Part shown: positions 1 to 64,000 of the stretch, piece by piece | Layout: each line of letters starts with the position of its first letter | How positions within the stretch are numbered: position 1 is the first letter of the stretch | Assembly: GCF_016865425.1 (NCBI RefSeq) | Contig: NZ_AP023355.1 | Location: forward strand, 5,764,198-5,828,197 | Length of the DNA stretch: 64,000 nucleotides | Direction: 5' to 3' | Source of the DNA: Actinocatenispora thailandica | GTDB taxonomy: Bacteria; Actinomycetota; Actinomycetes; Mycobacteriales; Micromonosporaceae | Translations under genes and position numbers: made by a program | The notes under the pieces: model-generated | What the model was told of the DNA's origin: nothing | Databases searched by the model: none | Seen by the model: only the letters and a program-made list of their open reading frames with translations

Positions 1-874
1 ACCAGACGGCGCCGTCGTGCGCCGGGGACACGCCGCGGGCGGACAGCGGGAACTGGTCGACCGTGGCACCGGACGGGTCGGTGAAGTCGAGCTGGTTGCC
101 GGTCTTCGCGTCGAACACCACCAGCTGGCCGTGGTCGTTGCCGAACACCTTGCCGCCCGCGTAGTCGAGGTCGGAGAGTTCGGTACCGCCGAAGCCGGCC
201 GGGGTCAGCTCGGTCACCGCACCGGAGTCGACGTCGATGCGCAGCAGCCGCGCCTTCGGCGTCGCCAGCCCGACGAACAGCGCCCGGTCGTCCGGGTCGT
301 ACGCGGTGGACCGGGCGTACTGCTGCACGTCGTCCAGCGAGCCGTAGTCGGTGACCTGGCCGTCGGCAGGGTCGTAGCGGAACGCGTGCGCGTGCGGGTA
401 CGTGCCGCCGTACACGCTGCCGTCGTCGCCGGCGGACAGGCCGTACAGGAACTGCTCGCCGCCGATCGGCTGGCCGAGGTCGGTCACCGTGCCGTCGGCG
501 GGCGTGTAGCGGTAGAGGTGCGCGTTGGAGTAGCTGCCGACGTACACGCTGCCGTCGGAGGCGACGGTGATCGCCCACGCGCCGGCCGCGCCGGGCAGCG
601 GTACCGCCCGCTTGAGCGTCCGGCTGTGCACGTCGACGACGTTGAGTTCGGCGTTCTCGCCGGCCGGTACCGCGTAGAGGACGTCGGAGCCGTCCGGATC
701 GTGGCCGACCGCGCCCTGCATCACGGTCAGCGAGGTGAGCGGGGTACCGAGGTCCCGTACCGGATCGGCGCCGCCGGCGTGCGCGGTGCCGGCGAGGGCG
801 AGCGGGGCGAGGAGCGCGAGTACGAGGGGGACGAGGCGGAGTCTTCGCACGGTACCGGTGTCGTGTCGTCGCAC
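1..874 (-). CDS. Secreted beta-propeller protein (SMP-30/PQQ-like repeats), 3' end beyond window
   Basis: The reading frame runs off position 1, so about 291 residues are visible. The GTG at 874 is chosen because AGAAGG lies 7-10 nt upstream; an in-frame GTG at 850 is the alternative. An arginine-rich start followed by a leucine/alanine core ending in GTAHA (about residue 33) looks like a signal peptide, so the protein should be exported. The body repeats blades of the kind 'GSVYVGSYSNAHLYRY' and 'YDPADGQVTDYG', as in SMP-30/YVTN/PQQ-like propellers. It resembles the two larger propellers at 9154-13214 and lies 116 bp downstream of the Gfo/Idh gene, probably as the last gene of the transporter operon. 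Substrate or partner is unknown; a ligand-binding or lactonase-like role is only inference. Confidence 0.8.
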   Translation of the reverse strand, partial: MRRHDTGTVRRLRLVPLVLALLAPLALAGTAHAGGADPVRDLGTPLTSLTVMQGAVGHDPDGSDVLYAVPAGENAELNVVDVHSRTLKRAVPLPGAAGAWAITVASDGSVYVGSYSNAHLYRYTPADGTVTDLGQPIGGEQFLYGLSAGDDGSVYGGTYPHAHAFRYDPADGQVTDYGSLDDVQQYARSTAYDPDDRALFVGLATPKARLLRIDVDSGAVTELTPAGFGGTELSDLDYAGGKVFGNDHGQLVVFDAKTGNQLDFTDPSGATVDQFPLSARGVSPAHDGAVW

Positions 875-950
875 GGTGATCCCTTCTCGGAAGCGGAGCT
901 CCGCGCGGCGGCGGAGCCTGGATCAGGGCTGTGCTCGATCCGGCGCCGCA

Positions 951-990
951 CCCGATCGAGCGCCGTGCCCGATCGAGCGCCGTGCCCGAT
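951..990. repeat. Short tandem repeat, 17 bp unit x 2.3
   Basis: Two exact 17-base copies (CCCGATCGAGCGCCGTG) at 951-967 and 968-984 and a partial third lie directly between the stop of the Gfo/Idh gene and the start region of the propeller gene. Confidence 0.8.
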
Positions 991-1848
991 CTAGGGTTGT
1001 GCCAGCTGTTGCGCCACGGCGGCGAGGAACCGCACCGGCCGCGGCAGGTCGTCGAGCGGTAGCGGCGGGGTGCCGGTCCGCACCATCTCGAAGAACGCGT
1101 CCAGCCCCGGATGCAGGTAGTCCGGGCTCAGCTCCAGTGCGGTACCGACGACCTCCGCATGGCCGGTCACCTGCACGTGGAACGGCACCGGCGGGTCGGT
1201 CGGCGCAACGAACTGGACGGTCACCGCGGTTCCGCCGACGACCGCGGTGGCGACCACGATCCCGTCGCCGGTCTGCACCCGTACCGGCCCGACCGGCCCC
1301 GGCGCGAGCAACAGTGCCAGCTCGACCGGGTGGGTGCCGTAGAAGTGGATCCCGGCGTACCGGCTGGCCGGATCGGCCGGCCCGGTGGCCACCACGGCGC
1401 GCGGCCGGACGCGCCGCACCGTGGCGAGCGCCGGATGCCAGCGCAGCGCCGAGTACGAGGTGAGCGGCGCGCCGTGCCGCCGGGCCGCGGCGACCATCGC
1501 CTCGGCGTCGGCGGGATCGGCGGCGAACGGCTTGTCCACCAGTGTCGGCAGCCCGGCGGTCAGGAACGGCAGCGCCTGCCCGGTGTGCCGGCGGGCGTCC
1601 CGGTCGGCGACGACCACCGCATCGACCAGCCCGAGCAGCTCCTCCGGCGCTCCGACCACCCGGTCGATGCCGAGATCGCGTACCCGCTCGTCCGGCGTGG
1701 CCGGCGCGACCGCCACCACCCGGGCCGGGCCGGCGCGGTGCTCGGCGTTGCAGTACCGGACGACGTGGTCGACGTGCGAGCTCTCGGTGCCGACGATGCC
1801 GACCCGCACCTCGTCGCTGCGCCGGCCACTCCGCGCGGCGCCGCTCAC
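991..1848 (-). CDS. Gfo/Idh/MocA family oxidoreductase
   Basis: About 285 aa, somewhat short for the family (usually 330-390). An N-terminal Rossmann strand carries GIVGTESSH near residue 18 in place of the usual GxGxxG. The family EKP-type motif appears as DKPFA near residue 100, and a GIHFYGTHPVEL stretch supplies the histidines typical of the C-terminal half. The family uses NAD(P) to oxidise or reduce sugars, inositols and related alcohols. The start is the GTG whose last two bases begin the stop codon of the upstream permease (GTGA overlap); a GTG at 1809 is an alternative. It is co-transcribed with the ABC transporter, which suggests that it acts on the imported substrate. Confidence 0.85.
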   Translation of the reverse strand: MSGAARSGRRSDEVRVGIVGTESSHVDHVVRYCNAEHRAGPARVVAVAPATPDERVRDLGIDRVVGAPEELLGLVDAVVVADRDARRHTGQALPFLTAGLPTLVDKPFAADPADAEAMVAAARRHGAPLTSYSALRWHPALATVRRVRPRAVVATGPADPASRYAGIHFYGTHPVELALLLAPGPVGPVRVQTGDGIVVATAVVGGTAVTVQFVAPTDPPVPFHVQVTGHAEVVGTALELSPDYLHPGLDAFFEMVRTGTPPLPLDDLPRPVRFLAAVAQQLAQP

Positions 1849-2687
1849 TTCAGCCCGCTCATCGTCACGCCGCGGACGAAGTACCGCTGCAACAGCACGT
1901 AGACGAGCAGGATCGGCAGGAACGTCAGTACCGCGCCGGCCATCGTCACGGTCAACGACGAGTCCTGCGCCTGCAGACTGTTGAGCCCGACGGTGAGCAC
2001 GTAGTGGTCCGGCGAGCGGGTGGCGACCAGCGGCCAGAGGAAGTCGTTCCAGTGCCACAGGAACACGAACACGCCGAGGGTGGCGAGGATCGGCTTGGTC
2101 TGCGGCAGCACGATCTGCCAGAACAGCCGGATCTCGCCGGCGCCGTCGATCCGGGCCGCCTCGATCAGCTCGTCCGGGATGCCCATGATGAACTGCCGCA
2201 TCAGGAACAGCGCCTGGGTGTTGGCCAGTGTCGGCACGATCAGGCCCCACAGCGTGTCCAGCCCGTCCATCTTCGAGATCAGGATGAACTGCGGGATCAG
2301 CGTCAGGTGGTAGGGCACCATCAGGGTGGCCAGCAGCGTCCAGAACATCGCGTTGCGGCCGAAGAACCGTTTCTTGGCGAACGCGTACGCGGCGAACGAC
2401 GCGAACACGAGCACCAGCACGACGCTGATCACCGAGTACGCCGCGGTGTTCAGCATCCAGCGCACCACCTGCGCGTGCGCCAGCACGTCGGCGTACGCGC
2501 CGAAGTTGACGTGGAACGGCAGCAGCGCGTCCGGCAGCGACAGCGACCGCCCCTTGCGCAGCGACAGCACGATCATCACGTAGAACGGGATGATCGTGGC
2601 CACCGCGACGATCGCCAGCGGCAGGTGCGCCCACAGCCGCCGCCGGTTGCGTCGCGACTTCCGGGCGACTCTATCCACAGTGGACAC
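1845..2687 (-). CDS. Carbohydrate ABC transporter permease, MalG type
   Basis: 280 aa inner-membrane permease with about six hydrophobic segments. The EAA loop is visible as EAARIDGAG followed by IVLPQTKP, the site that contacts the ATPase. The C-terminus (FVRGVTMSGLK) is typical of MalG/CUT1-type subunits. The GTG start at 2687 has GGGAGGA about 9 nt upstream and lies next to the stop of the partner permease; the 3' end overlaps the Gfo/Idh start. No ATPase gene is nearby, as is usual for actinobacterial CUT1 transporters that share an MsiK-like ATPase encoded elsewhere. Confidence 0.93.
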   Translation of the reverse strand: MSTVDRVARKSRRNRRRLWAHLPLAIVAVATIIPFYVMIVLSLRKGRSLSLPDALLPFHVNFGAYADVLAHAQVVRWMLNTAAYSVISVVLVLVFASFAAYAFAKKRFFGRNAMFWTLLATLMVPYHLTLIPQFILISKMDGLDTLWGLIVPTLANTQALFLMRQFIMGIPDELIEAARIDGAGEIRLFWQIVLPQTKPILATLGVFVFLWHWNDFLWPLVATRSPDHYVLTVGLNSLQAQDSSLTVTMAGAVLTFLPILLVYVLLQRYFVRGVTMSGLK

Positions 2688-2690
2688 TAT

Positions 2691-3617
2691 TCAGTCCTCC
2701 CGGAACAGGCGCCGCTGCACCAGCGACACGATCAGGGTGATGGCGAACAGCACCACACCGGCGGCGCTGGCGTAACCGAAGTCGAAGTAGTGGAAGCCCT
2801 GGTCGTAGACGAAGAACACCAGCGAGTAGCTGGACCGCACCGGGCCGCCGCCGGTCATCACGTAGATCACGTCGAAGACCTGGAAGGACTGCACGATCTC
2901 CAGGATCACCACGAAGAACATCGCCGGCTTGAGCTGCGGCAGGGTGATGTGCCAGAACCGTTGCCAGGCCGAGGCACCGTCCAGCATCGCCGCCTCGGAG
3001 TACTCCTGCGGGATCGCGAGCAGCCCGGCGAGCAGGATGAGCATGTCGTAGCCGAAGCGGGTCCACACGCTGAGCAGGGACAGCGACGGCAGCACCGCCG
3101 CGCCGGACGACAGCCACGGCACCGGCCCGATGCCGAGCAGGCCGAACAGCCCGTTCAGCGGGCCGTGCTCGGCGTACAGCCACTGCCAGATCACGCCGCT
3201 GGTGACCAGGCTGGTGATCACCGGCAGGAAGTACAGCGCGCGGTAGACCCGGATGCCGCGGATCGAGCGGGCCGACAGCTGCGCCATCGCCAGCGCCACG
3301 ACCAGCGTCAGCGGCACCGCGATCACCGTGTACACCGCGGTCACCCGCAGCGCGTTCCAGAACAGGTCGTCGGTGAACAGCCGCTGGAAGTTGTCCAGCC
3401 CGCGCCACTCGAGGATCCCGGTGATCTGGTACTTCGCCAGGCTCAGCGCCATCCCGGCGAGCGTCGGCAGGATCCGGAAGACCAGGAACAGCAGCAGGTA
3501 CGGTGCGACGAACAGCAGCGCCATCCCGCTGCCCGAACGCCGCATCCGGCTCCAGCGGGACGGGCGCGCCGGTCGGCCGGCAGCCGGCTCGGTCCGCGGC
3601 GCGGTCTGGGTCGTCAT
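2691..3617 (-). CDS. Carbohydrate ABC transporter permease, MalF type
   Basis: 308 aa with an arginine-rich cytoplasmic N-terminus (residues 1-30), then about six membrane segments. The EAA loop reads EAAMLDGAS followed by ITLPQLKP. It forms the pore together with the MalG-type protein encoded immediately downstream (3 bp between stop and start) and would receive solute from the lipoprotein encoded at 3727-4995. ATG at 3617. Confidence 0.93.
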   Translation of the reverse strand: MTTQTAPRTEPAAGRPARPSRWSRMRRSGSGMALLFVAPYLLLFLVFRILPTLAGMALSLAKYQITGILEWRGLDNFQRLFTDDLFWNALRVTAVYTVIAVPLTLVVALAMAQLSARSIRGIRVYRALYFLPVITSLVTSGVIWQWLYAEHGPLNGLFGLLGIGPVPWLSSGAAVLPSLSLLSVWTRFGYDMLILLAGLLAIPQEYSEAAMLDGASAWQRFWHITLPQLKPAMFFVVILEIVQSFQVFDVIYVMTGGGPVRSSYSLVFFVYDQGFHYFDFGYASAAGVVLFAITLIVSLVQRRLFRED

Positions 3618-3686
3618 GTGCCGCTCCTGTTCTCCGGGGCCGCCACGGAAAGGATCGACGCCGTCCGGTGGGAACCCCTTGCCGAT

Positions 3687-3718
3687 GCCGCCGCCCGGAC
3701 CGTGATCCGGGCGGCGGC
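3687..3718 (-). terminator. Intra-operon GC hairpin after the binding-protein gene
   Basis: A perfect 13-bp stem (GCCGCCGCCCGGA, loop CCGTGA, TCCGGGCGGCGGC) lies 8 bp past the stop of the solute-binding protein and 70 bp before the next permease. Such a hairpin usually stabilises or partly terminates the message so that the binding protein is made in excess over the permeases. Confidence 0.65.
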
Positions 3719-3726
3719 GTGCCGGG

Positions 3727-4995
3727 TCAGCCCCGGGCGAGTTGCTTGTTGGCGTCCTTCTCGGCGTCCGCGAGCGCCTGCTTGACGCTGACCTTGCCGA
3801 GCAGCGCCGCCTGCAGGTGCGGCTTGATGACGTCCATCAGCTGCCGCGGTGCGGCGGCGTTGGTGACGCCGGTCTTCATGTCACCGAGGTACTTCTCGCT
3901 CTCGCCCACCAGCGGCTGGTCGGCCAGCAGGCTGCCCTGCGAGGTGCGCGTGGACGAGTAGCCGTGGTCCAGGTCGAACTGCTTGAGCTGGCTCGGCGAG
4001 CTGATCCACTGCACCCACGCCTTCGCGGCGGCGGCGTTCTTCGACCCGGACAGCACGCTCAGCCCGCCGACCGTGCCGTACGAGACCGACTTGGACTCCT
4101 GCAACGGCGCGGCGACCTGCCAGTCGCTCGCCTGGTACCCGGGGCAGATGGTCACCTCGGCGGTGGCGCTGGCGAACCCGAACGCCGCTTTGCCGGTGCA
4201 CAGCACGCTCTGGTCCGGTTTGGGGGTGACGGTCAGGCTGTCCTTCGGGACGTAACCCCGGTCCACCAGCGTCTTGACGAACGTCAGCGCCTTGACCCCG
4301 GCCGGCGAGTTGAACGCGGCCTTCTTCCCGTCCGGCGACAGCACGGTGCCGCCGGCCTGCCACAGCAGCGGGTAGAAGGTCTGGTTCAGGGTGGCGTCCG
4401 GCGAGGCCACGTAGTCGGTGAGGTACAGGCCCTTCTTCTTCAGCTTGGCGCCGTCGGCCAGCGCCTCGTCCCAGGTCGCCGGCGGCGCGTCGATACCGGC
4501 CTTGGCCAGCACCTTCTTGTTCGCCACGGTGGCCGTCACCGACATCAGCATCGGCACGCCGTACAGCTTGTCCTGGTAGGTCATCGCGGCCAGGGCGTTC
4601 TGCCGGAAGTCGCCCTTGTCCTTGGCCACCACGTCGGACACGTCGGCCAGCGCCCCGGTGTTGGCGTACTGCGGGATCTGGTCCGGGATCAGGTACACCA
4701 CGTCGGGGCCCTTGCCGCCGGCGATGGCGGTGGTCAGCTGCTCGTCCCGGTTCGCCCACGGCTGGACGACGACCTTGACGTTCACCTTGGAGTACTTCTT
4801 CTCGAAGGCCGCGATCCTGGACTTCCACCAGGTGTTCTCGATCTTCTCGTTGATCGGGTAGATCCACATGGTGACCGTGCCGGACACCTTGCTGGGATCG
4901 GACGGCACCTTCGCGTCCGAGCCCGAGCTGCATGCGCTGGCGGTCACCGCCAGTACGCCCGCGACCAGCGCCGCGGCCATTGCCCGTACTCGCAT
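3727..4995 (-). CDS. ABC transporter solute-binding lipoprotein (sugar type)
   Basis: 422 aa. The N-terminus MRVRAMAAALVAGVLAV is a lipoprotein signal, with ASAC as lipobox at about residue 22-25, so the mature protein would be anchored outside the membrane. The body has cluster-B/MalE-type binding protein features (VTMWIYPINEKIENTWW, GKGPDVVYLIPDQ, AKAWVQWISSPSQLKQFD). ATG at 4995 is chosen with GGGAG 8 nt upstream; a GTG three codons earlier is possible. First gene of the leftward transporter operon; a hairpin follows the stop. The ligand cannot be told from sequence. Confidence 0.93.
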   Translation of the reverse strand: MRVRAMAAALVAGVLAVTASACSSGSDAKVPSDPSKVSGTVTMWIYPINEKIENTWWKSRIAAFEKKYSKVNVKVVVQPWANRDEQLTTAIAGGKGPDVVYLIPDQIPQYANTGALADVSDVVAKDKGDFRQNALAAMTYQDKLYGVPMLMSVTATVANKKVLAKAGIDAPPATWDEALADGAKLKKKGLYLTDYVASPDATLNQTFYPLLWQAGGTVLSPDGKKAAFNSPAGVKALTFVKTLVDRGYVPKDSLTVTPKPDQSVLCTGKAAFGFASATAEVTICPGYQASDWQVAAPLQESKSVSYGTVGGLSVLSGSKNAAAAKAWVQWISSPSQLKQFDLDHGYSSTRTSQGSLLADQPLVGESEKYLGDMKTGVTNAAAPRQLMDVIKPHLQAALLGKVSVKQALADAEKDANKQLARG

Positions 4996-5143
4996 TGCCT
5001 GCACTCCCTGTCCGTGACTCGCTTGGATGGCCGCGTCGAAGCAGGTACCGAGGTTGCCGGCGACCGGCGCGGCCGGCAGCACCGGGGCGAGGCCCCACAG
5101 CCGAAGACCCGCGGACCTGAGAGGCGGTGAGTCCTCAAACCAA

Positions 5144-5160
5144 TTACGGTCGTGCCTGAA
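5144..5160. promoter_or_regulatory. Putative operator A (TTACGGTCGTGCCTGAA)
   Basis: Imperfect palindrome of the form TTnnGG...CCnnAA, preceded by CCAA. The block CCAATTAnGGTC recurs at 13253-13264 and TTACGGTCG recurs exactly at 13352-13360. It lies between the transporter operon and the 5358 operon, so one regulator could control both. The binding protein is unknown; the regulator at 7450 is a candidate. Confidence 0.5.
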
Positions 5161-5233
5161 GTCACGATGAACATAGCTAGGCTCGGATGTGCGGTCAATA
5201 CCTGCGGCAACAGTGACCGTGGAGCGGGAACCG

Positions 5234-5262
5234 TTGACGCGCCGTCGAGCAGCGGATACTTT
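5234..5262 (+). promoter_or_regulatory. Promoter of the 5358 operon (TTGACG-N17-TACTTT)
   Basis: A near-consensus housekeeping promoter: -35 TTGACG at 5234-5239, a 17-bp spacer and -10 TACTTT at 5257-5262. Transcription would begin near 5269, leaving a leader of about 90 nt with a GGAGGAG ribosome site before ATG 5358. Confidence 0.6.
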
Positions 5263-5357
5263 CGGCGCAGCCCTTATTCTGGAGGAGCGGGCGCCCGGTG
5301 GCACCGACGCCGGACCCACCCCGGCCCCTCCCCCAGCCCGCAGTGGAGGAGATACCG

Positions 5358-6377
5358 ATGACGGCGCTGCGCACGCTGATCGCCCGCCGGGTCCACGAGC
5401 CGGACGACCGGCTCATCGAGCAGCTCGGCCACACCGACGGCGACCTGGTCGTGCTCGGCGCCGCCGGCAAGATGGGCGTGAGCCTGGCCCGGATGGCCGC
5501 GGAGGCGTTCGCCCGGCTCCCCGGCGGCCGCCGGGTGCACGCCGTGTCCCGGTTCTCCGACCCGCAGGCCCGCACCGAACTCGACGAGGCCGGCGTGCAC
5601 ACCGTCGCCGCCGACCTGACCGACGAGGCGGCGCTCGCCAACCTGCCGGACGCGCCGAACGTGGTGTACATGGTGGGGCGCAAGTTCGGCACCGCCGCCG
5701 ACGCGGCGACCACCTGGGCGCTCAACACCTACCTGCCGGGCCGGGTGGCGCAGCGCTACGCCGGCACCAACTTCGTCGCGTTCTCCAGCGGCAACGTCTA
5801 CCCGCTGGTGCCGCCGCACTCCGGGGGCGCCGACGAGACCGTCGCGCCGGACCCGGTCGGCGAGTACGCGCAGTCCTGCCTCGGGCGGGAGCGGGTGCTG
5901 ACCCACCAGGCGGCGGCGACCGGCAGCCGGCTCGGGATCATCCGGCTCAACTACGCCATCGACTGCCGGTACGGGGTGCTCACCGACATCGCCCGCGCGG
6001 TGCGCGCCGGCGAACCGGTCGAACTGGGCAACGCCGCGGTCAACGTGGTCTGGCAGGGCGACGCCAACCGGTACGTGCTGAGCACGCTCGCGCACCTCGG
6101 CAGCAGCCCGCTGGTGCTCAACGTGACGGGCCCGGAGACGGCCTCGGTGCGCTGGCTCGGCACCGAACTCGGCCGCCGGCTCGACCGCGAGCCGGTGTTC
6201 AGCGGCGCCGAGGCCGACACCGCGCTGCTGTCCAACGCGGCCCGCTGCTTCGGCCTGTTCGGTTACCCGTCGGTCAGCCTGGCCGAGATGCTCGACTGGA
6301 CCGCGGCGTGGCTGCTGGAGGGCGGCCCGCTGCTGGACAAGCCCACCCACTTCACCGAGCGCGCGGGCAAGTTCTGA
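5358..6377 (+). CDS. NAD-dependent epimerase/dehydratase-like protein, atypical SDR
   Basis: 339 aa. An extended-SDR Rossmann fold is shown by DLVVLGAAGKMG at about residues 28-39 and by FSSGNVYPL near 150. The catalytic Tyr-x-x-x-Lys pair is not intact: the expected place reads GEYAQSC, with Cys instead of Lys, so it may bind NAD(P) and a sugar nucleotide or keto-acid without normal dehydrogenase chemistry. ATG 5358 is preferred to an in-frame ATG at 5298 because GGAGGAG precedes it. Its stop overlaps the next start (TGATG), so the two are translationally coupled. Probably handles the substrate of the cluster; the reaction is unknown. Confidence 0.83.
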   Translation: MTALRTLIARRVHEPDDRLIEQLGHTDGDLVVLGAAGKMGVSLARMAAEAFARLPGGRRVHAVSRFSDPQARTELDEAGVHTVAADLTDEAALANLPDAPNVVYMVGRKFGTAADAATTWALNTYLPGRVAQRYAGTNFVAFSSGNVYPLVPPHSGGADETVAPDPVGEYAQSCLGRERVLTHQAAATGSRLGIIRLNYAIDCRYGVLTDIARAVRAGEPVELGNAAVNVVWQGDANRYVLSTLAHLGSSPLVLNVTGPETASVRWLGTELGRRLDREPVFSGAEADTALLSNAARCFGLFGYPSVSLAEMLDWTAAWLLEGGPLLDKPTHFTERAGKF

Positions 6378-7453
6378 TGTACGACGAGGAGAAGCGCAGC
6401 CGGCTGCGCGACGGCATGGTCATCCCGGCGCACCCGCTGGCGCTCACCGCGGACCTGCGGCTGGACGAACCCCGGCAACGCGGCCTGACCCGGTACTACC
6501 TGAGTGCCGGCGCCGGTGGGGTCGCGGTCGGCGTGCACACCACCCAGTTCGAGATCCACCACAACGGGCTGTACGAGCCGGTGCTGCGGCTGGCCGCCGA
6601 GGAGGCGGCGGCGGTGGCCCCGGATCCGGCCGGCGGCAGCCGGGCGCTGCTCGTCGCCGGGGTGCTCGGCCCGACCGAGCGCGCGGTCGCCGAGGCGCGG
6701 CTCGCCGCCGATCTCGGCTACGACCTGGCGCTGGTGGCGATGAACGGCTGGGGCGACGCGCCCGAGGCGGAGATCCTCGCCGGCGTCGCCGCGGTCACCG
6801 AGATCCTGCCGGTGTTCGGCTTCTACCTGCAGCCGACGATCGGCCACCGCAGCTTCGGCTACGAGTTCTGGCGCCGCTACGCGGGGCTGCCCGGGGTCGA
6901 GGCGATCAAGATCGCACCGTTCGACCGGTACGCCACGATCGAGGTGATCCGCGCCGTGGTGGACGCCGGCAGCGCCGACCGGATCGCGCTGTACACCGGG
7001 AACGACGACAACATCGTCGCCGACCTGCTCACCCCGTACCGGTTCGGCGGCAGCACGGTGCACATCGTCGGCGGGCTGCTCGGCCAGTGGGCGGTGTGGA
7101 CGCCGGCCGCGGTGGCGCTGCACGCCCAGGTGCGCGCGATCGTGCGGGCCGGCGCGCCGGTACCGCTGGACCTGCTGGCCCGCGCCGCCCAGCTCACCGA
7201 CGCGAACTCCGCGGTGTTCGACGCCGCGCACGGCTTCGCCGGCAGCATCGCCGGGGTCAACGAGGTACTCGCCCGGGAGGGGCTGCTCGCCGGCAACTGG
7301 TGCCTGGCCGACGCCGAACGGCTGTCCCCCGGCCAGGCCGACCAGATCGGCCGGGTACTCACCGCCTACCCGGACCTGACCGGCGGCGACGTCCCGGCGG
7401 CGCTGACCACCGGGACGGCCGGGCCGGTGAGGGACGGTACGACCATCCGATGA
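6377..7453 (+). CDS. Dihydrodipicolinate synthase-family (NAL superfamily) aldolase/lyase
   Basis: 358 aa TIM-barrel protein. RDGMVIPAHPLALTADLRL at the N-terminus matches the DHDPS-family opening. The Schiff-base lysine is probably the K of EAIKIAPFDRY (about residue 178), and an aromatic residue at VFGFYLQP fills the usual tyrosine region. Family members cleave or condense 2-keto acids, usually with pyruvate. Its start overlaps the previous stop and its own stop overlaps the regulator start (ATGA). The family does not fix the substrate, and a biosynthetic DapA role is unlikely in this setting. A second, divergent family member lies at 16376-17347. Confidence 0.87.
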   Translation: MYDEEKRSRLRDGMVIPAHPLALTADLRLDEPRQRGLTRYYLSAGAGGVAVGVHTTQFEIHHNGLYEPVLRLAAEEAAAVAPDPAGGSRALLVAGVLGPTERAVAEARLAADLGYDLALVAMNGWGDAPEAEILAGVAAVTEILPVFGFYLQPTIGHRSFGYEFWRRYAGLPGVEAIKIAPFDRYATIEVIRAVVDAGSADRIALYTGNDDNIVADLLTPYRFGGSTVHIVGGLLGQWAVWTPAAVALHAQVRAIVRAGAPVPLDLLARAAQLTDANSAVFDAAHGFAGSIAGVNEVLAREGLLAGNWCLADAERLSPGQADQIGRVLTAYPDLTGGDVPAALTTGTAGPVRDGTTIR

Positions 7454-8736
7454 CATGGCACGATGCGGGTGTGATGACCAACCCCCGGTATCAGGCGGAG
7501 GTCCGGGCCACGGTCGGGGTGGTCGGGCCGCCTGACCTGGTGCCGCTGGTCCAGCAGGTGGCCGCCCGGGACTTCCCGCAGCTGGAGCTGCGGCCGCTGC
7601 CGTACCAGAACGAGTCGCAGGCGGCGGACATCGTCGCCGACCGCCCGCCGGAGGTCGACTCCTGGCTGTTCACCGGCGCCATCCCGTACACGCTGGCGCA
7701 GCAGGCCGGCGTGCTGGACCGGCCGGCCACCTACATCACCTACAGCGGCGCCACCCTGTACCGGGTGCTCGTCGAGCTGCTGTCCAGCGGGCGCGCCGTC
7801 GACACCATCAGCATCGACACCCTGGACCGCGACCAGGTGGTGGAGGCGTTCCGGGACGCCGCGCTGCCGGTCGAGGGGGTCCGGGTGATGGAGTACCGGC
7901 CGGGGCGGGACGCGGCCCAGTTCGCCGACTTCCACCGGGCTGCTGCCCGTGGCGCCGCGAGCAGCGTGGCGATCACCTGCGTTCGCTCGGTGTACGAGCA
8001 GATCCGCGGCGACATCGAGACGGTACGGCTGGCCCCGGCGATCGTGTCGGTCCGGTCCGCGCTGCAGACGATCATGCTGGCCTCGGCCGGGCGGGTGCAC
8101 GCCGACGCGCAGGTGGTGCTCGGCTTCATCGACCTGTCCGAACCCGACCAGGAACTCGCCGACGACATCACCGCGCTGGCCGGCAGCCTGTTCACCCTGC
8201 AGGAGGGGCGGTACCTGCTGGTCACCACCCGCGGCGTGCTGGAGGGCGCGACCGGCGGCTTCCAGCGGCTGCCGCTGCTCGCCGCGCTGAGCCAGCGACA
8301 CATGTGGGCGCACGTCGGTTGCGGGGTCGGCCGGTCCGCCGCCGAGGCGGAGGCGCTGGCCCGCCGGGCGCTGGCCCGCTGCCGGGCCGCCGGCCCGTTC
8401 GCCGCCGTGGTGTCGCTGGGCAACGGCGGCGACATCATGCTCGGCGGTGTCGACCCGGCCGAGGCGGGCCTGGACGAGCCGGTACCGGTCGGGGTCGCCG
8501 CGCGCCGTTCCGGCCTCTCGAAGGCGAACCTGGACCGGCTCAAGGCCATGCTGTACGAGCGGGGCGCCGACGGGGTCACCGCGTCCGACGTGGCCGAGGC
8601 GCTGGACATCGAGCCGCGCTCGGCCCGCCGGACGTTGAAGCGGCTGGAGCGGGCCGGGGTGGCGCAGCCGATCGGGCGGGTGATGGCCGGGACGACCGGG
8701 CGACCGCCGACCATCTACCGGGTCCGCCTCGGGTGA
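7450..8736 (+). CDS. Putative transcriptional regulator: sensor region, GGDEF-like domain, C-terminal winged HTH
   Basis: 428 aa. Residues 1-110 (VGVVGPPDLVPLV..., YSGATLYRVLVEL) resemble a periplasmic-binding-like sensor. Residues 255-320, with AHVGCGVGRSAAEAEALA, look like the nucleotide-cyclase-fold (GGDEF/GTP cyclohydrolase III-like) region of some sensor regulators, without a GGDEF motif. The last 60 residues (GVTASDVAEALDIEPRSARR then LKRLERAGVAQ) form a winged helix-turn-helix. ATG 7450 overlaps the aldolase stop by 4 bp; ATG 7474 is an alternative start. Encoded in the same operon as the epimerase and aldolase, it may sense the pathway substrate. I do not recognise a characterised homologue. 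Confidence 0.72.
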   Translation: MTWHDAGVMTNPRYQAEVRATVGVVGPPDLVPLVQQVAARDFPQLELRPLPYQNESQAADIVADRPPEVDSWLFTGAIPYTLAQQAGVLDRPATYITYSGATLYRVLVELLSSGRAVDTISIDTLDRDQVVEAFRDAALPVEGVRVMEYRPGRDAAQFADFHRAAARGAASSVAITCVRSVYEQIRGDIETVRLAPAIVSVRSALQTIMLASAGRVHADAQVVLGFIDLSEPDQELADDITALAGSLFTLQEGRYLLVTTRGVLEGATGGFQRLPLLAALSQRHMWAHVGCGVGRSAAEAEALARRALARCRAAGPFAAVVSLGNGGDIMLGGVDPAEAGLDEPVPVGVAARRSGLSKANLDRLKAMLYERGADGVTASDVAEALDIEPRSARRTLKRLERAGVAQPIGRVMAGTTGRPPTIYRVRLG

Positions 8737-8883
8737 GGCTCTGACCGTCCGGGGTGATGGTCCATCTCTGTGCGCTGAGGTGTGCCCTGGAGCGGTGGTG
8801 CAAAGGCCACCTCTGTTCGCGGTCTGAGCCCGCGTGGGGGAATGCGAGGAGAGGGCTTCGCCCCCTCCTCGCGCTCCTTCCCC

Positions 8884-8907
8884 GTCAAGGGGCCTTCGCC
8901 CCTTGAC
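8884..8907 (+). terminator. Hairpin terminator after the regulator gene
   Basis: Perfect 10-bp inverted repeat GTCAAGGGGC / GCCCCTTGAC with a CTTC loop, 148 bp past the stop at 8736. There is no clear T tract, so bidirectional GC-hairpin termination is assumed. Confidence 0.6.
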
Positions 8908-8983
8908 CATCCCCCGTCGGGGGAACGGTGACGAGGTCCGGACGCCGCCTGGCCTTCTCGGAATGTCGGGGGCCGGTGCTCGC

Positions 8984-9033
8984 CGTCGGGGAGCCATGCC
9001 GCTACGGGGCTCGCGTCGGGGAGCCATGCCGCT
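8984..9033. repeat. 20-bp direct repeat, two copies
   Basis: CGTCGGGGAGCCATGCCGCT occurs at 8984-9003 and again at 9014-9033, a 30-bp period, in the convergent gap. Confidence 0.85.
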
Positions 9034-9113
9034 TCGGGTCTCGTGCTCGGGCCTCGTGCTTCGCGCCTCGGGCCTTCGGTGCTCGTGCTTCGGCGTTCGG
9101 TGTGCGGGGTCGG

Positions 9114-9146
9114 GTGGGTGTGTGTCCGTTGTGGACACACACCCAC
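9114..9146 (-). terminator. Strong hairpin terminator for the propeller operon
   Basis: A perfect 14-bp stem (GTGGGTGTGTGTCC / GGACACACACCCAC) with a 5-nt loop lies 7 bp past the stop of the leftward propeller gene. Confidence 0.8.
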
Positions 9147-9153
9147 GTGGGGG

Positions 9154-11109
9154 TCAGAGCCAGAGGCGGATGAGGTTGCGGTGGCGGAGGGTGTAGAGGG
9201 AGCGGCCGTCGGGGGCGGGGGCGAGCATGGGTGGGCCGTACGTTTCGGCGGCGAGGTCGTCGAGCAGCGTGGTCGTGGTGCCGTCGCCGTTGACCCGGAA
9301 GATGCGGTCGCCGGTGGCGCCGTAGAGCTGGCCGCGCGCGGTGACCAGGGTGGCGCCGGCGCCGACGTCCACGGTGGACAGCACGGTTCGGGTACCGGGG
9401 TCGAAGGCGAACAGGGTCCCGGTGTCTGTGGTGCCGTAGAGCGTGCCGCGCCACAGCGCCAGGTCGGTGATCTGCCCGGCACCCGGTACCGGCGTCAGCT
9501 GCCAGCGCACCGTGCCGCGGCGCAGGTCGAACGCGGACAGCGTCGCTTCCTCGACGATCGGGTCGGTACCCAGGCTGTTGCGGATCTCGCTACCCAGGTA
9601 GGCGGTGCCGCCGGCGGCGGCGACCGAACGCACCGACTGGTCCGGCAACACACCGCGGTACACCCGCACCGCGCCGGTGCGCGGATCGAAGCAGGCCAGC
9701 GCCCCGCCGTACTTGCCGTAGTCGGCTTCGGTGGTGACCAGCAGCTTGCCCACCGCCGGGTCGTACACCGCGTCGGTCGGCCGGGTCTGCTCGTTCGCCA
9801 CGTCGCCGACCTGGTGCAGCCCGGTACCGTCCGGCGCGACCGAGAACAGCCGGGCCAGGGTGTACACGCCGAGGTAGACCTGCCCGCCGACCGGCGTCAT
9901 GGTCTTCGCCTCGCCGGCCAGGAACGTCCGGTGGCTGACCCCGGTGGCGAGGTCGTGCACCTGGACCCCGGCCTTGCCGCTGACCAGGACCCGGTCGTCG
10001 GTCGCGGTCACCTGCATGGCCAGCTCCGGCGCCGGTGGTAGCCCGGCCGCGGTCAGGTCGGTGCCGTCGAAACTGCCCGACGCCGCGTCGTAGTCGACGA
10101 ACGTACTGGTCAGCTCCGCGGTCACGGCATCGTCGGCGCCGACCATGATGCGGTTGAAGTACGCCCCGTCGTACGGCGAGCCGAGCCGGGTGACGGTGTC
10201 GCCCGCCGTGTCGTAGCGCCACAGCACGCCGGCCGGCCGGGTACCGAGGTAGATCGAGTCGCCGTGCACGGTGATCGCGGTGACGTAGTGCTCGGCCGGG
10301 TCGGCCTGCACCTCGACCGGGTGTGCCAGGTCGTCCAGCCGGAACACCAGCATGGTGCCGGTCGGCGACAGTCCGGCGGCGAGCGTGTCGCCGGACAGCG
10401 CCAGCGTCGCCACGAACGTACGGTTCGCGTACTGGGCGGGCAGCACGTCGGTACGGTCGCCGGTGGCCCGGTCGATCGCGATCAGGTGCGCGTGCGTGCC
10501 GACGCCGGCGAAGATCGTGGTGTCGGTCGCCGCGATGCTGCGCGCGTACTGTTCGCCCGCGACCGCGGCGCCGTAGCCGCGGGTCTGGCCGGTGGCCGGG
10601 TCGTAGCTCCAGACCCCGGCGTCCGGGTAGGTGCCGGCCACGATCGTGCCGTCCGGGGCCGCGGCGATCGACCAGACGAACGAGCCGAAGTGCGCCACCC
10701 TGGTCACGGTGCCGGTCGTCGTGTCGATCCGGTACAGGTCACCCGGCGCGTACGTGCCGACGTAGAGGTCGGTGCCGACGTGCGTCATCGCCCAGGTGCC
10801 CTCGCCGGTCGGCAGGTCGACGGTGCCGGTGATCCGGTGGCTCGCCGGGTCGAACGCGGCCACCTGCACCGGCGACACCCCGGACGTGGCGGTGTACACC
10901 AGGTCACCGACCGGCTCGGCCACCCCGGTCGAGGTGACCTCGGAGGCCGGCCCCAGGTCGTCCACCCGCCCCGCGGCGCTCGCGGTACCGGCGTCCGGCG
11001 GCGCCGGCTCGGCCGCGGCCGGGCCGGCCACGACCGACGCAGCGGCGAGGCCGCCGATCAGCAGCGCCGCGACGATCCGCCGCAGCTGTCCGATCCTGCC
11101 GCGGCTCAT
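9154..11109 (-). CDS. Exported beta-propeller protein (PQQ-like/YVTN repeats)
   Basis: 651 aa. MSRGRIGQLRRIVAALLIGG followed by a hydrophobic run ending near AGPAAAE (about residue 38) is an export signal. The rest is built of roughly 45-residue blades with repeated phrases such as VGTYAPGDLYRIDTTTG, GTYPDAGVWSYDPATGQ and YARSIAATDTTIFAGV, enough for one or two propellers. The start ATG overlaps the stop of the upstream propeller gene (ATGA), so the two are translated together. No catalytic motif is evident. A carbohydrate- or metabolite-binding or extracellular enzyme role is inferred only from the neighbouring transport and catabolic genes. Confidence 0.85.
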   Translation of the reverse strand: MSRGRIGQLRRIVAALLIGGLAAASVVAGPAAAEPAPPDAGTASAAGRVDDLGPASEVTSTGVAEPVGDLVYTATSGVSPVQVAAFDPASHRITGTVDLPTGEGTWAMTHVGTDLYVGTYAPGDLYRIDTTTGTVTRVAHFGSFVWSIAAAPDGTIVAGTYPDAGVWSYDPATGQTRGYGAAVAGEQYARSIAATDTTIFAGVGTHAHLIAIDRATGDRTDVLPAQYANRTFVATLALSGDTLAAGLSPTGTMLVFRLDDLAHPVEVQADPAEHYVTAITVHGDSIYLGTRPAGVLWRYDTAGDTVTRLGSPYDGAYFNRIMVGADDAVTAELTSTFVDYDAASGSFDGTDLTAAGLPPAPELAMQVTATDDRVLVSGKAGVQVHDLATGVSHRTFLAGEAKTMTPVGGQVYLGVYTLARLFSVAPDGTGLHQVGDVANEQTRPTDAVYDPAVGKLLVTTEADYGKYGGALACFDPRTGAVRVYRGVLPDQSVRSVAAAGGTAYLGSEIRNSLGTDPIVEEATLSAFDLRRGTVRWQLTPVPGAGQITDLALWRGTLYGTTDTGTLFAFDPGTRTVLSTVDVGAGATLVTARGQLYGATGDRIFRVNGDGTTTTLLDDLAAETYGPPMLAPAPDGRSLYTLRHRNLIRLWL

Positions 11110-13214
11110 CCCGGCACCACCCGGTAGACGCGGGTGTTGGCGCCGAGGAAGGCGGTGCCGTCCGGGGCGACCGCGAGGTAGTCGGCGTCGGTGTCGAGCA
11201 CCGTGCTCACCGTGAGGTCGGCGCGCGCCACCCGGTGCAGCGCGCCGCCGGCCAGGACGAGGAAGGTGTCCGACCCGGCGTGGTAGCCGAGCCGGCCGGT
11301 GCCGGTGGCGACCGCGACCTGGCGGGTCACGGTACGGCTGGGCAGATCGAAGGCGAACAGGGTGCCCGCGGCGAGCCCCCACACGCCGCCGTCGGCGTCG
11401 ACGGCCAGGCCGTCGACCGACTCGGCGCCCGGTACCGGTACCGCCTCGAACGTCTTCGCCTCGGCCACCGGGTCGAAGCCGAACAGCTTCGCCTCGGTCT
11501 GCGTCGGCGCCGGCACCGAGTAGCCGCCGTGGATGGAGGTGCCGCCGACGATCGTGCCGCCGGTGTACGCCAGCGACACGATCGACTGGTCGGTGACCAC
11601 CGGCCGGTGCACGCTCGCCGCGTTGGTCGCCTTGGCCACCACCACCAGCGCGCCACCCAACGTCGTGTTCGGCATCGTGCCGTACGCGACGTGGTCGCCC
11701 GCGTCGACGCTGGCCCGGGCCCGTACCTGGTCGTGGTCGTGCAGGTCGACGACCTTCACCGGGTTGTCCGGGGTGCCGGCCGGCCCCGGCGAGTACTCCG
11801 CGCTGCTCCACGGCTGGCTCGGGTCGTACCGGTAGAGCCGGGCGTCCGGGTAGGTGCCGAGCCAGATCGAGTCGCCCAGGTCGAGGACGCTCTCGGTCTG
11901 CGCGAACCGGTGGAACGTCGGCGATCCGGTCTGCGGATCCAGCTGTGCGAGCCCGCCGTTGAGGTACCCGCCGGCCCACAGCCGCCCGGTGGCCCCGACC
12001 GCGAGGCTGGCCAGCGGGATCGGCTCGCCCGGGAGGTCGGTCGCGCTGAGTTCCCCGGCGCCGGTCTTCGGGTTGTAGCGGAACATCTCGCCGCGCCACA
12101 GCAGCCCGACCAGCGTCCGTCCCGGGTGGTCCCGGTCGGGCAGGTCGACCCAGCCGATGCCGCGGTTGTTGACCACCCGGCCGGCGAACGTCAGCCCGGT
12201 GCCGACCTCGGTACCGGTGCGCGGCAGCAGCCCGGTCAGTTCCCCGCCGCGGGTGTAGTAGACCAGGCCGCCGGGCCCCGGCTCGGACACGTCCAGCCCG
12301 GCGACGTGGTCGCGCAGCGGCCCCCAGCTCTGCCGGCGGGTGTCCCAGATCCCGAGGCTGCCGTCGATGGCGGAGCCGAACCGGGCGTACACCAGGCCGC
12401 GGTAGGCGTCCAGGTCGTACACGGTGCTGCCGGCGCCGTCGCCGACCTCGGCCGGCAGCGGCAGCTCGCGGCGGGCGCCGGTGACGATGTCGATCTCCAC
12501 CAGGTGCGCGTCCGGCTGGGTACCGACGTACAGCTTCCCGCCGTCGGTGGCGATGCTGCGGGCGTACGACATGCCCGGTACGACCGTGCCGTAGTCGCGC
12601 ACCGCGCCGGTCGCCGGGTCGTAGCCGAACGCGCGGGCGTGCGGGTAGGTGCAGCCGTACACGACGCCGGCGTCGTCGACGGCCAGCCGCCAGACGTACG
12701 ACTCGCCGGGCAGTGGCTGGCCGAGGTCCTCGATCTCGCTCTGCCGTCCCGGCGGCCGGCGGAACAGCTGCCCGGTGCCGTACGCGCCGACCCAGACGGT
12801 GCCGTCCGGACCGAGCGCCACCCCGTAGGACCCGGGGGCCCCAGTCAGCGGCTGGCTGGAGACGGTCTTCGCGGTACGCGGGTCGACCGCGACCAGGTGC
12901 GCCGGGTCGCCGGACACCGCCGACCACAGCACCGGCCGGCCGTCCGGGCCGGGGCCCACGGCGCCGCCGATGGCCAGTACGTCGGAGAGCGGGATGCCGA
13001 GGTCGGCCAGCGTCGCGGCGGCGGTCGCGGGTGCCGGACCGGCGAGGGCCGGGCCGGTGAGGGCGGCGCCGGGCAGCGCACCGGCCGCGACGGCGCCGCC
13101 GAGGGCGACAACGAAGGTACGGCGGGACAGCCGCCCGCTCAGTTCGGGGTGCGGTTCGCCGCGGCGGGGAGCGGCGGACGCGTCGGGGTGGGGAGCGTGT
13201 CGGGGTGTGGGCAC
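11106..13214 (-). CDS. Tat-exported beta-propeller protein
   Basis: 702 aa. LSRRTFVVALGGAVAAGALPG at about residues 29-49 is a twin-arginine signal (S-R-R-T-F), so the protein is expected to cross the membrane folded, often a sign of a cofactor. The body has propeller blades (VGAYGTGQLFRRPPGR, GCTYPHARAFGYDPATG, LGTYPDARLYRYDPSQ). GTG 13214 is chosen because GGAGG lies 4 nt upstream; a TTG at 13256 gives a longer frame but lacks such a site. First gene of a two-gene operon, 43 bp downstream of operator B. It resembles the partial propeller at 1-874 in blade wording. Confidence 0.85.
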   Translation of the reverse strand: MPTPRHAPHPDASAAPRRGEPHPELSGRLSRRTFVVALGGAVAAGALPGAALTGPALAGPAPATAAATLADLGIPLSDVLAIGGAVGPGPDGRPVLWSAVSGDPAHLVAVDPRTAKTVSSQPLTGAPGSYGVALGPDGTVWVGAYGTGQLFRRPPGRQSEIEDLGQPLPGESYVWRLAVDDAGVVYGCTYPHARAFGYDPATGAVRDYGTVVPGMSYARSIATDGGKLYVGTQPDAHLVEIDIVTGARRELPLPAEVGDGAGSTVYDLDAYRGLVYARFGSAIDGSLGIWDTRRQSWGPLRDHVAGLDVSEPGPGGLVYYTRGGELTGLLPRTGTEVGTGLTFAGRVVNNRGIGWVDLPDRDHPGRTLVGLLWRGEMFRYNPKTGAGELSATDLPGEPIPLASLAVGATGRLWAGGYLNGGLAQLDPQTGSPTFHRFAQTESVLDLGDSIWLGTYPDARLYRYDPSQPWSSAEYSPGPAGTPDNPVKVVDLHDHDQVRARASVDAGDHVAYGTMPNTTLGGALVVVAKATNAASVHRPVVTDQSIVSLAYTGGTIVGGTSIHGGYSVPAPTQTEAKLFGFDPVAEAKTFEAVPVPGAESVDGLAVDADGGVWGLAAGTLFAFDLPSRTVTRQVAVATGTGRLGYHAGSDTFLVLAGGALHRVARADLTVSTVLDTDADYLAVAPDGTAFLGANTRVYRVVPG

Positions 13215-13256
13215 GGTGCCTCCAAGACCACGAGCTCGATGGTGCCTTATTGCCAA

Positions 13257-13273
13257 TTAAGGTCATGGCTCAA
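13257..13273. promoter_or_regulatory. Putative operator B (TTAAGGTCATGGCTCAA)
   Basis: Related to site A: CCAATTAnGGTCnTGnCTnAA aligns over 21 bases. It lies 43 bp before the Tat propeller gene. An overlapping near-palindrome (CCTTATTGCCAATTAAGG, 13245-13262) extends it towards the gene. Confidence 0.5.
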
Positions 13274-13351
13274 ATGGTTCGCTGCAGGACGGTAGCGCCG
13301 GTGCGGACATGCGGTCAATGGGACTACCTGCCGCCTTCCCCTTGCCTGGCC

Positions 13352-13369
13352 TTACGGTCGCGACCATAA
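13352..13369. promoter_or_regulatory. Putative operator C (TTACGGTCGCGACCATAA)
   Basis: The most symmetrical copy: TTACGGTCG against CGACCATAA is a near-perfect 18-bp palindrome with one mismatched pair. It shares TTACGGTCG exactly with site A and lies 98 bp upstream of the aminotransferase start. Confidence 0.55.
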
Positions 13370-13466
13370 TCGGCCGTACCTGCCGGCCTGCAGCACGCCA
13401 CCACCGACCCGCCCGGCGCACCTGCGCGCTGCCGACCCGCCGGCCGGCCGAGCCGCAGGAGGCACG

Positions 13467-14717
13467 ATGACGCTCGCCCTCGACGGCGGCACACCGGTAC
13501 GCGACACGCCCTTCCCCACCGTCTCGGACGCGTCCGGCCGGACCTTCGGCGCCGCCGAGGCAGCCGCCGCGGCCCGAGTCGTCGCGTCCGGCGCGCTGTG
13601 GCGCGTCACCGGCACCGAGGTCGACGCGCTGGAGCGCGAGTTCGCCGGCTACCTGGGTGTCGGGCACGCGGTGGCCAGCACGTCCGGTACCGCCGCGCTG
13701 CACCTGGCGGTCGCCGCGATCGACCCCGAGCCCGGAGACGAGGTGATCGTCCCGCCCATCACCGACTTCGGCACCGTGATCGCCGTACTGGCCTGCAACG
13801 CGGTGCCGATCTTCGCCGACGTCGACCCGGTCACCGGCTGCCTCACCGCGCAGACCGTCGCGGCCAAACTGTCCGAGCGCACCCGGGCCGTCCTCGCGGT
13901 ACACCTGTTCGGCGGGCCGGCGCCGATCGACGAGATCGTCGCGCTGTGCCGGCCGCGCGGCGTCGCGGTCATCGAGGACTGCGCCCAGGCGTACCTGACG
14001 GTGCCGGCCGGCGGCACCACCTGGGCCGGCACCCGCGGCGACATCGGCTGCTTCAGCCTGCAGCAGTCCAAGCACATCAGCGCCGGCGACGGCGGGCTGA
14101 CCGTCACCGACGATCCGGCGCTCGCCCGGCGGATGCGGCTGTTCGCCGACAAGGGCTGGCCGCGCGACACCGGCGAGCGCACCCACCTGTTCTACGGCCT
14201 CAACTACCGGATGACCGAACTGGTCGGCGCCGTCGCTCGGGTGCAGCTGACCCGGCTGGCCGGCGTGGTCGCCGCCCGCCGGTCGGTGGCCCGCCGGCTG
14301 GTCGACGGTCTCGCCGACCTGCCCGGCCTGCGGCTGCCCGCGCCGGCCGAGATCGAGCGGCACAGCTTCTGGCTGTTCCCGATGCTGCTCGACCCGGACG
14401 TCGCCGGCGCCGACAACGCCCGCTTCGGCGCCGCGCTGGCCGCCGAAGGCATCCCGGTCACCGCCGGCTACCTGGACCGGCCCGTCTACCTCAACCCGGC
14501 GCTGACCGAACGGCACGTCTTCGGTACCTCCGACTTCCCGTTCACCTCGCCGCCGGCCCGCACCGAGATCCGGTACGCGGCCGGCGACTGCCCGGTCGCC
14601 GAGGACCTGATCGGCCGCACCCTGCTCGTGCTGCAGTGCAACGAGCGGTTCACCGAGCGGGACGTCGACGACATCGTCGAGGCGGTACGGAAGGTGGCCA
14701 AGCATCATGCGCGCTGA
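13467..14717 (+). CDS. DegT/DnrJ/EryC1/StrS-family PLP aminotransferase
   Basis: 416 aa, normal for the family. The fold-type I features are present: STSGTAALHLAV (phosphate-binding, about residues 72-83), DEVIVPPITDFGT, IEDCAQAY with the PLP-ring aspartate, and SLQQSKHISAGDGG, whose Lys (about residue 206) should hold PLP. FYGLNYRMTELVGAV matches the substrate-side motif. These enzymes move amino groups to or from keto-sugars and cyclitols. AGGAGG precedes ATG 13467. It overlaps the next gene by 11 bp and heads a three-gene operon with two amidohydrolase-like genes, so here it may deaminate an amino sugar or cyclitol rather than build one (inference). Confidence 0.92.
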   Translation: MTLALDGGTPVRDTPFPTVSDASGRTFGAAEAAAAARVVASGALWRVTGTEVDALEREFAGYLGVGHAVASTSGTAALHLAVAAIDPEPGDEVIVPPITDFGTVIAVLACNAVPIFADVDPVTGCLTAQTVAAKLSERTRAVLAVHLFGGPAPIDEIVALCRPRGVAVIEDCAQAYLTVPAGGTTWAGTRGDIGCFSLQQSKHISAGDGGLTVTDDPALARRMRLFADKGWPRDTGERTHLFYGLNYRMTELVGAVARVQLTRLAGVVAARRSVARRLVDGLADLPGLRLPAPAEIERHSFWLFPMLLDPDVAGADNARFGAALAAEGIPVTAGYLDRPVYLNPALTERHVFGTSDFPFTSPPARTEIRYAAGDCPVAEDLIGRTLLVLQCNERFTERDVDDIVEAVRKVAKHHAR

Positions 14718-15432
14718 GCCGATCCGGTACGACTGCGACACCCTCTGCGGTACCTGGCCGGCCCGGGCCGAGCTCGACTTCCGCCCCGAGGCGGTACGCG
14801 CGAAACTCACCGCCGCCGGCATCGAGACCGGGCTGGTCTGCTCCGGCCGGGGCGCCTGGTTCGACGACATCGACGGCAACACCGAGACGCTCGCCGCCGG
14901 TCCCGGATTCGTCCCGGTCGGCACGATCAACCTGCGGCACGCGCTGCGGGCCGAGGCCGAGCTGGACCGGATCCGCGCCGCCGGAGTACGCGCGGTGCGG
15001 CTGTTCGGTCCGCTGCAGGGCTGCGAACCGGTGTTCCCCGGCTACCGGCACGTCGTCGACGAGGTGCTGGCCCGGGGTCTGCTGCCGCTGGTGGAGGGCG
15101 ACATACGCAGCTGCTGGCCGGCGTTCGCCGACCGCGGCGCGCGGGTGGTGTTCCTCGACGTACACGCGTACCACCTGGCCGACTTCGTGCTGCTGGCCCG
15201 GCGCGAGCCCGGCTTCGTCGCGTCCACCCGGCTGTTGAACGCACCCGACTCGATCGAGACCGTCGTGGGCGAGGTGGGGGCCGGCCATCTCACGTTCGGC
15301 TCCCGCACCCCGCTGCACGACACATCGCCGGCGGTGCTGCGGATGCGGCACGCCCGGCTGTCCGACGCCGACTGGGCCGCCGTCACCGGCGGCACCCTCG
15401 AAGCCCTCCTGAAGAACAGGGTGAAGCCGTGA
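14707..15432 (+). CDS. Amidohydrolase-like TIM-barrel protein lacking metal ligands
   Basis: 241 aa. It follows the outline of the amidohydrolase_2 family (FGSRTPLHDTSPAVLR near the end matches the family FGTDxP region), but the N-terminal HxH metal motif is absent: the place reads YDCDTLCG. The late catalytic Asp region reads FGSRTP instead of FGTD. It is therefore probably non-hydrolytic, perhaps a partner or regulatory subunit of the intact amidohydrolase encoded directly downstream (GTGA overlap). ATG 14707 overlaps the aminotransferase stop by 11 bp. Confidence 0.75.
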   Translation: MRAEPIRYDCDTLCGTWPARAELDFRPEAVRAKLTAAGIETGLVCSGRGAWFDDIDGNTETLAAGPGFVPVGTINLRHALRAEAELDRIRAAGVRAVRLFGPLQGCEPVFPGYRHVVDEVLARGLLPLVEGDIRSCWPAFADRGARVVFLDVHAYHLADFVLLARREPGFVASTRLLNAPDSIETVVGEVGAGHLTFGSRTPLHDTSPAVLRMRHARLSDADWAAVTGGTLEALLKNRVKP

Positions 15433-16196
15433 AGAACCATCCGGTGATCGACGTGCACGGGCACTGGGGTCCGTGGTTCTTCGCGATGGACATCGGCGAC
15501 GTCGCCGAGAACCTGCGGGTGATGGACGAGTGGGGCATCAGCCTGCAGATCGTCTCCGCGTCCGAGGCGGTCACCTACGACGCGCCCGGCGGCAACGCCC
15601 GGCTCGCCGAGATCCTCGCCGCGAACCCGCGGCTGCGCGGCTACCTGGTGGCGAACCCGAACGATCCGGCCGCCACCGAGGCCGACCTGCGCCGGTACGC
15701 CGGCACGGGGCTGTTCTGCGGCGTCAAGATCCACACCGGGTACCCGCGCCGGGAGATCTCCTCGCCGCAGATGCGCGACACGTTCGCGCTGCTGAACGAG
15801 TACGCGGCGACGATCCTGATCCACACCTGGGGCGGTGACGTGCTCGACCTGCCCGGCCTGCTCGCCGCCAACCCGCGGCTGCGGGTGATCGCCGCGCACA
15901 TGGGCGCGAACCGCTGGGACCTCGCCGCCGAGGCCGCCCGCGACTGCGACCGGCTCTACCTCGAACCGTCCTGCTCGATCACCGACGCCGGCCAGGTCGC
16001 GCACGTCGCCGCCCGGGTACCGGCCGGGCAGCTGCTGTTCGGCACCGACGCCACGCTGATCGACCCGGCGGTGTCGTTCGGTCAGGTCGAGGACGCCGCG
16101 CTGGACCCGGCCACCGCCGAGGCGCTGTACTGGCGCAACGCCGCGGCACTGTTCGACCTCGCCGCCCCGGCCGAAGCCGCGTACGCCGCCCGGTGA
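15429..16196 (+). CDS. Amidohydrolase_2 family metal-dependent hydrolase/decarboxylase
   Basis: 255 aa. Metal-site motifs are intact: DVHGHWG (HxH at about residues 10-12), KIHTGYP, ILIHTWGG, IAAHMGANRWDL and LFGTDATLID with the terminal Asp. The family includes ACMSD-like decarboxylases, lactonases and hydrolases of ring or keto acids. The GTG start overlaps the preceding stop. Together with the aminotransferase and the degenerate paralogue it forms the plus-strand operon of the cluster. Confidence 0.88.
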   Translation: MKNHPVIDVHGHWGPWFFAMDIGDVAENLRVMDEWGISLQIVSASEAVTYDAPGGNARLAEILAANPRLRGYLVANPNDPAATEADLRRYAGTGLFCGVKIHTGYPRREISSPQMRDTFALLNEYAATILIHTWGGDVLDLPGLLAANPRLRVIAAHMGANRWDLAAEAARDCDRLYLEPSCSITDAGQVAHVAARVPAGQLLFGTDATLIDPAVSFGQVEDAALDPATAEALYWRNAAALFDLAAPAEAAYAAR

Positions 16197-16234
16197 CGGA
16201 CCGCATTCCGGCCGCCGCCGCGGACCGCAGCGGG

Positions 16235-16378
16235 GTGGCCGGCGATGACCGCCCCGGTGAGGCCGCCGCCGACCCCAGCGCGGTGGCCGGCGGTGACTGC
16301 CCAGGTGGGGCCGCCGCGGGCCGCCGCGGGGTGGCCGGCGGCGAGTGCCCCGGTGGAGCTGCCGCGCGCCGGCGGTCA
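16235..16378. repeat. 48-bp imperfect tandem repeat, three copies
   Basis: Copies begin at about 16235, 16283 and 16331 with GTGGCCGGCG. The period is a multiple of three, so the plus frame reads a 16-residue repeat (VAGGDCPGGAAAGRRG), but nothing else supports a gene. The array fills the gap between the amidohydrolase stop and the end of the convergent aldolase gene. Confidence 0.7.
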
Positions 16379-17347
16379 GCCGCCGACCGCGTCCCGGTAG
16401 GCGGCGGCGACGGCGGCGCGCTCGGCCGGGTCCGGCCGGACCCCGTGCGGGTCGTGCGCCGACGCCGCCGGGATGATGCCCTCGCGCTCGGCCGCCCAGA
16501 GCATGCGCTGCACGTACCCGTCCATCGGGTCGCGGAACACCGCGGCGGCGAACCGGTCCAGCCGCCGCGCCGCCACCACGAACGCCGCCGTCTCGCCGGC
16601 GAACCAGGCGTGCACCAGCCGGGCGGACAGCTCGGCGACCGCGGCCGCCACACCGACCAGCGCGGCATCCGCGCCCCAGAGCAGCGACGGGCCGAACATC
16701 CGGTCCTCGCCGGTGATCGCGAGCGCACCGCCGGCATGGATCGCCGCGATCGCGTCCTGGCAGGCCACCGCGTCGTACAGGGTGGCCAGCTTGACGCCGA
16801 ACACCTCCGGCCGCGCCGCCAGCTCGGTCAGCAGCGCCGGCGGGTAGCTGACCCCACCCGCCTCGGGGTACAGCAGGAAGCCGGTCACCGGCAACCCGGC
16901 CGCGGCGGCCACCTCGGCGTGCAGCCGGATCGTCCGCTCCGCCCGGGTCTGCGGTGCGCGCAGGCTCGACACCGGGTAGACCATCAGCGCGTCCGCGCCG
17001 CCGGCCGCGGCCCGCTCGGCCAGCCGGGCGGTCGCGGCGCACTGGCTGGCGAAGTCGTCGCCGGTGCCGGCCGGCGGGCCGACCGCGGCGAGCAGCGGCC
17101 CGTCGGTCGCGGCCCGGAACGCGGCGAGTACCGCGTCCCGCTGGGTGTCGGTGAGCTCCAGGCCACGGGCGGTGTGCGCCCAGACGCAGACGCCGTCGAC
17201 CGCGCCGGCGATGGCCGCCGCGTACCGGTCGAGGTCGGCGGGGGCGATGTGCGCCGATTCGTCCATCGGGGTCACCGGCGCGGCGATCAACCGACCGCGG
17301 ATCGCCTCGGTCAGCCGCGGCGTCGTGTCGGCCAGCTCGTCGCCCAC
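16376..17347 (-). CDS. Dihydrodipicolinate synthase/N-acetylneuraminate lyase family protein
   Basis: 323 aa. The Schiff-base lysine sits in VFGVKLATLYD, about 30 residues after the conserved tyrosine in ALMVYPVSS; PVTPMDESAHI is the usual N-terminal signature. The pyruvate-carboxylate loop (GTTGE in DapA) reads AHTARG, so the substrate differs from DapA. GTG 17347 is preferred because GGAGGGGGAG precedes it; ATG 17395 adds 16 residues but has no ribosome site. It is convergent with the amidohydrolase operon and divergent from the dehydrogenase. It may cleave a 2-keto-3-deoxy-type intermediate to pyruvate plus an aldehyde (inference). Confidence 0.87.
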   Translation of the reverse strand: MGDELADTTPRLTEAIRGRLIAAPVTPMDESAHIAPADLDRYAAAIAGAVDGVCVWAHTARGLELTDTQRDAVLAAFRAATDGPLLAAVGPPAGTGDDFASQCAATARLAERAAAGGADALMVYPVSSLRAPQTRAERTIRLHAEVAAAAGLPVTGFLLYPEAGGVSYPPALLTELAARPEVFGVKLATLYDAVACQDAIAAIHAGGALAITGEDRMFGPSLLWGADAALVGVAAAVAELSARLVHAWFAGETAAFVVAARRLDRFAAAVFRDPMDGYVQRMLWAAEREGIIPAASAHDPHGVRPDPAERAAVAAAYRDAVGG

Positions 17348-17409
17348 CCGCTCCCCCTCCCGGTCCCCGGACGTGTCCTGCCCGAATCCTGCCATCCGAA
17401 GGGAGCACG

Positions 17410-18381
17410 ATGATCGACCATCCGGTGCTGGTGAGCGTGTCCCCCGCGCTGCGTCGCCAGTTCTTCCCGGCCGGGCTGCCCGGATTCCGGCTGGTGGACG
17501 ACCATACCGGGCTCGCCGCGGCGCTGCCCGGCACGGAGATCCTGGTGACCAGCTGGGGTCAGCCGCGGCTGTCCGCCGAGCTGCTGGACCTCGCGCCGCG
17601 GCTGCGGCTGGTGGCGCACACCGGCGCCACCGTCAAGTTCTTCGTCACCGACGAGCTGTTCGACCGGGGCGTCCGCGTCACGCAGGCCGGGCAGGCGATG
17701 GCGCCGGCGGTCGGCGAGGTGGCGCTCGCGTTCACCCTGGCACTGCTGCACCAGTTGCCCCGGTTCGACCACGCGTTGCACGCCGGTACCGGCTGGGACC
17801 AGGCATCGGGCGCCCCGGCCCGGCACGAGATCGCCGGCTGCCCGATCGGGGTCGTCGGCGCCTCCCGTACCGGCCGGGCGTACATCGCGATGGCCCGGGC
17901 GCTCGGCGCCACGGTGTCGGTCGCCGACCCGCTGCTCACCGAGGCGGACGCCGCCGCGCTCGGGGTACGCCGTACCGACCTGGACACGCTGCTGCGTTCC
18001 TCGCGGATCGTCGTCCTGCACGCCCCGGTACTGCCGGAGACGCGGCACCTGATCGGCGCCCGGGAGCTGGCGCTGATGCCGGACGGTGCCGGCCTGGTCA
18101 ACACCGCCCGGTCCTGGCTGGTGGACGAGCACGCGCTGCTCGCCGAGCTGGCCACCGGCCGGCTCGACGCCGCGATCGACGTGTACGACGCCGAACCGCT
18201 GCCCGCCGACCACCCGCTGCGCGGCCTGCGCAACGTGCTGCTCACCCCGCACCAGGCCGCCGGGACGGTCGAGGGCCGGCGCCGCCAGGGCGACATCGTC
18301 CTCGCCGAGATCGACCGCTACCGGTCCGGCCGCCCGCTGGAACACGAGGTCACCCCCGCCGACCTCGACCGGATGGGCTGA
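17410..18381 (+). CDS. D-isomer-specific 2-hydroxyacid dehydrogenase
   Basis: 323 aa. An N-terminal catalytic half is followed by an NAD-binding half with GVVGASRTGRAYIAMARALG (about residues 149-168; GxxGxxG reads G-V-V-G-A-S-R-T-G). Later motifs are VVLHAPVLPETRHLI, LVNTARSWLVDE and the catalytic His in LLTPHQAAGT; the usual NxxRG reads NTARS. The family reduces 2-keto acids or oxidises D-2-hydroxyacids with NAD(P). AAGGGAG precedes ATG 17410. The likely role is at the keto-acid end of the pathway. Confidence 0.88.
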   Translation: MIDHPVLVSVSPALRRQFFPAGLPGFRLVDDHTGLAAALPGTEILVTSWGQPRLSAELLDLAPRLRLVAHTGATVKFFVTDELFDRGVRVTQAGQAMAPAVGEVALAFTLALLHQLPRFDHALHAGTGWDQASGAPARHEIAGCPIGVVGASRTGRAYIAMARALGATVSVADPLLTEADAAALGVRRTDLDTLLRSSRIVVLHAPVLPETRHLIGARELALMPDGAGLVNTARSWLVDEHALLAELATGRLDAAIDVYDAEPLPADHPLRGLRNVLLTPHQAAGTVEGRRRQGDIVLAEIDRYRSGRPLEHEVTPADLDRMG

Positions 18382-18428
18382 CCGCGCGCCCGGCTCGGTG
18401 CCGGGCGTCCGCCCCGGTGCCAGGTGCG

Positions 18429-19223
18429 CTAACCGGCGCCGGGGCCGGTGTCGCGGTGTCCGGCGGCGGGCGGATCGCGCTGTTCCAGCCGGGTCCAGCC
18501 GGTCCAGCCGCGTTGCCGCAGCAGCGCGATCAGCCGGCGGGCGGCCGGCACGGTGTCGAATGCCAGCGCGTCCATCAGCCGTACCATCGTCGGCTCGACG
18601 CCGAGGTCGTCGACGTACCCCTCACCCAGTTGGCCGAGGTGGTCGGCCAGCTCGTCGGCGAGGGCCGCCAGGGGCGCGTCGGCGGGCTGGTCCAGCGCGC
18701 GGCCCAGGGTGCGGTAGAACCCGACGAACCGCGGGTCGGCGAGCTGCTCGGACTTGCCGGCGATCCAGTCCGGGACCCGTTCGGGCGACTGGGCGTCGAG
18801 CAGGATCCAGCCGTCCCGCTCGGCCCGGACGATCCGCTCGTCGATGCCCAGCGCCCGCATCCGGTCGAGATGGTCGACCACCTCGGGCCGCAGCGTCAGG
18901 CCGTCGCCGGCGGCGAGCCGGGCGAGGTGTTCCCGGTGCCGGCGCAGCCGCTGGATCTCGGCATCGAGCCTGGTGTCGATCTCCGCGATCGCGGCCGCGA
19001 AACTGGGCCCGTCGGCGCGCAGCAGCTCATCGACGCGGGCCAGCGGGACGCCGGCCTCGGCCAGCGTCCGGATCCTGATCAACTCGACCACGGCGCCGGC
19101 GTCGTACCGGCGGTAGCCGGAGCCGTCCCGCTCCGGTTCCGGCAGCAGCCCCCTCGCGTGGTAGTGGCGGACCGCACGGACGGTCACGCCGGCGTACGCC
19201 GCCAGCTCACCGATGGTCAACAC
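18429..19223 (-). CDS. MerR family transcriptional regulator
   Basis: 264 aa. MerR-type winged HTH at residues 1-70 (LTIGELAAYAGVTVRAVRHY, then GYRRYDAGAVVELIRI), a coiled dimerisation helix at about 80-105, and a long C-terminal region of effector type without metal-binding cysteines. GTG start at 19223. It is encoded 15 bp downstream of the alpha/beta hydrolase on the same strand, so it is probably expressed from the operator-promoter at 20060-20098 and controls its own operon. Confidence 0.9.
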   Translation of the reverse strand: MLTIGELAAYAGVTVRAVRHYHARGLLPEPERDGSGYRRYDAGAVVELIRIRTLAEAGVPLARVDELLRADGPSFAAAIAEIDTRLDAEIQRLRRHREHLARLAAGDGLTLRPEVVDHLDRMRALGIDERIVRAERDGWILLDAQSPERVPDWIAGKSEQLADPRFVGFYRTLGRALDQPADAPLAALADELADHLGQLGEGYVDDLGVEPTMVRLMDALAFDTVPAARRLIALLRQRGWTGWTRLEQRDPPAAGHRDTGPGAG

Positions 19224-19238
19224 CGTGGCCCCCGTTGG

Positions 19239-20054
19239 TCAGCCGGTCGACCCGACGGCCGGCGTACCCAGCATGATCCGCACGATCTCGGCGGGGTGGC
19301 TGAAGACGAGACCGTGATCGGCCTCGACCCAATGCAGGTCGACCCCGGGGCGCTCGCGGACCAGCCGCCCGACCCCGGCCCGCCAGTTCTCGTTGAGCCG
19401 CGCGACGTGGTCGTCGGCGGCGTCGCCCGCCATCGCGGTCGACATGATCATGCTGACCGGCACGTCGATCCGGCGGTACCGGTCGAGGATCGTGGCGCGC
19501 ACCCCGTCGATCTCCACGTTGAGATCGAGGATCTCCTCGGCGGTCAACACCACCCGGTGCGCGCGGTCCCGACCGGCCTGCCGTACCGCCAGCTCCGTCC
19601 AGGCGGCCCGGAGCAGCGCGGCAACCGGCTCGGTCACGACCGGTTCCGGCACCGGGTTCGCCCCGTCCAGCAGTACCAGCCCGGCCACCGCGCCGGGATG
19701 TTCGGCGGCGTGGCGCACGGCCAGGTCCGCACCCATCGAGTACCCGACGAGCACCGGCGCGGTCGCCATCGGTCCGGCCGCGGCCAGTACGGCGGCCAGG
19801 TCGCGACCGAACGCGGCGACGGAGTAGTCGGCGGCGGCCGACGAGCGGCCGTGACCGCGCAGGTCGAAGGTGACCAGGTCGACGTGCCGGCGCAGGGCGC
19901 CCGCCAGCTCGGCGAGATCTGCCTGCGTGGCGTTCAGTCCCGGGCACAGGACCAGCGGGCGGCCAGCGCCGCCCCGGGCGGCGGCGATGGTGACGCCGTC
20001 GTGGTCGACGGTGAAGGGGCGCGGTGCCTGCGCTCCGGCGAGGTGGCTGTCCAT
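19239..20054 (-). CDS. Alpha/beta hydrolase
   Basis: 271 aa. Nucleophile elbow GYSMGAD (Ser about residue 104), oxyanion region LVLCPGLNATQ, the acid probably in the region after VPVSMIMS, and the catalytic His in EADHGLVFSHP near the C-terminus. A typical small-molecule esterase or haloperoxidase-like fold; the substrate is unknown. The ATG at 20054 lies 6 nt after a -10 box, so the message is probably leaderless. Controlled by the MerR regulator encoded next to it. Confidence 0.88.
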   Translation of the reverse strand: MDSHLAGAQAPRPFTVDHDGVTIAAARGGAGRPLVLCPGLNATQADLAELAGALRRHVDLVTFDLRGHGRSSAAADYSVAAFGRDLAAVLAAAGPMATAPVLVGYSMGADLAVRHAAEHPGAVAGLVLLDGANPVPEPVVTEPVAALLRAAWTELAVRQAGRDRAHRVVLTAEEILDLNVEIDGVRATILDRYRRIDVPVSMIMSTAMAGDAADDHVARLNENWRAGVGRLVRERPGVDLHWVEADHGLVFSHPAEIVRIMLGTPAVGSTG

Positions 20055-20060
20055 GCCGCC

Positions 20061-20098
20061 ATCCTGCGGGGTTGACCCTGCGTCAGGGTCAACCCCGC
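20061..20098 (-). promoter_or_regulatory. MerR-type operator-promoter
   Basis: A 15-bp perfect inverted repeat (GCGGGGTTGACCCTG, spacer, CAGGGTCAACCCCGC) spans 20066-20098. On the minus strand its first arm contains the -35 TTGACC (20092-20087), and a CAGGAT -10 (20066-20061) follows at the long 20-bp spacing typical of MerR-activated promoters. The start point would coincide with the ATG at 20054. Confidence 0.8.
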
Positions 20099-20132
20099 CG
20101 GATGCGAGGTGGGTGACCGGCGGCGCCGGCGA

Positions 20133-21689
20133 TCAGTGGAAGAAGTGGCGGGTACCGGTGAAGTAGAGGGTGACGCCGGCGGCCTTCGCGGCGGCGATCG
20201 CCTCCGGGTCGCGCTTCGACCCGCCCGGCTCGACGACGGCGCGCACGCCCGCCTCGGCCAGCACCTCCAGACCGTCCGGGAACGGGAAGTAGGCGTCCGA
20301 GGCGCCCACCGACGCGGCGGCCCGCTCGGCGCCGGCCCGCTGCACCGCCAGCCGGGCGGCGTCGACCCGGTTGACCTGGCCCATCCCGACGCCGGTGGTG
20401 GCGCGGTCGGCCGCCAGCAGGATCGCGTTCGACTTGACCGCGCGGATCGCCCGCCAGGCGAACACCAGGTCGGCCAGGGTCGCCTCGTCGGCCGGCTCGC
20501 CGGCGGCCAGTGTCCAGTTCGCCGGGTCGTCGCCGGGCGCGTCGACCTTGTCCACGGTCTGCATCAGCACGCCACCGGAGATGCCGTGGAACTCCACCGG
20601 GTCCGGCGCCGCCTCGGCCGGCACCCGCAGCAGCCGGACGTTCTTCCAGCGGTTGCTGAGCACCTCGACCGCGGCCGGCTCGAAGTCCGGCGCCGCCACC
20701 ACCTCGGCGAAGCTCGCCTCGGCGATGTGCCGGGCCATCGGCTCGGTGACCGCGGTGTTCGCCGCGATGACCCCGCCGTACGCCGACAGCGGGTCACAGG
20801 CCTGCGCCTTCGCGTACGCGTCGGCCACGTCGGCGCCGACCGCGATGCCGCACGGGTTGGCGTGCTTGATGATCGCCACGCACGGCTCGGTGAAGTCGTG
20901 CGCCGCCCGCCACGCCGCATCCGTGTCGGTGTAGTTGTTGTACGACATCTCCTTGCCGTGCAGCTGCTCGGCGTGTGCCAGGCCCGGCCGCCAGTGCGTG
21001 TACAGCGCCGCCTGCTGGTGCGGGTTCTCCCCGTACCGCAGGGTGGTGGCGAGGTCCCAGGTGGCGCCGGTCCAGCCGGGGAAGCCGTCCTCGGTCTGGC
21101 CGCCCAGCCAGGACGCGACCGCCACGTCGTACGACGCGGTGTGCCGGAACGCGCCCAGCGCGTACCGCTGGCGCTGCTCGGGCGTGGTGCCACCGGCCGC
21201 GATCGCCTCGATCAGCTCCGGGTACAGCTCCGGCGAGACGACCACCGCGACGTTCGCGTGGTTCTTCGCCGAGCTGCGCACCATCGCCGGCCCGCCGATG
21301 TCGATCTGTTCGATGCACTCGTCGAACGACGCGCCCGAGGCCACCGTCTGCCGGAACGGGTACAGGTTGCTCACCAGCAGGTCGAACGGCTCGACGCCGA
21401 GCTCGGCCAGCTGCTTGACGTGCTCGTCGCGCCGGACGTCGGCGAGCAGGCCGGCGTGCACCTTCGGGTGCAGCGTCTTGACCCGCCCGTCCAGGCACTC
21501 CGGGAACCCGGTGAGCTGCTCGATCGGCGTCACCGGCACGCCGTACGAGGAGATCGTGCGGGCGCTGTTGCCGGTCGACACGATCTCCACGCCGGCATCG
21601 GCCAGCGCCCGGGCCAGCGTCTCCAGGCCGGTCTTGTCGTACACGCTGATCAGCGCGCGGCGGATCGGCTTCCTCGCGATGTCGCTCAC
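20133..21689 (-). CDS. purH: Bifunctional AICAR formyltransferase/IMP cyclohydrolase PurH
   Basis: 518 aa, the usual length. N-terminal IMP cyclohydrolase domain ([16 protein letters not shown], residues 14-29; GGVKTLHPK-type motif as [15 protein letters not shown]) and C-terminal AICAR transformylase with the catalytic Lys-His in [11 protein letters not shown] (about residue 262). It performs the last two steps of de novo IMP synthesis in the cytosol. The GTG start overlaps the purN stop (GTGA), so both are translated from one message. Confidence 0.98.
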
Positions 21690-22291
21690 GGAACGGTGAC
21701 CTTTCTTCCGGTGACCGTCCAGCCCTCCCGGACCATCCGGCCGACGTACTCCACCAGCTGCGGCCGTTCGGCCTGCTTGATGCGCTCGGACAGGCTTTCC
21801 TCGGTGTCGTCGTCGAGCACCGGGACCGCCACCTGGGCGATGATCGCGCCGGTGTCGACACCCTCGTCCACCAGGAACAACGTGGCACCGGCGAGTTTGA
21901 CACCGTACGCGAGGGCGTCTCGCGGACCGTGGATGCCGGGGAACGCCGGCAGCAGCGCGTTGTGCGTGTTGAGGTAGCGGCCACCGAACTCGGCCAGGAA
22001 CGCCGGCCCGACGAGCTTCAGGAAACCGGCCGAGACCACCAGGTCCGGCTGGTACTTGGCGACCTGCTCGGTCAGCGCGACGTCCCAGGCGGCCCGATCG
22101 GGAAAGTCACCGACCCGCGCCACGAACGTGTCGGCACCGGCGCGCGCACCGCGGGCCAGCCCCTCGACGCCCGGCCGGTCGGCGCCGACCGCCACCACGG
22201 TCGCGCCGTACGCCGGGTCGGCGCAGGCGTCGAGCAACGCCTGCAGGTTGGACCCCGCCCCGGACACCAGGACGACGAGGCGAGCTGCCAC
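21686..22291 (-). CDS. purN: Phosphoribosylglycinamide formyltransferase PurN
   Basis: 201 aa. [15 protein letters not shown] at residues 8-22 binds the phosphate; the formyl-transfer site is [13 protein letters not shown] (Asn and His, about 105-117) and the catalytic Asp is in [12 protein letters not shown] (about 141). It uses 10-formyl-THF to formylate GAR in purine synthesis. GTG 22291 follows GGAGGAG. It lies upstream of and overlaps purH, a standard actinobacterial pair. Confidence 0.97.
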
Positions 22292-22674
22292 GCGCTACTC
22301 CTCCGGCGGTTTCGGCCGTGCCGTCGCGACGGCCGGATCGACCCGGACCGCGCCCCAGCGGTCCGTGCACGTCGGCGCGGCTGACCGCCCTCAGCAGCGG
22401 CGACGCCCACACGATAGCCGGTACGACCGGGCGCCCCACGCGCGGCCGGCGCCCGGCAGGAGCCAGCTCACCCGCATGGTGCGGCCCGCCACCCGGGCGT
22501 CGGCGGTGCCCGGGAAGCCCGACCCGAGCCCCCGCCCCGCCCGGCCACCCCGGACCGGCGCAATTCGCCCGTCCAGCCGCATCGCGCACGTCCGGCCGGT
22601 AAGACTGGGGGGTCGGAGACAACGCGCACGGTCGCCGCCGGGAGGCAGCGACCGGACGAGGGGGGACCAGCACC
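22292..22674. other. 383-bp divergent intergenic region
   Basis: It lies between purN (leftward) and the proline-rich DUF4190-type gene (rightward). A TAAGACT sequence near 22600 could be a -10 for the rightward gene. No purine riboswitch, coding signal or clear hairpin is seen. Confidence 0.5.
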
Positions 22675-23442
22675 GTGACATACCCACCGCCACCACCGCG
22701 CGGGCCGGGCGAGCCGGAGGATCCGGACCACGGCGGCCGGCCCCGCCCCGAACCCGGCTACGGTGGCCCGTCCGACCGGCCGCCCGGCCCACCGTCCGGC
22801 CCGCCAAGCGGCTACCCGGGACAGCCTTCGGGGCCGCCCTACGGCCAGCCCTCGGGCCCGCCCGGCCAGCCCTCGGGCCCGCCCTACGGCCAGCCGTCCG
22901 GGCCACCCGGACCGCCGCCGGGCCAGCCCGGTGGCTACCCGGGCCAACCCGGCGGGTACCCGGGTCAGCCCGGCGAGTACGGCCAGCCGTCCGGGCCACC
23001 GCCCGGCGAGTACGGGCAGCCGTCCGGCCCGCCGTACGGGCAACCGCCCGGCACGCCGTACGGCCAGCCCGGCGAGTACGGCCAGCAGCCCGGGTACGGC
23101 GCGCCCGGCGGCCCCGGCGTACCGCCGCCGCCCCCGCCGTACCAGGCCGGCGGGACGCCGGACAGCAGCGGCAACGTGCTCAACCTGCTGTCGATGATCG
23201 CCGGCATCGTGTCGATCGTGATCTGCTGCTTCTACGCCGGCGTGTGGGCCGGCGTCCCGGCGATCGTGCTCGGCATCCTCGGCCGGAAGAAGGCCGACGC
23301 CGGTCAGGCCACCAACAAGACGATGGGCACGGTGGGCCTGATCCTGGGGATCATCGGCGCCGTGATCTTCATCGTCCAGATCATCCTGGTCATCACCGGC
23401 GTCAGCGCCAACTGGGTGCGCAACGTCCAGAACCAGGGGTGA
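22675..23442 (+). CDS. Pro/Gly-rich DUF4190-type membrane protein
   Basis: 255 aa. Residues 1-155 are low complexity, dominated by repeats of the type GQPSGPP and GEYGQP, and should be cytosolic and disordered. Residues 160-245 hold two membrane helices ([20 protein letters not shown] and [20 protein letters not shown]) separated by [12 protein letters not shown], as in DUF4190. GTG 22675 is the start. Function unknown; such proteins are frequent in actinomycetes and are often linked to envelope or growth-zone processes. Confidence 0.83.
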
Positions 23443-23627
23443 CCGCGTCCGCCGGGTGGGTGGCCGGGCCGCCCACCCGGTGCGCGGCTCGTCCGCCGTC
23501 GCCGCGGCCGGTGTCGGCCTCGACGGGATCCGGTCGGGTCGCGAACCAGGCGTGTCACATTCCTCCCGCCGCACCGGTCAACCAGCTGTCCCGAACCGAG
23601 CGGCCTGGCGAGGAAGAGGAACCCCCG

Positions 23628-24086
23628 ATGACCACGATCGAGCGACGCGAGACCCGGCCCGCCACAAGGGCGCGGTTGCGCATGATCGCGTACTGGTCCA
23701 GCACCCTGATCCTGGTGTTCGTCCTGAGCACCGGCGCCTACGGCGAGATGACCCGGCAGTACGGCACCCTCGAGACGCACACCATCCTGGGGTATCCCAC
23801 GTACTTCCTGTCCATCATCGCGACGTGGAAACTGCTCGGCAGCGCGGCGATCCTGGTGCCGAGATTCGGGCGGCTCAAGGAGTGGGCGTACGCCGGAATG
23901 TTCTTCAACATGTCCGGGGCCTTCATCTCGCACCTGGTCCGGCACGACTACGGTGCCGGCGGCTATCACCTCGTCGTCACCGCGGCCATCACGTTGCTGG
24001 TGGTCGCCTCCTGGGCGCTGCGTCCCGCGAACCGGATGCCCGCAGCGAGCCCGGCGCATCCTGAACCGGCCGCCCGGCCCCGATAG
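23628..24086 (+). CDS. DoxX-like small integral membrane protein
   Basis: 152 aa with four predicted membrane helices at about 20-40, 60-80, 90-110 and 118-138. ILGYPTYFLSIIATWKLLGS followed by AAILVPRFGRLKEWAYAGM and a His-Asp pair (SHLVRHDYG) match DoxX-like proteins. GAAGAGG precedes ATG 23628. The substrate or role is unknown; DoxX relatives are often tied to redox stress. Confidence 0.8.
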   Translation: MTTIERRETRPATRARLRMIAYWSSTLILVFVLSTGAYGEMTRQYGTLETHTILGYPTYFLSIIATWKLLGSAAILVPRFGRLKEWAYAGMFFNMSGAFISHLVRHDYGAGGYHLVVTAAITLLVVASWALRPANRMPAASPAHPEPAARPR

Positions 24087-24589
24087 GCGCAGGGCGCGAT
24101 CGAGCCCCGGTGCGTCGGCTCGGACGACCGCGCGGCGAACGGCCGCTAAGCTTTCGCCCATCCAGCGATGGTTTGCGAGGAGCCGATGACGCAGCCCGGC
24201 CAGCCCGACCCGCCGCGGGGCCCCACGCCGCCGCACGCCGGCTCCCCCGCACCGGGGGGTCGCCCGGTGCCGCCGCAGGCCCGGCCGGAGCCGGTGCTGG
24301 AAGGCGAGGTGTTGCCGCCGCTGCCGAACCCACCGCCACACCAGCCGTACGCCGCACCGCAGCCCGCACCCGCCCCGCAGCCACCGCCGGCACCACGACC
24401 GGCGCCGGCACCGCAGCCCGGTACCCCGCCGCCCGCCGGGCGGTGCCGTTCAGCGCCAACCTGGGGACCGCGGTGGCGATGTTTCTGCTGTTCCCGCCGT
24501 TCGCGCTGCCGGCGACCATCGACGCCCGGCGGGCCCGGATCGCGTACCGGGCGGGTCAGGTCGGCCTCGCCCAGGACAACGCGAACGAG

Positions 24590-26143
<1,554 letters not shown>

Positions 26144-26277
26144 GACGCTCTCACCGAACACCATCGGCGGCCGGATCGCCGCAACGACACGCGGTGCGGC
26201 CGGCATCGGCATCGAAAAGCCGGCCACCGTCACCCGACGTGATCATCGCCCCGCAAACGAGTCAAGTTGCGTGCGTA

Positions 26278-26295
26278 CGGCATCATCTGATGCCG
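26278..26295. promoter_or_regulatory. Palindrome in divergent promoter region
   Basis: CGGCATCA-TC-TGATGCCG is a near-perfect 18-bp palindrome between the DUF6350 gene and the CD225 gene, a plausible operator. TACGCT near 26326 could be the -10 of the CD225 gene. Confidence 0.4.
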
Positions 26296-26372
26296 ACCAG
26301 GGTGTTCCGGGTGTGGCGCCGCTTCATTACGCTGACCCGCACCCGACCCAACACACCCCTCTAAGGAGAACG

Positions 26373-26711
26373 ATGCAGCCGGGTATGCCTCCCCCACCGG
26401 GGTACCAGCAGGGACCCCCGCCTGGCGCGCCCCAGGAGCCGGTCAACAGCCACATGGGCTGGGCGATCGGTGCCATCTTCCTGTTCTGGCCGCTCGCCAT
26501 CCCGGCGATCATGGCCGCCAGCCGCTGCAACGCCGCAGTCGCCGCTGGTGACTACATGGGCGCGCAGGCGGCGTCCGAGGACGCCAAGAAGTGGGCGAAG
26601 CTCGCCACCATCATCGGCATCTGCTGGTACGTGCTGAGCTGCCTGATCTTCGGGCTGGCCAGCTGCGGCGGTCTGATGGCCGCCAACTCCGCTGCCACCA
26701 GCACCTACTAG
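26373..26711 (+). CDS. CD225/dispanin family membrane protein
   Basis: 112 aa. Pro/Gly-rich N-terminus (residues 1-28), a first hydrophobic helix (MGWAIGAIFLFWPLAIPAIM), the conserved loop AASRCNAAVAAGDYMGAQAA with the family SxxxNxxxxxGDxxxA pattern, and a second helix (LATIIGICWYVLSCLIFG). AAGGAGAA precedes the ATG. Bacterial members are of unknown function; the eukaryotic family includes interferon-induced transmembrane proteins. A hairpin terminator follows. Confidence 0.88.
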   Translation: MQPGMPPPPGYQQGPPPGAPQEPVNSHMGWAIGAIFLFWPLAIPAIMAASRCNAAVAAGDYMGAQAASEDAKKWAKLATIIGICWYVLSCLIFGLASCGGLMAANSAATSTY

Positions 26712-26719
26712 CCAACGCG

Positions 26720-26751
26720 AGAAGGGGCACACCACGCGGTGTGCCCCTTCT
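26720..26751. terminator. Bidirectional hairpin terminator
   Basis: A perfect 14-bp stem AGAAGGGGCACACC / GGTGTGCCCCTTCT with an ACGC loop between the CD225 gene and the convergent sucD. Confidence 0.85.
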
Positions 26752-26798
26752 TCGTGCCCGAGCCGCGGCGGTCGCGGTGCGCCGCCGCGCGACGGGTC

Positions 26799-27683
26799 CT
26801 ACTTCTGCATCAGCTCGCGCATCAGGTTCGCGGTCTCGGTCGGCGTCTTGCCGACCTTGACCCCGGCCGCCTCCAGCGCGTCCTTCTTCGCCGCGGCGGT
26901 ACCGGAGGAACCGGAGATGATCGCGCCGGCGTGCCCCATGGTCTTGCCGGGCGGCGCGGTGAAGCCGGCGACGTAGCCGACGACCGGCTTCGTCACGTGC
27001 GCCTTGATGTAGTCGGCGGCGCGCTCCTCGGCGTCGCCGCCGATCTCGCCGATCATCACGATCGCGTCGGTCTCCGGGTCCGCCTCGAACGCCGCCAGGC
27101 AGTCGATGTGGGTGGTCCCGATGACCGGGTCACCGCCGATGCCGACCGCGGTGGAGAAGCCGATGTCGCGCAGCTCGTACATCATCTGGTAGGTCAGCGT
27201 CCCGGACTTCGACACCAGGCCGATCCGGCCCGGGCCGGTGATGCTGGCCGGGATGATGCCGGCGTACGACTTGCCGGGGCTCGCGACGCCGGGGCAGTTC
27301 GGGCCGACGATGCGGGTCCTGTTGCCCTTGGCCGACGCGTACGCCCAGGCCGCGGTCGAGTCGTGCACCGGGATGCCCTCGGTGATGACCACCGCGAGCG
27401 GGATCTCGGCGTCGACCGCCTCGATGATCGCGTCCTTGGCGAACTTCGGCGGCACGAAGATGACCGACGTGTCGGCGCCCGTCTCCTTCATCGCCTCGGC
27501 CACGGTGCCGAACACCGGCAGCTCGGTCCCGTCGAAGTCGACCTTCTGGCCGGCCTTGCGCGGGTTCACGCCGCCGACCAGGTTGCTGCCGGCGGCCAGC
27601 ATCTTCTTGGTGTGCTTGGTGCCCTCGGAGCCGGTGATCCCCTGGACAATGATCTTGCTGTTCTCGGTGAGGAAGATCGCCAT
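26799..27683 (-). CDS. sucD: Succinate-CoA ligase alpha subunit SucD
   Basis: 294 aa. CoA-binding Rossmann N-terminus ([19 protein letters not shown]), GPNCPGV motif, and the phosphohistidine in [15 protein letters not shown] (about residue 244). It works with SucC to interconvert succinyl-CoA and succinate with nucleotide triphosphate formation in the TCA cycle. ATG 27683 starts one base after the sucC stop. Confidence 0.98.
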
Positions 27684-27684
27684 C

Positions 27685-28866
27685 TCAGGCCCCCTGCGCG
27701 GCGAGTTCGGCGGCGCGGCGGGCCGCACCGTCCATGGTGTCCACCTGTTGCACCAGCGGGTGCTTCGCCTCGGTGAGGATGCGACGGCCCTCCTCGGCGT
27801 TGTTGCCGTCGAGCCGGACGACCAGCGGCTTGCTGACGTCCTCACCGCGGTCCGCGAGCACCTGCAACGCCTGGACGATCCCGTTCGCGACGGCGTCGCA
27901 GGCGGTGATGCCGCCGAACACGTTCACGAACACCGACCTGACGGCCGGGTCGGACAGGATGATCTCCAGCCCGTTCGCCATCACCTCGGCGCTCGCGCCG
28001 CCGCCGATGTCCAGGAAGTTCGCCGGCTTCGGCGAACCGGGCAGGTCCTCGCCCGCGTAGGCGACCACGTCCAGGGTGGACATGACCAGGCCGGCGCCGT
28101 TGCCGATGATGCCGACCTCGCCGTCGAGCTTGACGTAGTTGAGGTGCTTCTCCTTGGCCCGCTGCTCCAGCGGGTCGACCGCGCTGCTGTCCGCCAGCTC
28201 GGCCTGCTCCGGGTGGCGGAACTCGGCGTTCTCGTCCAGCGTCACCTTCGCGTCGAGCGCGAGCACCCGGCCGTCGGTGGTCCTCGCCAGCGGGTTCACC
28301 TCGACCAGCGTGGCGTCCTCGGCCACGAACGCCGCCCACAGCTTGATGACCAGCTCGGCGACCTGGTCGGCCACCTCGGCCGGGAAGCCGGTCGCGGCGA
28401 CGATCTCGTCCGCCTTCGCCCGATCCACGCCGACGTTGGCGTCGATCGCGATCTTCGCGACCTGGTCCGGAGACTCCTCGGCGACCTGCTCGATCTCCAC
28501 CCCGCCCTGCACGCTGGACATCGCCAGGAAGGTGCGGTTGGCCCGGTCGAGCAGGAACGAGAAGTAGTACTCCTCGGCGATGTCGGCGGTGACCGCCAGC
28601 ATCACCTTGTGAACGGTATGACCCTTGATGTCCATACCGAGGATGTCGGTCGCGCGAGCCTGCGCGTCCGCTGCGTCGTCGGCGAGCTTGACGCCACCAG
28701 CCTTGCCCCGGCCACCGGTCTTGACCTGGGCCTTCACCACGACCCGGCCGCCGAGCTGGTCGGCCACCTTCCGGGCCTCGTCGGGGGTGCTAGCGACGCC
28801 GCCGTCCAACACCGGCACACCGTGCCGCGCGAACAGCTCCCGCGCCTGGTACTCGTACAGGTCCAC
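27685..28866 (-). CDS. sucC: Succinate-CoA ligase beta subunit SucC
   Basis: 393 aa. The ATP-grasp domain starts with [38 protein letters not shown] binds the nucleotide and [20 protein letters not shown] carries the Mg ligands. The C-terminal CoA-ligase part contains [15 protein letters not shown] and [12 protein letters not shown] start. First gene of the sucCD operon. Confidence 0.98.
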
Positions 28867-29050
28867 GTGCGCGTCCCGTTCCGTCGTCCTTGACGTTCGT
28901 CATTGTCTCGCTGCCACCGCAGCGCTCTACCGGCGCAGGGTAGCGACGCAGACCCGTCCACGCCCGCCCGGGTGTCCCTGATGCCTGCTACGTCACCCCG
29001 TACCGGCGGGGCGGTGACCGACGGCCACCCGGCCATGGTGCACCGGATCG

Positions 29051-29692
29051 TCAGAGCTTGCTGCCGCACTCGGCGCAGAACAGGGCGCCGACCCGGTTGC
29101 CGTCGTGCCCGCAACCCGGGCAGCGGGTCTTGGGGGCCAGCGAGGCGCCGCAGGACGAGCAGAACTTGCCGCCGTCGACCTTCGCCGCGCACTCCGGGCA
29201 CTGCACCACCGCCCGGTGCCCGACGTCCAACCCCTCGGTCCAGTCGGTCCGCTGCGCCTTCTCCCAGATCTGGTCGCGCTGCGCGGCGGCCTGCGCGCGG
29301 GACATCTCCTCGGCGACCGCCGGGGCGCATTGCAGGCACTGGCCGATGTCGTCGTTCCAGCACACGTCGACGCACATCCAGTCGCCGCAGCCGCGGCACT
29401 GCCGGAACCGGCCGCGTACCGCCGTGACCGCTTCGGTGAGTGCGCGGTCCTTGGCCGGCGAGTTCGTGGCCCGGTCGTACCGCCACTGCTCGACGGACCG
29501 GCTGACGTCCTCGGCCATGCCACCGAACAGGGAGCCGACCGCGCGCAGCAGGCCGCGCCCGGTCTCCACCTTGTCCCGCTTGAACGGCGAGCGGTACCCG
29601 TTGCCACATCGTTCACAACGGAACTCGAACTGATAGCCCTCGGTGTTGGAGAGGTCGTCGACGTTGTCGGTGAAGGGTACGAGATCGGGCAC
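29051..29692 (-). CDS. Multi-zinc-ribbon protein
   Basis: 213 aa rich in CxxC pairs: CERCG near residue 26, CRGCG and CLQC at about 99-122, then a C-terminal double zinc ribbon (CPEC...CSSCG...CPGC...CAECG, residues 165-211). The middle (AVAEEMSRAQAAAQRD) is a helical linker. Probably binds two to four zinc ions. No catalytic motif; function unknown, with a nucleic-acid or protein-interaction role likely. GTG start at 29692. Confidence 0.82.
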   Translation of the reverse strand: MPDLVPFTDNVDDLSNTEGYQFEFRCERCGNGYRSPFKRDKVETGRGLLRAVGSLFGGMAEDVSRSVEQWRYDRATNSPAKDRALTEAVTAVRGRFRQCRGCGDWMCVDVCWNDDIGQCLQCAPAVAEEMSRAQAAAQRDQIWEKAQRTDWTEGLDVGHRAVVQCPECAAKVDGGKFCSSCGASLAPKTRCPGCGHDGNRVGALFCAECGSKL

Positions 29693-29786
29693 GAAACGAC
29701 GGTAACGATCCGATCGACCGATCAGATCGGGAGAACGGCCAAAGATGGTGGGTAGAAATACCGGTGGCAGGGCGGGCCCGGTGGGG

Positions 29787-30386
29787 TCACTCGGCCTCGG
29801 CGCGGACCCGTTCGCCGCCGAGCGAGTGCAGCCGGCCGAGCACGTCGGGCAGCTGCGCCCGGGTGAACCAGGCGTGCACCGCGAACGAGCTGTCGCACCA
29901 GCGCCGCCGCCGGCGCACCTCCATCAGCAGGTCGTCGGACTTCTGCCGGACCGTCGCCTCGCCCAGCTCGCTGCGCACGCACAGCACGGCGGCCCGCCGG
30001 TACTCGACGAGTTCGACCGTCTCCACCGTGTCCCACGGCAGGAACAGCCCGCGCACCTTGATGGTGCCGCCCATCCGCAGCCAGACCCCCTGCTCGTCGG
30101 CCACCAGCAGCGGGCCGCGGGACTCGGCGCGCCAGCGCTGGATCACCAGCACCACGCCGATGATCACCACGACGGCGCCGAGCAGCCAGGCGATCAGTGT
30201 GGGGGTGTCCACGTCGAAGGCGCCGGTGGTCAGGCCGATCGCGGCGAGCGCGATCCACAGCGCCATCATCGCGATGCCGACGGCGAGGCGCCGACCGTAC
30301 CGGCGGGCGATGCGGCGGATGTCCGGCTCGACCACGACGGGCCGGCCAGCGGGCACCCGGGTCGTGTACCGAGGGGCGTCGTTCAC
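29787..30386 (-). CDS. PH-domain-like membrane protein
   Basis: 199 aa. Two adjacent membrane helices at about residues 30-75 (LAVGIAMMALWIALAAIGLT and IAWLLGAVVVIIGVVLVIQR), then a soluble part with VWLRMGGTIKVRGLFLPWDT reminiscent of bacterial PH/DUF2550-like domains. GTG 30386 is chosen because AGGAGAA lies 8 nt upstream. Function unknown. Confidence 0.75.
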   Translation of the reverse strand: MNDAPRYTTRVPAGRPVVVEPDIRRIARRYGRRLAVGIAMMALWIALAAIGLTTGAFDVDTPTLIAWLLGAVVVIIGVVLVIQRWRAESRGPLLVADEQGVWLRMGGTIKVRGLFLPWDTVETVELVEYRRAAVLCVRSELGEATVRQKSDDLLMEVRRRRRWCDSSFAVHAWFTRAQLPDVLGRLHSLGGERVRAEAE

Positions 30387-30876
30387 GACAGCATTCTCCT
30401 GTACGGACCGGACGTGGCGTGCGGGCGGCTCGGCGACGGTGGCCGATGTCGCCCACGACCACCGGCGGCGGCGCTCGGGCCGGATGGCCCTCCCACCTTG
30501 CCAGCAAACGGTCCGAAAGGGAAACCGGCCCGCGGATTCGTCCGTACCGCGGCCGAGACGCCCCGGTTTGCGGCCGGGGTTCGCCACCGGCCGCGGCGGC
30601 TCTTCGGCCGGCACCGGCGGGCAGAAAGAAGGGGCCGGGTGCACCCCTCAGACACCCGGCCCCTATGCACGACGCCCTGCCGCCACCCCTCGACCGACAG
30701 GGCATCGGCCGTCTTGCTGCGCCGGTACCGAATCGCTTCGACGCCGACGTTGATCTCAACGACGGTCCGTGATCGAGGTAACGCCCAGTCGCGTTGACTT
30801 TTACAGAGAGTTCCCAACGATGGGTACGCGCGGCGGTCGCCAGGGGCCAGACCCCAGGCGACGGACGGCGAATCGC
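30387..30876. other. 490-bp intergenic region with one hairpin
   Basis: It contains the terminator-like hairpin 30631-30663. A 35-codon plus-strand frame starting at ATG 30665 lacks a ribosome site and is not called. Nothing else is recognised. Confidence 0.5.
30631..30663 (-). terminator. Hairpin terminator downstream of the B12-binding gene
   Basis: A perfect 11-bp stem GGGGCCGGGTG / CACCCGGCCCC with an 11-nt loop. In the minus-strand reading the stem is followed by CTTCTTTCTG, a weak T-rich tail. It lies about 215 bp past the stop at 30877. Confidence 0.6.
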
Positions 30877-31278
30877 TCAGACCCGCGCCGGTACGTTCTG
30901 GGTGACCCAGTCGACGATCGCCTGCGTGCTGGCGCCCGGGGTGAAGATCTTGGCGACGCCGATGCGCTCCAGTTCGGGCAGGTCGGCGTCCGGGATGATG
31001 CCGCCACCGAAGACCACGATGTCGCTCGCGTCGCGTTCGGCGAGCAGCTCCACCAGCTTGGCGAACAGCGTCATGTGCGCGCCGGAGAGTACGGAGAGGC
31101 CGATCGCGTCGGCGTCCTCCTGCAGCGCCGTCGCGACGATCTGCTCCGGGGTCTGGTGCAGGCCGGTGTACACGACCTCCATGCCGGCGTCCCGCAGCGC
31201 GCGGGCCACCACCTTGGCGCCACGATCGTGCCCGTCCAGCCCAGGCTTGGCGACCACGACCCGGATCCGTCCACTCAT
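30877..31278 (-). CDS. Stand-alone cobalamin-binding domain (methylmalonyl-CoA mutase C-terminal type)
   Basis: 133 aa. The B12-binding signature is complete: [10 protein letters not shown] (DxHxxG, His about residue 17 is the lower axial ligand), [10 protein letters not shown] (SxL) and [10 protein letters not shown] (GG). Usual size for a separately encoded small mutase subunit. No catalytic mutase half is in the window, so it must pair with a protein encoded elsewhere or act as a B12 carrier or sensor. ATG 31278 has GGAGGG upstream. Confidence 0.92.
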
Positions 31279-31628
31279 CGTCCGTCCCTCCGCTGCGACC
31301 TGAACGAATCCTAAGCCGTCGGCGCAGGAACCGCGCCCGCCGGCAGCCGCGGGTACGACGCGAGCGGCACCGGGCGCGGTTTCCCCAGGCCACGGTGCCC
31401 CGTACGGGGAGGCGAGCGGCACAGTGTGACGCTTCCCGCACCGGATGAACCGCCCCAATCGCGATGTATCGATCCTCGCATCGAGGCCGGTAGCCGGTGC
31501 GGCACGCAAACGCGGACACTCCGCGCTGCCCTCGATGCCTACCGTGATCGCCGCGCCGGTGCTGGTTGTCGGCGCGGCGACTCGCGGCGACACCCCCGCC
31601 GCCGCGGACGACCCTGGAGGACCGAACG
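31279..31628. other. 350-bp leader region of the M23 peptidase gene, possibly structured RNA
   Basis: A long-range 9-bp pairing (CCGCACCGG at 31436-31444 with CCGGTGCGG at 31494-31502) encloses a small hairpin (CCTCG-CAT-CGAGG, 31474-31486), and more GC-rich self-complementary sequence follows to 31610. It may be a regulatory leader, but it does not match a riboswitch consensus I can recognise. Confidence 0.35.
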
Positions 31629-32384
31629 TTGGCGCTGCTGCCGAGGAGGTTCCGCACCACCGGCCGACACCACCTGCCGGCCCGGCGCGGCCGGCGCACC
31701 CTGACCGTCGCCGCCATCCTGACCATGACGGCGGCGTTGGGCGCCGGCGCCGCCTACGCGGCCACCGACCAGCCGGCCGGCCCGTCCGCCGAGCCGCGGG
31801 CCTCGACCGCGCGGGCCACCGCGGACCGGCAACAGGCCGCCTCGCAGCGGGCCTCGCGCGGCAAGGCCCGTACCGCGTCGCCGGCGCCCGGCGCGTCCCG
31901 CTCGGCGTCCCCGTCCGCGTCCGGATCGGCGTCCGCGTCGCCGCGCCCGTCCCGGAGCACGTCGGCGAAACCGAAGGCGAAACCGGTCGAGTGGGTACTG
32001 CCGGTGCACGGCTACACGGTCACCTCGCAGTTCGGCGCCCGGTGGGGCACCAACCATCCCGGCATCGACCTCGCCGTCGCCACCGGCACGCCGGTGTACG
32101 CGGCGCACTCCGGCACCGTCACGCTGGCCGGCGCGGACGGCGGGTACGGCAACGGTGTCGAGATCGACGACGGCGCTGGGCTGTCCACTGTGTACGGTCA
32201 CAACTCGTCGGTGACGGTGTCCGCCGGGCAGCACGTCACGCGGGGCCAGCTGATCGCGTACTCCGGGTCGACGGGCGACTCGACCGGCCCGCACGTGCAC
32301 TTCGAGCTGCGCCGCAACGGCGTCGCCTTCGACCCGGTGCCCTACCTGCGGGCCCGCGGGCTCGATCTGCTCGCCGGCGGCTGA
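31629..32384 (+). CDS. Secreted M23 family metallopeptidase
   Basis: 251 aa. TTG 31629 is taken as start because GGAGG lies 8 nt upstream and no ATG or GTG fits. A signal peptide spans about residues 20-50 ([20 protein letters not shown]). A Ser/Ala/Pro linker follows to about 125. The LytM/M23 domain has HPGIDLAV (H..D zinc ligands) and GPHVHFELR (HxH). It would cut peptidoglycan cross-links outside the cell. In many actinobacteria it sits between sucC and pcrA, as here. Confidence 0.9.
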
Positions 32385-32504
32385 CCCCGGCGTTGCCGCC
32401 GCCACGCCCGAATCCGGGCGGCGCGGGCGGCTCCGGGCGGCGCCGCACCCGGAGCCGCGCGGCGCGGCGGGATCCGGGTGTGGTGGCGACGCGACCTCGG
32501 CCGG

Positions 32505-33748
32505 TCAGCCCGGCACGTGCAGCTCCCGCACCAGATCGCCCGGCAGGCCGTGGGTGTCGTGCAGGTAGTGCAGGTCGCCGTCGGTCAGCGGCCGACCCCG
32601 GTACCGGCCCAGCACCCGCCGGCCGCGCCGGACCAGGTCCCCGAACCGGCGCTGCTCGTCCCGCAACACCTGGCGTACCGGGGTATCCAGCGGCAGCCGG
32701 AAGTGCCGCAGGGTTCCGGTGACCAGCTCGTCCGGCAACTCGGACAGCGAGCGTGAGTCGTCATCGCGCCACAGCGTGGTCAAGACCCGGCGGATCAGCC
32801 GGCGCGGCACGTACCCCCGGCCGGTGTTGCCGGGCCGCACACCGTCACCGAGCAGGACCACGGTGGAGCGCAGGTGGTCGCAGACCATCCGCAGCAACTG
32901 CTCGTCCAGCTGCCACCGCTCGCCGAGCAGCCGGCGCCACGGCCGGAACCGGTCGGTGTCGTACACGCTGCGGCCGCCCTGGACCAGCGCCACCAACCGA
33001 TCCAGGCCCATCCCGGTGTCCACCACGCGGCGGGGCAGCGGTTCCAGCCGGCCGTCGCCGAGCCGCCGGTACCGCATCTCGACGTGGTTCCACAGCTCGA
33101 CCCAGCGCGGGTCGCTGTGGGGTGTGCCCGTCGGCGGCCCGTCGCCGCTCCACACGTGGATCTCCGAGTCGGTACCGCACGGGCCGGTGGGGCCGAGCGA
33201 CCACCAGTTCTCGTCGCTGGGCTCGACCGGCAGCCCGATCTCACCCCAGGTACGCAGCGACTCGGTGTCCGGCCTGACCTCGCCGTTGCCGCCGAACACC
33301 GTGACGTGCAAGCGATCCGGGCGCAGCCCGAAGCCGTCGGTGAGCAGCCGGTACCCCAGCGCAGGCTCTGCGGGTGCGAGTAGTCGCCGAACGACCAGCT
33401 GCCGAGCATCTCGAACAGGGTCAGATGCCAGTCGTCACCGACCTCGTCGAGATCCTTGGTACGCAGACATCGTTGGACGTTGGTCAACCGGCTGCCGAGC
33501 GGATGCTCACCGCGGTCGAGATGGCGCACCATCGGATGCACGCCGGAGGTGGTGAACAGCACCGGGTCTCCCGGTGGTGGGAGCAGCGAGCCGCCGGGCA
33601 GCGGCTGGTGCCCGCGTTCCCGGTAGAAGTCGAGGAACCTGCCCAGCACCTGCTCGGTGTCGGGACCGGGAAACGTTGTGCTGTCCCGGATCGGGGTGTC
33701 CTCGTTGGTGTGCCGGGGCTCCCGGTCGAGGGTCGGCTTGGTGTCCAT
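32505..33748 (-). pseudogene. Alanyl-tRNA synthetase-like catalytic fragment, frame disrupted
   Basis: The N-terminal part starts at ATG 33748 (GGGAG 8 nt upstream) with class II AlaRS features (FLDFYRERGHQPLPGGSLLP, LFTTSGVHPMVRHLD, LFEMLGSWSFGDY). After GDYSHPQSL the frame must change near 33355-33365, at a GGGG run, to continue as YRLLTDGFGLRPDRLHVTVF, GLDRLVALVQGG and beyond to 32505. One base seems missing. The joined product would be about 415 aa, with no editing or C-Ala domain, so it is a paralogue and not the housekeeping AlaS. Such stand-alone AlaRS-like proteins occur near secondary-metabolism genes; an FAD monooxygenase lies next to it. Confidence 0.75.
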
Positions 33749-34110
33749 TGTGGACTCCCATCGGTGCGCGGATGGCGCGACCGGACACCGTCGACGACAC
33801 GGGATCCCACGGCTCACTGGCCTGCGGGAGACACGAATCCGGCGACCGTGTCCGGTCGCCGGATGACATGCAGGATCAGGCGGCGGCCGGCGAGCTGGCA
33901 GCTCGCGCGGCCGCGGCGGAATGCACCACGAAGCCCTGCATGCGTTCAGGATAGCCGGCGCGGCCGGGAGCGCCAGCGTGATATCGGTCCCGAAACCGCC
34001 GCCGGAGCGCCGCACGTCACCGCGGCACGAGTCCTGCGTCAGCACGTCCACCCGTCAACGCGTCCACCTATCAGCGCGTCCGCTCGTCAGCGCGTCAGCC
34101 CGTCAGCACG
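33749..34110. other. 362-bp intergenic region with CGTCAGC repeats
   Basis: Its right part (34036-34110) is a degenerate 10-12 bp repeat; the left part shows no gene or clear signal beyond the ribosome site of the AlaRS-like gene. Confidence 0.5.
34036..34110. repeat. Degenerate CGTCAGCRCGTC tandem repeat
   Basis: About seven copies of a 10-12 bp motif (CGTCAGCACGTC, CGTCAGCGCGTC and variants) run up to the monooxygenase stop codon. Confidence 0.7.
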
Positions 34111-35691
34111 TCAGCGGCCGGACGGCACCGGTGCGGCGTCGACGCCGCACGACGCCAGCCAGCGCGCCAGCTGGTCGCGGTCGGCCACCGCCGCCCGGAG
34201 CCCGACATGGCCGTCCGGCCGTACCGCGACCATGCCGGGCCCCGGCACCCCGGGCAGCCGGCACACGGTCACGAACCGGCCGGCGGCGGCCGCCACGCCC
34301 GGGTCGGCGTCCCGATGCAGCAGCACGTGCATGCCCGGACCGGCCAACAGCTCGTGCAGCCGCACCCACCGGCCCTCGCACCGCACGGTGGCGTCCGGCA
34401 GCCGGTCACCCGCGCGCGGCGCACCGCGGCGCCCGGCCCCATCCACCGACAGCGGGCTGTCCCGGTAGTCGACGCGCAGCTGGGACAGCACCCGCACGGC
34501 CGCCGCGACCAGCCGCCGACGCCGCAGCAGCACCGGAAGTACCGGCGCCAGGAGCGGGCCGCCGACCGCCCGCAGGGTCGCCGGTAGCCGGTTCGTCGAC
34601 GCCTCGGCCCAGAACGCCGCCCGGGTCAGCGCCAGGCGGTCCCGGGCCACCGGCCGCCGCTCCCGGTCGTACGAGTCCAGCAGCGCCGGGCCCGCCCCGG
34701 CGGCGAAGGCGAGCTTCCAGCCCAGATTGGCCGCGTCCTGGATGCCGGCGTTCATGCCCTGCCCGGTGGCGGGCGAGTACGCGTGCGCGGCATCCCCGGC
34801 CAGGAACAACCGGCCCCGCCGGAACCGGCTCGCCACGCGATGCTGCAACGGCACCCGGGCCGACCAGCCCACCCCGCGCAGCCGGTCGGCCAGCCCCGCT
34901 TCGGCGAGCAGGGCCCGCACCGCGCCGTCCGGTACCGGCGGGCCGGGCTGCCCGAACGGCGACCGGGGCCCCGCCGCGACCCGGGTCGCGAGCAGCCGCC
35001 AGGTGGCCAGCTCGCCCAGCCGGAACAGCAGCACCAGGCCGTCGCGGCCGGCCACCGCCAGGTGATCCGGGACGTCCAGCTCGAGATCCAGGTCGGCCAG
35101 GACCACCTCCTCGCGGTACGCCGCGCCGGGCCAACCGATGCCGGCCAGGCTCCGGACCGTACTGGCCGGGCCGTCACAGCCAGCCAGGTAGCCGCACGCC
35201 GCCCGGGTCGCCCCGGACGCCCCGGTCGCCCCGGTCGCCCCGGTCGCCCCGGTCGCCGACCGCAGCGTCACGTCCACCCCGTCACCGCGATCCACCGCGT
35301 CGACCAGCTCGGTGCCCCAGCGCACCGGCACCCCCCGCTCCGCCAGCGCGGCGGCGAGTACCCGCTCCACGTCGGACTGCCGGAGCAGCGTCAGGTGCGG
35401 GTATCCGGTGTCCGGCAGGTCCAGGTCGGCGAGCCCGACCGTGGTCACCCGGTGACCGAGACGCAGCCGTACCCGCGGCGCGGTGTCCCCGAGCGCCACC
35501 AGGGCATCGGACACCCCGAGCGGGCGGAGCACCTCCAGCGTGCGCGGATGCACGATCAGCGCCCGGGACGGGCGGAACGGCTCCGGCCGGCGGTCCACCA
35601 CCCGGACCCGGGCACCGTGGTCGTACGCCTGCAACGCCATCGTGAGGCCGGTCGGCCCGGCACCGACCACGAGCACGTCGGCGTCGCTCAC
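34111..35691 (-). CDS. FAD-dependent aromatic monooxygenase (PHBH/RdmE type)
   Basis: 526 aa. FAD motifs in order: VLVVGAGPTGLTMALQAYDH (GxGxxG, residues 6-25), GCDGPAS (DG motif, about 175) and GRLFLAGDAAHAYSPATGQG (GD motif, about 290). The C-terminal thioredoxin-like domain (MHVLLHRDADPG) is typical of polyketide hydroxylases. NAD(P)H-dependent ring hydroxylation is expected; the substrate is unknown. A run of GAT/GATGAS residues near 155-167 comes from a 9-bp DNA repeat. The GTG start overlaps the stop of the small gene upstream. Confidence 0.92.
   Translation of the reverse strand: MSDADVLVVGAGPTGLTMALQAYDHGARVRVVDRRPEPFRPSRALIVHPRTLEVLRPLGVSDALVALGDTAPRVRLRLGHRVTTVGLADLDLPDTGYPHLTLLRQSDVERVLAAALAERGVPVRWGTELVDAVDRGDGVDVTLRSATGATGATGATGASGATRAACGYLAGCDGPASTVRSLAGIGWPGAAYREEVVLADLDLELDVPDHLAVAGRDGLVLLFRLGELATWRLLATRVAAGPRSPFGQPGPPVPDGAVRALLAEAGLADRLRGVGWSARVPLQHRVASRFRRGRLFLAGDAAHAYSPATGQGMNAGIQDAANLGWKLAFAAGAGPALLDSYDRERRPVARDRLALTRAAFWAEASTNRLPATLRAVGGPLLAPVLPVLLRRRRLVAAAVRVLSQLRVDYRDSPLSVDGAGRRGAPRAGDRLPDATVRCEGRWVRLHELLAGPGMHVLLHRDADPGVAAAAGRFVTVCRLPGVPGPGMVAVRPDGHVGLRAAVADRDQLARWLASCGVDAAPVPSGR
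35207..35256. repeat. 9-bp tandem repeat (GTCGCCCCG) inside the monooxygenase gene
   Basis: About five to six copies, in frame, encoding Gly-Ala-Thr repeats between the FAD motifs. Units differ by at most one base, so recent expansion is likely. Confidence 0.8.
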
Positions 35692-36254
35692 GAGGTACCC
35701 ACCAGGCGCCACCAGGCCGTGCCGTCGACGCTGCCGAGCCGGACCAGCAGCGCCGGGTCGGCCATCGCCTCGTCGCGGCGCACCCCGGGAATCACCTCGT
35801 ACCGGATCGAGCCGGGCACGCTGATCAGCTGCAGCACCCGCCACAGCGAGCGTGCGTACGACTCGGCGCGCTGCCAACCGTCCCAGTCGTACACGCCGCG
35901 GTAGTCACCGCGTTCGTCGGCGGCGAGCCACAGCTTCCCGACGAAGCCCGGATAGCCGACGAACAGCGGCGTGTTCAGCACGCTCACGGCACGGAACAGC
36001 GCATGCCAGCGGCCCCGCAGCAGTCGCACCCGGAACGCCACCACCAGCGTGCACGGCCCGTCGCCGGTCGCGCCGGCCAGCCGCGTCTCCCGGTACACCC
36101 GGGCCGAGGTGCCGTTCGCGAACCGGATGCGGCGGCCGACGGCGTCGGCCGGCTGCCGGATCCGACCACGAACCAGCAACCCCGCGCTGACCAGCAAGCA
36201 GCGGGCCGTGGCGCCGATCGCGGTGTGCCACCGCACCGGGGACTGCTCGTTCAT
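35688..36254 (-). CDS. Hypothetical protein (uncharacterised)
   Basis: About 188 aa; ATG 36254 is preferred to ATG 36278 because GGGGTGG lies upstream. Not membrane-bound overall; a short hydrophobic stretch (CLLVSAGLLVRGRI) occurs near residue 20. Phrases such as NGTSARVYRETRL and LFVGYPGFVGKLWLAADERG suggest a beta-rich ligand-binding or enzyme-like fold, but I do not recognise the family. It overlaps the monooxygenase start and probably works with it. Confidence 0.72.
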   Translation of the reverse strand: MNEQSPVRWHTAIGATARCLLVSAGLLVRGRIRQPADAVGRRIRFANGTSARVYRETRLAGATGDGPCTLVVAFRVRLLRGRWHALFRAVSVLNTPLFVGYPGFVGKLWLAADERGDYRGVYDWDGWQRAESYARSLWRVLQLISVPGSIRYEVIPGVRRDEAMADPALLVRLGSVDGTAWWRLVGTS

Positions 36255-36347
36255 CGTCGACCACCCCGAACCCACCATGGCACCGGCGGCAGGCGGCCCG
36301 CAGAGACGAACGGCCCAGCGGCGAGGGGCGGCTCGACACGGCCGGGT

Positions 36348-38822
36348 TCAGAGCTTCTGGATCGGGGCGTGCCGCAGCACGATCCACATCGTCTGGTCGC
36401 CGAAATCGATCTGCGCCTGGGCCCGCGGCCCGGACCCCTGCACCGCCACCACCCGGCCGAGGCCGTGCCGGTCGTGGTTGACCCGGTCGCCCGGCGACAG
36501 CGACGGCACCTGCCGCATCTCGCTGGCCGCGCCGACCAGCTTCGGATCCAGCCCCAGCTTGCCGGCCAGCGCCTGGCTCTTCGGGCCGTTGGTCAGCGCG
36601 CTGCTCGGCCCGCGGTACTGCGCGGACTCGCCCCGGCCGACCCCACCACGGGTCCAGCTGGTGTACGCGTCGGCGGTGCGCTTCCAGTCGATCAGCTCGC
36701 TGGGCAGCTCCGGCACGAACCGGGACTCCGGGTTGTACTGCGGCTGCCCCCACGCCGAGCGGGTCACCGCCCGGGAGATGTACAGCCGCTGCCGGGCCCG
36801 GGTGATCCCGACGTAGGCGAGGCGGCGCTCCTCCTCCAGCTCGCGCTTGTCGCCCATGGAGCGCATGTGCGGGAAGACGCCGTCCTCCATCCCGGTCAGG
36901 AACACCACCGGGAACTCCAGCCCCTTCGCGGTGTGCAGCGTCATCATGGTGACCACGCCGGACTGTTCGCCGTCGTCGTCGGGGATCTCGTCCGCGTCGG
37001 CGACCAGCGCCACCTGTTCCAGGAACCCGGCCAGCGACGGGGTCTCCTCGATCTCGGGGTCGGGGCCGGCGTCCTCGTCGGCGTCACCGGCCGCGGCGGC
37101 CCGCTGGATCCGCTCGGTGTACTCCCGGGCGACGCTGACCAGCTCCTGCAGGTTCTCCACCCGGCCGGCGTCCTGCGGGTCGTCGCTCTCCTCCAGCTCG
37201 GCCAGGTAACCGGACCGGGCGAGCACCGCCTCCAGCACGTCCTCCGGCGGCTCGGTCGCGGCCATCTGCCGCACCTCGGCCATGATGGTGGTGAAGTCGC
37301 CGATGCCCTTCACCGCGCGCGAGGAGATACCGACCGCCTCGCCGGCCCGTTCCAGTGCGGCGCCGAACGAGATGTTCTCCTTGCTGGCCAGCGCGTCCAC
37401 GCAGGCCTCGGCCCGCTCCCCGATGCCCCGGCGCGGTGTGTTCAGGATCCGCCGGACGCTGACCACGTCGTCCGGGTTGGCGATCGCGCGCAGGTAGGCG
37501 AGCGCGTCCCGGACCTCCTTGCGCTCGTAGAACCGAACCCCACCGACGACCTTGTAGGGCACGCCGAAGCGGATGAAGATGTCCTCGAAGACCCGGGACT
37601 GCGCGTTGGTGCGGTAGAAGACGGCCACGTCGGCCGGCTTGTACCCCTCGTCGTCGACCAGCCGGTCGATCTCCTTGGCCACCCAGTCGGCCTCGTCGTG
37701 CTCGTTGTCCGCGACGTAACCGACGATCTTCTCGCCGGGGCCGGAGTCGGACCAGAGGTTCTTGGGCTTGCGCTCGCTGTTGCGCTCGATGACGCGGTTG
37801 GCGGCGTTGAGGATCGTCTGGGTGGAGCGGTAGTTCTGCTCCAGCAGGATGGTCTCGGCGTCCGGGAAGTCGCGCTCGAACTCCATGATGTTGCGGATCG
37901 TCGCACCACGGAACGCGTAGATCGACTGGTCCGCGTCGCCGACCACGCACAGCTCGGCCGGCCCGAGCGGCGCCCCGTCGGCCAGCAGCTCCGGCGCGGA
38001 CGCGGCCACGTCGTCGAGGTCCGACGGCGCCTCGGGGCTGCGCCCCACCAGCTCCTTGATCAGCACGTACTGGGCGTGGTTGGTGTCCTGGTACTCGTCC
38101 ACCAGGATGTGCCGGAACCGGCGGTGGTAGTGCTCCGCGACGTCCGGGAACGTCTGCAGCAGCCGCACCGTGGTCATGATCAGGTCGTCGAAGTCGAGCG
38201 CGTGCGCCTGCCGCAGCCGCTGCTGGTACGACGAGTAGGCCTCGGCGAGCGCCCGCTCGGCCGGGCCGGACGCCCGGGCCGTGAACGTCGACTCGTCGAC
38301 CAGCTCGTTCTTCAGGTTCGACACCTGGGCGGCGAGCGACCGGGCCGGGTAGCGCTTCGGGTCGAGATCGAGCTCGCGGGCCACCAACTGCATCAACCGG
38401 CGCGAGTCGTCCGCGTCGTAGATGGAGAACGTCGACTTCAGCCCGGCGTGCTCGTGCTCGGCGCGCAGGATGCGCACGCAGGCAGAGTGGAAGGTGGACA
38501 CCCACATCCGCCGGCCGCGCGGCCCGACGAGGCCGGCGACCCGCTCGCGCATCTCGCCGGCCGCCTTGTTGGTGAACGTGATCGCCATGATCTGACCGGG
38601 CGTCACGTCCCGCGCGGCGAGCAGGTAGGCGATCCGGTGGGTCAGCACCCGGGTCTTGCCGGAACCGGCACCGGCCACGATCAGCAGCGGCGAACCGGCG
38701 TGCACGACCGCCGCGCGCTGCTGCGCGTTGAGCCCGCGCAGCAACTCGTCGGGGTCGGAACCGGGCGGCCGACGGGCCGACGAAGCGGGCTGGACCGGTG
38801 GGATCTCGAAGAGTGCGTGCAT
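36348..38822 (-). CDS. pcrA: ATP-dependent DNA helicase PcrA/UvrD
   Basis: 824 aa. Superfamily 1A helicase motifs are complete: LNAQQRAAV (Q), VAGAGSGKTRVLTHRI (I), ITFTNKAAGEM (Ia), LVDEYQDTN (II), VVGDADQSIYAFRGA (III), QNYRSTQTILNAAN (IV), VTMMTLHTAKGLEFPVVFL (V) and RLAYVGITRAR (VI), ending in the Tudor-like C-terminal segment (GDRVNHDRHGLGRV). It unwinds DNA 3'-5' in repair and replication restart. ATG 38822 is chosen; an open frame extends further upstream but lacks similarity. Confidence 0.97.
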   Translation of the reverse strand: MHALFEIPPVQPASSARRPPGSDPDELLRGLNAQQRAAVVHAGSPLLIVAGAGSGKTRVLTHRIAYLLAARDVTPGQIMAITFTNKAAGEMRERVAGLVGPRGRRMWVSTFHSACVRILRAEHEHAGLKSTFSIYDADDSRRLMQLVARELDLDPKRYPARSLAAQVSNLKNELVDESTFTARASGPAERALAEAYSSYQQRLRQAHALDFDDLIMTTVRLLQTFPDVAEHYHRRFRHILVDEYQDTNHAQYVLIKELVGRSPEAPSDLDDVAASAPELLADGAPLGPAELCVVGDADQSIYAFRGATIRNIMEFERDFPDAETILLEQNYRSTQTILNAANRVIERNSERKPKNLWSDSGPGEKIVGYVADNEHDEADWVAKEIDRLVDDEGYKPADVAVFYRTNAQSRVFEDIFIRFGVPYKVVGGVRFYERKEVRDALAYLRAIANPDDVVSVRRILNTPRRGIGERAEACVDALASKENISFGAALERAGEAVGISSRAVKGIGDFTTIMAEVRQMAATEPPEDVLEAVLARSGYLAELEESDDPQDAGRVENLQELVSVAREYTERIQRAAAAGDADEDAGPDPEIEETPSLAGFLEQVALVADADEIPDDDGEQSGVVTMMTLHTAKGLEFPVVFLTGMEDGVFPHMRSMGDKRELEEERRLAYVGITRARQRLYISRAVTRSAWGQPQYNPESRFVPELPSELIDWKRTADAYTSWTRGGVGRGESAQYRGPSSALTNGPKSQALAGKLGLDPKLVGAASEMRQVPSLSPGDRVNHDRHGLGRVVAVQGSGPRAQAQIDFGDQTMWIVLRHAPIQKL

Positions 38823-39206
38823 CGCGACCGAGTCTATGCCGGGGCACCGACACCAGTCGCGGCACGACCACCCGACACCGGGCACGGCCCGGCCGCCGCC
38901 GACCGGTACCCGGCGAGACCGCAGCCCGGCGTCCAGCGAGACCGCGGACCGGTGACCCGCGAGACCGCGGACCGGTGAGACCGCGGGCCGGTGACCGGCG
39001 AGACCGGGTGACGCCGCCGACCGGTACGAGGAGGGCACGGCCGGCGCGTTCCCGCACCGTGACATTTACCCGCCAGTCGGACACCTACCGTACTGGCAGG
39101 AAAGTTTACTAACGTCGCGTCAGCGCGGCGCCGCGCACGCACCTCTCCCGGCCCTCCGCACCACCCCGCGGATCGGGCCCTGCTACCCCCACGCAGGGAG
39201 GAACAC
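38823..39206. other. 384-bp divergent gap: repeats then promoter region
   Basis: Positions 38914-39010 are a degenerate repeat; 39060-39120 is less GC-rich (GACATTTACC, AGTTTACTAACG) and should hold the promoter of the first metalloprotease gene, though no convincing -35/-10 pair could be fixed. Confidence 0.45.
38914..39010. repeat. Degenerate GCGAGACCGCGGACCGGTGA tandem repeat
   Basis: About four imperfect copies of a roughly 20-23 bp unit with variable ends, upstream of the pcrA start. Confidence 0.7.
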
Positions 39207-40997
39207 GTGAAGAGAACGCTCGCCGCGGTCGGCGCAGCGGTCCTCGTCGCCGGCGGGATCACCGCCGGCATCGCGGCCACCGCCTCGGCCAAACCCTCGG
39301 TACCGACGAGATCGGCGGCCATCGCCCGCGCCGACCACTCGCTCGCCGCGCACCACGCCGCGATCCACGCCTCGACGGCCGACGCCTTCGCCGTCCGCCG
39401 GGTCGTCACCGACCCCACCGGCGCGACCCACGTCCGCTACACCCGCACGTACCACGGGCTGCCCGTCTACGGCGGTGACTTCGTGGTGCACAACGCGCCC
39501 GGTGGCAGCTATGCCGGCGTCGACGTGGCGCAGCACGCCACCATCGACGTGTCCACCACCGCGAAGATCAAGGCCGCCGCGGCGGCGCGGACCGCCCGGG
39601 CCGACCACGACGGGAAGGTCACCTCGGTCTCCGACCCGGACCTGGTCGTGGACGCCACCCGGAGCCGGCCGGAGCTGGCGTACGACGTGGTGGTGCGCGG
39701 TTTCCAGGCGGACAAGCAGACGCCGAGCCGGGAGCACGTGCTGGTGGACGCGAACACCGGCCGGACGATCCGGTCCTGGGAGGAGGTGGAGACGGTCACC
39801 GGCACCGGCCACGGCCTGTACGTCGGCACCGTCGACATCGACACCACCCAGTCCGGCAGCGGTTACCAGCTGCAGGATCCGGCGCACGGCAACGGCTACA
39901 CCTGCGACATGCACGGGTCGGAGAGCGGCAGCTGCTCGATCTTCACCGACTCGGACAACGACTGGGGCAACGGCAGCAACTCCGACCGGGCGAGCGCCGC
40001 GGTGGACGCGCACTTCGGCGCCGCCAAGACGTTCGACTTCTACAAGCAGACCTACGGCCGGAACGGCATCTTCGGCGACGGGCAGGGCGTGCCGTCGAAG
40101 GTGCACTACGGCAACGGGTACGTGAACGCGTTCTGGGACGGCTCGTCGATGACCTACGGCGACGGCCAGAACAACCAGTACCCGCTGATCGCGCTGGACG
40201 TGGCCGGCCACGAGATGTCGCACGGCGTGTCACAGGCGCTGGCCGACCTGGGCTACTCCGGTGACGTCGGCGGCATCAACGAGGCCAACAGCGACATCTT
40301 CGGCACCATGGTCGAGTTCTACGCCAACAGCCCCGGCGACCCGGGCGACTACACCATCGGCGAGATGATCTCGGGCAACTTCGGCGGCCGGCCACTGCGC
40401 TACATGTACCACCCGTCGCTGGACGGTTCGTCGTTCGACTGCTGGTCCTCCGCGGTACCCCAGTCCGACCCGCACTACTCCTCCGGCGTCGGCAACCACC
40501 TGTTCTTCCTGCTCGCCGAAGGCAGCGGCAACACCTCCTACGGCAACAGCCCGACCTGCAACAACTCCACCGTCACCGGCATCGGGCGGGACAAGGCCGC
40601 CAACATCTGGTACCACGCCCTGGACGCCTACATGGTCTCCACCGAGACCTACGCACAGGCCCGCCAGGACACCCTCAAGGCCGCAACCGACCTGTACGGC
40701 CAGTGCAGCGCCGAATACCAGGCCACCCAGTCCGCCTGGTCGGCGGTCAGCGTGACCGGCAACGACCAGCCGTGCGGTGGCACCCCGACGGCCTCGCCGA
40801 CGGACACCTCGTCACCCACCCCGCCGCCCGGTCAGGGCTGCGGTGGCGTGCCGGCGTGGGATGCCAGCACCGGCTACGAGCCGGACGACGAGGTCTCGTA
40901 CGACGGCAGCCTCTGGAAGGCGACCTGGTGGTCGACCGGCGCGGCGCCGGGCGAGGCGGGTTCCTGGGCGGTCTGGGAGAAGGTGGGCGACTGCTGA
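39207..40997 (+). CDS. Secreted M4 (thermolysin-like) metalloprotease with chitin-binding-type C-terminal module
   Basis: 596 aa prepro-enzyme. Signal peptide residues 1-29 (ending TASA), FTP/PepSY propeptide to about 215 (YTRTYHGLPVYGGDFVVH), then the M4 catalytic domain with VAGHEMSHGV (HExxH, His 335 and 339, Glu 336) and GGINEANSDIFG (zinc-binding Glu about 358). After a Pro/Thr/Ser linker the last 50 residues (AWDASTGYEPDDEVSYDG, GSWAVWEKVGDC) look like a CBM5/12 chitin-binding module. GTG 39207 has GGGAGGA upstream. A tandem paralogue lies at 41251. Confidence 0.94.
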   Translation: MKRTLAAVGAAVLVAGGITAGIAATASAKPSVPTRSAAIARADHSLAAHHAAIHASTADAFAVRRVVTDPTGATHVRYTRTYHGLPVYGGDFVVHNAPGGSYAGVDVAQHATIDVSTTAKIKAAAAARTARADHDGKVTSVSDPDLVVDATRSRPELAYDVVVRGFQADKQTPSREHVLVDANTGRTIRSWEEVETVTGTGHGLYVGTVDIDTTQSGSGYQLQDPAHGNGYTCDMHGSESGSCSIFTDSDNDWGNGSNSDRASAAVDAHFGAAKTFDFYKQTYGRNGIFGDGQGVPSKVHYGNGYVNAFWDGSSMTYGDGQNNQYPLIALDVAGHEMSHGVSQALADLGYSGDVGGINEANSDIFGTMVEFYANSPGDPGDYTIGEMISGNFGGRPLRYMYHPSLDGSSFDCWSSAVPQSDPHYSSGVGNHLFFLLAEGSGNTSYGNSPTCNNSTVTGIGRDKAANIWYHALDAYMVSTETYAQARQDTLKAATDLYGQCSAEYQATQSAWSAVSVTGNDQPCGGTPTASPTDTSSPTPPPGQGCGGVPAWDASTGYEPDDEVSYDGSLWKATWWSTGAAPGEAGSWAVWEKVGDC

Positions 40998-41034
40998 TTC
41001 CGCGGCACGACTTCACTCGCGAAACCCCCTGAGT

Positions 41035-41068
41035 GCGATGGCCCCGGCAGTACCGCCGGGGCCATCGC
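41035..41068 (+). terminator. Hairpin terminator after the first metalloprotease
   Basis: A 14-bp stem GCGATGGCCCCGGC / GCCGGGGCCATCGC with a 6-nt loop, 37 bp past the stop. Confidence 0.85.
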
Positions 41069-41171
41069 CATGCGCGGTGACTGTGGGTCGTACGACCGGC
41101 CGGTTCGGTGGTTGTTGTGGGTAATTCTGCCTAATTATGGCCATCAATCTTAAAAGGCAATTAAGAGTGCC

Positions 41172-41200
41172 TTTACTCCGGTCCAAATGTCCTGTTATAC
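41172..41200 (+). promoter_or_regulatory. Promoter of the second metalloprotease (TTTACT-N17-TTATAC)
   Basis: It lies in an unusually AT-rich island (41110-41215). -35 TTTACT at 41172-41177, 17-bp spacer, -10 TTATAC at 41195-41200; the leader would be about 44 nt. Just upstream, AAAGGCA / TGCCTTT (about 41154-41174) forms an inverted repeat overlapping the -35 that could be an operator. Confidence 0.5.
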
Positions 41201-41250
41201 CGCCTTCCGTGACAACAGTCACGCACCCCTCAAAGTCTGGGAGGCTCAGG

Positions 41251-43221
41251 GTGAGAAAGACCCTCGCCGCCGCGGGCGCCGCGGTACTCGTCGCCGGAGG
41301 TATCGGCGCCGGGCTGGCCGCGTCTGCACAGGCAGGACCGTCGATCCCCAGCCGGGCGCAGGCCATCAGCACGGCCAACGGCGCGCTGACCGCACACCGC
41401 AGCGCGATCCACGCGTCCAGCTCCGACACCTTCAAGGTCCGCCGGGTCGTCACCGACCCCACCGGCGCGACCCACGTCCGCTACACCCGCACGTACCACG
41501 GGATGCCGGTGTACGGCGGCGACTTCGTGGTGCACAACGCGCCCGGCGGCTCGTACGCCGGGGTGACCGTCGCGCAGCACCGCACCATCGCCGTCGGGAC
41601 CAGCGCGAAGGTCGGTGCGGCCACCGCTGCGAAGACCTCCCGCGCCGACCACCAGGGCAAGGTCACCGGAGTCGGCGACCCCAGGCTCGTGGTGGACGCG
41701 ACCGCCGGCACGCCGGTACTCGCGTACGAGACGATCGTGACCGGCTTCCAGGCGGACGGCCAGACCCCCAGCAAGCAGCACGTGCTGGTCGACGCCGACA
41801 CCGGCAGGACCATCCGCTCCTGGGACGAGGTCGAGAACGTCGCCGGTACCGGGCAGGGCCTGTTCGTCGGCACCGTCGACCTGGACACCACCCAGGCCAG
41901 CGGCGGCTACGAGATGGTCGACCCGTCGCACGGTGACGGCTACACCTGCGACCTGAACAACAGCACGAGCGGCACCTGCACCACGCTGACCGACTCGGAC
42001 AACAAGTGGGGCAACGGCAGCAACTCCGACCGCGCCACCGCCGGCGTCGACGTGGCGTACGGCGCCGCGATGACGTTCGACTACTACAAGCAGAAGCAGG
42101 GCCGCAACGGCATCTTCGGCGACGGCAAGGGTGTGCCGTCCCGGGTGCACTACGGCAACAACTACGTCAACGCCTTCTGGGACGGCCAGCAGATGACGTA
42201 CGGCGACGGCGCGGGCAACAACGCCCCGCTCGTCGAGATCGACGTCGCCGGCCACGAGATGTCGCACGGCGTGTCCGAGGCGCTGGCCGACCTGGGCTAC
42301 TCCGGTGACGTCGGCGGCATCAACGAGGCCAACAGCGACATCTTCGGCACCATGGTCGAGTTCTATGCCAACAACAGCGAGGACCCCGGCGACTACGACA
42401 TCGGCGAGAAGATCGACATCAACGGTGACGGGACCCCGCTGCGGTACATGTACCACCCGTCGCTGGACGGCGCCTCCTACGACTGCTGGTCCTCGGCCGT
42501 ACCGCAGTCCGACCCGCACTACTCCTCCGGCGTCGGCAACCACCTGTTCTTCCTGCTCGCCGAGGGCAGCGGAGACACCCAGTACGGCAACAGCCCGACC
42601 TGCAACAACTCGACCGTCACCGGCATCGGGCGGGACAAGGCCGCCAACATCTGGTACCACGCCCTGGACGCCTACATGGTCTCCACCGAGACCTACGCAC
42701 AGGCCCGCCAGGACACCCTCAAGGCCGCAACCGACCTCTACGGCCAGTGCAGCGCCGAATACCAAGCCACCCAGTCCGCCTGGTCGGCGGTGTCGGTGGA
42801 CGGTAGCGACGCGCCGTGCGACGGCACCCCGGACCCGACCGACCCGACCACGCCGCCGCCCGGCGGCGGGGACAACTGCGACACGGTCACCAGCGCCGCG
42901 CCGCAGGCCATCCCGGACAACGGCTCGGTGACCAGTTCGATCGCCGTGGCCGACTGCGCCGGCAACGCCACCGCGCAGACCAAGATCACCGTGCACATCA
43001 GCCACACGTACCGCGGTGACCTGCAGATCGACCTGATCTCGCCGAAGGGCGACACGGCACGGCTGAAGAACGCCAACCCGTACGACGGGGCGGCGGACGT
43101 GGACGCGACGTACACGGTGAACGCCTCGGACGAGACGCGCGACGGCACCTGGAAGCTGAAGGTGACCGACGTCTACTCCGGCGACACCGGCACGCTCGAC
43201 TCCTGGTCGGTCCAGTTCTGA
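41251..43221 (+). CDS. Secreted M4 metalloprotease with P-domain
   Basis: 656 aa. Same layout as its neighbour: signal peptide to about residue 29, FTP/PepSY propeptide, catalytic domain with VAGHEMSHGV and GGINEANSDIFG. The C-terminus instead carries a P/homo-B domain (IPDNGSVTSSIAV, HISHTYRGDLQIDLISPKGD, LDSWSVQF) in place of the chitin-binding module. GTG 41251 is chosen with GGGAGG upstream over earlier in-frame codons. Two blocks are almost identical in DNA to the first gene (66 nt at 41437, about 179 nt at 42613), pointing to recent duplication or gene conversion. Confidence 0.94.
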   Translation: MRKTLAAAGAAVLVAGGIGAGLAASAQAGPSIPSRAQAISTANGALTAHRSAIHASSSDTFKVRRVVTDPTGATHVRYTRTYHGMPVYGGDFVVHNAPGGSYAGVTVAQHRTIAVGTSAKVGAATAAKTSRADHQGKVTGVGDPRLVVDATAGTPVLAYETIVTGFQADGQTPSKQHVLVDADTGRTIRSWDEVENVAGTGQGLFVGTVDLDTTQASGGYEMVDPSHGDGYTCDLNNSTSGTCTTLTDSDNKWGNGSNSDRATAGVDVAYGAAMTFDYYKQKQGRNGIFGDGKGVPSRVHYGNNYVNAFWDGQQMTYGDGAGNNAPLVEIDVAGHEMSHGVSEALADLGYSGDVGGINEANSDIFGTMVEFYANNSEDPGDYDIGEKIDINGDGTPLRYMYHPSLDGASYDCWSSAVPQSDPHYSSGVGNHLFFLLAEGSGDTQYGNSPTCNNSTVTGIGRDKAANIWYHALDAYMVSTETYAQARQDTLKAATDLYGQCSAEYQATQSAWSAVSVDGSDAPCDGTPDPTDPTTPPPGGGDNCDTVTSAAPQAIPDNGSVTSSIAVADCAGNATAQTKITVHISHTYRGDLQIDLISPKGDTARLKNANPYDGAADVDATYTVNASDETRDGTWKLKVTDVYSGDTGTLDSWSVQF

Positions 43222-43276
43222 CCGACACCGCGGTCGGCTCCCGACCCGGCGCCCGGCGCCCGGTCAGTTGCTGCCC

Positions 43277-43311
43277 CGGCGCCGAGGAAGGCGGCCCCTT
43301 CCTCGGCGCCG
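43277..43311 (+). terminator. Hairpin terminator after the second metalloprotease
   Basis: A 15-bp perfect stem CGGCGCCGAGGAAGG / CCTTCCTCGGCGCCG with a CGGCC loop, 55 bp after the stop. Confidence 0.85.
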
Positions 43312-43313
43312 TG

Positions 43314-43319
43314 TATAGT
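43314..43319 (+). promoter_or_regulatory. -10 box (TATAGT) of the chorismate mutase transcript
   Basis: TATAGT ends 6 nt before the GTG of the putative leader peptide, so transcription would start at or next to that codon. No clear -35 is seen, because that stretch is taken by the preceding terminator. Confidence 0.5.
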
Positions 43320-43325
43320 CGCACC

Positions 43326-43391
43326 GTGCTGTTCGACGCGCGATTTTATGGCTATGGCACCGGAGACCCGGCAGCCGTAGGTCGCGCCTGA
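43326..43391 (+). CDS. Putative aromatic-rich leader peptide
   Basis: 21 codons from GTG to TGA reading VLFDARFYGYGTGDPAAVGR plus Ala. Four of the first ten residues are Phe or Tyr, with adjacent Phe-Tyr and a nearby second Tyr, and the peptide precedes a terminator hairpin and chorismate mutase. This is the layout of ribosome-mediated attenuation by charged tRNA-Phe/Tyr. It is probably translated from a leaderless transcript. Confidence 0.6.
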   Translation: MLFDARFYGYGTGDPAAVGRA

Positions 43392-43408
43392 ACACCGCAG
43401 ACCGACAC

Positions 43409-43441
43409 GAACGCCCCGGGCTCCTCGAGCCCGGGGCGTTT
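43409..43441 (+). terminator. Putative attenuator hairpin
   Basis: A stem of 13-14 bp (ACGCCCCGGGCTC / GAGCCCGGGGCGT, loop CTC) is followed by TTTCGTCT. It lies 18 nt after the leader-peptide stop and 46 nt before the chorismate mutase ATG, inside the transcript of that gene. Confidence 0.65.
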
Positions 43442-43486
43442 CGTCTGCCCGGGCCGGGGTGCCGGGCCGACGACCAGGAGCATCCG

Positions 43487-43795
43487 ATGAGCCCAGCCAC
43501 CGACAGCCCCGAGACCGGTACAGACCAGCCCGCGGCGAGCGACCGGATCTCGGCGTTGCGACGACGCATCGACGAGATAGACGGCCAGATCATCGCGCTG
43601 TGGCAGGAACGCGCCGCGGCTTCCCAGGAGGTCGGCGCCACCCGCATCGCCTCCGGTGGTACCCGGCTGGTGCTGTCCCGGGAGCGCGTGATCATGGAGC
43701 GGTACCGGGAGGGCATGGGCCCGGACGGCACCCAGGTGGCACTGCTGATCCTGCGCGCTGGCCGCGGCCCGCTCGGCGGCGTCGACGCCTCCTGA
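43487..43795 (+). CDS. Chorismate mutase (AroQ type)
   Basis: 102 aa, all-alpha AroQ fold. ISALRRRIDEIDGQIIALWQ (residues 21-40) carries the active-site Arg and the start of helix 1, followed by ERAAASQEVGATRI with the usual Lys/Arg region, and VLSRERVIMERYR near 65-77. It converts chorismate to prephenate for Phe and Tyr. AGGAG precedes the ATG. It lies behind the leader peptide and hairpin, so aromatic amino acids probably control it. It lies near pcrA as in other actinobacteria, here separated by the protease pair. Confidence 0.9.
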   Translation: MSPATDSPETGTDQPAASDRISALRRRIDEIDGQIIALWQERAAASQEVGATRIASGGTRLVLSRERVIMERYREGMGPDGTQVALLILRAGRGPLGGVDAS

Positions 43796-43805
43796 CCGGC
43801 GCCGT

Positions 43806-43925
43806 CGGGGCGAAGCCAGTCCCACCCGCGGCAGCCCGTCGGGGCGAGGCCAGCACCGCCCGCGGCGCCCCCGCCGAGGCGAAGCCAGCACCGCCCGCGG
43901 CGCTCTCGCCAGGGCGAGGCCACAC
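43806..43925. repeat. 35-bp imperfect tandem repeat, about 3.5 copies
   Basis: Units of the form GGGGCGAGGCCAGCACCGCC... follow directly after the chorismate mutase stop and fill most of the gap to the MarR gene. Confidence 0.75.
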
Positions 43926-43965
43926 CGTCGGCCGTGGCTCGCCCCGGGTGGCGCGGTCGCCCGGG

Positions 43966-44391
43966 TCAGCGTGCGGAGATCGTCGCGGTCAACCGGTCCA
44001 GCAGCGGTACGCAGGCCCGCAGTTGTCGCCGTTCCGTGGCGTCGAGCGCGTCCCGGATGGCGCCGTCGAGTGAGCCGGAGCGGCGGGCGCGTTCCTGCCG
44101 GAGCCGGAGCCGACCCGCGTCGGTGATGCTGACCAGCAGCTTGCGACCGTCGCGGGGGTGCGGCCCGGTGCGCACCAGACCGGTGCCGAGCAGGGTCTGC
44201 ACCGTTTTCGCCGCCGACTGGTGACTGACCCGGCGCCGGTACGCGAGGTCGGCCGTGGTCTGCGGTCCGTCCCGGTCGAGGTAGCCGAGCACGGCGGCCT
44301 CCCCGGGCGGCATCGTGTCCGCCGACCGCACCGCCCGGACCAGCTGCCCGATCGCCTGTCGCAGTTCGTCGGCCAACGCGTCCTCACCCAT
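43966..44391 (-). CDS. MarR family transcriptional regulator
   Basis: 141 aa. Winged HTH at about residues 30-100 (GPQTTADLAYRRRVSHQSAA recognition region, then LLGTGLVRTGPHPRDGRKLL for the wing) between N- and C-terminal dimerisation helices. It represses or activates the divergent hydrolase gene and probably itself through the palindrome at 44406-44420. No Cys that would suggest OhrR-like redox sensing near the N-terminus. Confidence 0.92.
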   Translation of the reverse strand: MGEDALADELRQAIGQLVRAVRSADTMPPGEAAVLGYLDRDGPQTTADLAYRRRVSHQSAAKTVQTLLGTGLVRTGPHPRDGRKLLVSITDAGRLRLRQERARRSGSLDGAIRDALDATERRQLRACVPLLDRLTATISAR

Positions 44392-44405
44392 GGCGCCAGC
44401 ATATC

Positions 44406-44420
44406 TACAACCCAGTTGTA
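44406..44420. promoter_or_regulatory. MarR-type operator TACAACCCAGTTGTA
   Basis: A perfect 6-bp inverted repeat TACAAC-N3-GTTGTA lies in the 56-bp space between the divergent MarR and hydrolase genes, the usual form of a MarR/OhrR-family site. Confidence 0.65.
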
Positions 44421-44447
44421 CAGTCTAGGTGTAGAAATGGAGGCACC

Positions 44448-45101
44448 ATGCTGCTCACCAAGTTCGGCCACTCCTGCATCCGCGTCGAGAAGGACGGCCA
44501 GCGCCTGGTCATCGACCCCGGCGGCCTGTCCGAGCCGCAGGCGCTCAACGGCACCGACGCGGTGCTGGTCACCCACGAGCACTTCGACCACTTCGCCGAG
44601 GACACCCTGCGGGCGGCCGCCGCCGCCAACGCGGCGCTGCGGATCTGGACGAACCAGGCCGTCGCCGCCCGGCTGGACGGCCTCGGCACCCGCGTCAGCA
44701 CGGTCGATGCCGGCGACACCTTCACCGCCGCCGGCATCGACGTGCAGGTGCACGGGACCTGGCACGCGGTCGTTCATCCCGACATCCCGCGCGTCCGCAA
44801 CGTCGGTTTTCTCCTCGACGGCACCGTGTTCCATCCCGGTGACGCGCTCACCGTGCCCGGCACCGCGATCGACACGCTGCTGCTGCCGGTACACGCCCCC
44901 TGGTCCGCCACCGGGCAGCTGATCGACTACGTCCGCGAGGTGGGCCCGCGCCAGGCGTACGCGATCCACGACGGGGCGCTCAACGACGTCGGCATCGCGA
45001 TGGTCGGCGGCTTCCTGGGCGCCGGCGGCCCGGGCACCGGCGCCCGGTACGAACGGCCGGCGCCGGGTACCGCCGTCGAGCTGCCCGCCGCCGCAAGGTG
45101 A
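44448..45101 (+). CDS. Metallo-beta-lactamase-fold hydrolase
   Basis: 217 aa. THEHFDHF near residues 43-50 is the HxHxDH zinc motif; FGHSCIRVE at the N-terminus, VFHPGDAL and AIHDGAL supply the later Asp and His ligands. It resembles UlaG-like metal-dependent hydrolases. GGAGG precedes the ATG. Divergent from and probably controlled by the MarR regulator. Substrate unknown. Confidence 0.9.
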   Translation: MLLTKFGHSCIRVEKDGQRLVIDPGGLSEPQALNGTDAVLVTHEHFDHFAEDTLRAAAAANAALRIWTNQAVAARLDGLGTRVSTVDAGDTFTAAGIDVQVHGTWHAVVHPDIPRVRNVGFLLDGTVFHPGDALTVPGTAIDTLLLPVHAPWSATGQLIDYVREVGPRQAYAIHDGALNDVGIAMVGGFLGAGGPGTGARYERPAPGTAVELPAAAR

Positions 45102-45356
45102 TCCCGCTCGCGCCCGCCGATCGAGTCGTCCGGGTGCCCAGGGTGTTGTTTCGGGCTCCCGTGTGCCGGCTGCGACGGCCCCGTGCCCGCAGTCCGCAGC
45201 CACCGGCCTGCTGGCTGCGGGCCAGCTGCGGCGACCCCTGCCGCTCGCGGCGTTGTCGGTCAGCCCGGGTGCGAGCCGGGCACACGGTCCGCCCTCCGCC
45301 GCAGCCGCAGACGACCGGGGCTCGCCTCGCTCGACCGGGGGCTCCGAAACGCACCC

Positions 45357-45362
45357 TAGGAT
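45357..45362 (+). promoter_or_regulatory. -10 box TAGGAT for leaderless PIG-L transcript
   Basis: TAGGAT ends 7 nt before GTG 45370, so the mRNA would begin at the start codon. A -35 could not be fixed with confidence. Confidence 0.5.
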
Positions 45363-45369
45363 CGGTCCG

Positions 45370-46104
45370 GTGAGCGGACAGGACGGCAGAACACAGGACG
45401 ACGGGGTCAAGCGCGTGCTCGCGGTGTTCGCGCACCCCGACGACATCGACTTCGGCGCCGCGGGCACCGTCGCGGCATGGACCGACGCCGGCATCGAGGT
45501 GGCGTACGTGCTGGTCACCCGCGGCGACGCGGGCGGCTTCGACGACACCCCGCGCGCCGAGATGCCGAAGATCCGGGAGGCCGAGCAGAAGGCCGCGGCG
45601 GCCGCCGTCGGTGTGCACGAGGTGCACTTCCTCGACGGCTACCCGGACGGCGCGGTCTACGTGACCCACCAGCTGCGACGCGACATCACCCGGCAGATCC
45701 GCCGGTTCCGGCCGGACCGGGTCCTCACCAACTCGCCGGTACGCAGCTGGTCGATGCTCGGCGGACCGAGCCACCCGGACCACCAGGCCGTCGGCGAGGC
45801 CACCACGTACGCGGTGTACCCGGACGCGCGGAACCCGTTCGCGCACCCCGAACTGCTGGCCGAGGAGGGGCTCGCGGCCTGGACGGTGCCCGAGGTCTGG
45901 TACTCCGGCGTGCCCGAACCGGACCACTTCGTCGACATCACCGACACCTTCGACCGCAAGATCGCGGCGCTGCGGTCGCACGCCAGCCAGCTGCCCGACC
46001 CGGACGCGATCGTCGGTGGCCTGCGGGAACGCTTCGGCGCGCAGGCCGAGCGCGCCGGGATGCCGGCCGGCCGCATCGCCGAGTCGTTCACCATCGCTCG
46101 CTAG
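45370..46104 (+). CDS. PIG-L family deacetylase (LmbE-like)
   Basis: 244 aa. The zinc site is complete: FAHPDDIDFG (AHPDD, residues 17-21) and GPSHPDHQAVGEA (HPDH, about 135). The family removes acetyl groups from GlcNAc-type substrates; in actinobacteria it includes MshB and Mca of mycothiol metabolism. The length and lack of a longer C-terminus do not allow one of these to be named. Start GTG 45370 with no ribosome site but a -10 box close by. Confidence 0.9.
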   Translation: MSGQDGRTQDDGVKRVLAVFAHPDDIDFGAAGTVAAWTDAGIEVAYVLVTRGDAGGFDDTPRAEMPKIREAEQKAAAAAVGVHEVHFLDGYPDGAVYVTHQLRRDITRQIRRFRPDRVLTNSPVRSWSMLGGPSHPDHQAVGEATTYAVYPDARNPFAHPELLAEEGLAAWTVPEVWYSGVPEPDHFVDITDTFDRKIAALRSHASQLPDPDAIVGGLRERFGAQAERAGMPAGRIAESFTIAR

Positions 46105-46109
46105 AAACG

Positions 46110-46174
46110 GGCGTCTCGCCTGGGCCGCGCCACGCCGGGCCCGGCGTGGCGGGGCGCGGCCCAGGCGAGACGCC
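46110..46174. terminator. 22-bp-stem inverted repeat with nested palindrome
   Basis: The arms at 46110-46131 and 46153-46174 are perfect reverse complements. The 21-nt loop, with one base of the arm, contains the perfect palindrome CACGCCGGGCCCGGCGTG (46131-46148). It lies 6 bp after the PIG-L gene stop. Confidence 0.85.
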
Positions 46175-46190
46175 ATCCGAAAACCGGAAC

Positions 46191-46228
46191 GAAACGGCGC
46201 CCCGGGCGGTTGCCCGGGGCGCCGTTTC
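46191..46228. terminator. 17-bp hairpin terminator
   Basis: GAAACGGCGCCCCGGGC / GCCCGGGGCGCCGTTTC with a GGTT loop lies between the PIG-L gene and the convergent surface-protein gene. It has short A and T runs on both sides and can serve both strands. Confidence 0.88.
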
Positions 46229-46244
46229 TCTGACGTCAGTCGGA

Positions 46245-47444
46245 TCAGCTGGTCAGGCGACGACGACGGGCCACGAAGACGGCCGCGCCACCACCGACGA
46301 GCAGCACCAGCGCGACGCCGATGATGATCGGCAGCGAGGTACCGGTCACCGGCAGGCCACCACCGGCGGTGCCGGACGCGCTCGGCGAGGCCGGCGCGGC
46401 GGTCGACTCCGACGGCGAGGCGGACGGCGCCTGGCTGCTCGGGCTGGCCGACGGCTGCGCGGTCACGGTCACGGTGACCTTCGCGCCGACCTTCTTGCTC
46501 GCGGTGTTCGCCAGGATCAGCTTCTGGTGGTGAACCTTCGCGTTGTCGCCCTTCATGATGAACACCGAGCCGGTCGGCAGGACGCCAGAACCGTTCGCGG
46601 TCACGGACACCGTGCCGGTCGAGTCGGTCTTCACCCAGAACTGGTCACCGTCGTGCAACGGCGAGGTCACCGGCTTGCCGTCGGCGTCGACGATCTGCCC
46701 GTTGTCGGCGGCCAGGACGACGTCCTTGACGTTGGTCGCGTGCACGGTGAACGGGCCGGCCTTGTCACCGACGTGGCCGGTGGCCTGCTGCGGCGTGATC
46801 GACACCGCCGGGGCCGCCGGCTCCTTGGCGTCCTGCGCGTTCTTGACCAGGTAGTCGTGCACCGCGGTGGCAGCGGCCTGGTCGGCCTGCGAGAGCCCGT
46901 CGCCGATGCCGGTCAGCTTCACCCCGTCGCTGAAGTTCCAGATGGCGGTCTGGGTGCCAACGTAGGCGTCCAGCTCAGCCGACTTCAGCGCACTGGTGTC
47001 GCTCACCTTGGCGTCCTTCAGGACGTCCGCGGCGCTCTTGTTCGGGAAGCTGTTGGTGAGGATCCACTGGATCTTGGTCAGGTTGTTGACGTTCGCGCCG
47101 TCCCAGGCGCCGGCGTCGTACTGCGAGCCCTTGCCACCGGCAGTGTGGCTGTAGTCGATGCAGTAGGCGAGCTTCGGCTTACCGCTGGAGAACTGCAGCG
47201 TGATCTCGACGACGTCCGCCTTGCCCTTGCTGGTCGTCACCGCGACCTGATCGCCCTGGTAGCCGATCTTCGCTCCGCCGGCCGGAAGGGACGAGTCCGA
47301 CAAGGTCGCGGGGCCGGACTTCGTTCCGTCGTCACCCTTGGCGGAAGCGGCGGCGGCGCCACCGAACACGAGGGCGCCGGTCGCGGCGAGCACGACCGCG
47401 GCGCGCAGGCCGAAGCCTCTACGCCGGCTCTTTCCTGCGAACAC
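46245..47444 (-). CDS. Thioester-domain LPXTG cell-surface protein
   Basis: 399 aa. Signal peptide residues 1-35. The thioester domain has the Cys in LAYCIDYSHT (about residue 93) and the Gln in GTQTAIWNFSDG (about 165), the TQXA pattern that forms an internal Cys-Gln thioester able to bond host or surface amines. A beta-sandwich stalk (SITPQQATGHVGDKAGPFTV) and a Ser/Pro linker follow, then LPVTG, a membrane helix and RRRR, a sortase anchor. GTG 47444 has AGGAAGG upstream. It is expected to be covalently attached to the wall; the partner is unknown. Confidence 0.92.
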   Translation of the reverse strand: MFAGKSRRRGFGLRAAVVLAATGALVFGGAAAASAKGDDGTKSGPATLSDSSLPAGGAKIGYQGDQVAVTTSKGKADVVEITLQFSSGKPKLAYCIDYSHTAGGKGSQYDAGAWDGANVNNLTKIQWILTNSFPNKSAADVLKDAKVSDTSALKSAELDAYVGTQTAIWNFSDGVKLTGIGDGLSQADQAAATAVHDYLVKNAQDAKEPAAPAVSITPQQATGHVGDKAGPFTVHATNVKDVVLAADNGQIVDADGKPVTSPLHDGDQFWVKTDSTGTVSVTANGSGVLPTGSVFIMKGDNAKVHHQKLILANTASKKVGAKVTVTVTAQPSASPSSQAPSASPSESTAAPASPSASGTAGGGLPVTGTSLPIIIGVALVLLVGGGAAVFVARRRRLTS

Positions 47445-47910
47445 TGATTGCCTTCCTCTGCGCTTGAGGGATGGAGCGCCCGGCCGGGCCGAACGGCCAG
47501 CCGGGCATGGGGTGTCAGGTTGAGGGATCTCGGCCGCCCCGGCACGACGTCCATCGCGCAGAGGCCACCAGCTCTGCTGGAAAAAAGGGAAAAGCGAGCC
47601 AGACCATACGCGAATCCCGTGTTTGGAACAAGACCCAACGTAGGGGACCTAGTTCACAGCGATCGTCAGCAACCACCACACACGATATGGCGTTGCGGAG
47701 TGGCACGAACAATCACACAGATGGTCACCATCTCCGGCAAAGCGCAGATCGTCCATTGTGGAAACCAGGGAATGCGGCACGGCGAAAAGCGGGAAACCGA
47801 CGCTGCCGACTCCTCGGGGAAAGGCGGAATCGGATCAATTCATCCGAGGTATCGACACTGGTGGATACGGCCAACCCATCCCGGTGCGCCGGCCGGCGGC
47901 CCGGTCGAGG
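47445..47910. other. 466-bp lower-GC upstream region of the surface protein
   Basis: Clearly less GC-rich than the surroundings (about 47575-47870). It contains the candidate promoter at 47603-47631. Plus-strand open frames here have no ribosome sites or recognisable protein features. Confidence 0.5.
47603..47631 (-). promoter_or_regulatory. Candidate promoter of the surface-protein gene (TTGTTC-N17-TATGGT)
   Basis: Minus strand: -35 TTGTTC (47631-47626), 17-bp spacer, -10 TATGGT (47608-47603). The leader to GTG 47444 would be about 150 nt. Confidence 0.4.
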
Positions 47911-48564
47911 TCAGACCAGGCGGCGGTCGGCGGCCCACCGGGACAGCTCGTACCGGTTGGACATCTGCAACTTGCGCAGCACGTTGGAGACGTGCGTCTC
48001 GACCGTCTTGATCGAGATGAACAGCTCCTTGGCGATCTCCTTGTACGCGTAGCCGCGGGCGAGCAGCCGCAGCACCTCGCGCTCCCGGTTCGTCAGCTGG
48101 TCGAGCTCCGGATCGCTGATCGGCTGGTCCGGCCGGGCCGCGAACGCGTCCAGCACGAACCCGGCCAGCCGGGGGCTGAACACCGCGTCCCCCTCGGCGA
48201 CCCGGCGGATCGCGCCGGCCAGCTCCTCGGCCGAGATGGTCTTCGTGACGTAGCCACGGGCGCCGGCCCGGATCAGCCCGATCACGTCCTCCGCGGCGTC
48301 GGACACCGACAGGGCGAGAAACTTCACCTGCGGGTGCGTCTTGCGCATCGCCTCCAGCACGGCGCGACCGCCGCCGTCGGGCATGTGCACGTCCAGCAGC
48401 ACCACGTCCGGCTCGTGCGCGGCGATCGCGGAGATCGCCTCGGCCACCGTCGCCGCCTCGCCCACCACGGACACCCGGGTGCCGAGTTCGGCCCGCACCC
48501 CGGCGCGGAACATGGCATGGTCGTCGACCAGGAACACCCGCAGCGGCCGGGTCTCGTCAGTCAT
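47911..48564 (-). CDS. NarL/LuxR-type response regulator (LiaR-like)
   Basis: 217 aa. Receiver domain 1-125 with acidic pocket VFLVDDHAMFR and phospho-acceptor Asp in VVLLDVHMPDG (about residue 60), Lys in GYVTKTIS; LuxR HTH at 150-212 (LTNREREVLRLLARGYAYKE, VETHVSNVLRKL). It should be phosphorylated by the PspC-domain kinase encoded just upstream, whose 3' end overlaps its start by 8 bp. The pair resembles actinobacterial envelope-stress systems. Confidence 0.94.
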   Translation of the reverse strand: MTDETRPLRVFLVDDHAMFRAGVRAELGTRVSVVGEAATVAEAISAIAAHEPDVVLLDVHMPDGGGRAVLEAMRKTHPQVKFLALSVSDAAEDVIGLIRAGARGYVTKTISAEELAGAIRRVAEGDAVFSPRLAGFVLDAFAARPDQPISDPELDQLTNREREVLRLLARGYAYKEIAKELFISIKTVETHVSNVLRKLQMSNRYELSRWAADRRLV

Positions 48565-50284
48565 GCCCGCTCTCCTTGTTCGTGCCCTCGTCGGACCGGC
48601 GCGGCAGGTACAGCCGGACCTCGGTGCCCTCGCCCGGGGTGCTGCGGATCTCCGCCCGGCCGCCGTGCCGTTGCATCCGACCGATGATGGAGCCCTGCAC
48701 CCCATGCCGATCATCCCGCACGGTGGCCAGGTCGAAGCCGGCGCCCCGATCCCGGACGAAGACGCTGACCTGCTCGGGCTCGATCTCCGCGTACAGCGAG
48801 ATGGTCTCCACGCCGGCGTGCTTGCCGGCGTTCACCATCGCCTCGCGGGCCGCCGCGGCCAGCGCCGCGACGTCCGAGTCGACGTCCACGTCCCCGACGA
48901 CGACCGTGTCCACCCCGATCGCGTACGTGTCCTCGACCTCGGCCGAGGCCTCCTCCAGCGCCGCCGACAGCTTCTCCGCCGGCGACGCGGTCGGCTTGTA
49001 CAGCCAGTTGCGCAGGCTGCGTTCCTGCCCGCGGGCGAGCCGCGCCACCTCCCGCGCGTCACCGGAGTTGCGCTGGATCAGCGCGAGCGTGTGCAGCACC
49101 TGGTCGTGCACCATCGCGGCGATCTCGGCCCGTTCCGTCTCCCGGATCCGGGCCTCCCGCTCGGTGCGCAGCGCGCCGACCGAGCGCCACAGCATCGGCC
49201 CGAACACCACGGTGATGCCGAGCACCGCGAGCAGCGCGAACAGCAACCCGTTCAACAGCGCGGTCCAGCTGATCTGGGCGCCGGCCAGTGCGGAGGTGAC
49301 CACGACCAGGCCGATGATGCCGACGGCGACCAGCAGCGCACCGCCGCCGAACCGCAGGATCATCGACCGCCGGTCGCCCAGCGCGCCGCTCAGGGTGCCG
49401 AGCACCGGCACCTTCGACACGTCCGGAACGCCGGCGTCCTCCATCCGGCGCCGCCGGTCGGGGTCGGCCTGGTGCCAGATCACCCCGACACCGAGCGCGA
49501 CGATCGCCGCCAGCAGACCGATCAGGAACGCGGTACCGCCCCAACCGGCCATCCCGAGCAGCGTGACCAGGCCGATGCCGAGCGCGGCCAGCGCGGAGAG
49601 CTGGCCCACGTCGCGGCGGCTCGGCGGGGTGCTGCGGTCGACCGGCAGCACCGCCCAGAACGCCGCGTAGAGGATGGCGCCCAGCCCGTACGCGACGAGC
49701 AGGACGACGAACACGATCCGCACCGCGAGCACCGGAACCCGCAGGTGCTTGGCGATGCCGGCGGCGACACCGGCGAGCGCGCGCCCGTTGGCCGACCGGT
49801 ACAACCGGGGTCCGGTCGGTGCCGGAGCGGCCGGGGGCGGAACCACCGGCGGCCGCCAGTTCGGCGCCATCGCGGGCATCGGGGTGGTGGGCCAGCCGGC
49901 CGGCAGCTGCCGCGTCGCCCCGCCCGGCGCCCACGGCCCCTGAGCCTGCGCCTGGGTCGGCCGGCCCTGGGGCTGCGGCTGCGGCTGGGGCTGGCTCGGC
50001 TGGGGCTGGCTCGGCTGGGGCTGGCTCGGCTGGGCCTGAACCGGTTGGCTCCCCCACTGTCCGGACGCACCCGGTCGTGGCCGGCCGGAGGGCCGGCCAC
50101 GACCCCACCAGGCCGGGCGACCGGTGCCGGAACCGGGCGTTCCCGGCGGTACCGGCGGTGGCTGCTGCTGTGCCGCCCAACGCGGCGGATACGGCCCCAG
50201 CCTGGCATCGCCGGCGGCGGGCGCCGTCGACTGCTCACCCTGCCGCCGCGGATCGGCGGATGCGGGCCCGGTCGGGTGGCTGAT
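48557..50284 (-). CDS. PspC-domain sensor histidine kinase with apparent AUC start
   Basis: The frame is open from 50284. Residues 1-140 are Pro/Gln/Gly-rich; a PspC domain follows (LYRSANGRALAGVAAGIAKH, then VRIVFVVLLVAYGLGAILYA), several membrane helices to about 390, a HisKA_3-type helix with MVHDQVLHTLALIQ (phospho-His) and a HATPase with AREAMVNAGKHA and DRGAGFD. No ATG, GTG or TTG occurs in frame before 49879, while AGGAG sits 6 nt before an ATC at 50284-50282. Either AUC starts translation, the base is a substitution or error, or the protein starts at ATG 49879 (440 aa) without a ribosome site. Confidence 0.8.
   Translation of the reverse strand: MSHPTGPASADPRRQGEQSTAPAAGDARLGPYPPRWAAQQQPPPVPPGTPGSGTGRPAWWGRGRPSGRPRPGASGQWGSQPVQAQPSQPQPSQPQPSQPQPQPQPQGRPTQAQAQGPWAPGGATRQLPAGWPTTPMPAMAPNWRPPVVPPPAAPAPTGPRLYRSANGRALAGVAAGIAKHLRVPVLAVRIVFVVLLVAYGLGAILYAAFWAVLPVDRSTPPSRRDVGQLSALAALGIGLVTLLGMAGWGGTAFLIGLLAAIVALGVGVIWHQADPDRRRRMEDAGVPDVSKVPVLGTLSGALGDRRSMILRFGGGALLVAVGIIGLVVVTSALAGAQISWTALLNGLLFALLAVLGITVVFGPMLWRSVGALRTEREARIRETERAEIAAMVHDQVLHTLALIQRNSGDAREVARLARGQERSLRNWLYKPTASPAEKLSAALEEASAEVEDTYAIGVDTVVVGDVDVDSDVAALAAAAREAMVNAGKHAGVETISLYAEIEPEQVSVFVRDRGAGFDLATVRDDRHGVQGSIIGRMQRHGGRAEIRSTPGEGTEVRLYLPRRSDEGTNKESGHD
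49985..50032. repeat. 15-bp tandem repeat encoding QPSQP units
   Basis: Three near-exact copies of TGGGGCTGGCTCGGC (plus strand) lie in the Pro/Gln-rich N-terminal part of the PspC kinase, in frame. Confidence 0.8.
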
Positions 50285-50532
50285 GTCCGACTCCTCACGC
50301 TGGCACAGCGGTCATGTCATCGAAATCGATCCTCACACGCGGGGCGCGGGCTGGCCACCGGGTCGACCCCGGACCTTCGCGTCGGTACAGGTCAGGGTCG
50401 ACTCAGGGTCGCGGCCCCGATGCTGGTGCGACCGGCAGCGGGCACGATCGAGGCCATGAGGACCAGGGCGTGTGACAGAGCACCCGGCCGAGGTTCGGCG
50501 GGGCGACGCGTTCCGGGACAGGAGGGGCGCCG

Positions 50533-52277
50533 ATGAGCCGCGAGACCGAGCCCGGCGACGGCCGCGAGCCGGCCGTACCCGCCGGCGACGATCCGATGCC
50601 GCCGGCCGCACCGGCCGGCGACGATCCGACGCCGCCGCCGGCCGCCGGCTCGACGAGCCCGGCCGAGCCGTCCGACGCCGGCTCGACGGACGCCACCGCG
50701 CCGGGGGTGGCGCGGCCGGCGAGCCGGAGGACGACGTTCCCGCCGGCTACCGGGTGGCGGGCGAGGAGCCGGCGTTCGGCACGGCCGCGGACGAGTCGCC
50801 GACCACGCACCTCGGCGCCGAGCCGCCGCCGGCCGGCCAGTTCGACGGGGGTCCGCCGCCACCACCGCCACCACCGCCACCAGGCGGGTCCGGTGCCGGC
50901 TGGGCGGACGAACCGCCGCCGATCACCGGGTTCGCCCGGCGGCACCAGCTGATCCGGCCGGTACAGGGCAAGAAGGTGGCCGGCGTCTGCGCCGGGATCG
51001 GCCGGGCCACCGGCACCGATCCGGTGCTGTGGCGGGTCATCCTCACCGTGCTGGTGTTCTTCGGCGGCGTCGGCCTGCTCGCCTACGTGGTGGGCTGGCT
51101 GTGCATGCCGCGCGAGGACGACCAGGTCGCGCCGGTCGAGTCGCTCGTCGGCCGCGGCCGCTCCGCGACGTCGCCGGTGCTCACGGTGCTGCTCGGGGTG
51201 ATCGGCATCGGGCTGGTGTTCTTCGTGTTCAACAGCGGGTTCCGGGCCATGGTGCTGATGATGGGCGTCGCCGTGGTGGTGGCCGTGGTGTTGACCCGGC
51301 GCAACCAGGAGCGCCCCACCGACGGTGACCCGGCCGCACCCGGTTCCGCCGCACCGTCCGGTGCCACGGCGCCGAGCGGCGCGGACCGGCCGACGCCGGA
51401 TCCGGCGATGGCGGCGGCACCCGCCGCGACCGGCGCCCCGCCGACCGCGGCGGGCTACCGGGTGACGCCCAACTACACGGTCCCGCCGACCACGGCGCAG
51501 CAGCCGGGCTACCGGCCGCCGTTCGCGCCGCACGGCCCGTACGGCCCGCGGACCGCGAGCCCGCTCGGCGCCGGCGAGGTGCCGATCGGTGGGATGCTGC
51601 CACCGCCGCCACCGCCCCCGCAGTACCGGGGGAAGCCGCCGAAGCCGCCGAAGCAGAAGTCGATCCTGGGCCGGCTGACGTTCTTCGTCCTGTGCCTCGC
51701 GATCGGCGCACTCGCGGTGCTCGCCGCGGCCGGGCTGCACGTACCGGCATCGGCGTTCTTCGCGCTCGGTCTGGTGGTGCTGGGCGGCGGCCTGGTGTTC
51801 GGCGCCTGGCGCGGCCGGGCCCGCTGGCTGATCATCCTGGGTTGCGTGTTCGCGCTGGCGCTACCGATCGCCTGGGTCTCGGAGAACGCGCACTGGGAAG
51901 GGCCGTCGAGGTCCCGGGAGTTCTCCCCCGGCGATCACGTCTGGGTGCCGCGGAGTGTGCAGGGACTGCGGCCCGACTACACCGGTTCGGTCGGCGACGC
52001 CACCCTCGATTTGTCCAATGTGGACTTCGCCGGGCAGCACGAGGCGGTCAGCGTGCACAACTCGGTCGGCGACGTGAAGGTCCTGCTGCCGCCGAACGTG
52101 GACGTCACGGTGACGCTGGAGCCCGGGCTGGGTGACGCCACGCTGTTCGGCCAGCCGGTGGACAGCCCGCACAACAAGACCCAGGAACGGACCGACCTCG
52201 GGCCGGACGGGCGCGGCGGCGGCATCCTGGACCTGCGGATCAAGGACAACGCCGGCGATGTGGAGGTGACCAGGTGA
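50533..52277 (+). CDS. PspC-domain membrane protein with apparent frameshift
   Basis: ATG 50533 with GGAGGGG upstream begins an acidic Pro/Asp-rich leader (MSRETEPGDGREPAVPAGDD). At the GGGGG run 50703-50707 the frame must change to continue as GEPEDDVPAGYRVAGEEPAF and on to 52277; one G appears missing. The remainder has poly-Pro, a PspC domain (VQGKKVAGVCAGIGRATGTD, then FFGGVGLLAYVVGWLCMPRE), further membrane helices and a C-terminal beta-rich domain (GSVGDATLDLSNVDF, DVKVLLPPNVDVTV) like those of LiaF-type proteins. Divergent from the PspC kinase; probably the modulator of that system. Confidence 0.8.
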
Positions 52278-52504
52278 ACCAGCAGGACGACACCGAGCGG
52301 CGACGCGGGCTGGCGCCGCACCCGACCGACGTACTCTCCCTCGTCTTCGGGCTGATCTTCCTCGGCGCGGGCGGCTGGTGGCTGGTGGCCGAGGTGTCCT
52401 CGATCCGGCTGCCGTTCGGCTGGCTGCTCGCGCTGTCGCTGATCGTGATTGGCGCGATCGGCCTGTTCGCCGCGGTCCGGGTCGGCCGGAACAAGAACCC
52501 GTGA
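52274..52504 (+). CDS. Small two-helix membrane protein
   Basis: 76 aa. Hydrophobic helices at about 20-40 (LSLVFGLIFLGAGGWWLVAE) and 46-68. The GTG start overlaps the PspC gene stop (GTGA), so it is made together with it and probably belongs to the same envelope-stress module. Function unknown. Confidence 0.83.
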   Translation: MNQQDDTERRRGLAPHPTDVLSLVFGLIFLGAGGWWLVAEVSSIRLPFGWLLALSLIVIGAIGLFAAVRVGRNKNP

Positions 52505-52699
52505 CCGTACGCCGCCGCGGCCGGGTGGCCCGGCCCGCGGCGGCGTACGGGCCCCGGCCCCGGAAGCCGACGGGCCCCGGGCGGTGGGCGACGAGACCCC
52601 GGATCGGTACCGGGTGCGGCACCTGACCGCGGGCCGTGGCGCGGCACACAGGTACGGTGGCAGCGTCAGGCACGCCGATCAGGACGGAGCACCCGTCGC

Positions 52700-53959
52700 A
52701 TGACCACGAGCCGCACCGGCGCGAGCCGCGACGCGCTGCCGCTGCGCACCACCCGGCCGAGCGGGCGGCTGGCCCGCGCGCTGCTGGCCGAGCTGACCCG
52801 CCATCCGGGACCGAAGTCGGCGCTGCTGGTCGGGGTGCCGGCCGGCTCACCGGTGCTGGCCGGCGCGCTGGACGCGCTCGCCGCCGAGGATCACCTGACG
52901 GTGCTCGCCGACGCCGGCAGTATCGAGGCGCCGGCACACGTCGCCGAGGTGGCCGCCGGCCGGCCGGACCAGGTGGAGATCGTCGACTCGCTCGCCGACG
53001 CGAAGCCGTGTGACGTGGTGATCGTGGCGCAGCCGCTGGCCGGTCCGGCCGCCGCGGTCGCCGGGCTGCTCGCCGAGCTGCGGGAGCTGCTGGCGCCGGG
53101 CGGCATCCTGGTGGTGGCCACCGCCGCCCGGATGACCGATCCGGCCGCGGCCGAACTGTCCGATCTGACCGAACGGCACGGTGTCGGCTCCGACCTGCTG
53201 CTGCGGCACCGTCCGGCGCTGCGGGTGCACCGGCTGCGGTTCACCCCGGCCGAACCGGCACTCGCCGAGCGGCTGGCACCGGTGACGCGGCCCAGCAGCG
53301 TACCGCTGACCGGTGGGATGCACCTGGACTCGAACGGCGTCGCCGCCGGCGTCGCCTGCCTCGGGCTCGCCCTGCTGGCCAAGCGAGCCCGGCCGTCCTC
53401 GAAGCTGTGGCTGGTGCCGGCGCTCGCGGCGGTGCCGGCGGCGGCGTTCTTCCGGGACCCGCAGCGCAGCACACCGCACGATCCGGACGCGGTGGTCGCG
53501 GCGAGCGACGGCACCGTGCTCGGCGTCGAGCAGCTGCACGACGACAAGTTCGGTGTCGGCGACGGCGACTGGCTGCGCGTCGCGGTCTTCCTGTCCGTGC
53601 TGGACGTGCACATCAACCGGGCGCCGGTGGCCGGCCGGGTGATCGAGGTGTTCCGGGAGACCGGCGGCTACGCACCGGCGATGAAGGCGGCGGCCGAGCA
53701 CAACGTCGCCGCGTACACGGTGCTGGAGACGGCGCACGGGCCGGTCGTGGTGGCCCAGCGGACCGGGCTCGTCGCTCGGCGGATCGTGCACCGGGCGCCG
53801 GTCGGCGGGCTGCTGGCCCGGGGCGAGCGGTTCGGGCTGATCCGGTTCGGTTCCCGCACCGACGTGTACCTGCCGGCCGGGGCCGCCGAGGCGGTCGTCG
53901 CGCCGGGCGACAAGGTGGCCGGTGGCGCCACCGTCATCGCCCGCTGGCAGCCGAGCTAG
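52700..53959 (+). CDS. psd: Phosphatidylserine decarboxylase with N-terminal Rossmann-like extension
   Basis: 419 aa. Residues 1-195 look like a SAM-methyltransferase-type Rossmann domain (SALLVGVPAGSPVLAGALDA, LAPGGILVVATA). Residues 210-415 are the decarboxylase: FFRDPQR, VFLSVLDVHINRAP with the Asp/His pair, and the self-cleavage site RFGSRTDV, whose Ser becomes the pyruvoyl group. It makes phosphatidylethanolamine from phosphatidylserine at the membrane. About 200 residues longer than the short actinobacterial/archaeal type. pssA, often adjacent, is 4 kb away on the other strand. Confidence 0.9.
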   Translation: MTTSRTGASRDALPLRTTRPSGRLARALLAELTRHPGPKSALLVGVPAGSPVLAGALDALAAEDHLTVLADAGSIEAPAHVAEVAAGRPDQVEIVDSLADAKPCDVVIVAQPLAGPAAAVAGLLAELRELLAPGGILVVATAARMTDPAAAELSDLTERHGVGSDLLLRHRPALRVHRLRFTPAEPALAERLAPVTRPSSVPLTGGMHLDSNGVAAGVACLGLALLAKRARPSSKLWLVPALAAVPAAAFFRDPQRSTPHDPDAVVAASDGTVLGVEQLHDDKFGVGDGDWLRVAVFLSVLDVHINRAPVAGRVIEVFRETGGYAPAMKAAAEHNVAAYTVLETAHGPVVVAQRTGLVARRIVHRAPVGGLLARGERFGLIRFGSRTDVYLPAGAAEAVVAPGDKVAGGATVIARWQPS

Positions 53960-53964
53960 GCCGG

Positions 53965-54025
53965 GTCTTCATGGCCAGCCACCCGGCTGCGCCGGGCCCG
54001 TTCGCCCGGGCGGAGCCATGAAGAC
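53965..54025. terminator. Compound hairpin after psd
   Basis: 11-bp arms GTCTTCATGGC (53965-53975) and GCCATGAAGAC (54015-54025) enclose a smaller CCGGGC / GCCCGG stem. It starts 6 bp after the psd stop. Confidence 0.7.
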
Positions 54026-54184
54026 ACGCCCTAGCACCGCCCGCCGGCCGGGGTCCGCAACCAGGATCACCGGCCGGCGGCGACTACCCGGGTACCGCGC
54101 CGGGCGGCGGCGACGGCGGGAGCCACCGCGCCGACGGACCCAGCGGCAGGGTCGCCGCCGACTCACGGCCGGTGGCGGCGCGAG

Positions 54185-55483
54185 TCAGGGCCGGGCCGGG
54201 GCGATGTTGTAGTTGTGCCGGAACACGTTGCCCGGGTCGAGTTCCCGCTTCACCTCCGCCAGCCGCCGGAGCGTCGGCGCCGGGTAGCTCGAGGCGGCGT
54301 CGACGGGCTGGTCGGCGGTGCCGAAGTTCGAGTAGGTACCGGTGGTGAACGGCTCGATCCGGCGCCACGTCTCGGCCAACGCCGGGGTGGCCCGCTGCAC
54401 CGTCTCCGCGTCGCCCATCAGCGCGAGGGTGACCAGGGCCGCGCTGTCCCGGTACCCGAACGCCGTGGCGTCCGGTGCCACCCGGGCCACCGCGCCGCCG
54501 AGGCCGCGCACGTTCACCGCCGTCGTCGGCGCCGCGGCGACCAGCTCCTCGATCAGGTCCGGCGTGATCCGGCGAACGAACGCGCTGCGCAGTACGAACC
54601 GGAATCCGGGCGGCAGGCCAGGCATGTCGGCGAGGATCTCCGGGTACGGCATGGTGCGCAGGTCGTCGGACAGCTCCGGTGCGGCGCCGAGCAGCGGGCG
54701 CAGCGCCGATCGCGCCGCTGCCGGGTCACCGCCGGCGTAACAGGCCTGTACCGTCACCGGGGCGTCGCCGGGCAGCAGGTTGACCGCGGTGGTCAGCTCG
54801 TCCGGGGCCGCGGCGGCATGCCGGGCCCACTGCCGCAGCACGTCGGCGGCGCTCGTCGCCGGGAACCGCACCGAGCCGAACACCACCTCGGTGACCGGCT
54901 GCGCGACCAGCTCGAACGCGGTCACCACGCCGAAGTTGCCGCCCCCGCCGCGCAGCGCCCAGAACAGGTCCGGCCGCTCGGTGTCGCTGGCCCGCACGAT
55001 CGAGCCGTCCGCGGTGACCACCTCGGCGGCGACGATGGCGTCGAGCGCCAGCCCGTACCGGCGGGCCAGCCAGCCGATGCCGCCGCCGAGCAGCAGCCCG
55101 CCCACCCCGACGTCAGCGGTGTCGCCGGAGCTGAGCGCCAGCCCGTGCCCGGCGAGCGCCGTGGACACCGGCCCCCAGGTGGCGCCGCCGCCGATGCGGA
55201 CCAGCCGCCGGTCGCGGTCGAGCAGTTCGATCGCGTCCAGCGGGGACAGGTCGACGACCAGCCCGCCGTCGTTGGTACCGAAGCCGGCCGCGTGGTGGCC
55301 GCCGCCGCGCACCGACACCGCGAGCCGGTGGGTACGGGCGTGGTCGAGGGCGGCGGCGACGTCCCGGGCGCTGCGGCACCGGACGATCAGTTCCGGCCGC
55401 CCGCGGTGCGCGAACGTGCGCCGCAGCTCGTCGTACGCCGGGTCGCCGGGGCCGACGATCTCCCCGTCCAGCTGCATCGTCAT
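54185..55483 (-). CDS. FAD-binding oxidoreductase (berberine-bridge type)
   Basis: 432 aa. PCMH-type FAD domain: VSVRGGGHHAAGFG (about residues 66-79), whose His is the usual covalent FAD ligand, DLSPLDAIELL, and GDTADVGVGGLLLGGGIGWL. The C-terminal BBE segment (NVFRHNYNIAP) completes the fold. It oxidises sugars, alkaloids or polyketides using oxygen. ATG 55483 has GGGAGG upstream and overlaps the stop of the nitroreductase-like gene, so both are one operon. Confidence 0.93.
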   Translation of the reverse strand: MTMQLDGEIVGPGDPAYDELRRTFAHRGRPELIVRCRSARDVAAALDHARTHRLAVSVRGGGHHAAGFGTNDGGLVVDLSPLDAIELLDRDRRLVRIGGGATWGPVSTALAGHGLALSSGDTADVGVGGLLLGGGIGWLARRYGLALDAIVAAEVVTADGSIVRASDTERPDLFWALRGGGGNFGVVTAFELVAQPVTEVVFGSVRFPATSAADVLRQWARHAAAAPDELTTAVNLLPGDAPVTVQACYAGGDPAAARSALRPLLGAAPELSDDLRTMPYPEILADMPGLPPGFRFVLRSAFVRRITPDLIEELVAAAPTTAVNVRGLGGAVARVAPDATAFGYRDSAALVTLALMGDAETVQRATPALAETWRRIEPFTTGTYSNFGTADQPVDAASSYPAPTLRRLAEVKRELDPGNVFRHNYNIAPARP

Positions 55484-55983
55484 GCCTGCCTCCCGCTTTC
55501 GAGTACGACGATCGGAAGTTCCCGCTCGGTGCGCTGCTGGTAGCGCGCGTAGCCGGCGTAGCGCTCGACGATGCGCGACCACAGCTCGGCGCGTTCGGCG
55601 CCGGTCGCGGTCCGCGCGGTCACCCGGCGGGTCGACCCGGCGACGGTGACCCGCGCCGAGGGGTTGGTGCGGAGGTTGAGGAACCAGGCCGGATTCCGGT
55701 CGTCACCGCCGAACGACGCGACCAGCACCACCCGGTCGGCGTCCAGGACCGGGACCGCCAGCATCGTGCCGCGTTCCCGGCCGGTACGGCGGCCGACGGT
55801 GACGAGTTCGGCGACCGGCATGCCCATCGCGCGGCCGAGGACCCGGCCCCTGGTGGCCCGGAAGATCCGCCGGTGCAGCGCGGTCGAGAGATGGAACAGT
55901 CGGTCCTTGACGGTGGTACGCGGGTGCCCCGGCGAGCGTGCCCGGCGGGTGCCGGCCGATGTCCGCAGCGGTGTCGTGTTCAT
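55480..55983 (-). CDS. Deazaflavin (F420)-dependent nitroreductase family protein
   Basis: 167 aa, split-beta-barrel fold of the DDN family. ELVTVGRRTGRERGTMLAVP (about residues 60-79), VLVASFGGDDRNPAWFLNLR and NPSARVTVAG are the usual F420-binding strands and loops. Arginine-rich N-terminus. It probably uses reduced F420 to reduce a quinone or similar acceptor. Co-transcribed with the FAD oxidase through a 4-bp overlap; ATG 55983. Confidence 0.9.
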   Translation of the reverse strand: MNTTPLRTSAGTRRARSPGHPRTTVKDRLFHLSTALHRRIFRATRGRVLGRAMGMPVAELVTVGRRTGRERGTMLAVPVLDADRVVLVASFGGDDRNPAWFLNLRTNPSARVTVAGSTRRVTARTATGAERAELWSRIVERYAGYARYQQRTERELPIVVLESGRQA

Positions 55984-56149
55984 GCCGTCGATGCTGGCCG
56001 GGGCGGCGCGTCGTGTCGTCGGGCGAGGGATGACACCGGCGGCTGCGCGGCCGGCGGCAGGGTTCGGTGCCGGCTACCACGCCGGGAGTAGCCGGCGTCT
56101 CGGCTTGCCGGAGGACGTGCCGGGCCAGCCGCTCGGCTACCGTTCGGGC

Positions 56150-57289
56150 ATGAGTCCCACGGGTGCCGCCGGCCGGCGCGGCCAGGAGGCCGCCCTGGTG
56201 CTCGCGGTCGCGGCGGTGGCGACGGTGGCGGCGCTGATCGCCCCGCCCGGCCGCACCGCGCTGGACGCGCTGGGCTACGCGCTGCCGGTACTGGCCTCGG
56301 CGAGCCTGCTGGCCCGGCACCGGCTGCCGGGCACGGTCGTGGTGCTCACGACCGTGTGCATCGCGGTCTACTTCGACTTCGACTACCCCGGGTACGGCAT
56401 CTCGCTGCCGCTGCTGGTCGCGCTGTTCTCCGCGGTACGGGCCGGCGGGCGCTGGATCGCGCTGGTGCCGGTGGCCGCGCTGGCACTGAGCGCGGTGGTC
56501 TGGGTGCTCGCCGGCCAGTCCGTACGGCAGGCCTCGCAGTCCGCGTTCCTGCTGCTCGGGTGGATCGTGGCGGCCACCGCGATGGGCGCCGCGCGCCGGC
56601 AGTTCCAGGCGAACCTGCGGCAGCTGGAGGAGCGGGCCGCGGACGCGGAACGTACCCGCGAGGAGACCGCCCACCGCCGCGCCGCGGAGGAGCGGCTGCG
56701 CATCGCGCGCGAACTGCACGACTCGCTGACCCACAGCATCTCGGTGATCGCCATGCAGGCCGGGGTGGCGGTGCACCTGGCCAACAAGCGCGGCGAGCCG
56801 GTACCGGAGGCGCTGACCGCGATCCAGGACGCCGGCCGGGACGCCAACCGGGAGCTGCGCGCCACCCTCGGCGCGCTGCGTACCGACGCGACGGAGCCGG
56901 GCAACGGCCTGGACACGCTGCCCGACCTGGTGGGCCGCTCGGTGGCGGCCGGGTTGCCGGTCACGCTGCACCGGGACGTCACGGCCGGGCAGGTGCCGGC
57001 CGCGGTGGACCGTGCCGCGTACCGGATCGTGCAGGAGGCGCTGACCAACACCGGGCGGCACGCGCGGGCGTCGGCGGCGACCGTCGAGATCCGGCGGCTG
57101 CCGGACAGCCTGGTCGTGCAGGTGACCGACGACGGTTGCGCCACCCCGGATGCGCCTCCGAACCCCGGGATCGGGCTGCTCGGCATGCGGGAGCGGGTGA
57201 CCGCGCTGGGCGGCACCCTGTCGGCCGCGCCGCGCCCGGACGGTGGCTTCGCGGTGCGCGCCGAGCTGCCGCTGCGGGAGCCGGCATGA
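56150..57289 (+). CDS. Sensor histidine kinase (NarL-partner, HisKA_3)
   Basis: 379 aa. Four to five membrane helices in residues 1-140, a coiled linker, then HisKA_3 with RIARELHDSLTHSISVIAMQ (phospho-His about residue 190) and a HATPase with VQEALTNTGRHA, VTDDGCA and GIGLLGMRERV. ATG 56150 follows a TACCGT -10-like box by 6 nt, so it may be leaderless. It overlaps the response regulator start by 4 bp. Confidence 0.92.
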   Translation: MSPTGAAGRRGQEAALVLAVAAVATVAALIAPPGRTALDALGYALPVLASASLLARHRLPGTVVVLTTVCIAVYFDFDYPGYGISLPLLVALFSAVRAGGRWIALVPVAALALSAVVWVLAGQSVRQASQSAFLLLGWIVAATAMGAARRQFQANLRQLEERAADAERTREETAHRRAAEERLRIARELHDSLTHSISVIAMQAGVAVHLANKRGEPVPEALTAIQDAGRDANRELRATLGALRTDATEPGNGLDTLPDLVGRSVAAGLPVTLHRDVTAGQVPAAVDRAAYRIVQEALTNTGRHARASAATVEIRRLPDSLVVQVTDDGCATPDAPPNPGIGLLGMRERVTALGGTLSAAPRPDGGFAVRAELPLREPA

Positions 57290-57939
57290 TCCGGATACTG
57301 CTGGTCGACGACCAGGCGCTGATCCGGGGCGGCCTGCGGGCGCTGCTGTCCGCCGAGGACGACATCGAGGTGGTGGCGGAGGCGGCGAACGGCAGCGAGG
57401 GCGTCGCGCGGGCCACCGAGCACGTACCGGACGTGGCCCTGGTCGACGTGCAGATGCCGGTGCTGGACGGGATCGAGGCGACCCGCCGGATCGTCGCCGA
57501 CCCGCGGCTCGCCGCGGTGCGCGTGGTGATCCTGACCAACTACGGCCTGGACGAGTACGTCTTCACCGCGCTGCGCGCGGGCGCGAGCGGGTTCCTGCTC
57601 AAGGACACCGAGCCGGCCGAGCTGCTGACCGCGGTGCGGGTCGCGGCCCGCGGCGACGCCCTGCTGTCACCGGCGATCACCCGCCGACTGATCGCCGAGT
57701 TCGTCTCCCGGCCGGCCGACGCGTTGCCGGCCGAGGGGCTGGGTGTGCTCACCAACCGGGAACGCGAGGTGGTGACGCTGGTGGCGTACGGGCTGAGCAA
57801 CGACGAGATCGCCGCCCGAATGGTGATCAGTCCGGCGACGGCGAAGACGCACGTGAGCCGGGCGATGACCAAGCTCGGCGCCCGGGACCGCGCGCAGCTC
57901 GTCGTCTTCGCGTACCAGTCGGGTCTGGTCGCCGTCTGA
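57286..57939 (+). CDS. NarL/LuxR-type response regulator
   Basis: 217 aa. Receiver domain with ILLVDDQALIRGG and phospho-Asp in VALVDVQMPVLDG (about residue 54), Lys in FLLKDTEPAE; LuxR HTH at about 148-210 (LTNREREVVTLVAYGLSNDE, KTHVSRAMTKL). Partner of the kinase encoded upstream. Target genes unknown; the adjacent FAD oxidase operon is a candidate. The 3' end runs into a 26-bp repeat array. Confidence 0.95.
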   Translation: MIRILLVDDQALIRGGLRALLSAEDDIEVVAEAANGSEGVARATEHVPDVALVDVQMPVLDGIEATRRIVADPRLAAVRVVILTNYGLDEYVFTALRAGASGFLLKDTEPAELLTAVRVAARGDALLSPAITRRLIAEFVSRPADALPAEGLGVLTNREREVVTLVAYGLSNDEIAARMVISPATAKTHVSRAMTKLGARDRAQLVVFAYQSGLVAV

Positions 57940-58058
57940 GCACCGCGGCCCGGGTCGCCGTTCGAGCACCGCGGGCCGGGCCGCCGTCTGGGCACCGCGG
58001 CCCGGGTCGCCGTCTGAGCACCGCGGCCCGGGTCGCCGTTCGAGCACCGCGGGCCGGG
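57929..58058. repeat. 26-bp tandem repeat, five copies, spanning a stop codon
   Basis: Units of TCGCCGTCTGAGCACCGCGG plus CCCGGG begin at 57929, 57955, 57981, 58007 and 58033. Alternate units read TCGCCGTTCGAGCACC. The first unit contains the last codons and the TGA of the response regulator gene, so coding sequence itself was copied downstream. Confidence 0.9.
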
Positions 58059-58146
58059 TGCCGCCGGGCCGCACCACTCGGTCGGTGCGCGGCCCGGGCA
58101 CCCGGTTCGGGCGGTCCCGCTCGGACGGGGCTGGTGGTGCGGCGGC

Positions 58147-59130
58147 TCAGGCCGGGCTGGCGGTGCGCCGACGCCGCAGCAGCCAGATGGCCGGGCCGGA
58201 CAGCAGGTAGATCGCCACCAGCGCGAGGAACGTGGTACTCAGGTCGAGCAGCGCGCCGGCGACCGGGACGATGGCGAGCCACAGCGGCAGCCGCCGTAGC
58301 TGGGCCAGCTTCGCGTACGGGAAGGTGGTGACCATCAGCAGCGCCAGCACCGCGATGCTGGCCACGATGGGCGCGCCGTGGTGCGGGTGCAGCAGGCAGC
58401 CGAGCGCCAGGATGCACGCGACGATCGTGGTGGGGATGCCGGAGAAGTAGCAGCCGTCCTTCGGCGACACGTTGAACCGGGCGAGCCGGATGGCGGCGCA
58501 GACCGCGATCAGCGCGCAGGCCGGCCCCAGCACGTACAGCGGGGTGTCGTCGGACAGCCAGCGGAACACCAGCACCGGTGCGGCGATGCCGAACGAGCAC
58601 ATGTCGGCCATCGAGTCCATCTGCGCGCCGAACGGGCTGGACACGCCGAACGCGCGGGCGACACCGCCGTCCAGCCCGTCGAAGACGACGCAGCCGACCA
58701 GGCAGAGCGCCCCGATCCGCAGGTCGCCGGCGATGGCCAGGAAGATCGAGGTGACCCCGAGCAGCAGGCTCGCCACGGTGCAGCCGTTGGCGAGCAGGAA
58801 ACCGACCCGGCGGCGCAGGGTGTGCTCGCCCGGCAGCAGCCGCGGCACCCGCGGCGCGGTCGACTCGAACCCGGGCTCGACCGGTACCGGCGGGAGCGCC
58901 AGCGCGGCCGCCTCGGGGCGCGGCGGCACGATCGTGCCGATGGTGCGGTGCTGGCCGTCGCGGGGCGCGTCGTCCGGCCGCCGGATCGTGGCGGTCGGCT
59001 CGTACGAGCGCTGCCCGACGAGCACTCGCCGGGCCAGCGAGCCGCCGCGGCGCAGACCTCGGCTGATGCGGCGACCGCCGGGCCGTGGACTGTCCGTCAC
59101 ACGGCGGCGACGCCAAGGGCTTGTCGGCAC
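58147..59130 (-). CDS. pssA: CDP-diacylglycerol-serine O-phosphatidyltransferase PssA
   Basis: 327 aa. The CDP-alcohol phosphatidyltransferase signature DGx2ARx8Gx3Dx3D is complete (DGGVARAFG ... GAQMDSMAD, about residues 165-190). Six or so membrane helices follow; the N-terminal 110 residues are Arg/Pro-rich and cytosolic. It makes phosphatidylserine, the substrate of Psd. GTG 59130 has GGAGGAG 5 nt upstream. Confidence 0.93.
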   Translation of the reverse strand: MPTSPWRRRRVTDSPRPGGRRISRGLRRGGSLARRVLVGQRSYEPTATIRRPDDAPRDGQHRTIGTIVPPRPEAAALALPPVPVEPGFESTAPRVPRLLPGEHTLRRRVGFLLANGCTVASLLLGVTSIFLAIAGDLRIGALCLVGCVVFDGLDGGVARAFGVSSPFGAQMDSMADMCSFGIAAPVLVFRWLSDDTPLYVLGPACALIAVCAAIRLARFNVSPKDGCYFSGIPTTIVACILALGCLLHPHHGAPIVASIAVLALLMVTTFPYAKLAQLRRLPLWLAIVPVAGALLDLSTTFLALVAIYLLSGPAIWLLRRRRTASPA

Positions 59131-59237
59131 GAAGTCTCCTCCTCGCCGGGTCGGCTGGTCCCGCCTCGTCGGCGGCCGCCCGGCGCGCGTCCTACACCAT
59201 GGCATACGAGTACATGCCTTGGCGATGCCAGTGATCG

Positions 59238-59260
59238 GTCACTCTAGCCGACAGAGTGAC
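59238..59260. promoter_or_regulatory. Palindrome upstream of pssA
   Basis: GTCACTCT (59238-59245) and AGAGTGAC (59253-59260) form an 8-bp inverted repeat around a TAGAGT-like -10 in the minus-strand direction, about 108 bp before GTG 59130. A possible operator. Confidence 0.4.
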
Positions 59261-59305
59261 GAACCACTGCATATGCCTGCGGATGAGAAATACGCTGGGT
59301 GATGC

Positions 59306-60220
59306 TCAGCGTGACGACGGAAGTGCTTCGAGTGCTCGTCGTACCACATCGGTGACCGCCTGGTCGGCGATCCGTGCCGGACTGAACCACTCGGCCGCGT
59401 CGGTCGAGTTGTCCGGGTCCATCACCCTGGGTCGGGTCGGTTCCGGCACCTGGACCCGATACAGTACGCGCACCGCGTGCCAGTCCATGGGATACCCCTC
59501 CGGCCCGAGCGCGGCCGGATCGCGGTGGCTGGACACGTCGAGCAGCTCCCCCAGCACGCCGAGCTGATCGGTCTCCTCGCGCAGTTCCCGCAGCAGCCCC
59601 TGGCCGGGCTGCTCGCCGTGGTCGACACCGCCGCCGGGCAGATGCCAGCGGCCGGCGCCCGGGTACCCGGGCGAGATGCGGGTCAGCAGCAGCCGGCCGG
59701 CCGGGTCGGTGGCCACCGCGTAGGCGGCGAACCGCTGGCCCCGCGGCGACCCGCCCGGCGCCGGCGCCGGCTCGGCCGGCGGCAGATCCGGCCGTACCCA
59801 CGGGGCCCGGACCGGTTGCCCCAGCGCCCGGGCCACGAACGGCATCAGCCGCAGCGCCGGAAGCTCGTCCGGCGCCACCCAGCGCACCAGGTCGGTGGTG
59901 CCGGACGGTTCGGCGCGCAGTGCACCGCCGAGCAGCCGCAGGTCGTACAGCACCCGGTCGGTGTGCAACCGCTGGCCGCGGGCCGGGATGGCCAGCACGT
60001 CGGACACCACGTCGCGCACCCCGGTCACCGCGACCCGCAGGCCGGTCTCCTCGGCGACCTCCCGTACCACCGTGTCGGCCGGGGCCTCGCCGTGCTCGAC
60101 GCCGCCGCCCGGCAGGTACCAGGTGCCGACGACGTCGGACAGCGCGGACGAACGGGTCAACAGCACCCGACCCGCGCCGTCCGTGAGCACTCCGTACGCG
60201 CCGATTCGTCGAGCCTGCAC
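59306..60220 (-). CDS. Tandem double Nudix hydrolase
   Basis: 304 aa with two Nudix domains. First box at about residues 38-60 (GGGVEHGEAPADTVVREVAE then ETGL) fits Gx5Ex7REUxEExGU. The second, at about 195-217 (GGGVDHGEQPGQGLLRELRE then ETDQL), has Asp instead of the final conserved Gly, so the second site may be altered. Domains are joined by a Pro-rich linker (about 140-160). Hydrolysis of nucleoside diphosphate derivatives is expected; the substrate is unknown. GTG start after GGAGG. Confidence 0.88.
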   Translation of the reverse strand: MQARRIGAYGVLTDGAGRVLLTRSSALSDVVGTWYLPGGGVEHGEAPADTVVREVAEETGLRVAVTGVRDVVSDVLAIPARGQRLHTDRVLYDLRLLGGALRAEPSGTTDLVRWVAPDELPALRLMPFVARALGQPVRAPWVRPDLPPAEPAPAPGGSPRGQRFAAYAVATDPAGRLLLTRISPGYPGAGRWHLPGGGVDHGEQPGQGLLRELREETDQLGVLGELLDVSSHRDPAALGPEGYPMDWHAVRVLYRVQVPEPTRPRVMDPDNSTDAAEWFSPARIADQAVTDVVRRALEALPSSR

Positions 60221-60389
60221 GCCGCCTCCGTCTCGGGTCCGTGCCGCCCCCCGGGATCAGGGTCGCGGGTCAGGGTGCGACCAGGGGTCGCACCCGATGC
60301 CGCTCGGGCGGCTCGTACCGCACCGTGGAGGCATACCTAGTTCCTATCGCATCCGACAGGAACCGACGATGAGCCGGGAGGCGGCCTCG

Positions 60390-60596
60390 ATGACGACACA
60401 GACCGACACGACCTATCGGCGACTGCTGCGCAGCCGTACCGACCGGAAGGTGGTCGGCGTCTGCGGTGGCCTCGGCGAGTACTTCGACGTCGACCCGACG
60501 CTGGTCCGCATCGCGGTGGTACTGGGCGCGCTGTTCACCGGCGGCACCCTGGTCATCGCGTACCTGGCGGCGGCGCTGTTCATCCCGGAGAGCTGA
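60390..60596 (+). CDS. Small PspC-domain membrane protein
   Basis: 68 aa. PspC core: RLLRSRTDRKVVGVCGGLGE, DVDPTLVRIAVVLGALF and a membrane helix to the end (LVIAYLAAALFIPES). ATG 60390 is preferred with GGGAGG upstream; ATG 60369 (AGGAA upstream) would add seven residues. A short inverted repeat (TTCCT / AGGAA) lies in the leader. Related in fold to the PspC domains at 48557-52277. The stop-codon region is duplicated just downstream. Confidence 0.85.
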   Translation: MTTQTDTTYRRLLRSRTDRKVVGVCGGLGEYFDVDPTLVRIAVVLGALFTGGTLVIAYLAAALFIPES

Positions 60597-60623
60597 CGCT
60601 CCACCCCGGAGAGCTGACGCTCC
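60584..60623. repeat. 21-bp repeat duplicating the stop-codon region
   Basis: CCCGGAGAGCTGACGCTCC occurs at 60584-60602, including the stop of the PspC gene, and again at 60605-60623; a decayed third copy follows at about 60633. Confidence 0.85.
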
Positions 60624-60737
60624 GGCCGCTCGCCCCGGAGCGCCGACGCTCCGGTCGCGGAGCGCCGGCAGTTCGGCGAGAGCCCCACCCCCACCGACCG
60701 GGGCCGGACGCGGCCCCGGTCTCCCCCTGTCCGGGGG

Positions 60738-62306
60738 TCACTCCCACTCGATGGTGCCCGGCGGCTTGCTGGTGATGTCCAGGGTGACCCGGTTGACCTC
60801 CGGCACCTCGTTGGTGATCCGGGTGGAGATGCGGGCGAGCACCTCGTACGGCAGCTTGGCCCAGTCGGCGGTCATCGCGTCCTCGCTGACCACCGGGCGC
60901 AGCACCACCGGATGCCCGTACGTGCGACCGTCGCCCTGCACCCCGACGGAGCGCACGTCGGCCAGCAGTACCACCGGGAACTGCCAGATCTCGCCGTCCA
61001 GCCCGGCGGCGGTCAGTTCCTCGCGGGCCACCAGGTCGGCGGCGCGCAGCATGGCCAGCCGTTCCGGCGTCACCGCGCCGATGATCCGGATCGCCAGGCC
61101 GGGCCCCGGGAACGGGTGCCGCTGCACCATCTCGGTCGGCAGCCCCAGCTCCGCGCCGATCGCCCGCACCTCGTCCTTGAACAGCGTGCGCAGCGGCTCG
61201 ACCAGGGTGAAGGCCAGGTCGTCGGGCAACCCGCCGACGTTGTGGTGCGACTTGATGTTGGCGGTGCCGGTGCCGCCACCGGACTCCACCACATCCGGAT
61301 AGAGGGTGCCCTGCACCAGGAACTGCACGCCCTCGGCGGCGGCGACCTCGCGGGCGGCGGCCTCGAAGGTACGGATGAACTCGCGGCCGATGATCTTGCG
61401 CTTCTGCTCCGGGTCGGTGACACCGGCGAGCTGGCCGAGGAACGTCTCGGCCGCGTCGACGACCTTCAACTTGATCCCGGTGGCGGCCACGTAGTCGCGT
61501 TCGACCTGCTCCGCCTCGCCCGCACGCAGCAGCCCGTGGTCGACGAACACGCAGGTCAGCTGGTCGCCGATGGCCTTGTGGACGAGGGCCGCGGCGACCG
61601 CCGAATCGACCCCGCCGGACAGCGCGCACAGCACCGCCGCGTCGCCCACCTGGGCACGGATCGCGGCCACCTGGTCGTCGATGACCGAACCGGTGGTCCA
61701 GTTCGGGGTCAGCCCGGCCACGTCGAACAGGAAGCGGCGCAGCACGTCCTGACCGCGCGGGGTGTGCGCCACCTCCGGGTGGAACTGCACGCCGGCGAGC
61801 CGTTGCGCGGTGTTCTCGAACGCCGCGACCGGCGCGCCGGCCGAGTGCGCGGTCACCGCGAAACCGCCCGGCGCCACCGTCACCGCGTCGTTGTGACTCA
61901 TCCACACCGACTGCTCCGCCGGCAGGTCGGCCAACACCGCGCCGGGCGTATCGACCACCAGCGGGGTACCGCCGAACTCGCGCCGGCCGGTCTGCGCCAC
62001 CGTGCCGCCGAGCGCGCGGGCCATCGCCTGGAACCCGTAGCAGATGCCGAACACCGGCACCCCGGCGTCGAACAGGGCCGGGTCGACGCCCGGCGCGTCC
62101 TCGGCGTACACGCTGGCCGGGCCGCCGGACAGCACGATCGCGGCCGGGTCCCGGGCGAGCAGCTCGGACACCGATGCCGAATGGGGCACGATCTCGGAGT
62201 AGAGCTGCAGCTCGCGCACCCGCCGCGCGATCAGCTGCGCGTACTGCGCGCCGAAGTCGACGACCAGCACCGGACGCGGCACACCGGCCCGTGGCGTGTT
62301 TTCCAT
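60738..62306 (-). CDS. guaA: GMP synthase (glutamine-hydrolysing) GuaA
   Basis: 522 aa. Class I glutamine amidotransferase domain 1-200 with nucleophile Cys in [11 protein letters not shown] (about 92) and His/Glu in [12 protein letters not shown] pyrophosphatase domain with [14 protein letters not shown] (P-loop, about 225) and the C-terminal dimerisation domain ending KPPGTIEWE. It converts XMP to GMP. ATG 62306 lies 6 nt after a TACGCT -10-like box, so it is probably leaderless; longer upstream frames are not supported. Confidence 0.98.
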
Positions 62307-62410
62307 GGTCCGAGCGTAGCCAGCGAGCCGGACCGACCCGGCGCCGGGCGCATCCAGGCGGCCCCGCCCGGCCCGCACTCCGCCGGGCGCCAGGTCGCGG
62401 TGCCTGGCCT

Positions 62411-62530
62411 GCACGGCGCCGAGCACGGTGACCGGCACGGCGCCGAGCACAGCGGCCGGCGCGGCGCCGAGCACAGCGGCCGGCGCGGCGCCGAGCACAG
62501 CGGCCGGCGCGGCGCCGAGCACGGCGCCCT
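62411..62530. repeat. 24-bp tandem repeat, five copies
   Basis: Units of GCGCGGCGCCGAGCACAGCG plus GCCG begin at 62411, 62435, 62459, 62483 and 62507. The middle copies are identical or nearly so. There is no spacer structure, so it is a simple tandem repeat and not a CRISPR array. Confidence 0.9.
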
Positions 62531-62544
62531 GCCGCGGCGGCCGG

Positions 62545-63144
62545 TCAGATGTCCCCGTACTTCGGCCTGGACAGCGGCGCCGACCCGTCGATGTGGGTAC
62601 CGCTCGGCAGCGGGGTGAGCCAGAGCCGCCAGTCGTCCTGCACGTCCTTGCCCACCAGCTCCAGCCGGGCCCGCACCGGGGTGCGGGTGGTCCAGCCGTC
62701 GTACCGACCCAGGTAGGGCTTGTCGAAACTGCGCCAGGTCGGTCGGATCACCACCGACCAGCTCTTCGGATGCTTCGGGTCGGCGCGAACCGTCCCGGCG
62801 ACGCCGACCGCCCAGTTCTGGAAGTACTGGTCCTGTTTCGGTTTCGGTAGCGTGGCCGCGACGGCTACCAGGCGTAGGCAGCTCTCGTCCTGGTGACAGG
62901 CGTCCTCCAACGCCCGGCGGGTGTCCGGGTCGCTGGCCCGGCCCAAACCCGCCACCCACCCGCTCAGGAACGTGTTGGCCTGACCCGCGGTCCCCGGCCG
63001 GCCCTGCTGCTCCAGCGGCGGCGGGGTGGGCACGGTGAACGCCGGCGCGCGCACCTCGGTCGTGGTCGACCCGCAGCCGGTCAGACCGGCCGCGGCCAGG
63101 CCAAGGGCGGCAAGGACACCAAGGGCGCGAGCAGTCGGACGCAT
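62545..63144 (-). CDS. Putative lipoprotein
   Basis: 199 aa. N-terminal lipoprotein signal [20 protein letters not shown] with lipobox LTGC (Cys about residue 24). After a Pro-rich linker a soluble domain has a CHQDESC cysteine pair and a C-terminal stretch [20 protein letters not shown]. Family not recognised; probably anchored on the outer membrane face. ATG 63144 follows a TACCCT -10-like box by 6 nt (leaderless style). Confidence 0.85.
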
Positions 63145-63259
63145 ACCGGCAGGGTATCGGCGCGACGCGAGGCGGGACACCGGACGCAACCGGTCCGATA
63201 CCAGGCCGTGACCGCGGTTCCGGTTGCCGGCGCCGGCCCGGCGCGGTGAACTGTCGGGT

Positions 63260-64000
63260 ATGGGGGAGATCCGGGTGGGGACCGCGTCCTGGACCGACCG
63301 GACGCTGCTCGACTCCGGCTGGTACCCGGCCTCGGCCGACAACCCGGAGCGGCGACTGAGCTACTACGCCAGCCGGTTCCCGCTGGTCGAGGTGGACGCC
63401 ACGTACTACACGCCGCCGGCCGAGCGCACCGCGAGCAGTTGGGCCGCTCGTACGCCGGCCGGGTTCACCTTCACGATCAAGGCGTTCAGCCTGCTGACCG
63501 GGCACCCGACCCGGGTGTCGGCGATCTACAAGGACCTGCGGCCGGACACCGACAAGCGCAACGTGTACCCGAAGGACCTGCCCGCGCAGGCCCTGGAGGA
63601 CTGCTGGGACCGGTTCCTCTCCGCGCTGGACCCGCTGGTGCAGGCCGGCAAGCTCGGCGGGATCCTGTTCCAGTTCCCGCCGTGGTTCACCATCCGGCGC
63701 GACAACAAGCAGTTCGTGCTGGAGTGCGCGCACCGGTGCGCACCGATCCCGGCACTGGTGGAGTTGCGCAACGCCAGCTGGTTCGACGGCGACAACGCCG
63801 ACGAGACGCTGGAGTTGTTGTCCCGCAACGAGATCCCGTACGTGGCAGTCGACATGCCGCAGGGCCACCGCTCCTCGGTACCGCCGGTGCTGCGCGCCAC
63901 CGCACCGATCTCGGTGATGCGCTTCCATGGCCACAGTTCACAGTGGACTAGCAAGGACATCCACCAGAAGTTCGGCTACCACTACTCCGACGCCGAACTC
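63260..64000 (+). CDS. DUF72 (YecE-like) protein, 3' end beyond window
   Basis: At least 247 aa. IRVGTASWTDRTLLDSGWYP at the N-terminus, YYASRFPLVEVDATYYTPP and FTIKAFSLLTGH are the DUF72 TIM-barrel signatures; VMRFHGH near the edge is the next conserved strand. Function not established for the family. ATG 63260 is chosen. It is divergent from the lipoprotein gene, 115 bp apart. Confidence 0.92.
   Translation, partial: MGEIRVGTASWTDRTLLDSGWYPASADNPERRLSYYASRFPLVEVDATYYTPPAERTASSWAARTPAGFTFTIKAFSLLTGHPTRVSAIYKDLRPDTDKRNVYPKDLPAQALEDCWDRFLSALDPLVQAGKLGGILFQFPPWFTIRRDNKQFVLECAHRCAPIPALVELRNASWFDGDNADETLELLSRNEIPYVAVDMPQGHRSSVPPVLRATAPISVMRFHGHSSQWTSKDIHQKFGYHYSDAEL

Follow-up and report, generated by a model that had tools for sequence, protein, structure and literature searches.

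A putative catabolic regulon of Actinocatenispora thailandica with a lysine-less SDR–DHDPS-family lyase pair and a metal-free amidohydrolase homologue

The window analysed here is a stretch of 64,000 nucleotides from contig NZ_AP023355.1 of Actinocatenispora thailandica, and the genes and features of the cluster lying at its left end are collected in Table 1. Every gene that the first-pass annotation had named was found by combining a codon-usage gene caller with Pfam and NCBIfam searches. The leftmost gene, propA, encodes a protein of 751 aa once the genome sequence to the left of the window is included, and the rest of it carries the cluster 1404 bp beyond the left end of the window. Most of the same-strand junctions were tight (−4, +12, −1, +20, −4, −11 and −4 nt), and two were wide, that between propA and the Gfo/Idh gene (+140 nt) and that between permease A and the gene of the solute-binding lipoprotein, SBP (+202 nt). 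The description of the locus as overlapping operons is therefore right for most junctions but not for these two.

Table 1. Genes and operator-like sites of the cluster (positions in the window).
Feature	Position	Strand	Evidence and remarks
propA, exported propeller protein (5' part only)	1..850	-	Codon-usage caller; PF21959 (DUF6923) E 3.5e-14
Gfo/Idh/MocA oxidoreductase, 285 aa	991..1848	-	PF01408 E 3.2e-10; DKP motif
Sugar-type ABC permease B	1845..2678	-	PF00528 E 4.2e-20
Sugar-type ABC permease A	2691..3524	-	PF00528 E 8.7e-16
Solute-binding lipoprotein (SBP)	3727..4980	-	PF01547 E 3.3e-41; start codon may be slightly upstream (by eye)
Operator-like palindrome between SBP and SDR operons	5144..5162	+	163 bp from called SBP start, 180 bp from called SDR start
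Extended SDR, catalytic Lys of YxxxK lost (YAQSC)	5343..6377	+	Alignment; TerB- and GalE-type structures by profile
DHDPS1, class I lyase; Thr55/56, Tyr150, Lys178 kept	6377..7453	+	Alignment, profile, structure model
Sensor-wHTH regulator	7474..8736	+	Domain search
propB, exported propeller, 651 aa	9154..11109	-	PF21959 E 4.5e-8
propC, exported propeller, 702 aa	11106..13214	-	Gene caller; domain and structure searches
Operator-like palindrome before propC (42 bp)	13257..13275	+	Pattern scan
Operator-like palindrome before DegT (96 bp)	13352..13370	+	Pattern scan
DegT/StrS aminotransferase, PLP Lys kept (QQSKH)	13467..14717	+	PF01041 E 9.9e-83
AH1, degenerate amidohydrolase homologue, 4/5 metal ligands lost	14707..15432	+	Alignment
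AH2, Amidohydro_2 protein, metal site complete	15429..16196	+	PF04909 E 3.2e-26
DHDPS2, second DHDPS-family lyase	16376..17395	-	PF00701 E 4.2e-11; best solved match YagE E 4.3e-5
D-2-hydroxyacid dehydrogenase, Arg/Glu/His kept	17410..18381	+	PF02826 E 3.2e-46

The SDR and DHDPS1 genes formed a near-fixed pair: of 80 loci drawn from many phyla, 76 had both. These loci (L024-L103) were the best 80 of 587 encoding stretches and not a random sample, and L017-L020, which went through the same run, are left out of the count. The SDR was absent in L064, L073, L087 and L093, and in L047 it lay 4.8 kb off on the opposite strand. The alteration of the SDR active site reported earlier was confirmed in the window copy and extends to its relatives, as none of the 84 ungapped alignment rows (one gapped row was excluded) had the lysine of YxxxK, the position being occupied by Cys (67), Val (8), Ser (4), Ala (3), Gly (1) or Thr (1). 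The active-site tyrosine was present in all 84 rows, and the glycine-rich motif read G-x-x-G-K-[ML]-G in its six commonest variants. The family profile matched the TerB and GalE structures, with the Rossmann fold of extended SDRs; the protein is probably not an ordinary Tyr/Lys dehydrogenase.

Searched alone at E 0.01, DHDPS1 matched no family of NCBIfam or of Pfam, PF00701 included, but its family profile did match solved DHDPS/NAL chains. Lys178, Tyr150 and Thr56 were kept in 91 of 91 rows and Thr55 in 90, with Ser in the remaining one. The AlphaFold model (pLDDT 87.6) had a TIM-barrel lyase fold, with sialate lyase, DHDPS and HOGA1 as its closest neighbours (Foldseek: 5c54, E 7.8e-12; 3s5o, TMt 0.84). 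As judged from their sequences, the two class I lyases of the cluster, with the Schiff-base lysine and tyrosine kept, would fit the pyruvate-type cleavage that had been suggested. Among the families listed, the commonest operon neighbours of the pair were Gfo/Idh proteins (16/142) and xylose-isomerase-like TIM barrels (9/142), these being raw counts without a control from 142 scanned of 256 eligible neighbours, with 25 of 100 families listed. The pair also adjoined NRAMP-like and tripartite tricarboxylate transporters and, by eye, occurred in some loci without sugar genes; because of this variety, the pair alone is no pointer to an amino sugar. Annotated plasmid records name the SDR "NAD-dependent epimerase/dehydratase" or "NAD(P)-dependent oxidoreductase" and DHDPS1 "dihydrodipicolinate synthase family", with no specific annotation for the pair.

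The two genes described as paired amidohydrolases are indeed adjacent, but the metal site of one of them is lost. Four of the five metal ligands of AH1 were replaced in all eight rows aligned (the five positions read Asp, Leu, mostly Gly, His and mostly Arg), and this protein had neither a Pfam match nor a PDB match at E 0.1. On the contrary, the five ligands of AH2 (HxH, two further His and Asp) were kept in 11 of 11 rows, and its profile matched structures of the gamma-resorcylate decarboxylase and ACMSD type. AH2, of 255 aa, resembles these PF04909 metal-dependent decarboxylases in its ligands and profile match, and differs from them in being short and paired with a metal-free homologue in the clusters examined. 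Since AH1 and AH2 are naturally fused in one protein in genome G749, an AH1-AH2 complex is proposed.

DegT/StrS enzymes are mostly biosynthetic, and the dehydratases of this type have His in place of the PLP lysine. In the DegT family of the cluster that lysine (FSxQxxK-type motif) was kept in 10 of 10 rows. The best named solved relatives were mostly aminotransferases, with dehydratases lower in the list, and the nearest ones included 2-deoxy-scyllo-inosose aminotransferases.

The absence of an importer ATPase from the cluster was also confirmed. A stand-alone ATPase scoring above the NCBIfam cut-off is encoded elsewhere in the same genome (G000:94528-95613) and, being of the right family, is a candidate partner of the SBP and the two permeases. 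A predicted sugar-type importer, one part of which would be supplied from outside the cluster, fits the import that had been proposed. Regarding the propellers, propC has by eye a twin-arginine-like signal, is predicted to be all-beta and is probably a tandem propeller. Its assignment as a known polysaccharide lyase was unsupported: the best 50 Foldseek rows were eukaryotic tandem WD40 proteins and two-component propeller sensors, with TM not above 0.42. DUF6923 was too insensitive as a genome-wide propeller marker, yielding only propA in the genome of A. thailandica.

A palindrome close to TTACGGTC-N2-GACCGTAA preceded the operons. Four matches corresponded to three sites, one of them read on both strands. 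The pattern TTAMGGTCRYGNCYVWADT occurred in exactly three places of the 7.43-Mb genome and in three of the 8.9-Mb genome G004, all of them within the cluster; as it was drawn from these same six sites, the test lies in its absence from the rest of both genomes. It was also absent from nine other genomes scanned alongside, and the reversed-pattern control gave 0 matches. When the six-site matrix was applied to nine other clusters, 18 sites scored at least 15 and 16 of them fell in the 150 bp preceding cluster homologues, which make up 7.4% of the sequence; five of the nine clusters come from one genus and have one identical site in common, and the counts are accordingly not fully independent. 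False positives of the matrix scored up to 17.4 among 30 shuffled loci and 19.9 in L152, where the match falls inside an unrelated gene. G115 and G741 gave no match to the pattern in their genomes and no palindrome in their clusters, for which the best matrix scores were 11.5 (L019) and 5.9 (L143). Nor was a palindrome present in the 14-bp gap separating the DHDPS2 and 2-hydroxyacid dehydrogenase genes. The regulators of most relatives have a degenerate GGDEF-type domain; the domain search detected none in the window copy, and no regulator homologue was present in the 20 kb examined of G115.

Co-occurrence in other actinomycetes was one of the checks that the first-pass annotation had called for, and the set did recur, with its gene order reshuffled. 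AH1 was found in 16 of 397 genomes of the order, and in 11 of these it shares a cluster with SDR and DHDPS1; besides A. thailandica itself, one other of 396 genomes of the phylum had it. Nonomuraea gerenzanensis, from another order, also has the set. These 11 genomes and N. gerenzanensis keep the set together, most of them with the common operator, and bear out the claim of one system. Permease homologues were present in all 11 cluster stretches, those of G115 and G741 being only 32-42% identical and possibly part of another importer. DHDPS2 and the 2-hydroxyacid dehydrogenase were missing from the G115 and G741 stretches, and the G796 and N. gerenzanensis stretches also lack the latter enzyme. 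In G163, AH1 lies away from the SDR-DHDPS1 pair; G079 gives a weak match to AH1 and lacks the cluster.

The Weimberg, Dahms and De Ley-Doudoroff pathways are non-phosphorylative sugar-acid routes, in which DHDPS-family aldolases serve for the splitting of 2-keto-3-deoxy acids. The cluster was compared with these and with the non-phosphorylative Routes I-III (PMC6336799). Such routes rely on sugar gene clusters, unphosphorylated oxidation and conversion of a 2-keto-3-deoxy acid into pyruvate plus a small aldehyde or acid. Nevertheless, the Pfam matches of the window included no IlvD/EDD or enolase-type sugar-acid dehydratase, for which reason membership in an IlvD-type route was rejected; the window has instead DegT, AH1/AH2, the lysine-less SDR with DHDPS1 and exported propellers. 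DHDPS1 shares the N-acetylneuraminate-lyase fold and the Schiff-base residues with NanA of sialic acid catabolism, but it is about 20% identical to NanA chains and unmatched by PF00701 on its own sequence, and this pathway was rejected as no NanE, NanK or sialidase appeared among the Pfam matches of the window. The Gfo/Idh dehydrogenase and the sugar ABC importer recall inositol and rhizopine catabolism (iol/moc), as do the closeness of DegT to scyllo-inosose aminotransferases and the MosA structure among the DHDPS1 fold matches. Membership was again rejected, with no IolB/IolC/IolD/IolE-type gene among those Pfam matches and two lyases and amidohydrolases in their place. In agreement with the earlier claim, no characterised pathway with this combination was found among the open-licence papers listed, as judged from titles and the beginnings of abstracts, and papers listed for lactonases, GGDEF regulators and DUF6923 likewise had no bearing on the cluster.

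Taken as a whole, the explanation that we favour on balance is one substrate-induced catabolic regulon for an amino-sugar-type route. That the genes form a single regulon is held with high confidence on sequence grounds, although the lack of the palindrome in the G115 and G741 clusters lowered its weight; that it is catabolic is held almost as firmly, whereas an amino-sugar-type substrate is an evenly balanced call. The wHTH regulator would repress from the palindrome, which would overlap or abut the promoters, and would be released on binding a pathway metabolite. The exported propellers may bind or cut an external glycoconjugate, whose product would be taken in by the lipoprotein and the two permeases, powered by the shared stand-alone ATPase. 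Inside the cell, the Gfo/Idh enzyme would oxidise a hydroxyl to a ketone and DegT would exchange amino and keto groups, while AH2, probably complexed with metal-free AH1, would hydrolyse a lactone or amide or decarboxylate the product. The SDR-DHDPS1 pair and DHDPS2 would then convert the resulting keto acid into pyruvate-type fragments, with Lys178 of DHDPS1 forming the Schiff base. The small keto or hydroxy acid left over would be dealt with by the 2-hydroxyacid dehydrogenase. This exact order of steps is unlikely to be right throughout. The absence of a kinase from the window suggests a non-phosphorylative route, and the most likely substrate is a glycoconjugate of an N-acylated amino sugar or amino-sugar acid.

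Related loci lean towards an amino sugar over a free cyclitol through genes that the window, itself devoid of glycosidases, kinases and deacetylases, does not carry: GH20 in L030 and L143 (and in L034 by blast cluster), BadF-type kinase in L019 and L156, SIS in L156 and ceramidase-like proteins in L019 and L156, the L156 match being below the Pfam cut-off. The same regulon could also act on a non-amino substrate, such as a uronic or aldonic acid, a 3-keto-glycoside or a neutral glycan, with DegT working as a PLP dehydratase or isomerase or aminating an intermediate. The raw tally of neighbours of the SDR-DHDPS1 pair points this way, a mix of Gfo/Idh and xylose-isomerase-like proteins being known from keto-sugar and cyclitol routes, as do a heparinase II/III protein in L152 (a parallel cluster), an enolase-type protein in L143 and an acetyl xylan esterase in L142. 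This substrate class is nonetheless rather unlikely in view of the PLP lysine of DegT, which sets it apart from His-type dehydratases, of its mostly aminotransferase relatives, and of the other aminotransferase type that parallel clusters seem, by eye, to hold next to the amidohydrolase pair.

The usual biosynthetic role of DegT/StrS enzymes and the 2-deoxy-scyllo-inosose aminotransferases among the DegT relatives would also suit a cluster that makes or tailors an aminocyclitol or amino sugar and uses its importer for salvage. We regard this as improbable, because the Pfam matches of the set include no glycosyltransferase, nucleotide-sugar enzyme or exporter, importer-type permeases occur in all 11 clusters, and two lyases with a 2-hydroxyacid dehydrogenase fit breakdown. 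Finally, the shuffled order and the dropping out of single genes could reflect a hot spot where sugar genes gather loosely and serve no common pathway. Conserved content, with one palindrome recurring ahead of the separate pieces, is, in contrast, what selection for one regulon is expected to leave, and AH1 is rare. The cluster-only palindrome and the nine-cluster matrix test strongly disfavour a hot spot, which is very improbable.

Going beyond the favoured catabolic regulon, we tentatively propose, at somewhat less than even confidence, that DHDPS1 and the SDR lacking its lysine together make up a two-protein catalytic module for one uncharacterised C-C-cleaving conversion, plugged into many unrelated catabolic clusters across about a dozen phyla. 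In actinomycetes a single conserved operator, together with a wHTH regulator of GGDEF descent, would tie this module to secreted tandem propellers and a heteromeric amidohydrolase, and the whole would represent a new pathway type with a new central metabolite. What is new here is the near-fixed SDR-DHDPS1 pairing, the loss of the SDR lysine, and the loss of the AH1 metal site together with the AH1-AH2 fusion. What had been a list of well-known gene families becomes a regulon that can be tested and that has a candidate operator, which puts the inducer, and hence the substrate, within reach of a reporter screen. The AH1/AH2 pair, if borne out, would show clearly how an amidohydrolase can be partnered by a pseudoenzyme, and solving SDR-DHDPS1 once would annotate the several hundred copies known from the 587 encoding stretches of the scan.

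All the genes listed in the first-pass annotation were recovered by a codon-usage gene caller with Pfam and NCBIfam scans. The claim that their operons overlap held at five junctions, with overlaps of 1-11 nt. In the operon of the solute-binding lipoprotein (SBP), two junctions are instead spaced by 202 and 140 nt, and this operon may give more than one transcript. Its last gene, propA, extends 1404 bp past the window's edge. A stand-alone ATPase of sugar-importer type, above the curated cut-off, is encoded elsewhere in the own genome, and we infer that it serves the importer of the cluster. The interspersed repeat between the regulator and propB has 27 own-genome matches including itself (identity at most 89% excluding the self-match), several of them close to contig ends, and the RNA fold of 8760-8990 gave z -3.1 with two long hairpins.

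Transcription units, genes and repeats in the window
Feature	Position	Strand	Description
SBP-permA-permB-Gfo/Idh-propA operon		-	Diverges from SDR-DHDPS1-regulator at common control region
SDR-DHDPS1-regulator operon		+	Divergent control region with SBP operon
SDR	5343-6377	+	
DHDPS1	6377-7453	+	Class I lyase-like
Regulator	7474-8736	+	wHTH
Interspersed repeat	8790-8960		Hairpin-rich; in gap of convergent regulator and propB genes
propC-propB operon		-	Diverges from DegT-AH1-AH2 at second control region
DegT-AH1-AH2 operon		+	Divergent control region with propC-propB
AH1	14707-15432	+	Degenerate amidohydrolase homologue
AH2	15429-16196	+	Amidohydro_2 (PF04909) protein
Tandem repeat	16190-16365		Imperfect, 24-nt step, between AH2 and DHDPS2
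DHDPS2	16376-17395	-	Divergent from 2-hydroxyacid dehydrogenase, 14 bp between; after DegT-AH1-AH2
2-hydroxyacid dehydrogenase		+	
Exported proteins	39207-40997, 41251-43221		Adjacent, ~600-650 aa each, look alike (gene calls)

DHDPS1 is uncommon in the order, being found in 6 of 200 genomes with the own one counted. AH1, present in 16 of 397 genomes of the order and, in the phylum, in the own genome and one other among 396, is rarer in the phylum than DHDPS1 in the order, and the remaining set usually accompanies it. The grouping proposed by the first-pass annotation was upheld by co-occurrence, as SDR and DHDPS1 share a cluster with AH1 in 11 of the 16 AH1-bearing genomes (G000, the own genome, G004, G115, G651, G667, G738, G741, G742, G749, G766 and G796). 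Among the others, the cluster is interrupted by contig ends in G033 and G129, which have DegT, AH1 and AH2 on a single contig; G784 carries a related cluster with the palindrome described below and an AH1 match elsewhere on the same contig; G163 has AH1 on one contig and SDR-DHDPS1 on another; and the AH1 match of G079 is weak, with no recognised cluster gene in its surroundings. Gene order in G004 is as in the window, with identity of roughly 60-85% and without propB in place. In further genomes the set is rearranged and members are dropped: neither DHDPS2 nor the 2-hydroxyacid dehydrogenase is present in the stretches examined of G115 and G741, and the G115 stretch lacks the regulator as well. 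Outside the order, in Nonomuraea gerenzanensis (Streptosporangiales), ~15 kb contain two propB homologues and an Idh-type gene (by eye) along with AH1, AH2, DHDPS2, importer, DegT, regulator, DHDPS1 and SDR; the 2-hydroxyacid dehydrogenase was not found in the 32 kb read. The cluster of G651 (loci L147, L148) stands at both ends of one contig, with broken frames in one copy, perhaps because the assembly of a circular chromosome overlaps itself.

A DHDPS1 scan of GTDB genomes gave at least 587 loci, of which the best 80 were analyzed; by their titles they span many phyla, which we take to be Actinomycetota, Bacillota, Bacteroidota, Pseudomonadota, Acidobacteriota, Planctomycetota, Chloroflexota, Deinococcota, Gemmatimonadota, Verrucomicrobiota, Omnitrophota, KSB1 and others. 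Among these best 80, SDR was present in 76, and it lay immediately upstream in the same operon in 69 of the 79 with a called gene. SDR-DHDPS1 is a module in its own right, since it occurs without companions in Larkinella and with the regulator only in Streptosporangium (both by eye). In named plasmid records, where sugar ABC genes often stand beside the pair, SDR is called 'NAD-dependent epimerase/dehydratase' or 'NAD(P)-dependent oxidoreductase' and DHDPS1 'dihydrodipicolinate synthase family protein'; two Streptomyces plasmids have a hydroxyacid dehydrogenase immediately downstream. The predicted model of DHDPS1 is a sialate-lyase/DHDPS barrel, and its Schiff-base residues are kept (Lys, Tyr and second Thr in 91/91 sequences, first Thr in 90/91). 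The YxxxK lysine is lost in all 84 ungapped SDR rows, and an ordinary Tyr/Lys dehydrogenation is unlikely for this step. The pair would act in two steps, the last being a pyruvate-type cleavage. Other genes were observed in these operons. An NRAMP-like, metal-type transporter, an odd companion, is found in 14 loci (L048 7680-8933, assigned by Pfam, and 13 others; 12 members at position -2). Genes resembling serine dehydratase alpha and beta lie directly 3' of DHDPS1 in L032, L037 and L039 (Paenibacillus, Cohnella; Pfam on L032 and L037), and a DUF993 (PF06187) protein within the operon of L029 (4739-5761, Pseudonocardia), this family making up 3 of 142 tallied operon neighbours.

AH2 retains a complete metal site in 11/11 sequences, and four of the five ligands are gone from AH1 in 8/8. 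Given this, the 4-nt overlap of both genes in the window and their fusion into a single open frame in G749, AH1 looks like a catalytically silent partner of AH2. The closest profiles to AH2 are gamma-resorcylate decarboxylase and related enzymes; because of this match, decarboxylation would stand on an equal footing with lactone or amide hydrolysis. Parallel clusters (L144, L150, L152) combine an amidohydrolase pair with the same regulator family, without SDR-DHDPS1. They adjoin sugar-type importers and include an FAA hydrolase (L144), a heparinase II/III (L152) and apparent class III aminotransferases (L150, L152; by eye).

The window and G004 have a palindrome in common in their control regions. 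The pattern derived from its six sites had no further occurrence in either genome, and was absent from nine further genomes, some carrying the cluster with a diverged site. Allowing up to two mismatches, the window gave four matches at three sites (one on both strands; shuffle mean 0.07). A matrix built from the same six sites was scored on clusters outside that set. Top sites reached 25.8 upstream of SDR in L146, L148, L154 and L155, 22.8 in L149 and 22.5 in L142; background maxima were 16.5 in ~65 kb of own-genome sequence and 17.4 in 30 shuffled loci. Nine full clusters, five from one genus with one common site, held 18 sites scoring at least 15 (~14 distinct). For 16 of them a cluster homologue begins no more than 150 bp downstream, and the zone so defined makes up 7.4% of the sequence. 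Of the remaining two, one precedes a propeller homologue by 172 bp and one precedes an Idh-like gene (by eye) by 20 bp. Against an operator count the lone 19.9 site of L152, within an unrelated gene, the absence of any score above 11.5 in L019 (G115), L143/L144 (G741) and L151 (G129), and a 21.6 site in L145 that lies ~170 bp upstream of a solitary AH1 gene. A second, wider pattern matched in 9 of 15 genomes searched: all matches lay in or within a few kb of the cluster in G738, G742, G766, G667, G749, G796 and G651 (the last tally including the contig-end repeat), G033 had one, which precedes the called start of a propB homologue by ~540 bp, and G784 gave eight match rows, of which six fall at the cluster, where one site matches on both strands, and two lie away from it. 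None was found in G000, G004, G115, G129, G163 or G741. In L142, L148 and L149, direct reading shows a TTGAC-N17/18-TACGGT promoter whose -10 region is covered by the palindrome, which suggests that the palindrome may act in repression. The regulator would be the natural reader of this candidate operator, as it is encoded alongside the other cluster genes and belongs to a family with a degenerate GGDEF domain; GGDEF_GdpP was detected in 15 of 18 members scanned, and the domain scan detected none in the window's own copy.

The window holds three propeller paralogues and G766 (L158) six in a row beside the cluster; the stretches of G738, G741 and G742 showed no propeller homologue. propC is probably a tandem propeller, as its predicted all-beta fold has 54 strands in ~13-14 blades (pLDDT 80.5); structure matches were generic, with low TM. 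Bacillus-type loci L028, L076 and L097 have propellers and DegT close to SDR-DHDPS1, L028 also with a carbohydrate-binding module. These findings hint at a role of the propellers in extracellular glycan binding or cleavage.

Amino sugar is the commonest theme among the genes added by related clusters. GH20 was seen in L030 and L143 and, by blast cluster, in L034; BadF-type kinases were seen in L019 and L156, and SIS in L156. L143 also adds a ROK kinase and an enolase-type protein. Ceramidase-like proteins occur in L019 and, under the cut-off, in L156. The heparinase of L152 comes from a parallel cluster without SDR-DHDPS1; NagA/NagB-like genes adjoin L152, and a galactosamine-type operon L143 (both by eye). 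Since Gfo/Idh (16) and xylose-isomerase-like barrels (9) lead the operon-neighbour tally (142 of 256 eligible) and GH20C has 2, we give about an even chance that the pathway would handle amino-sugar chemistry. In the part of the matching open-licence papers covered, PMC6336799 among them, no account of the gene set was found, which is not proof of absence. The cluster is best read as a probable sugar-type catabolic regulon, with an unusual uncharacterised core.
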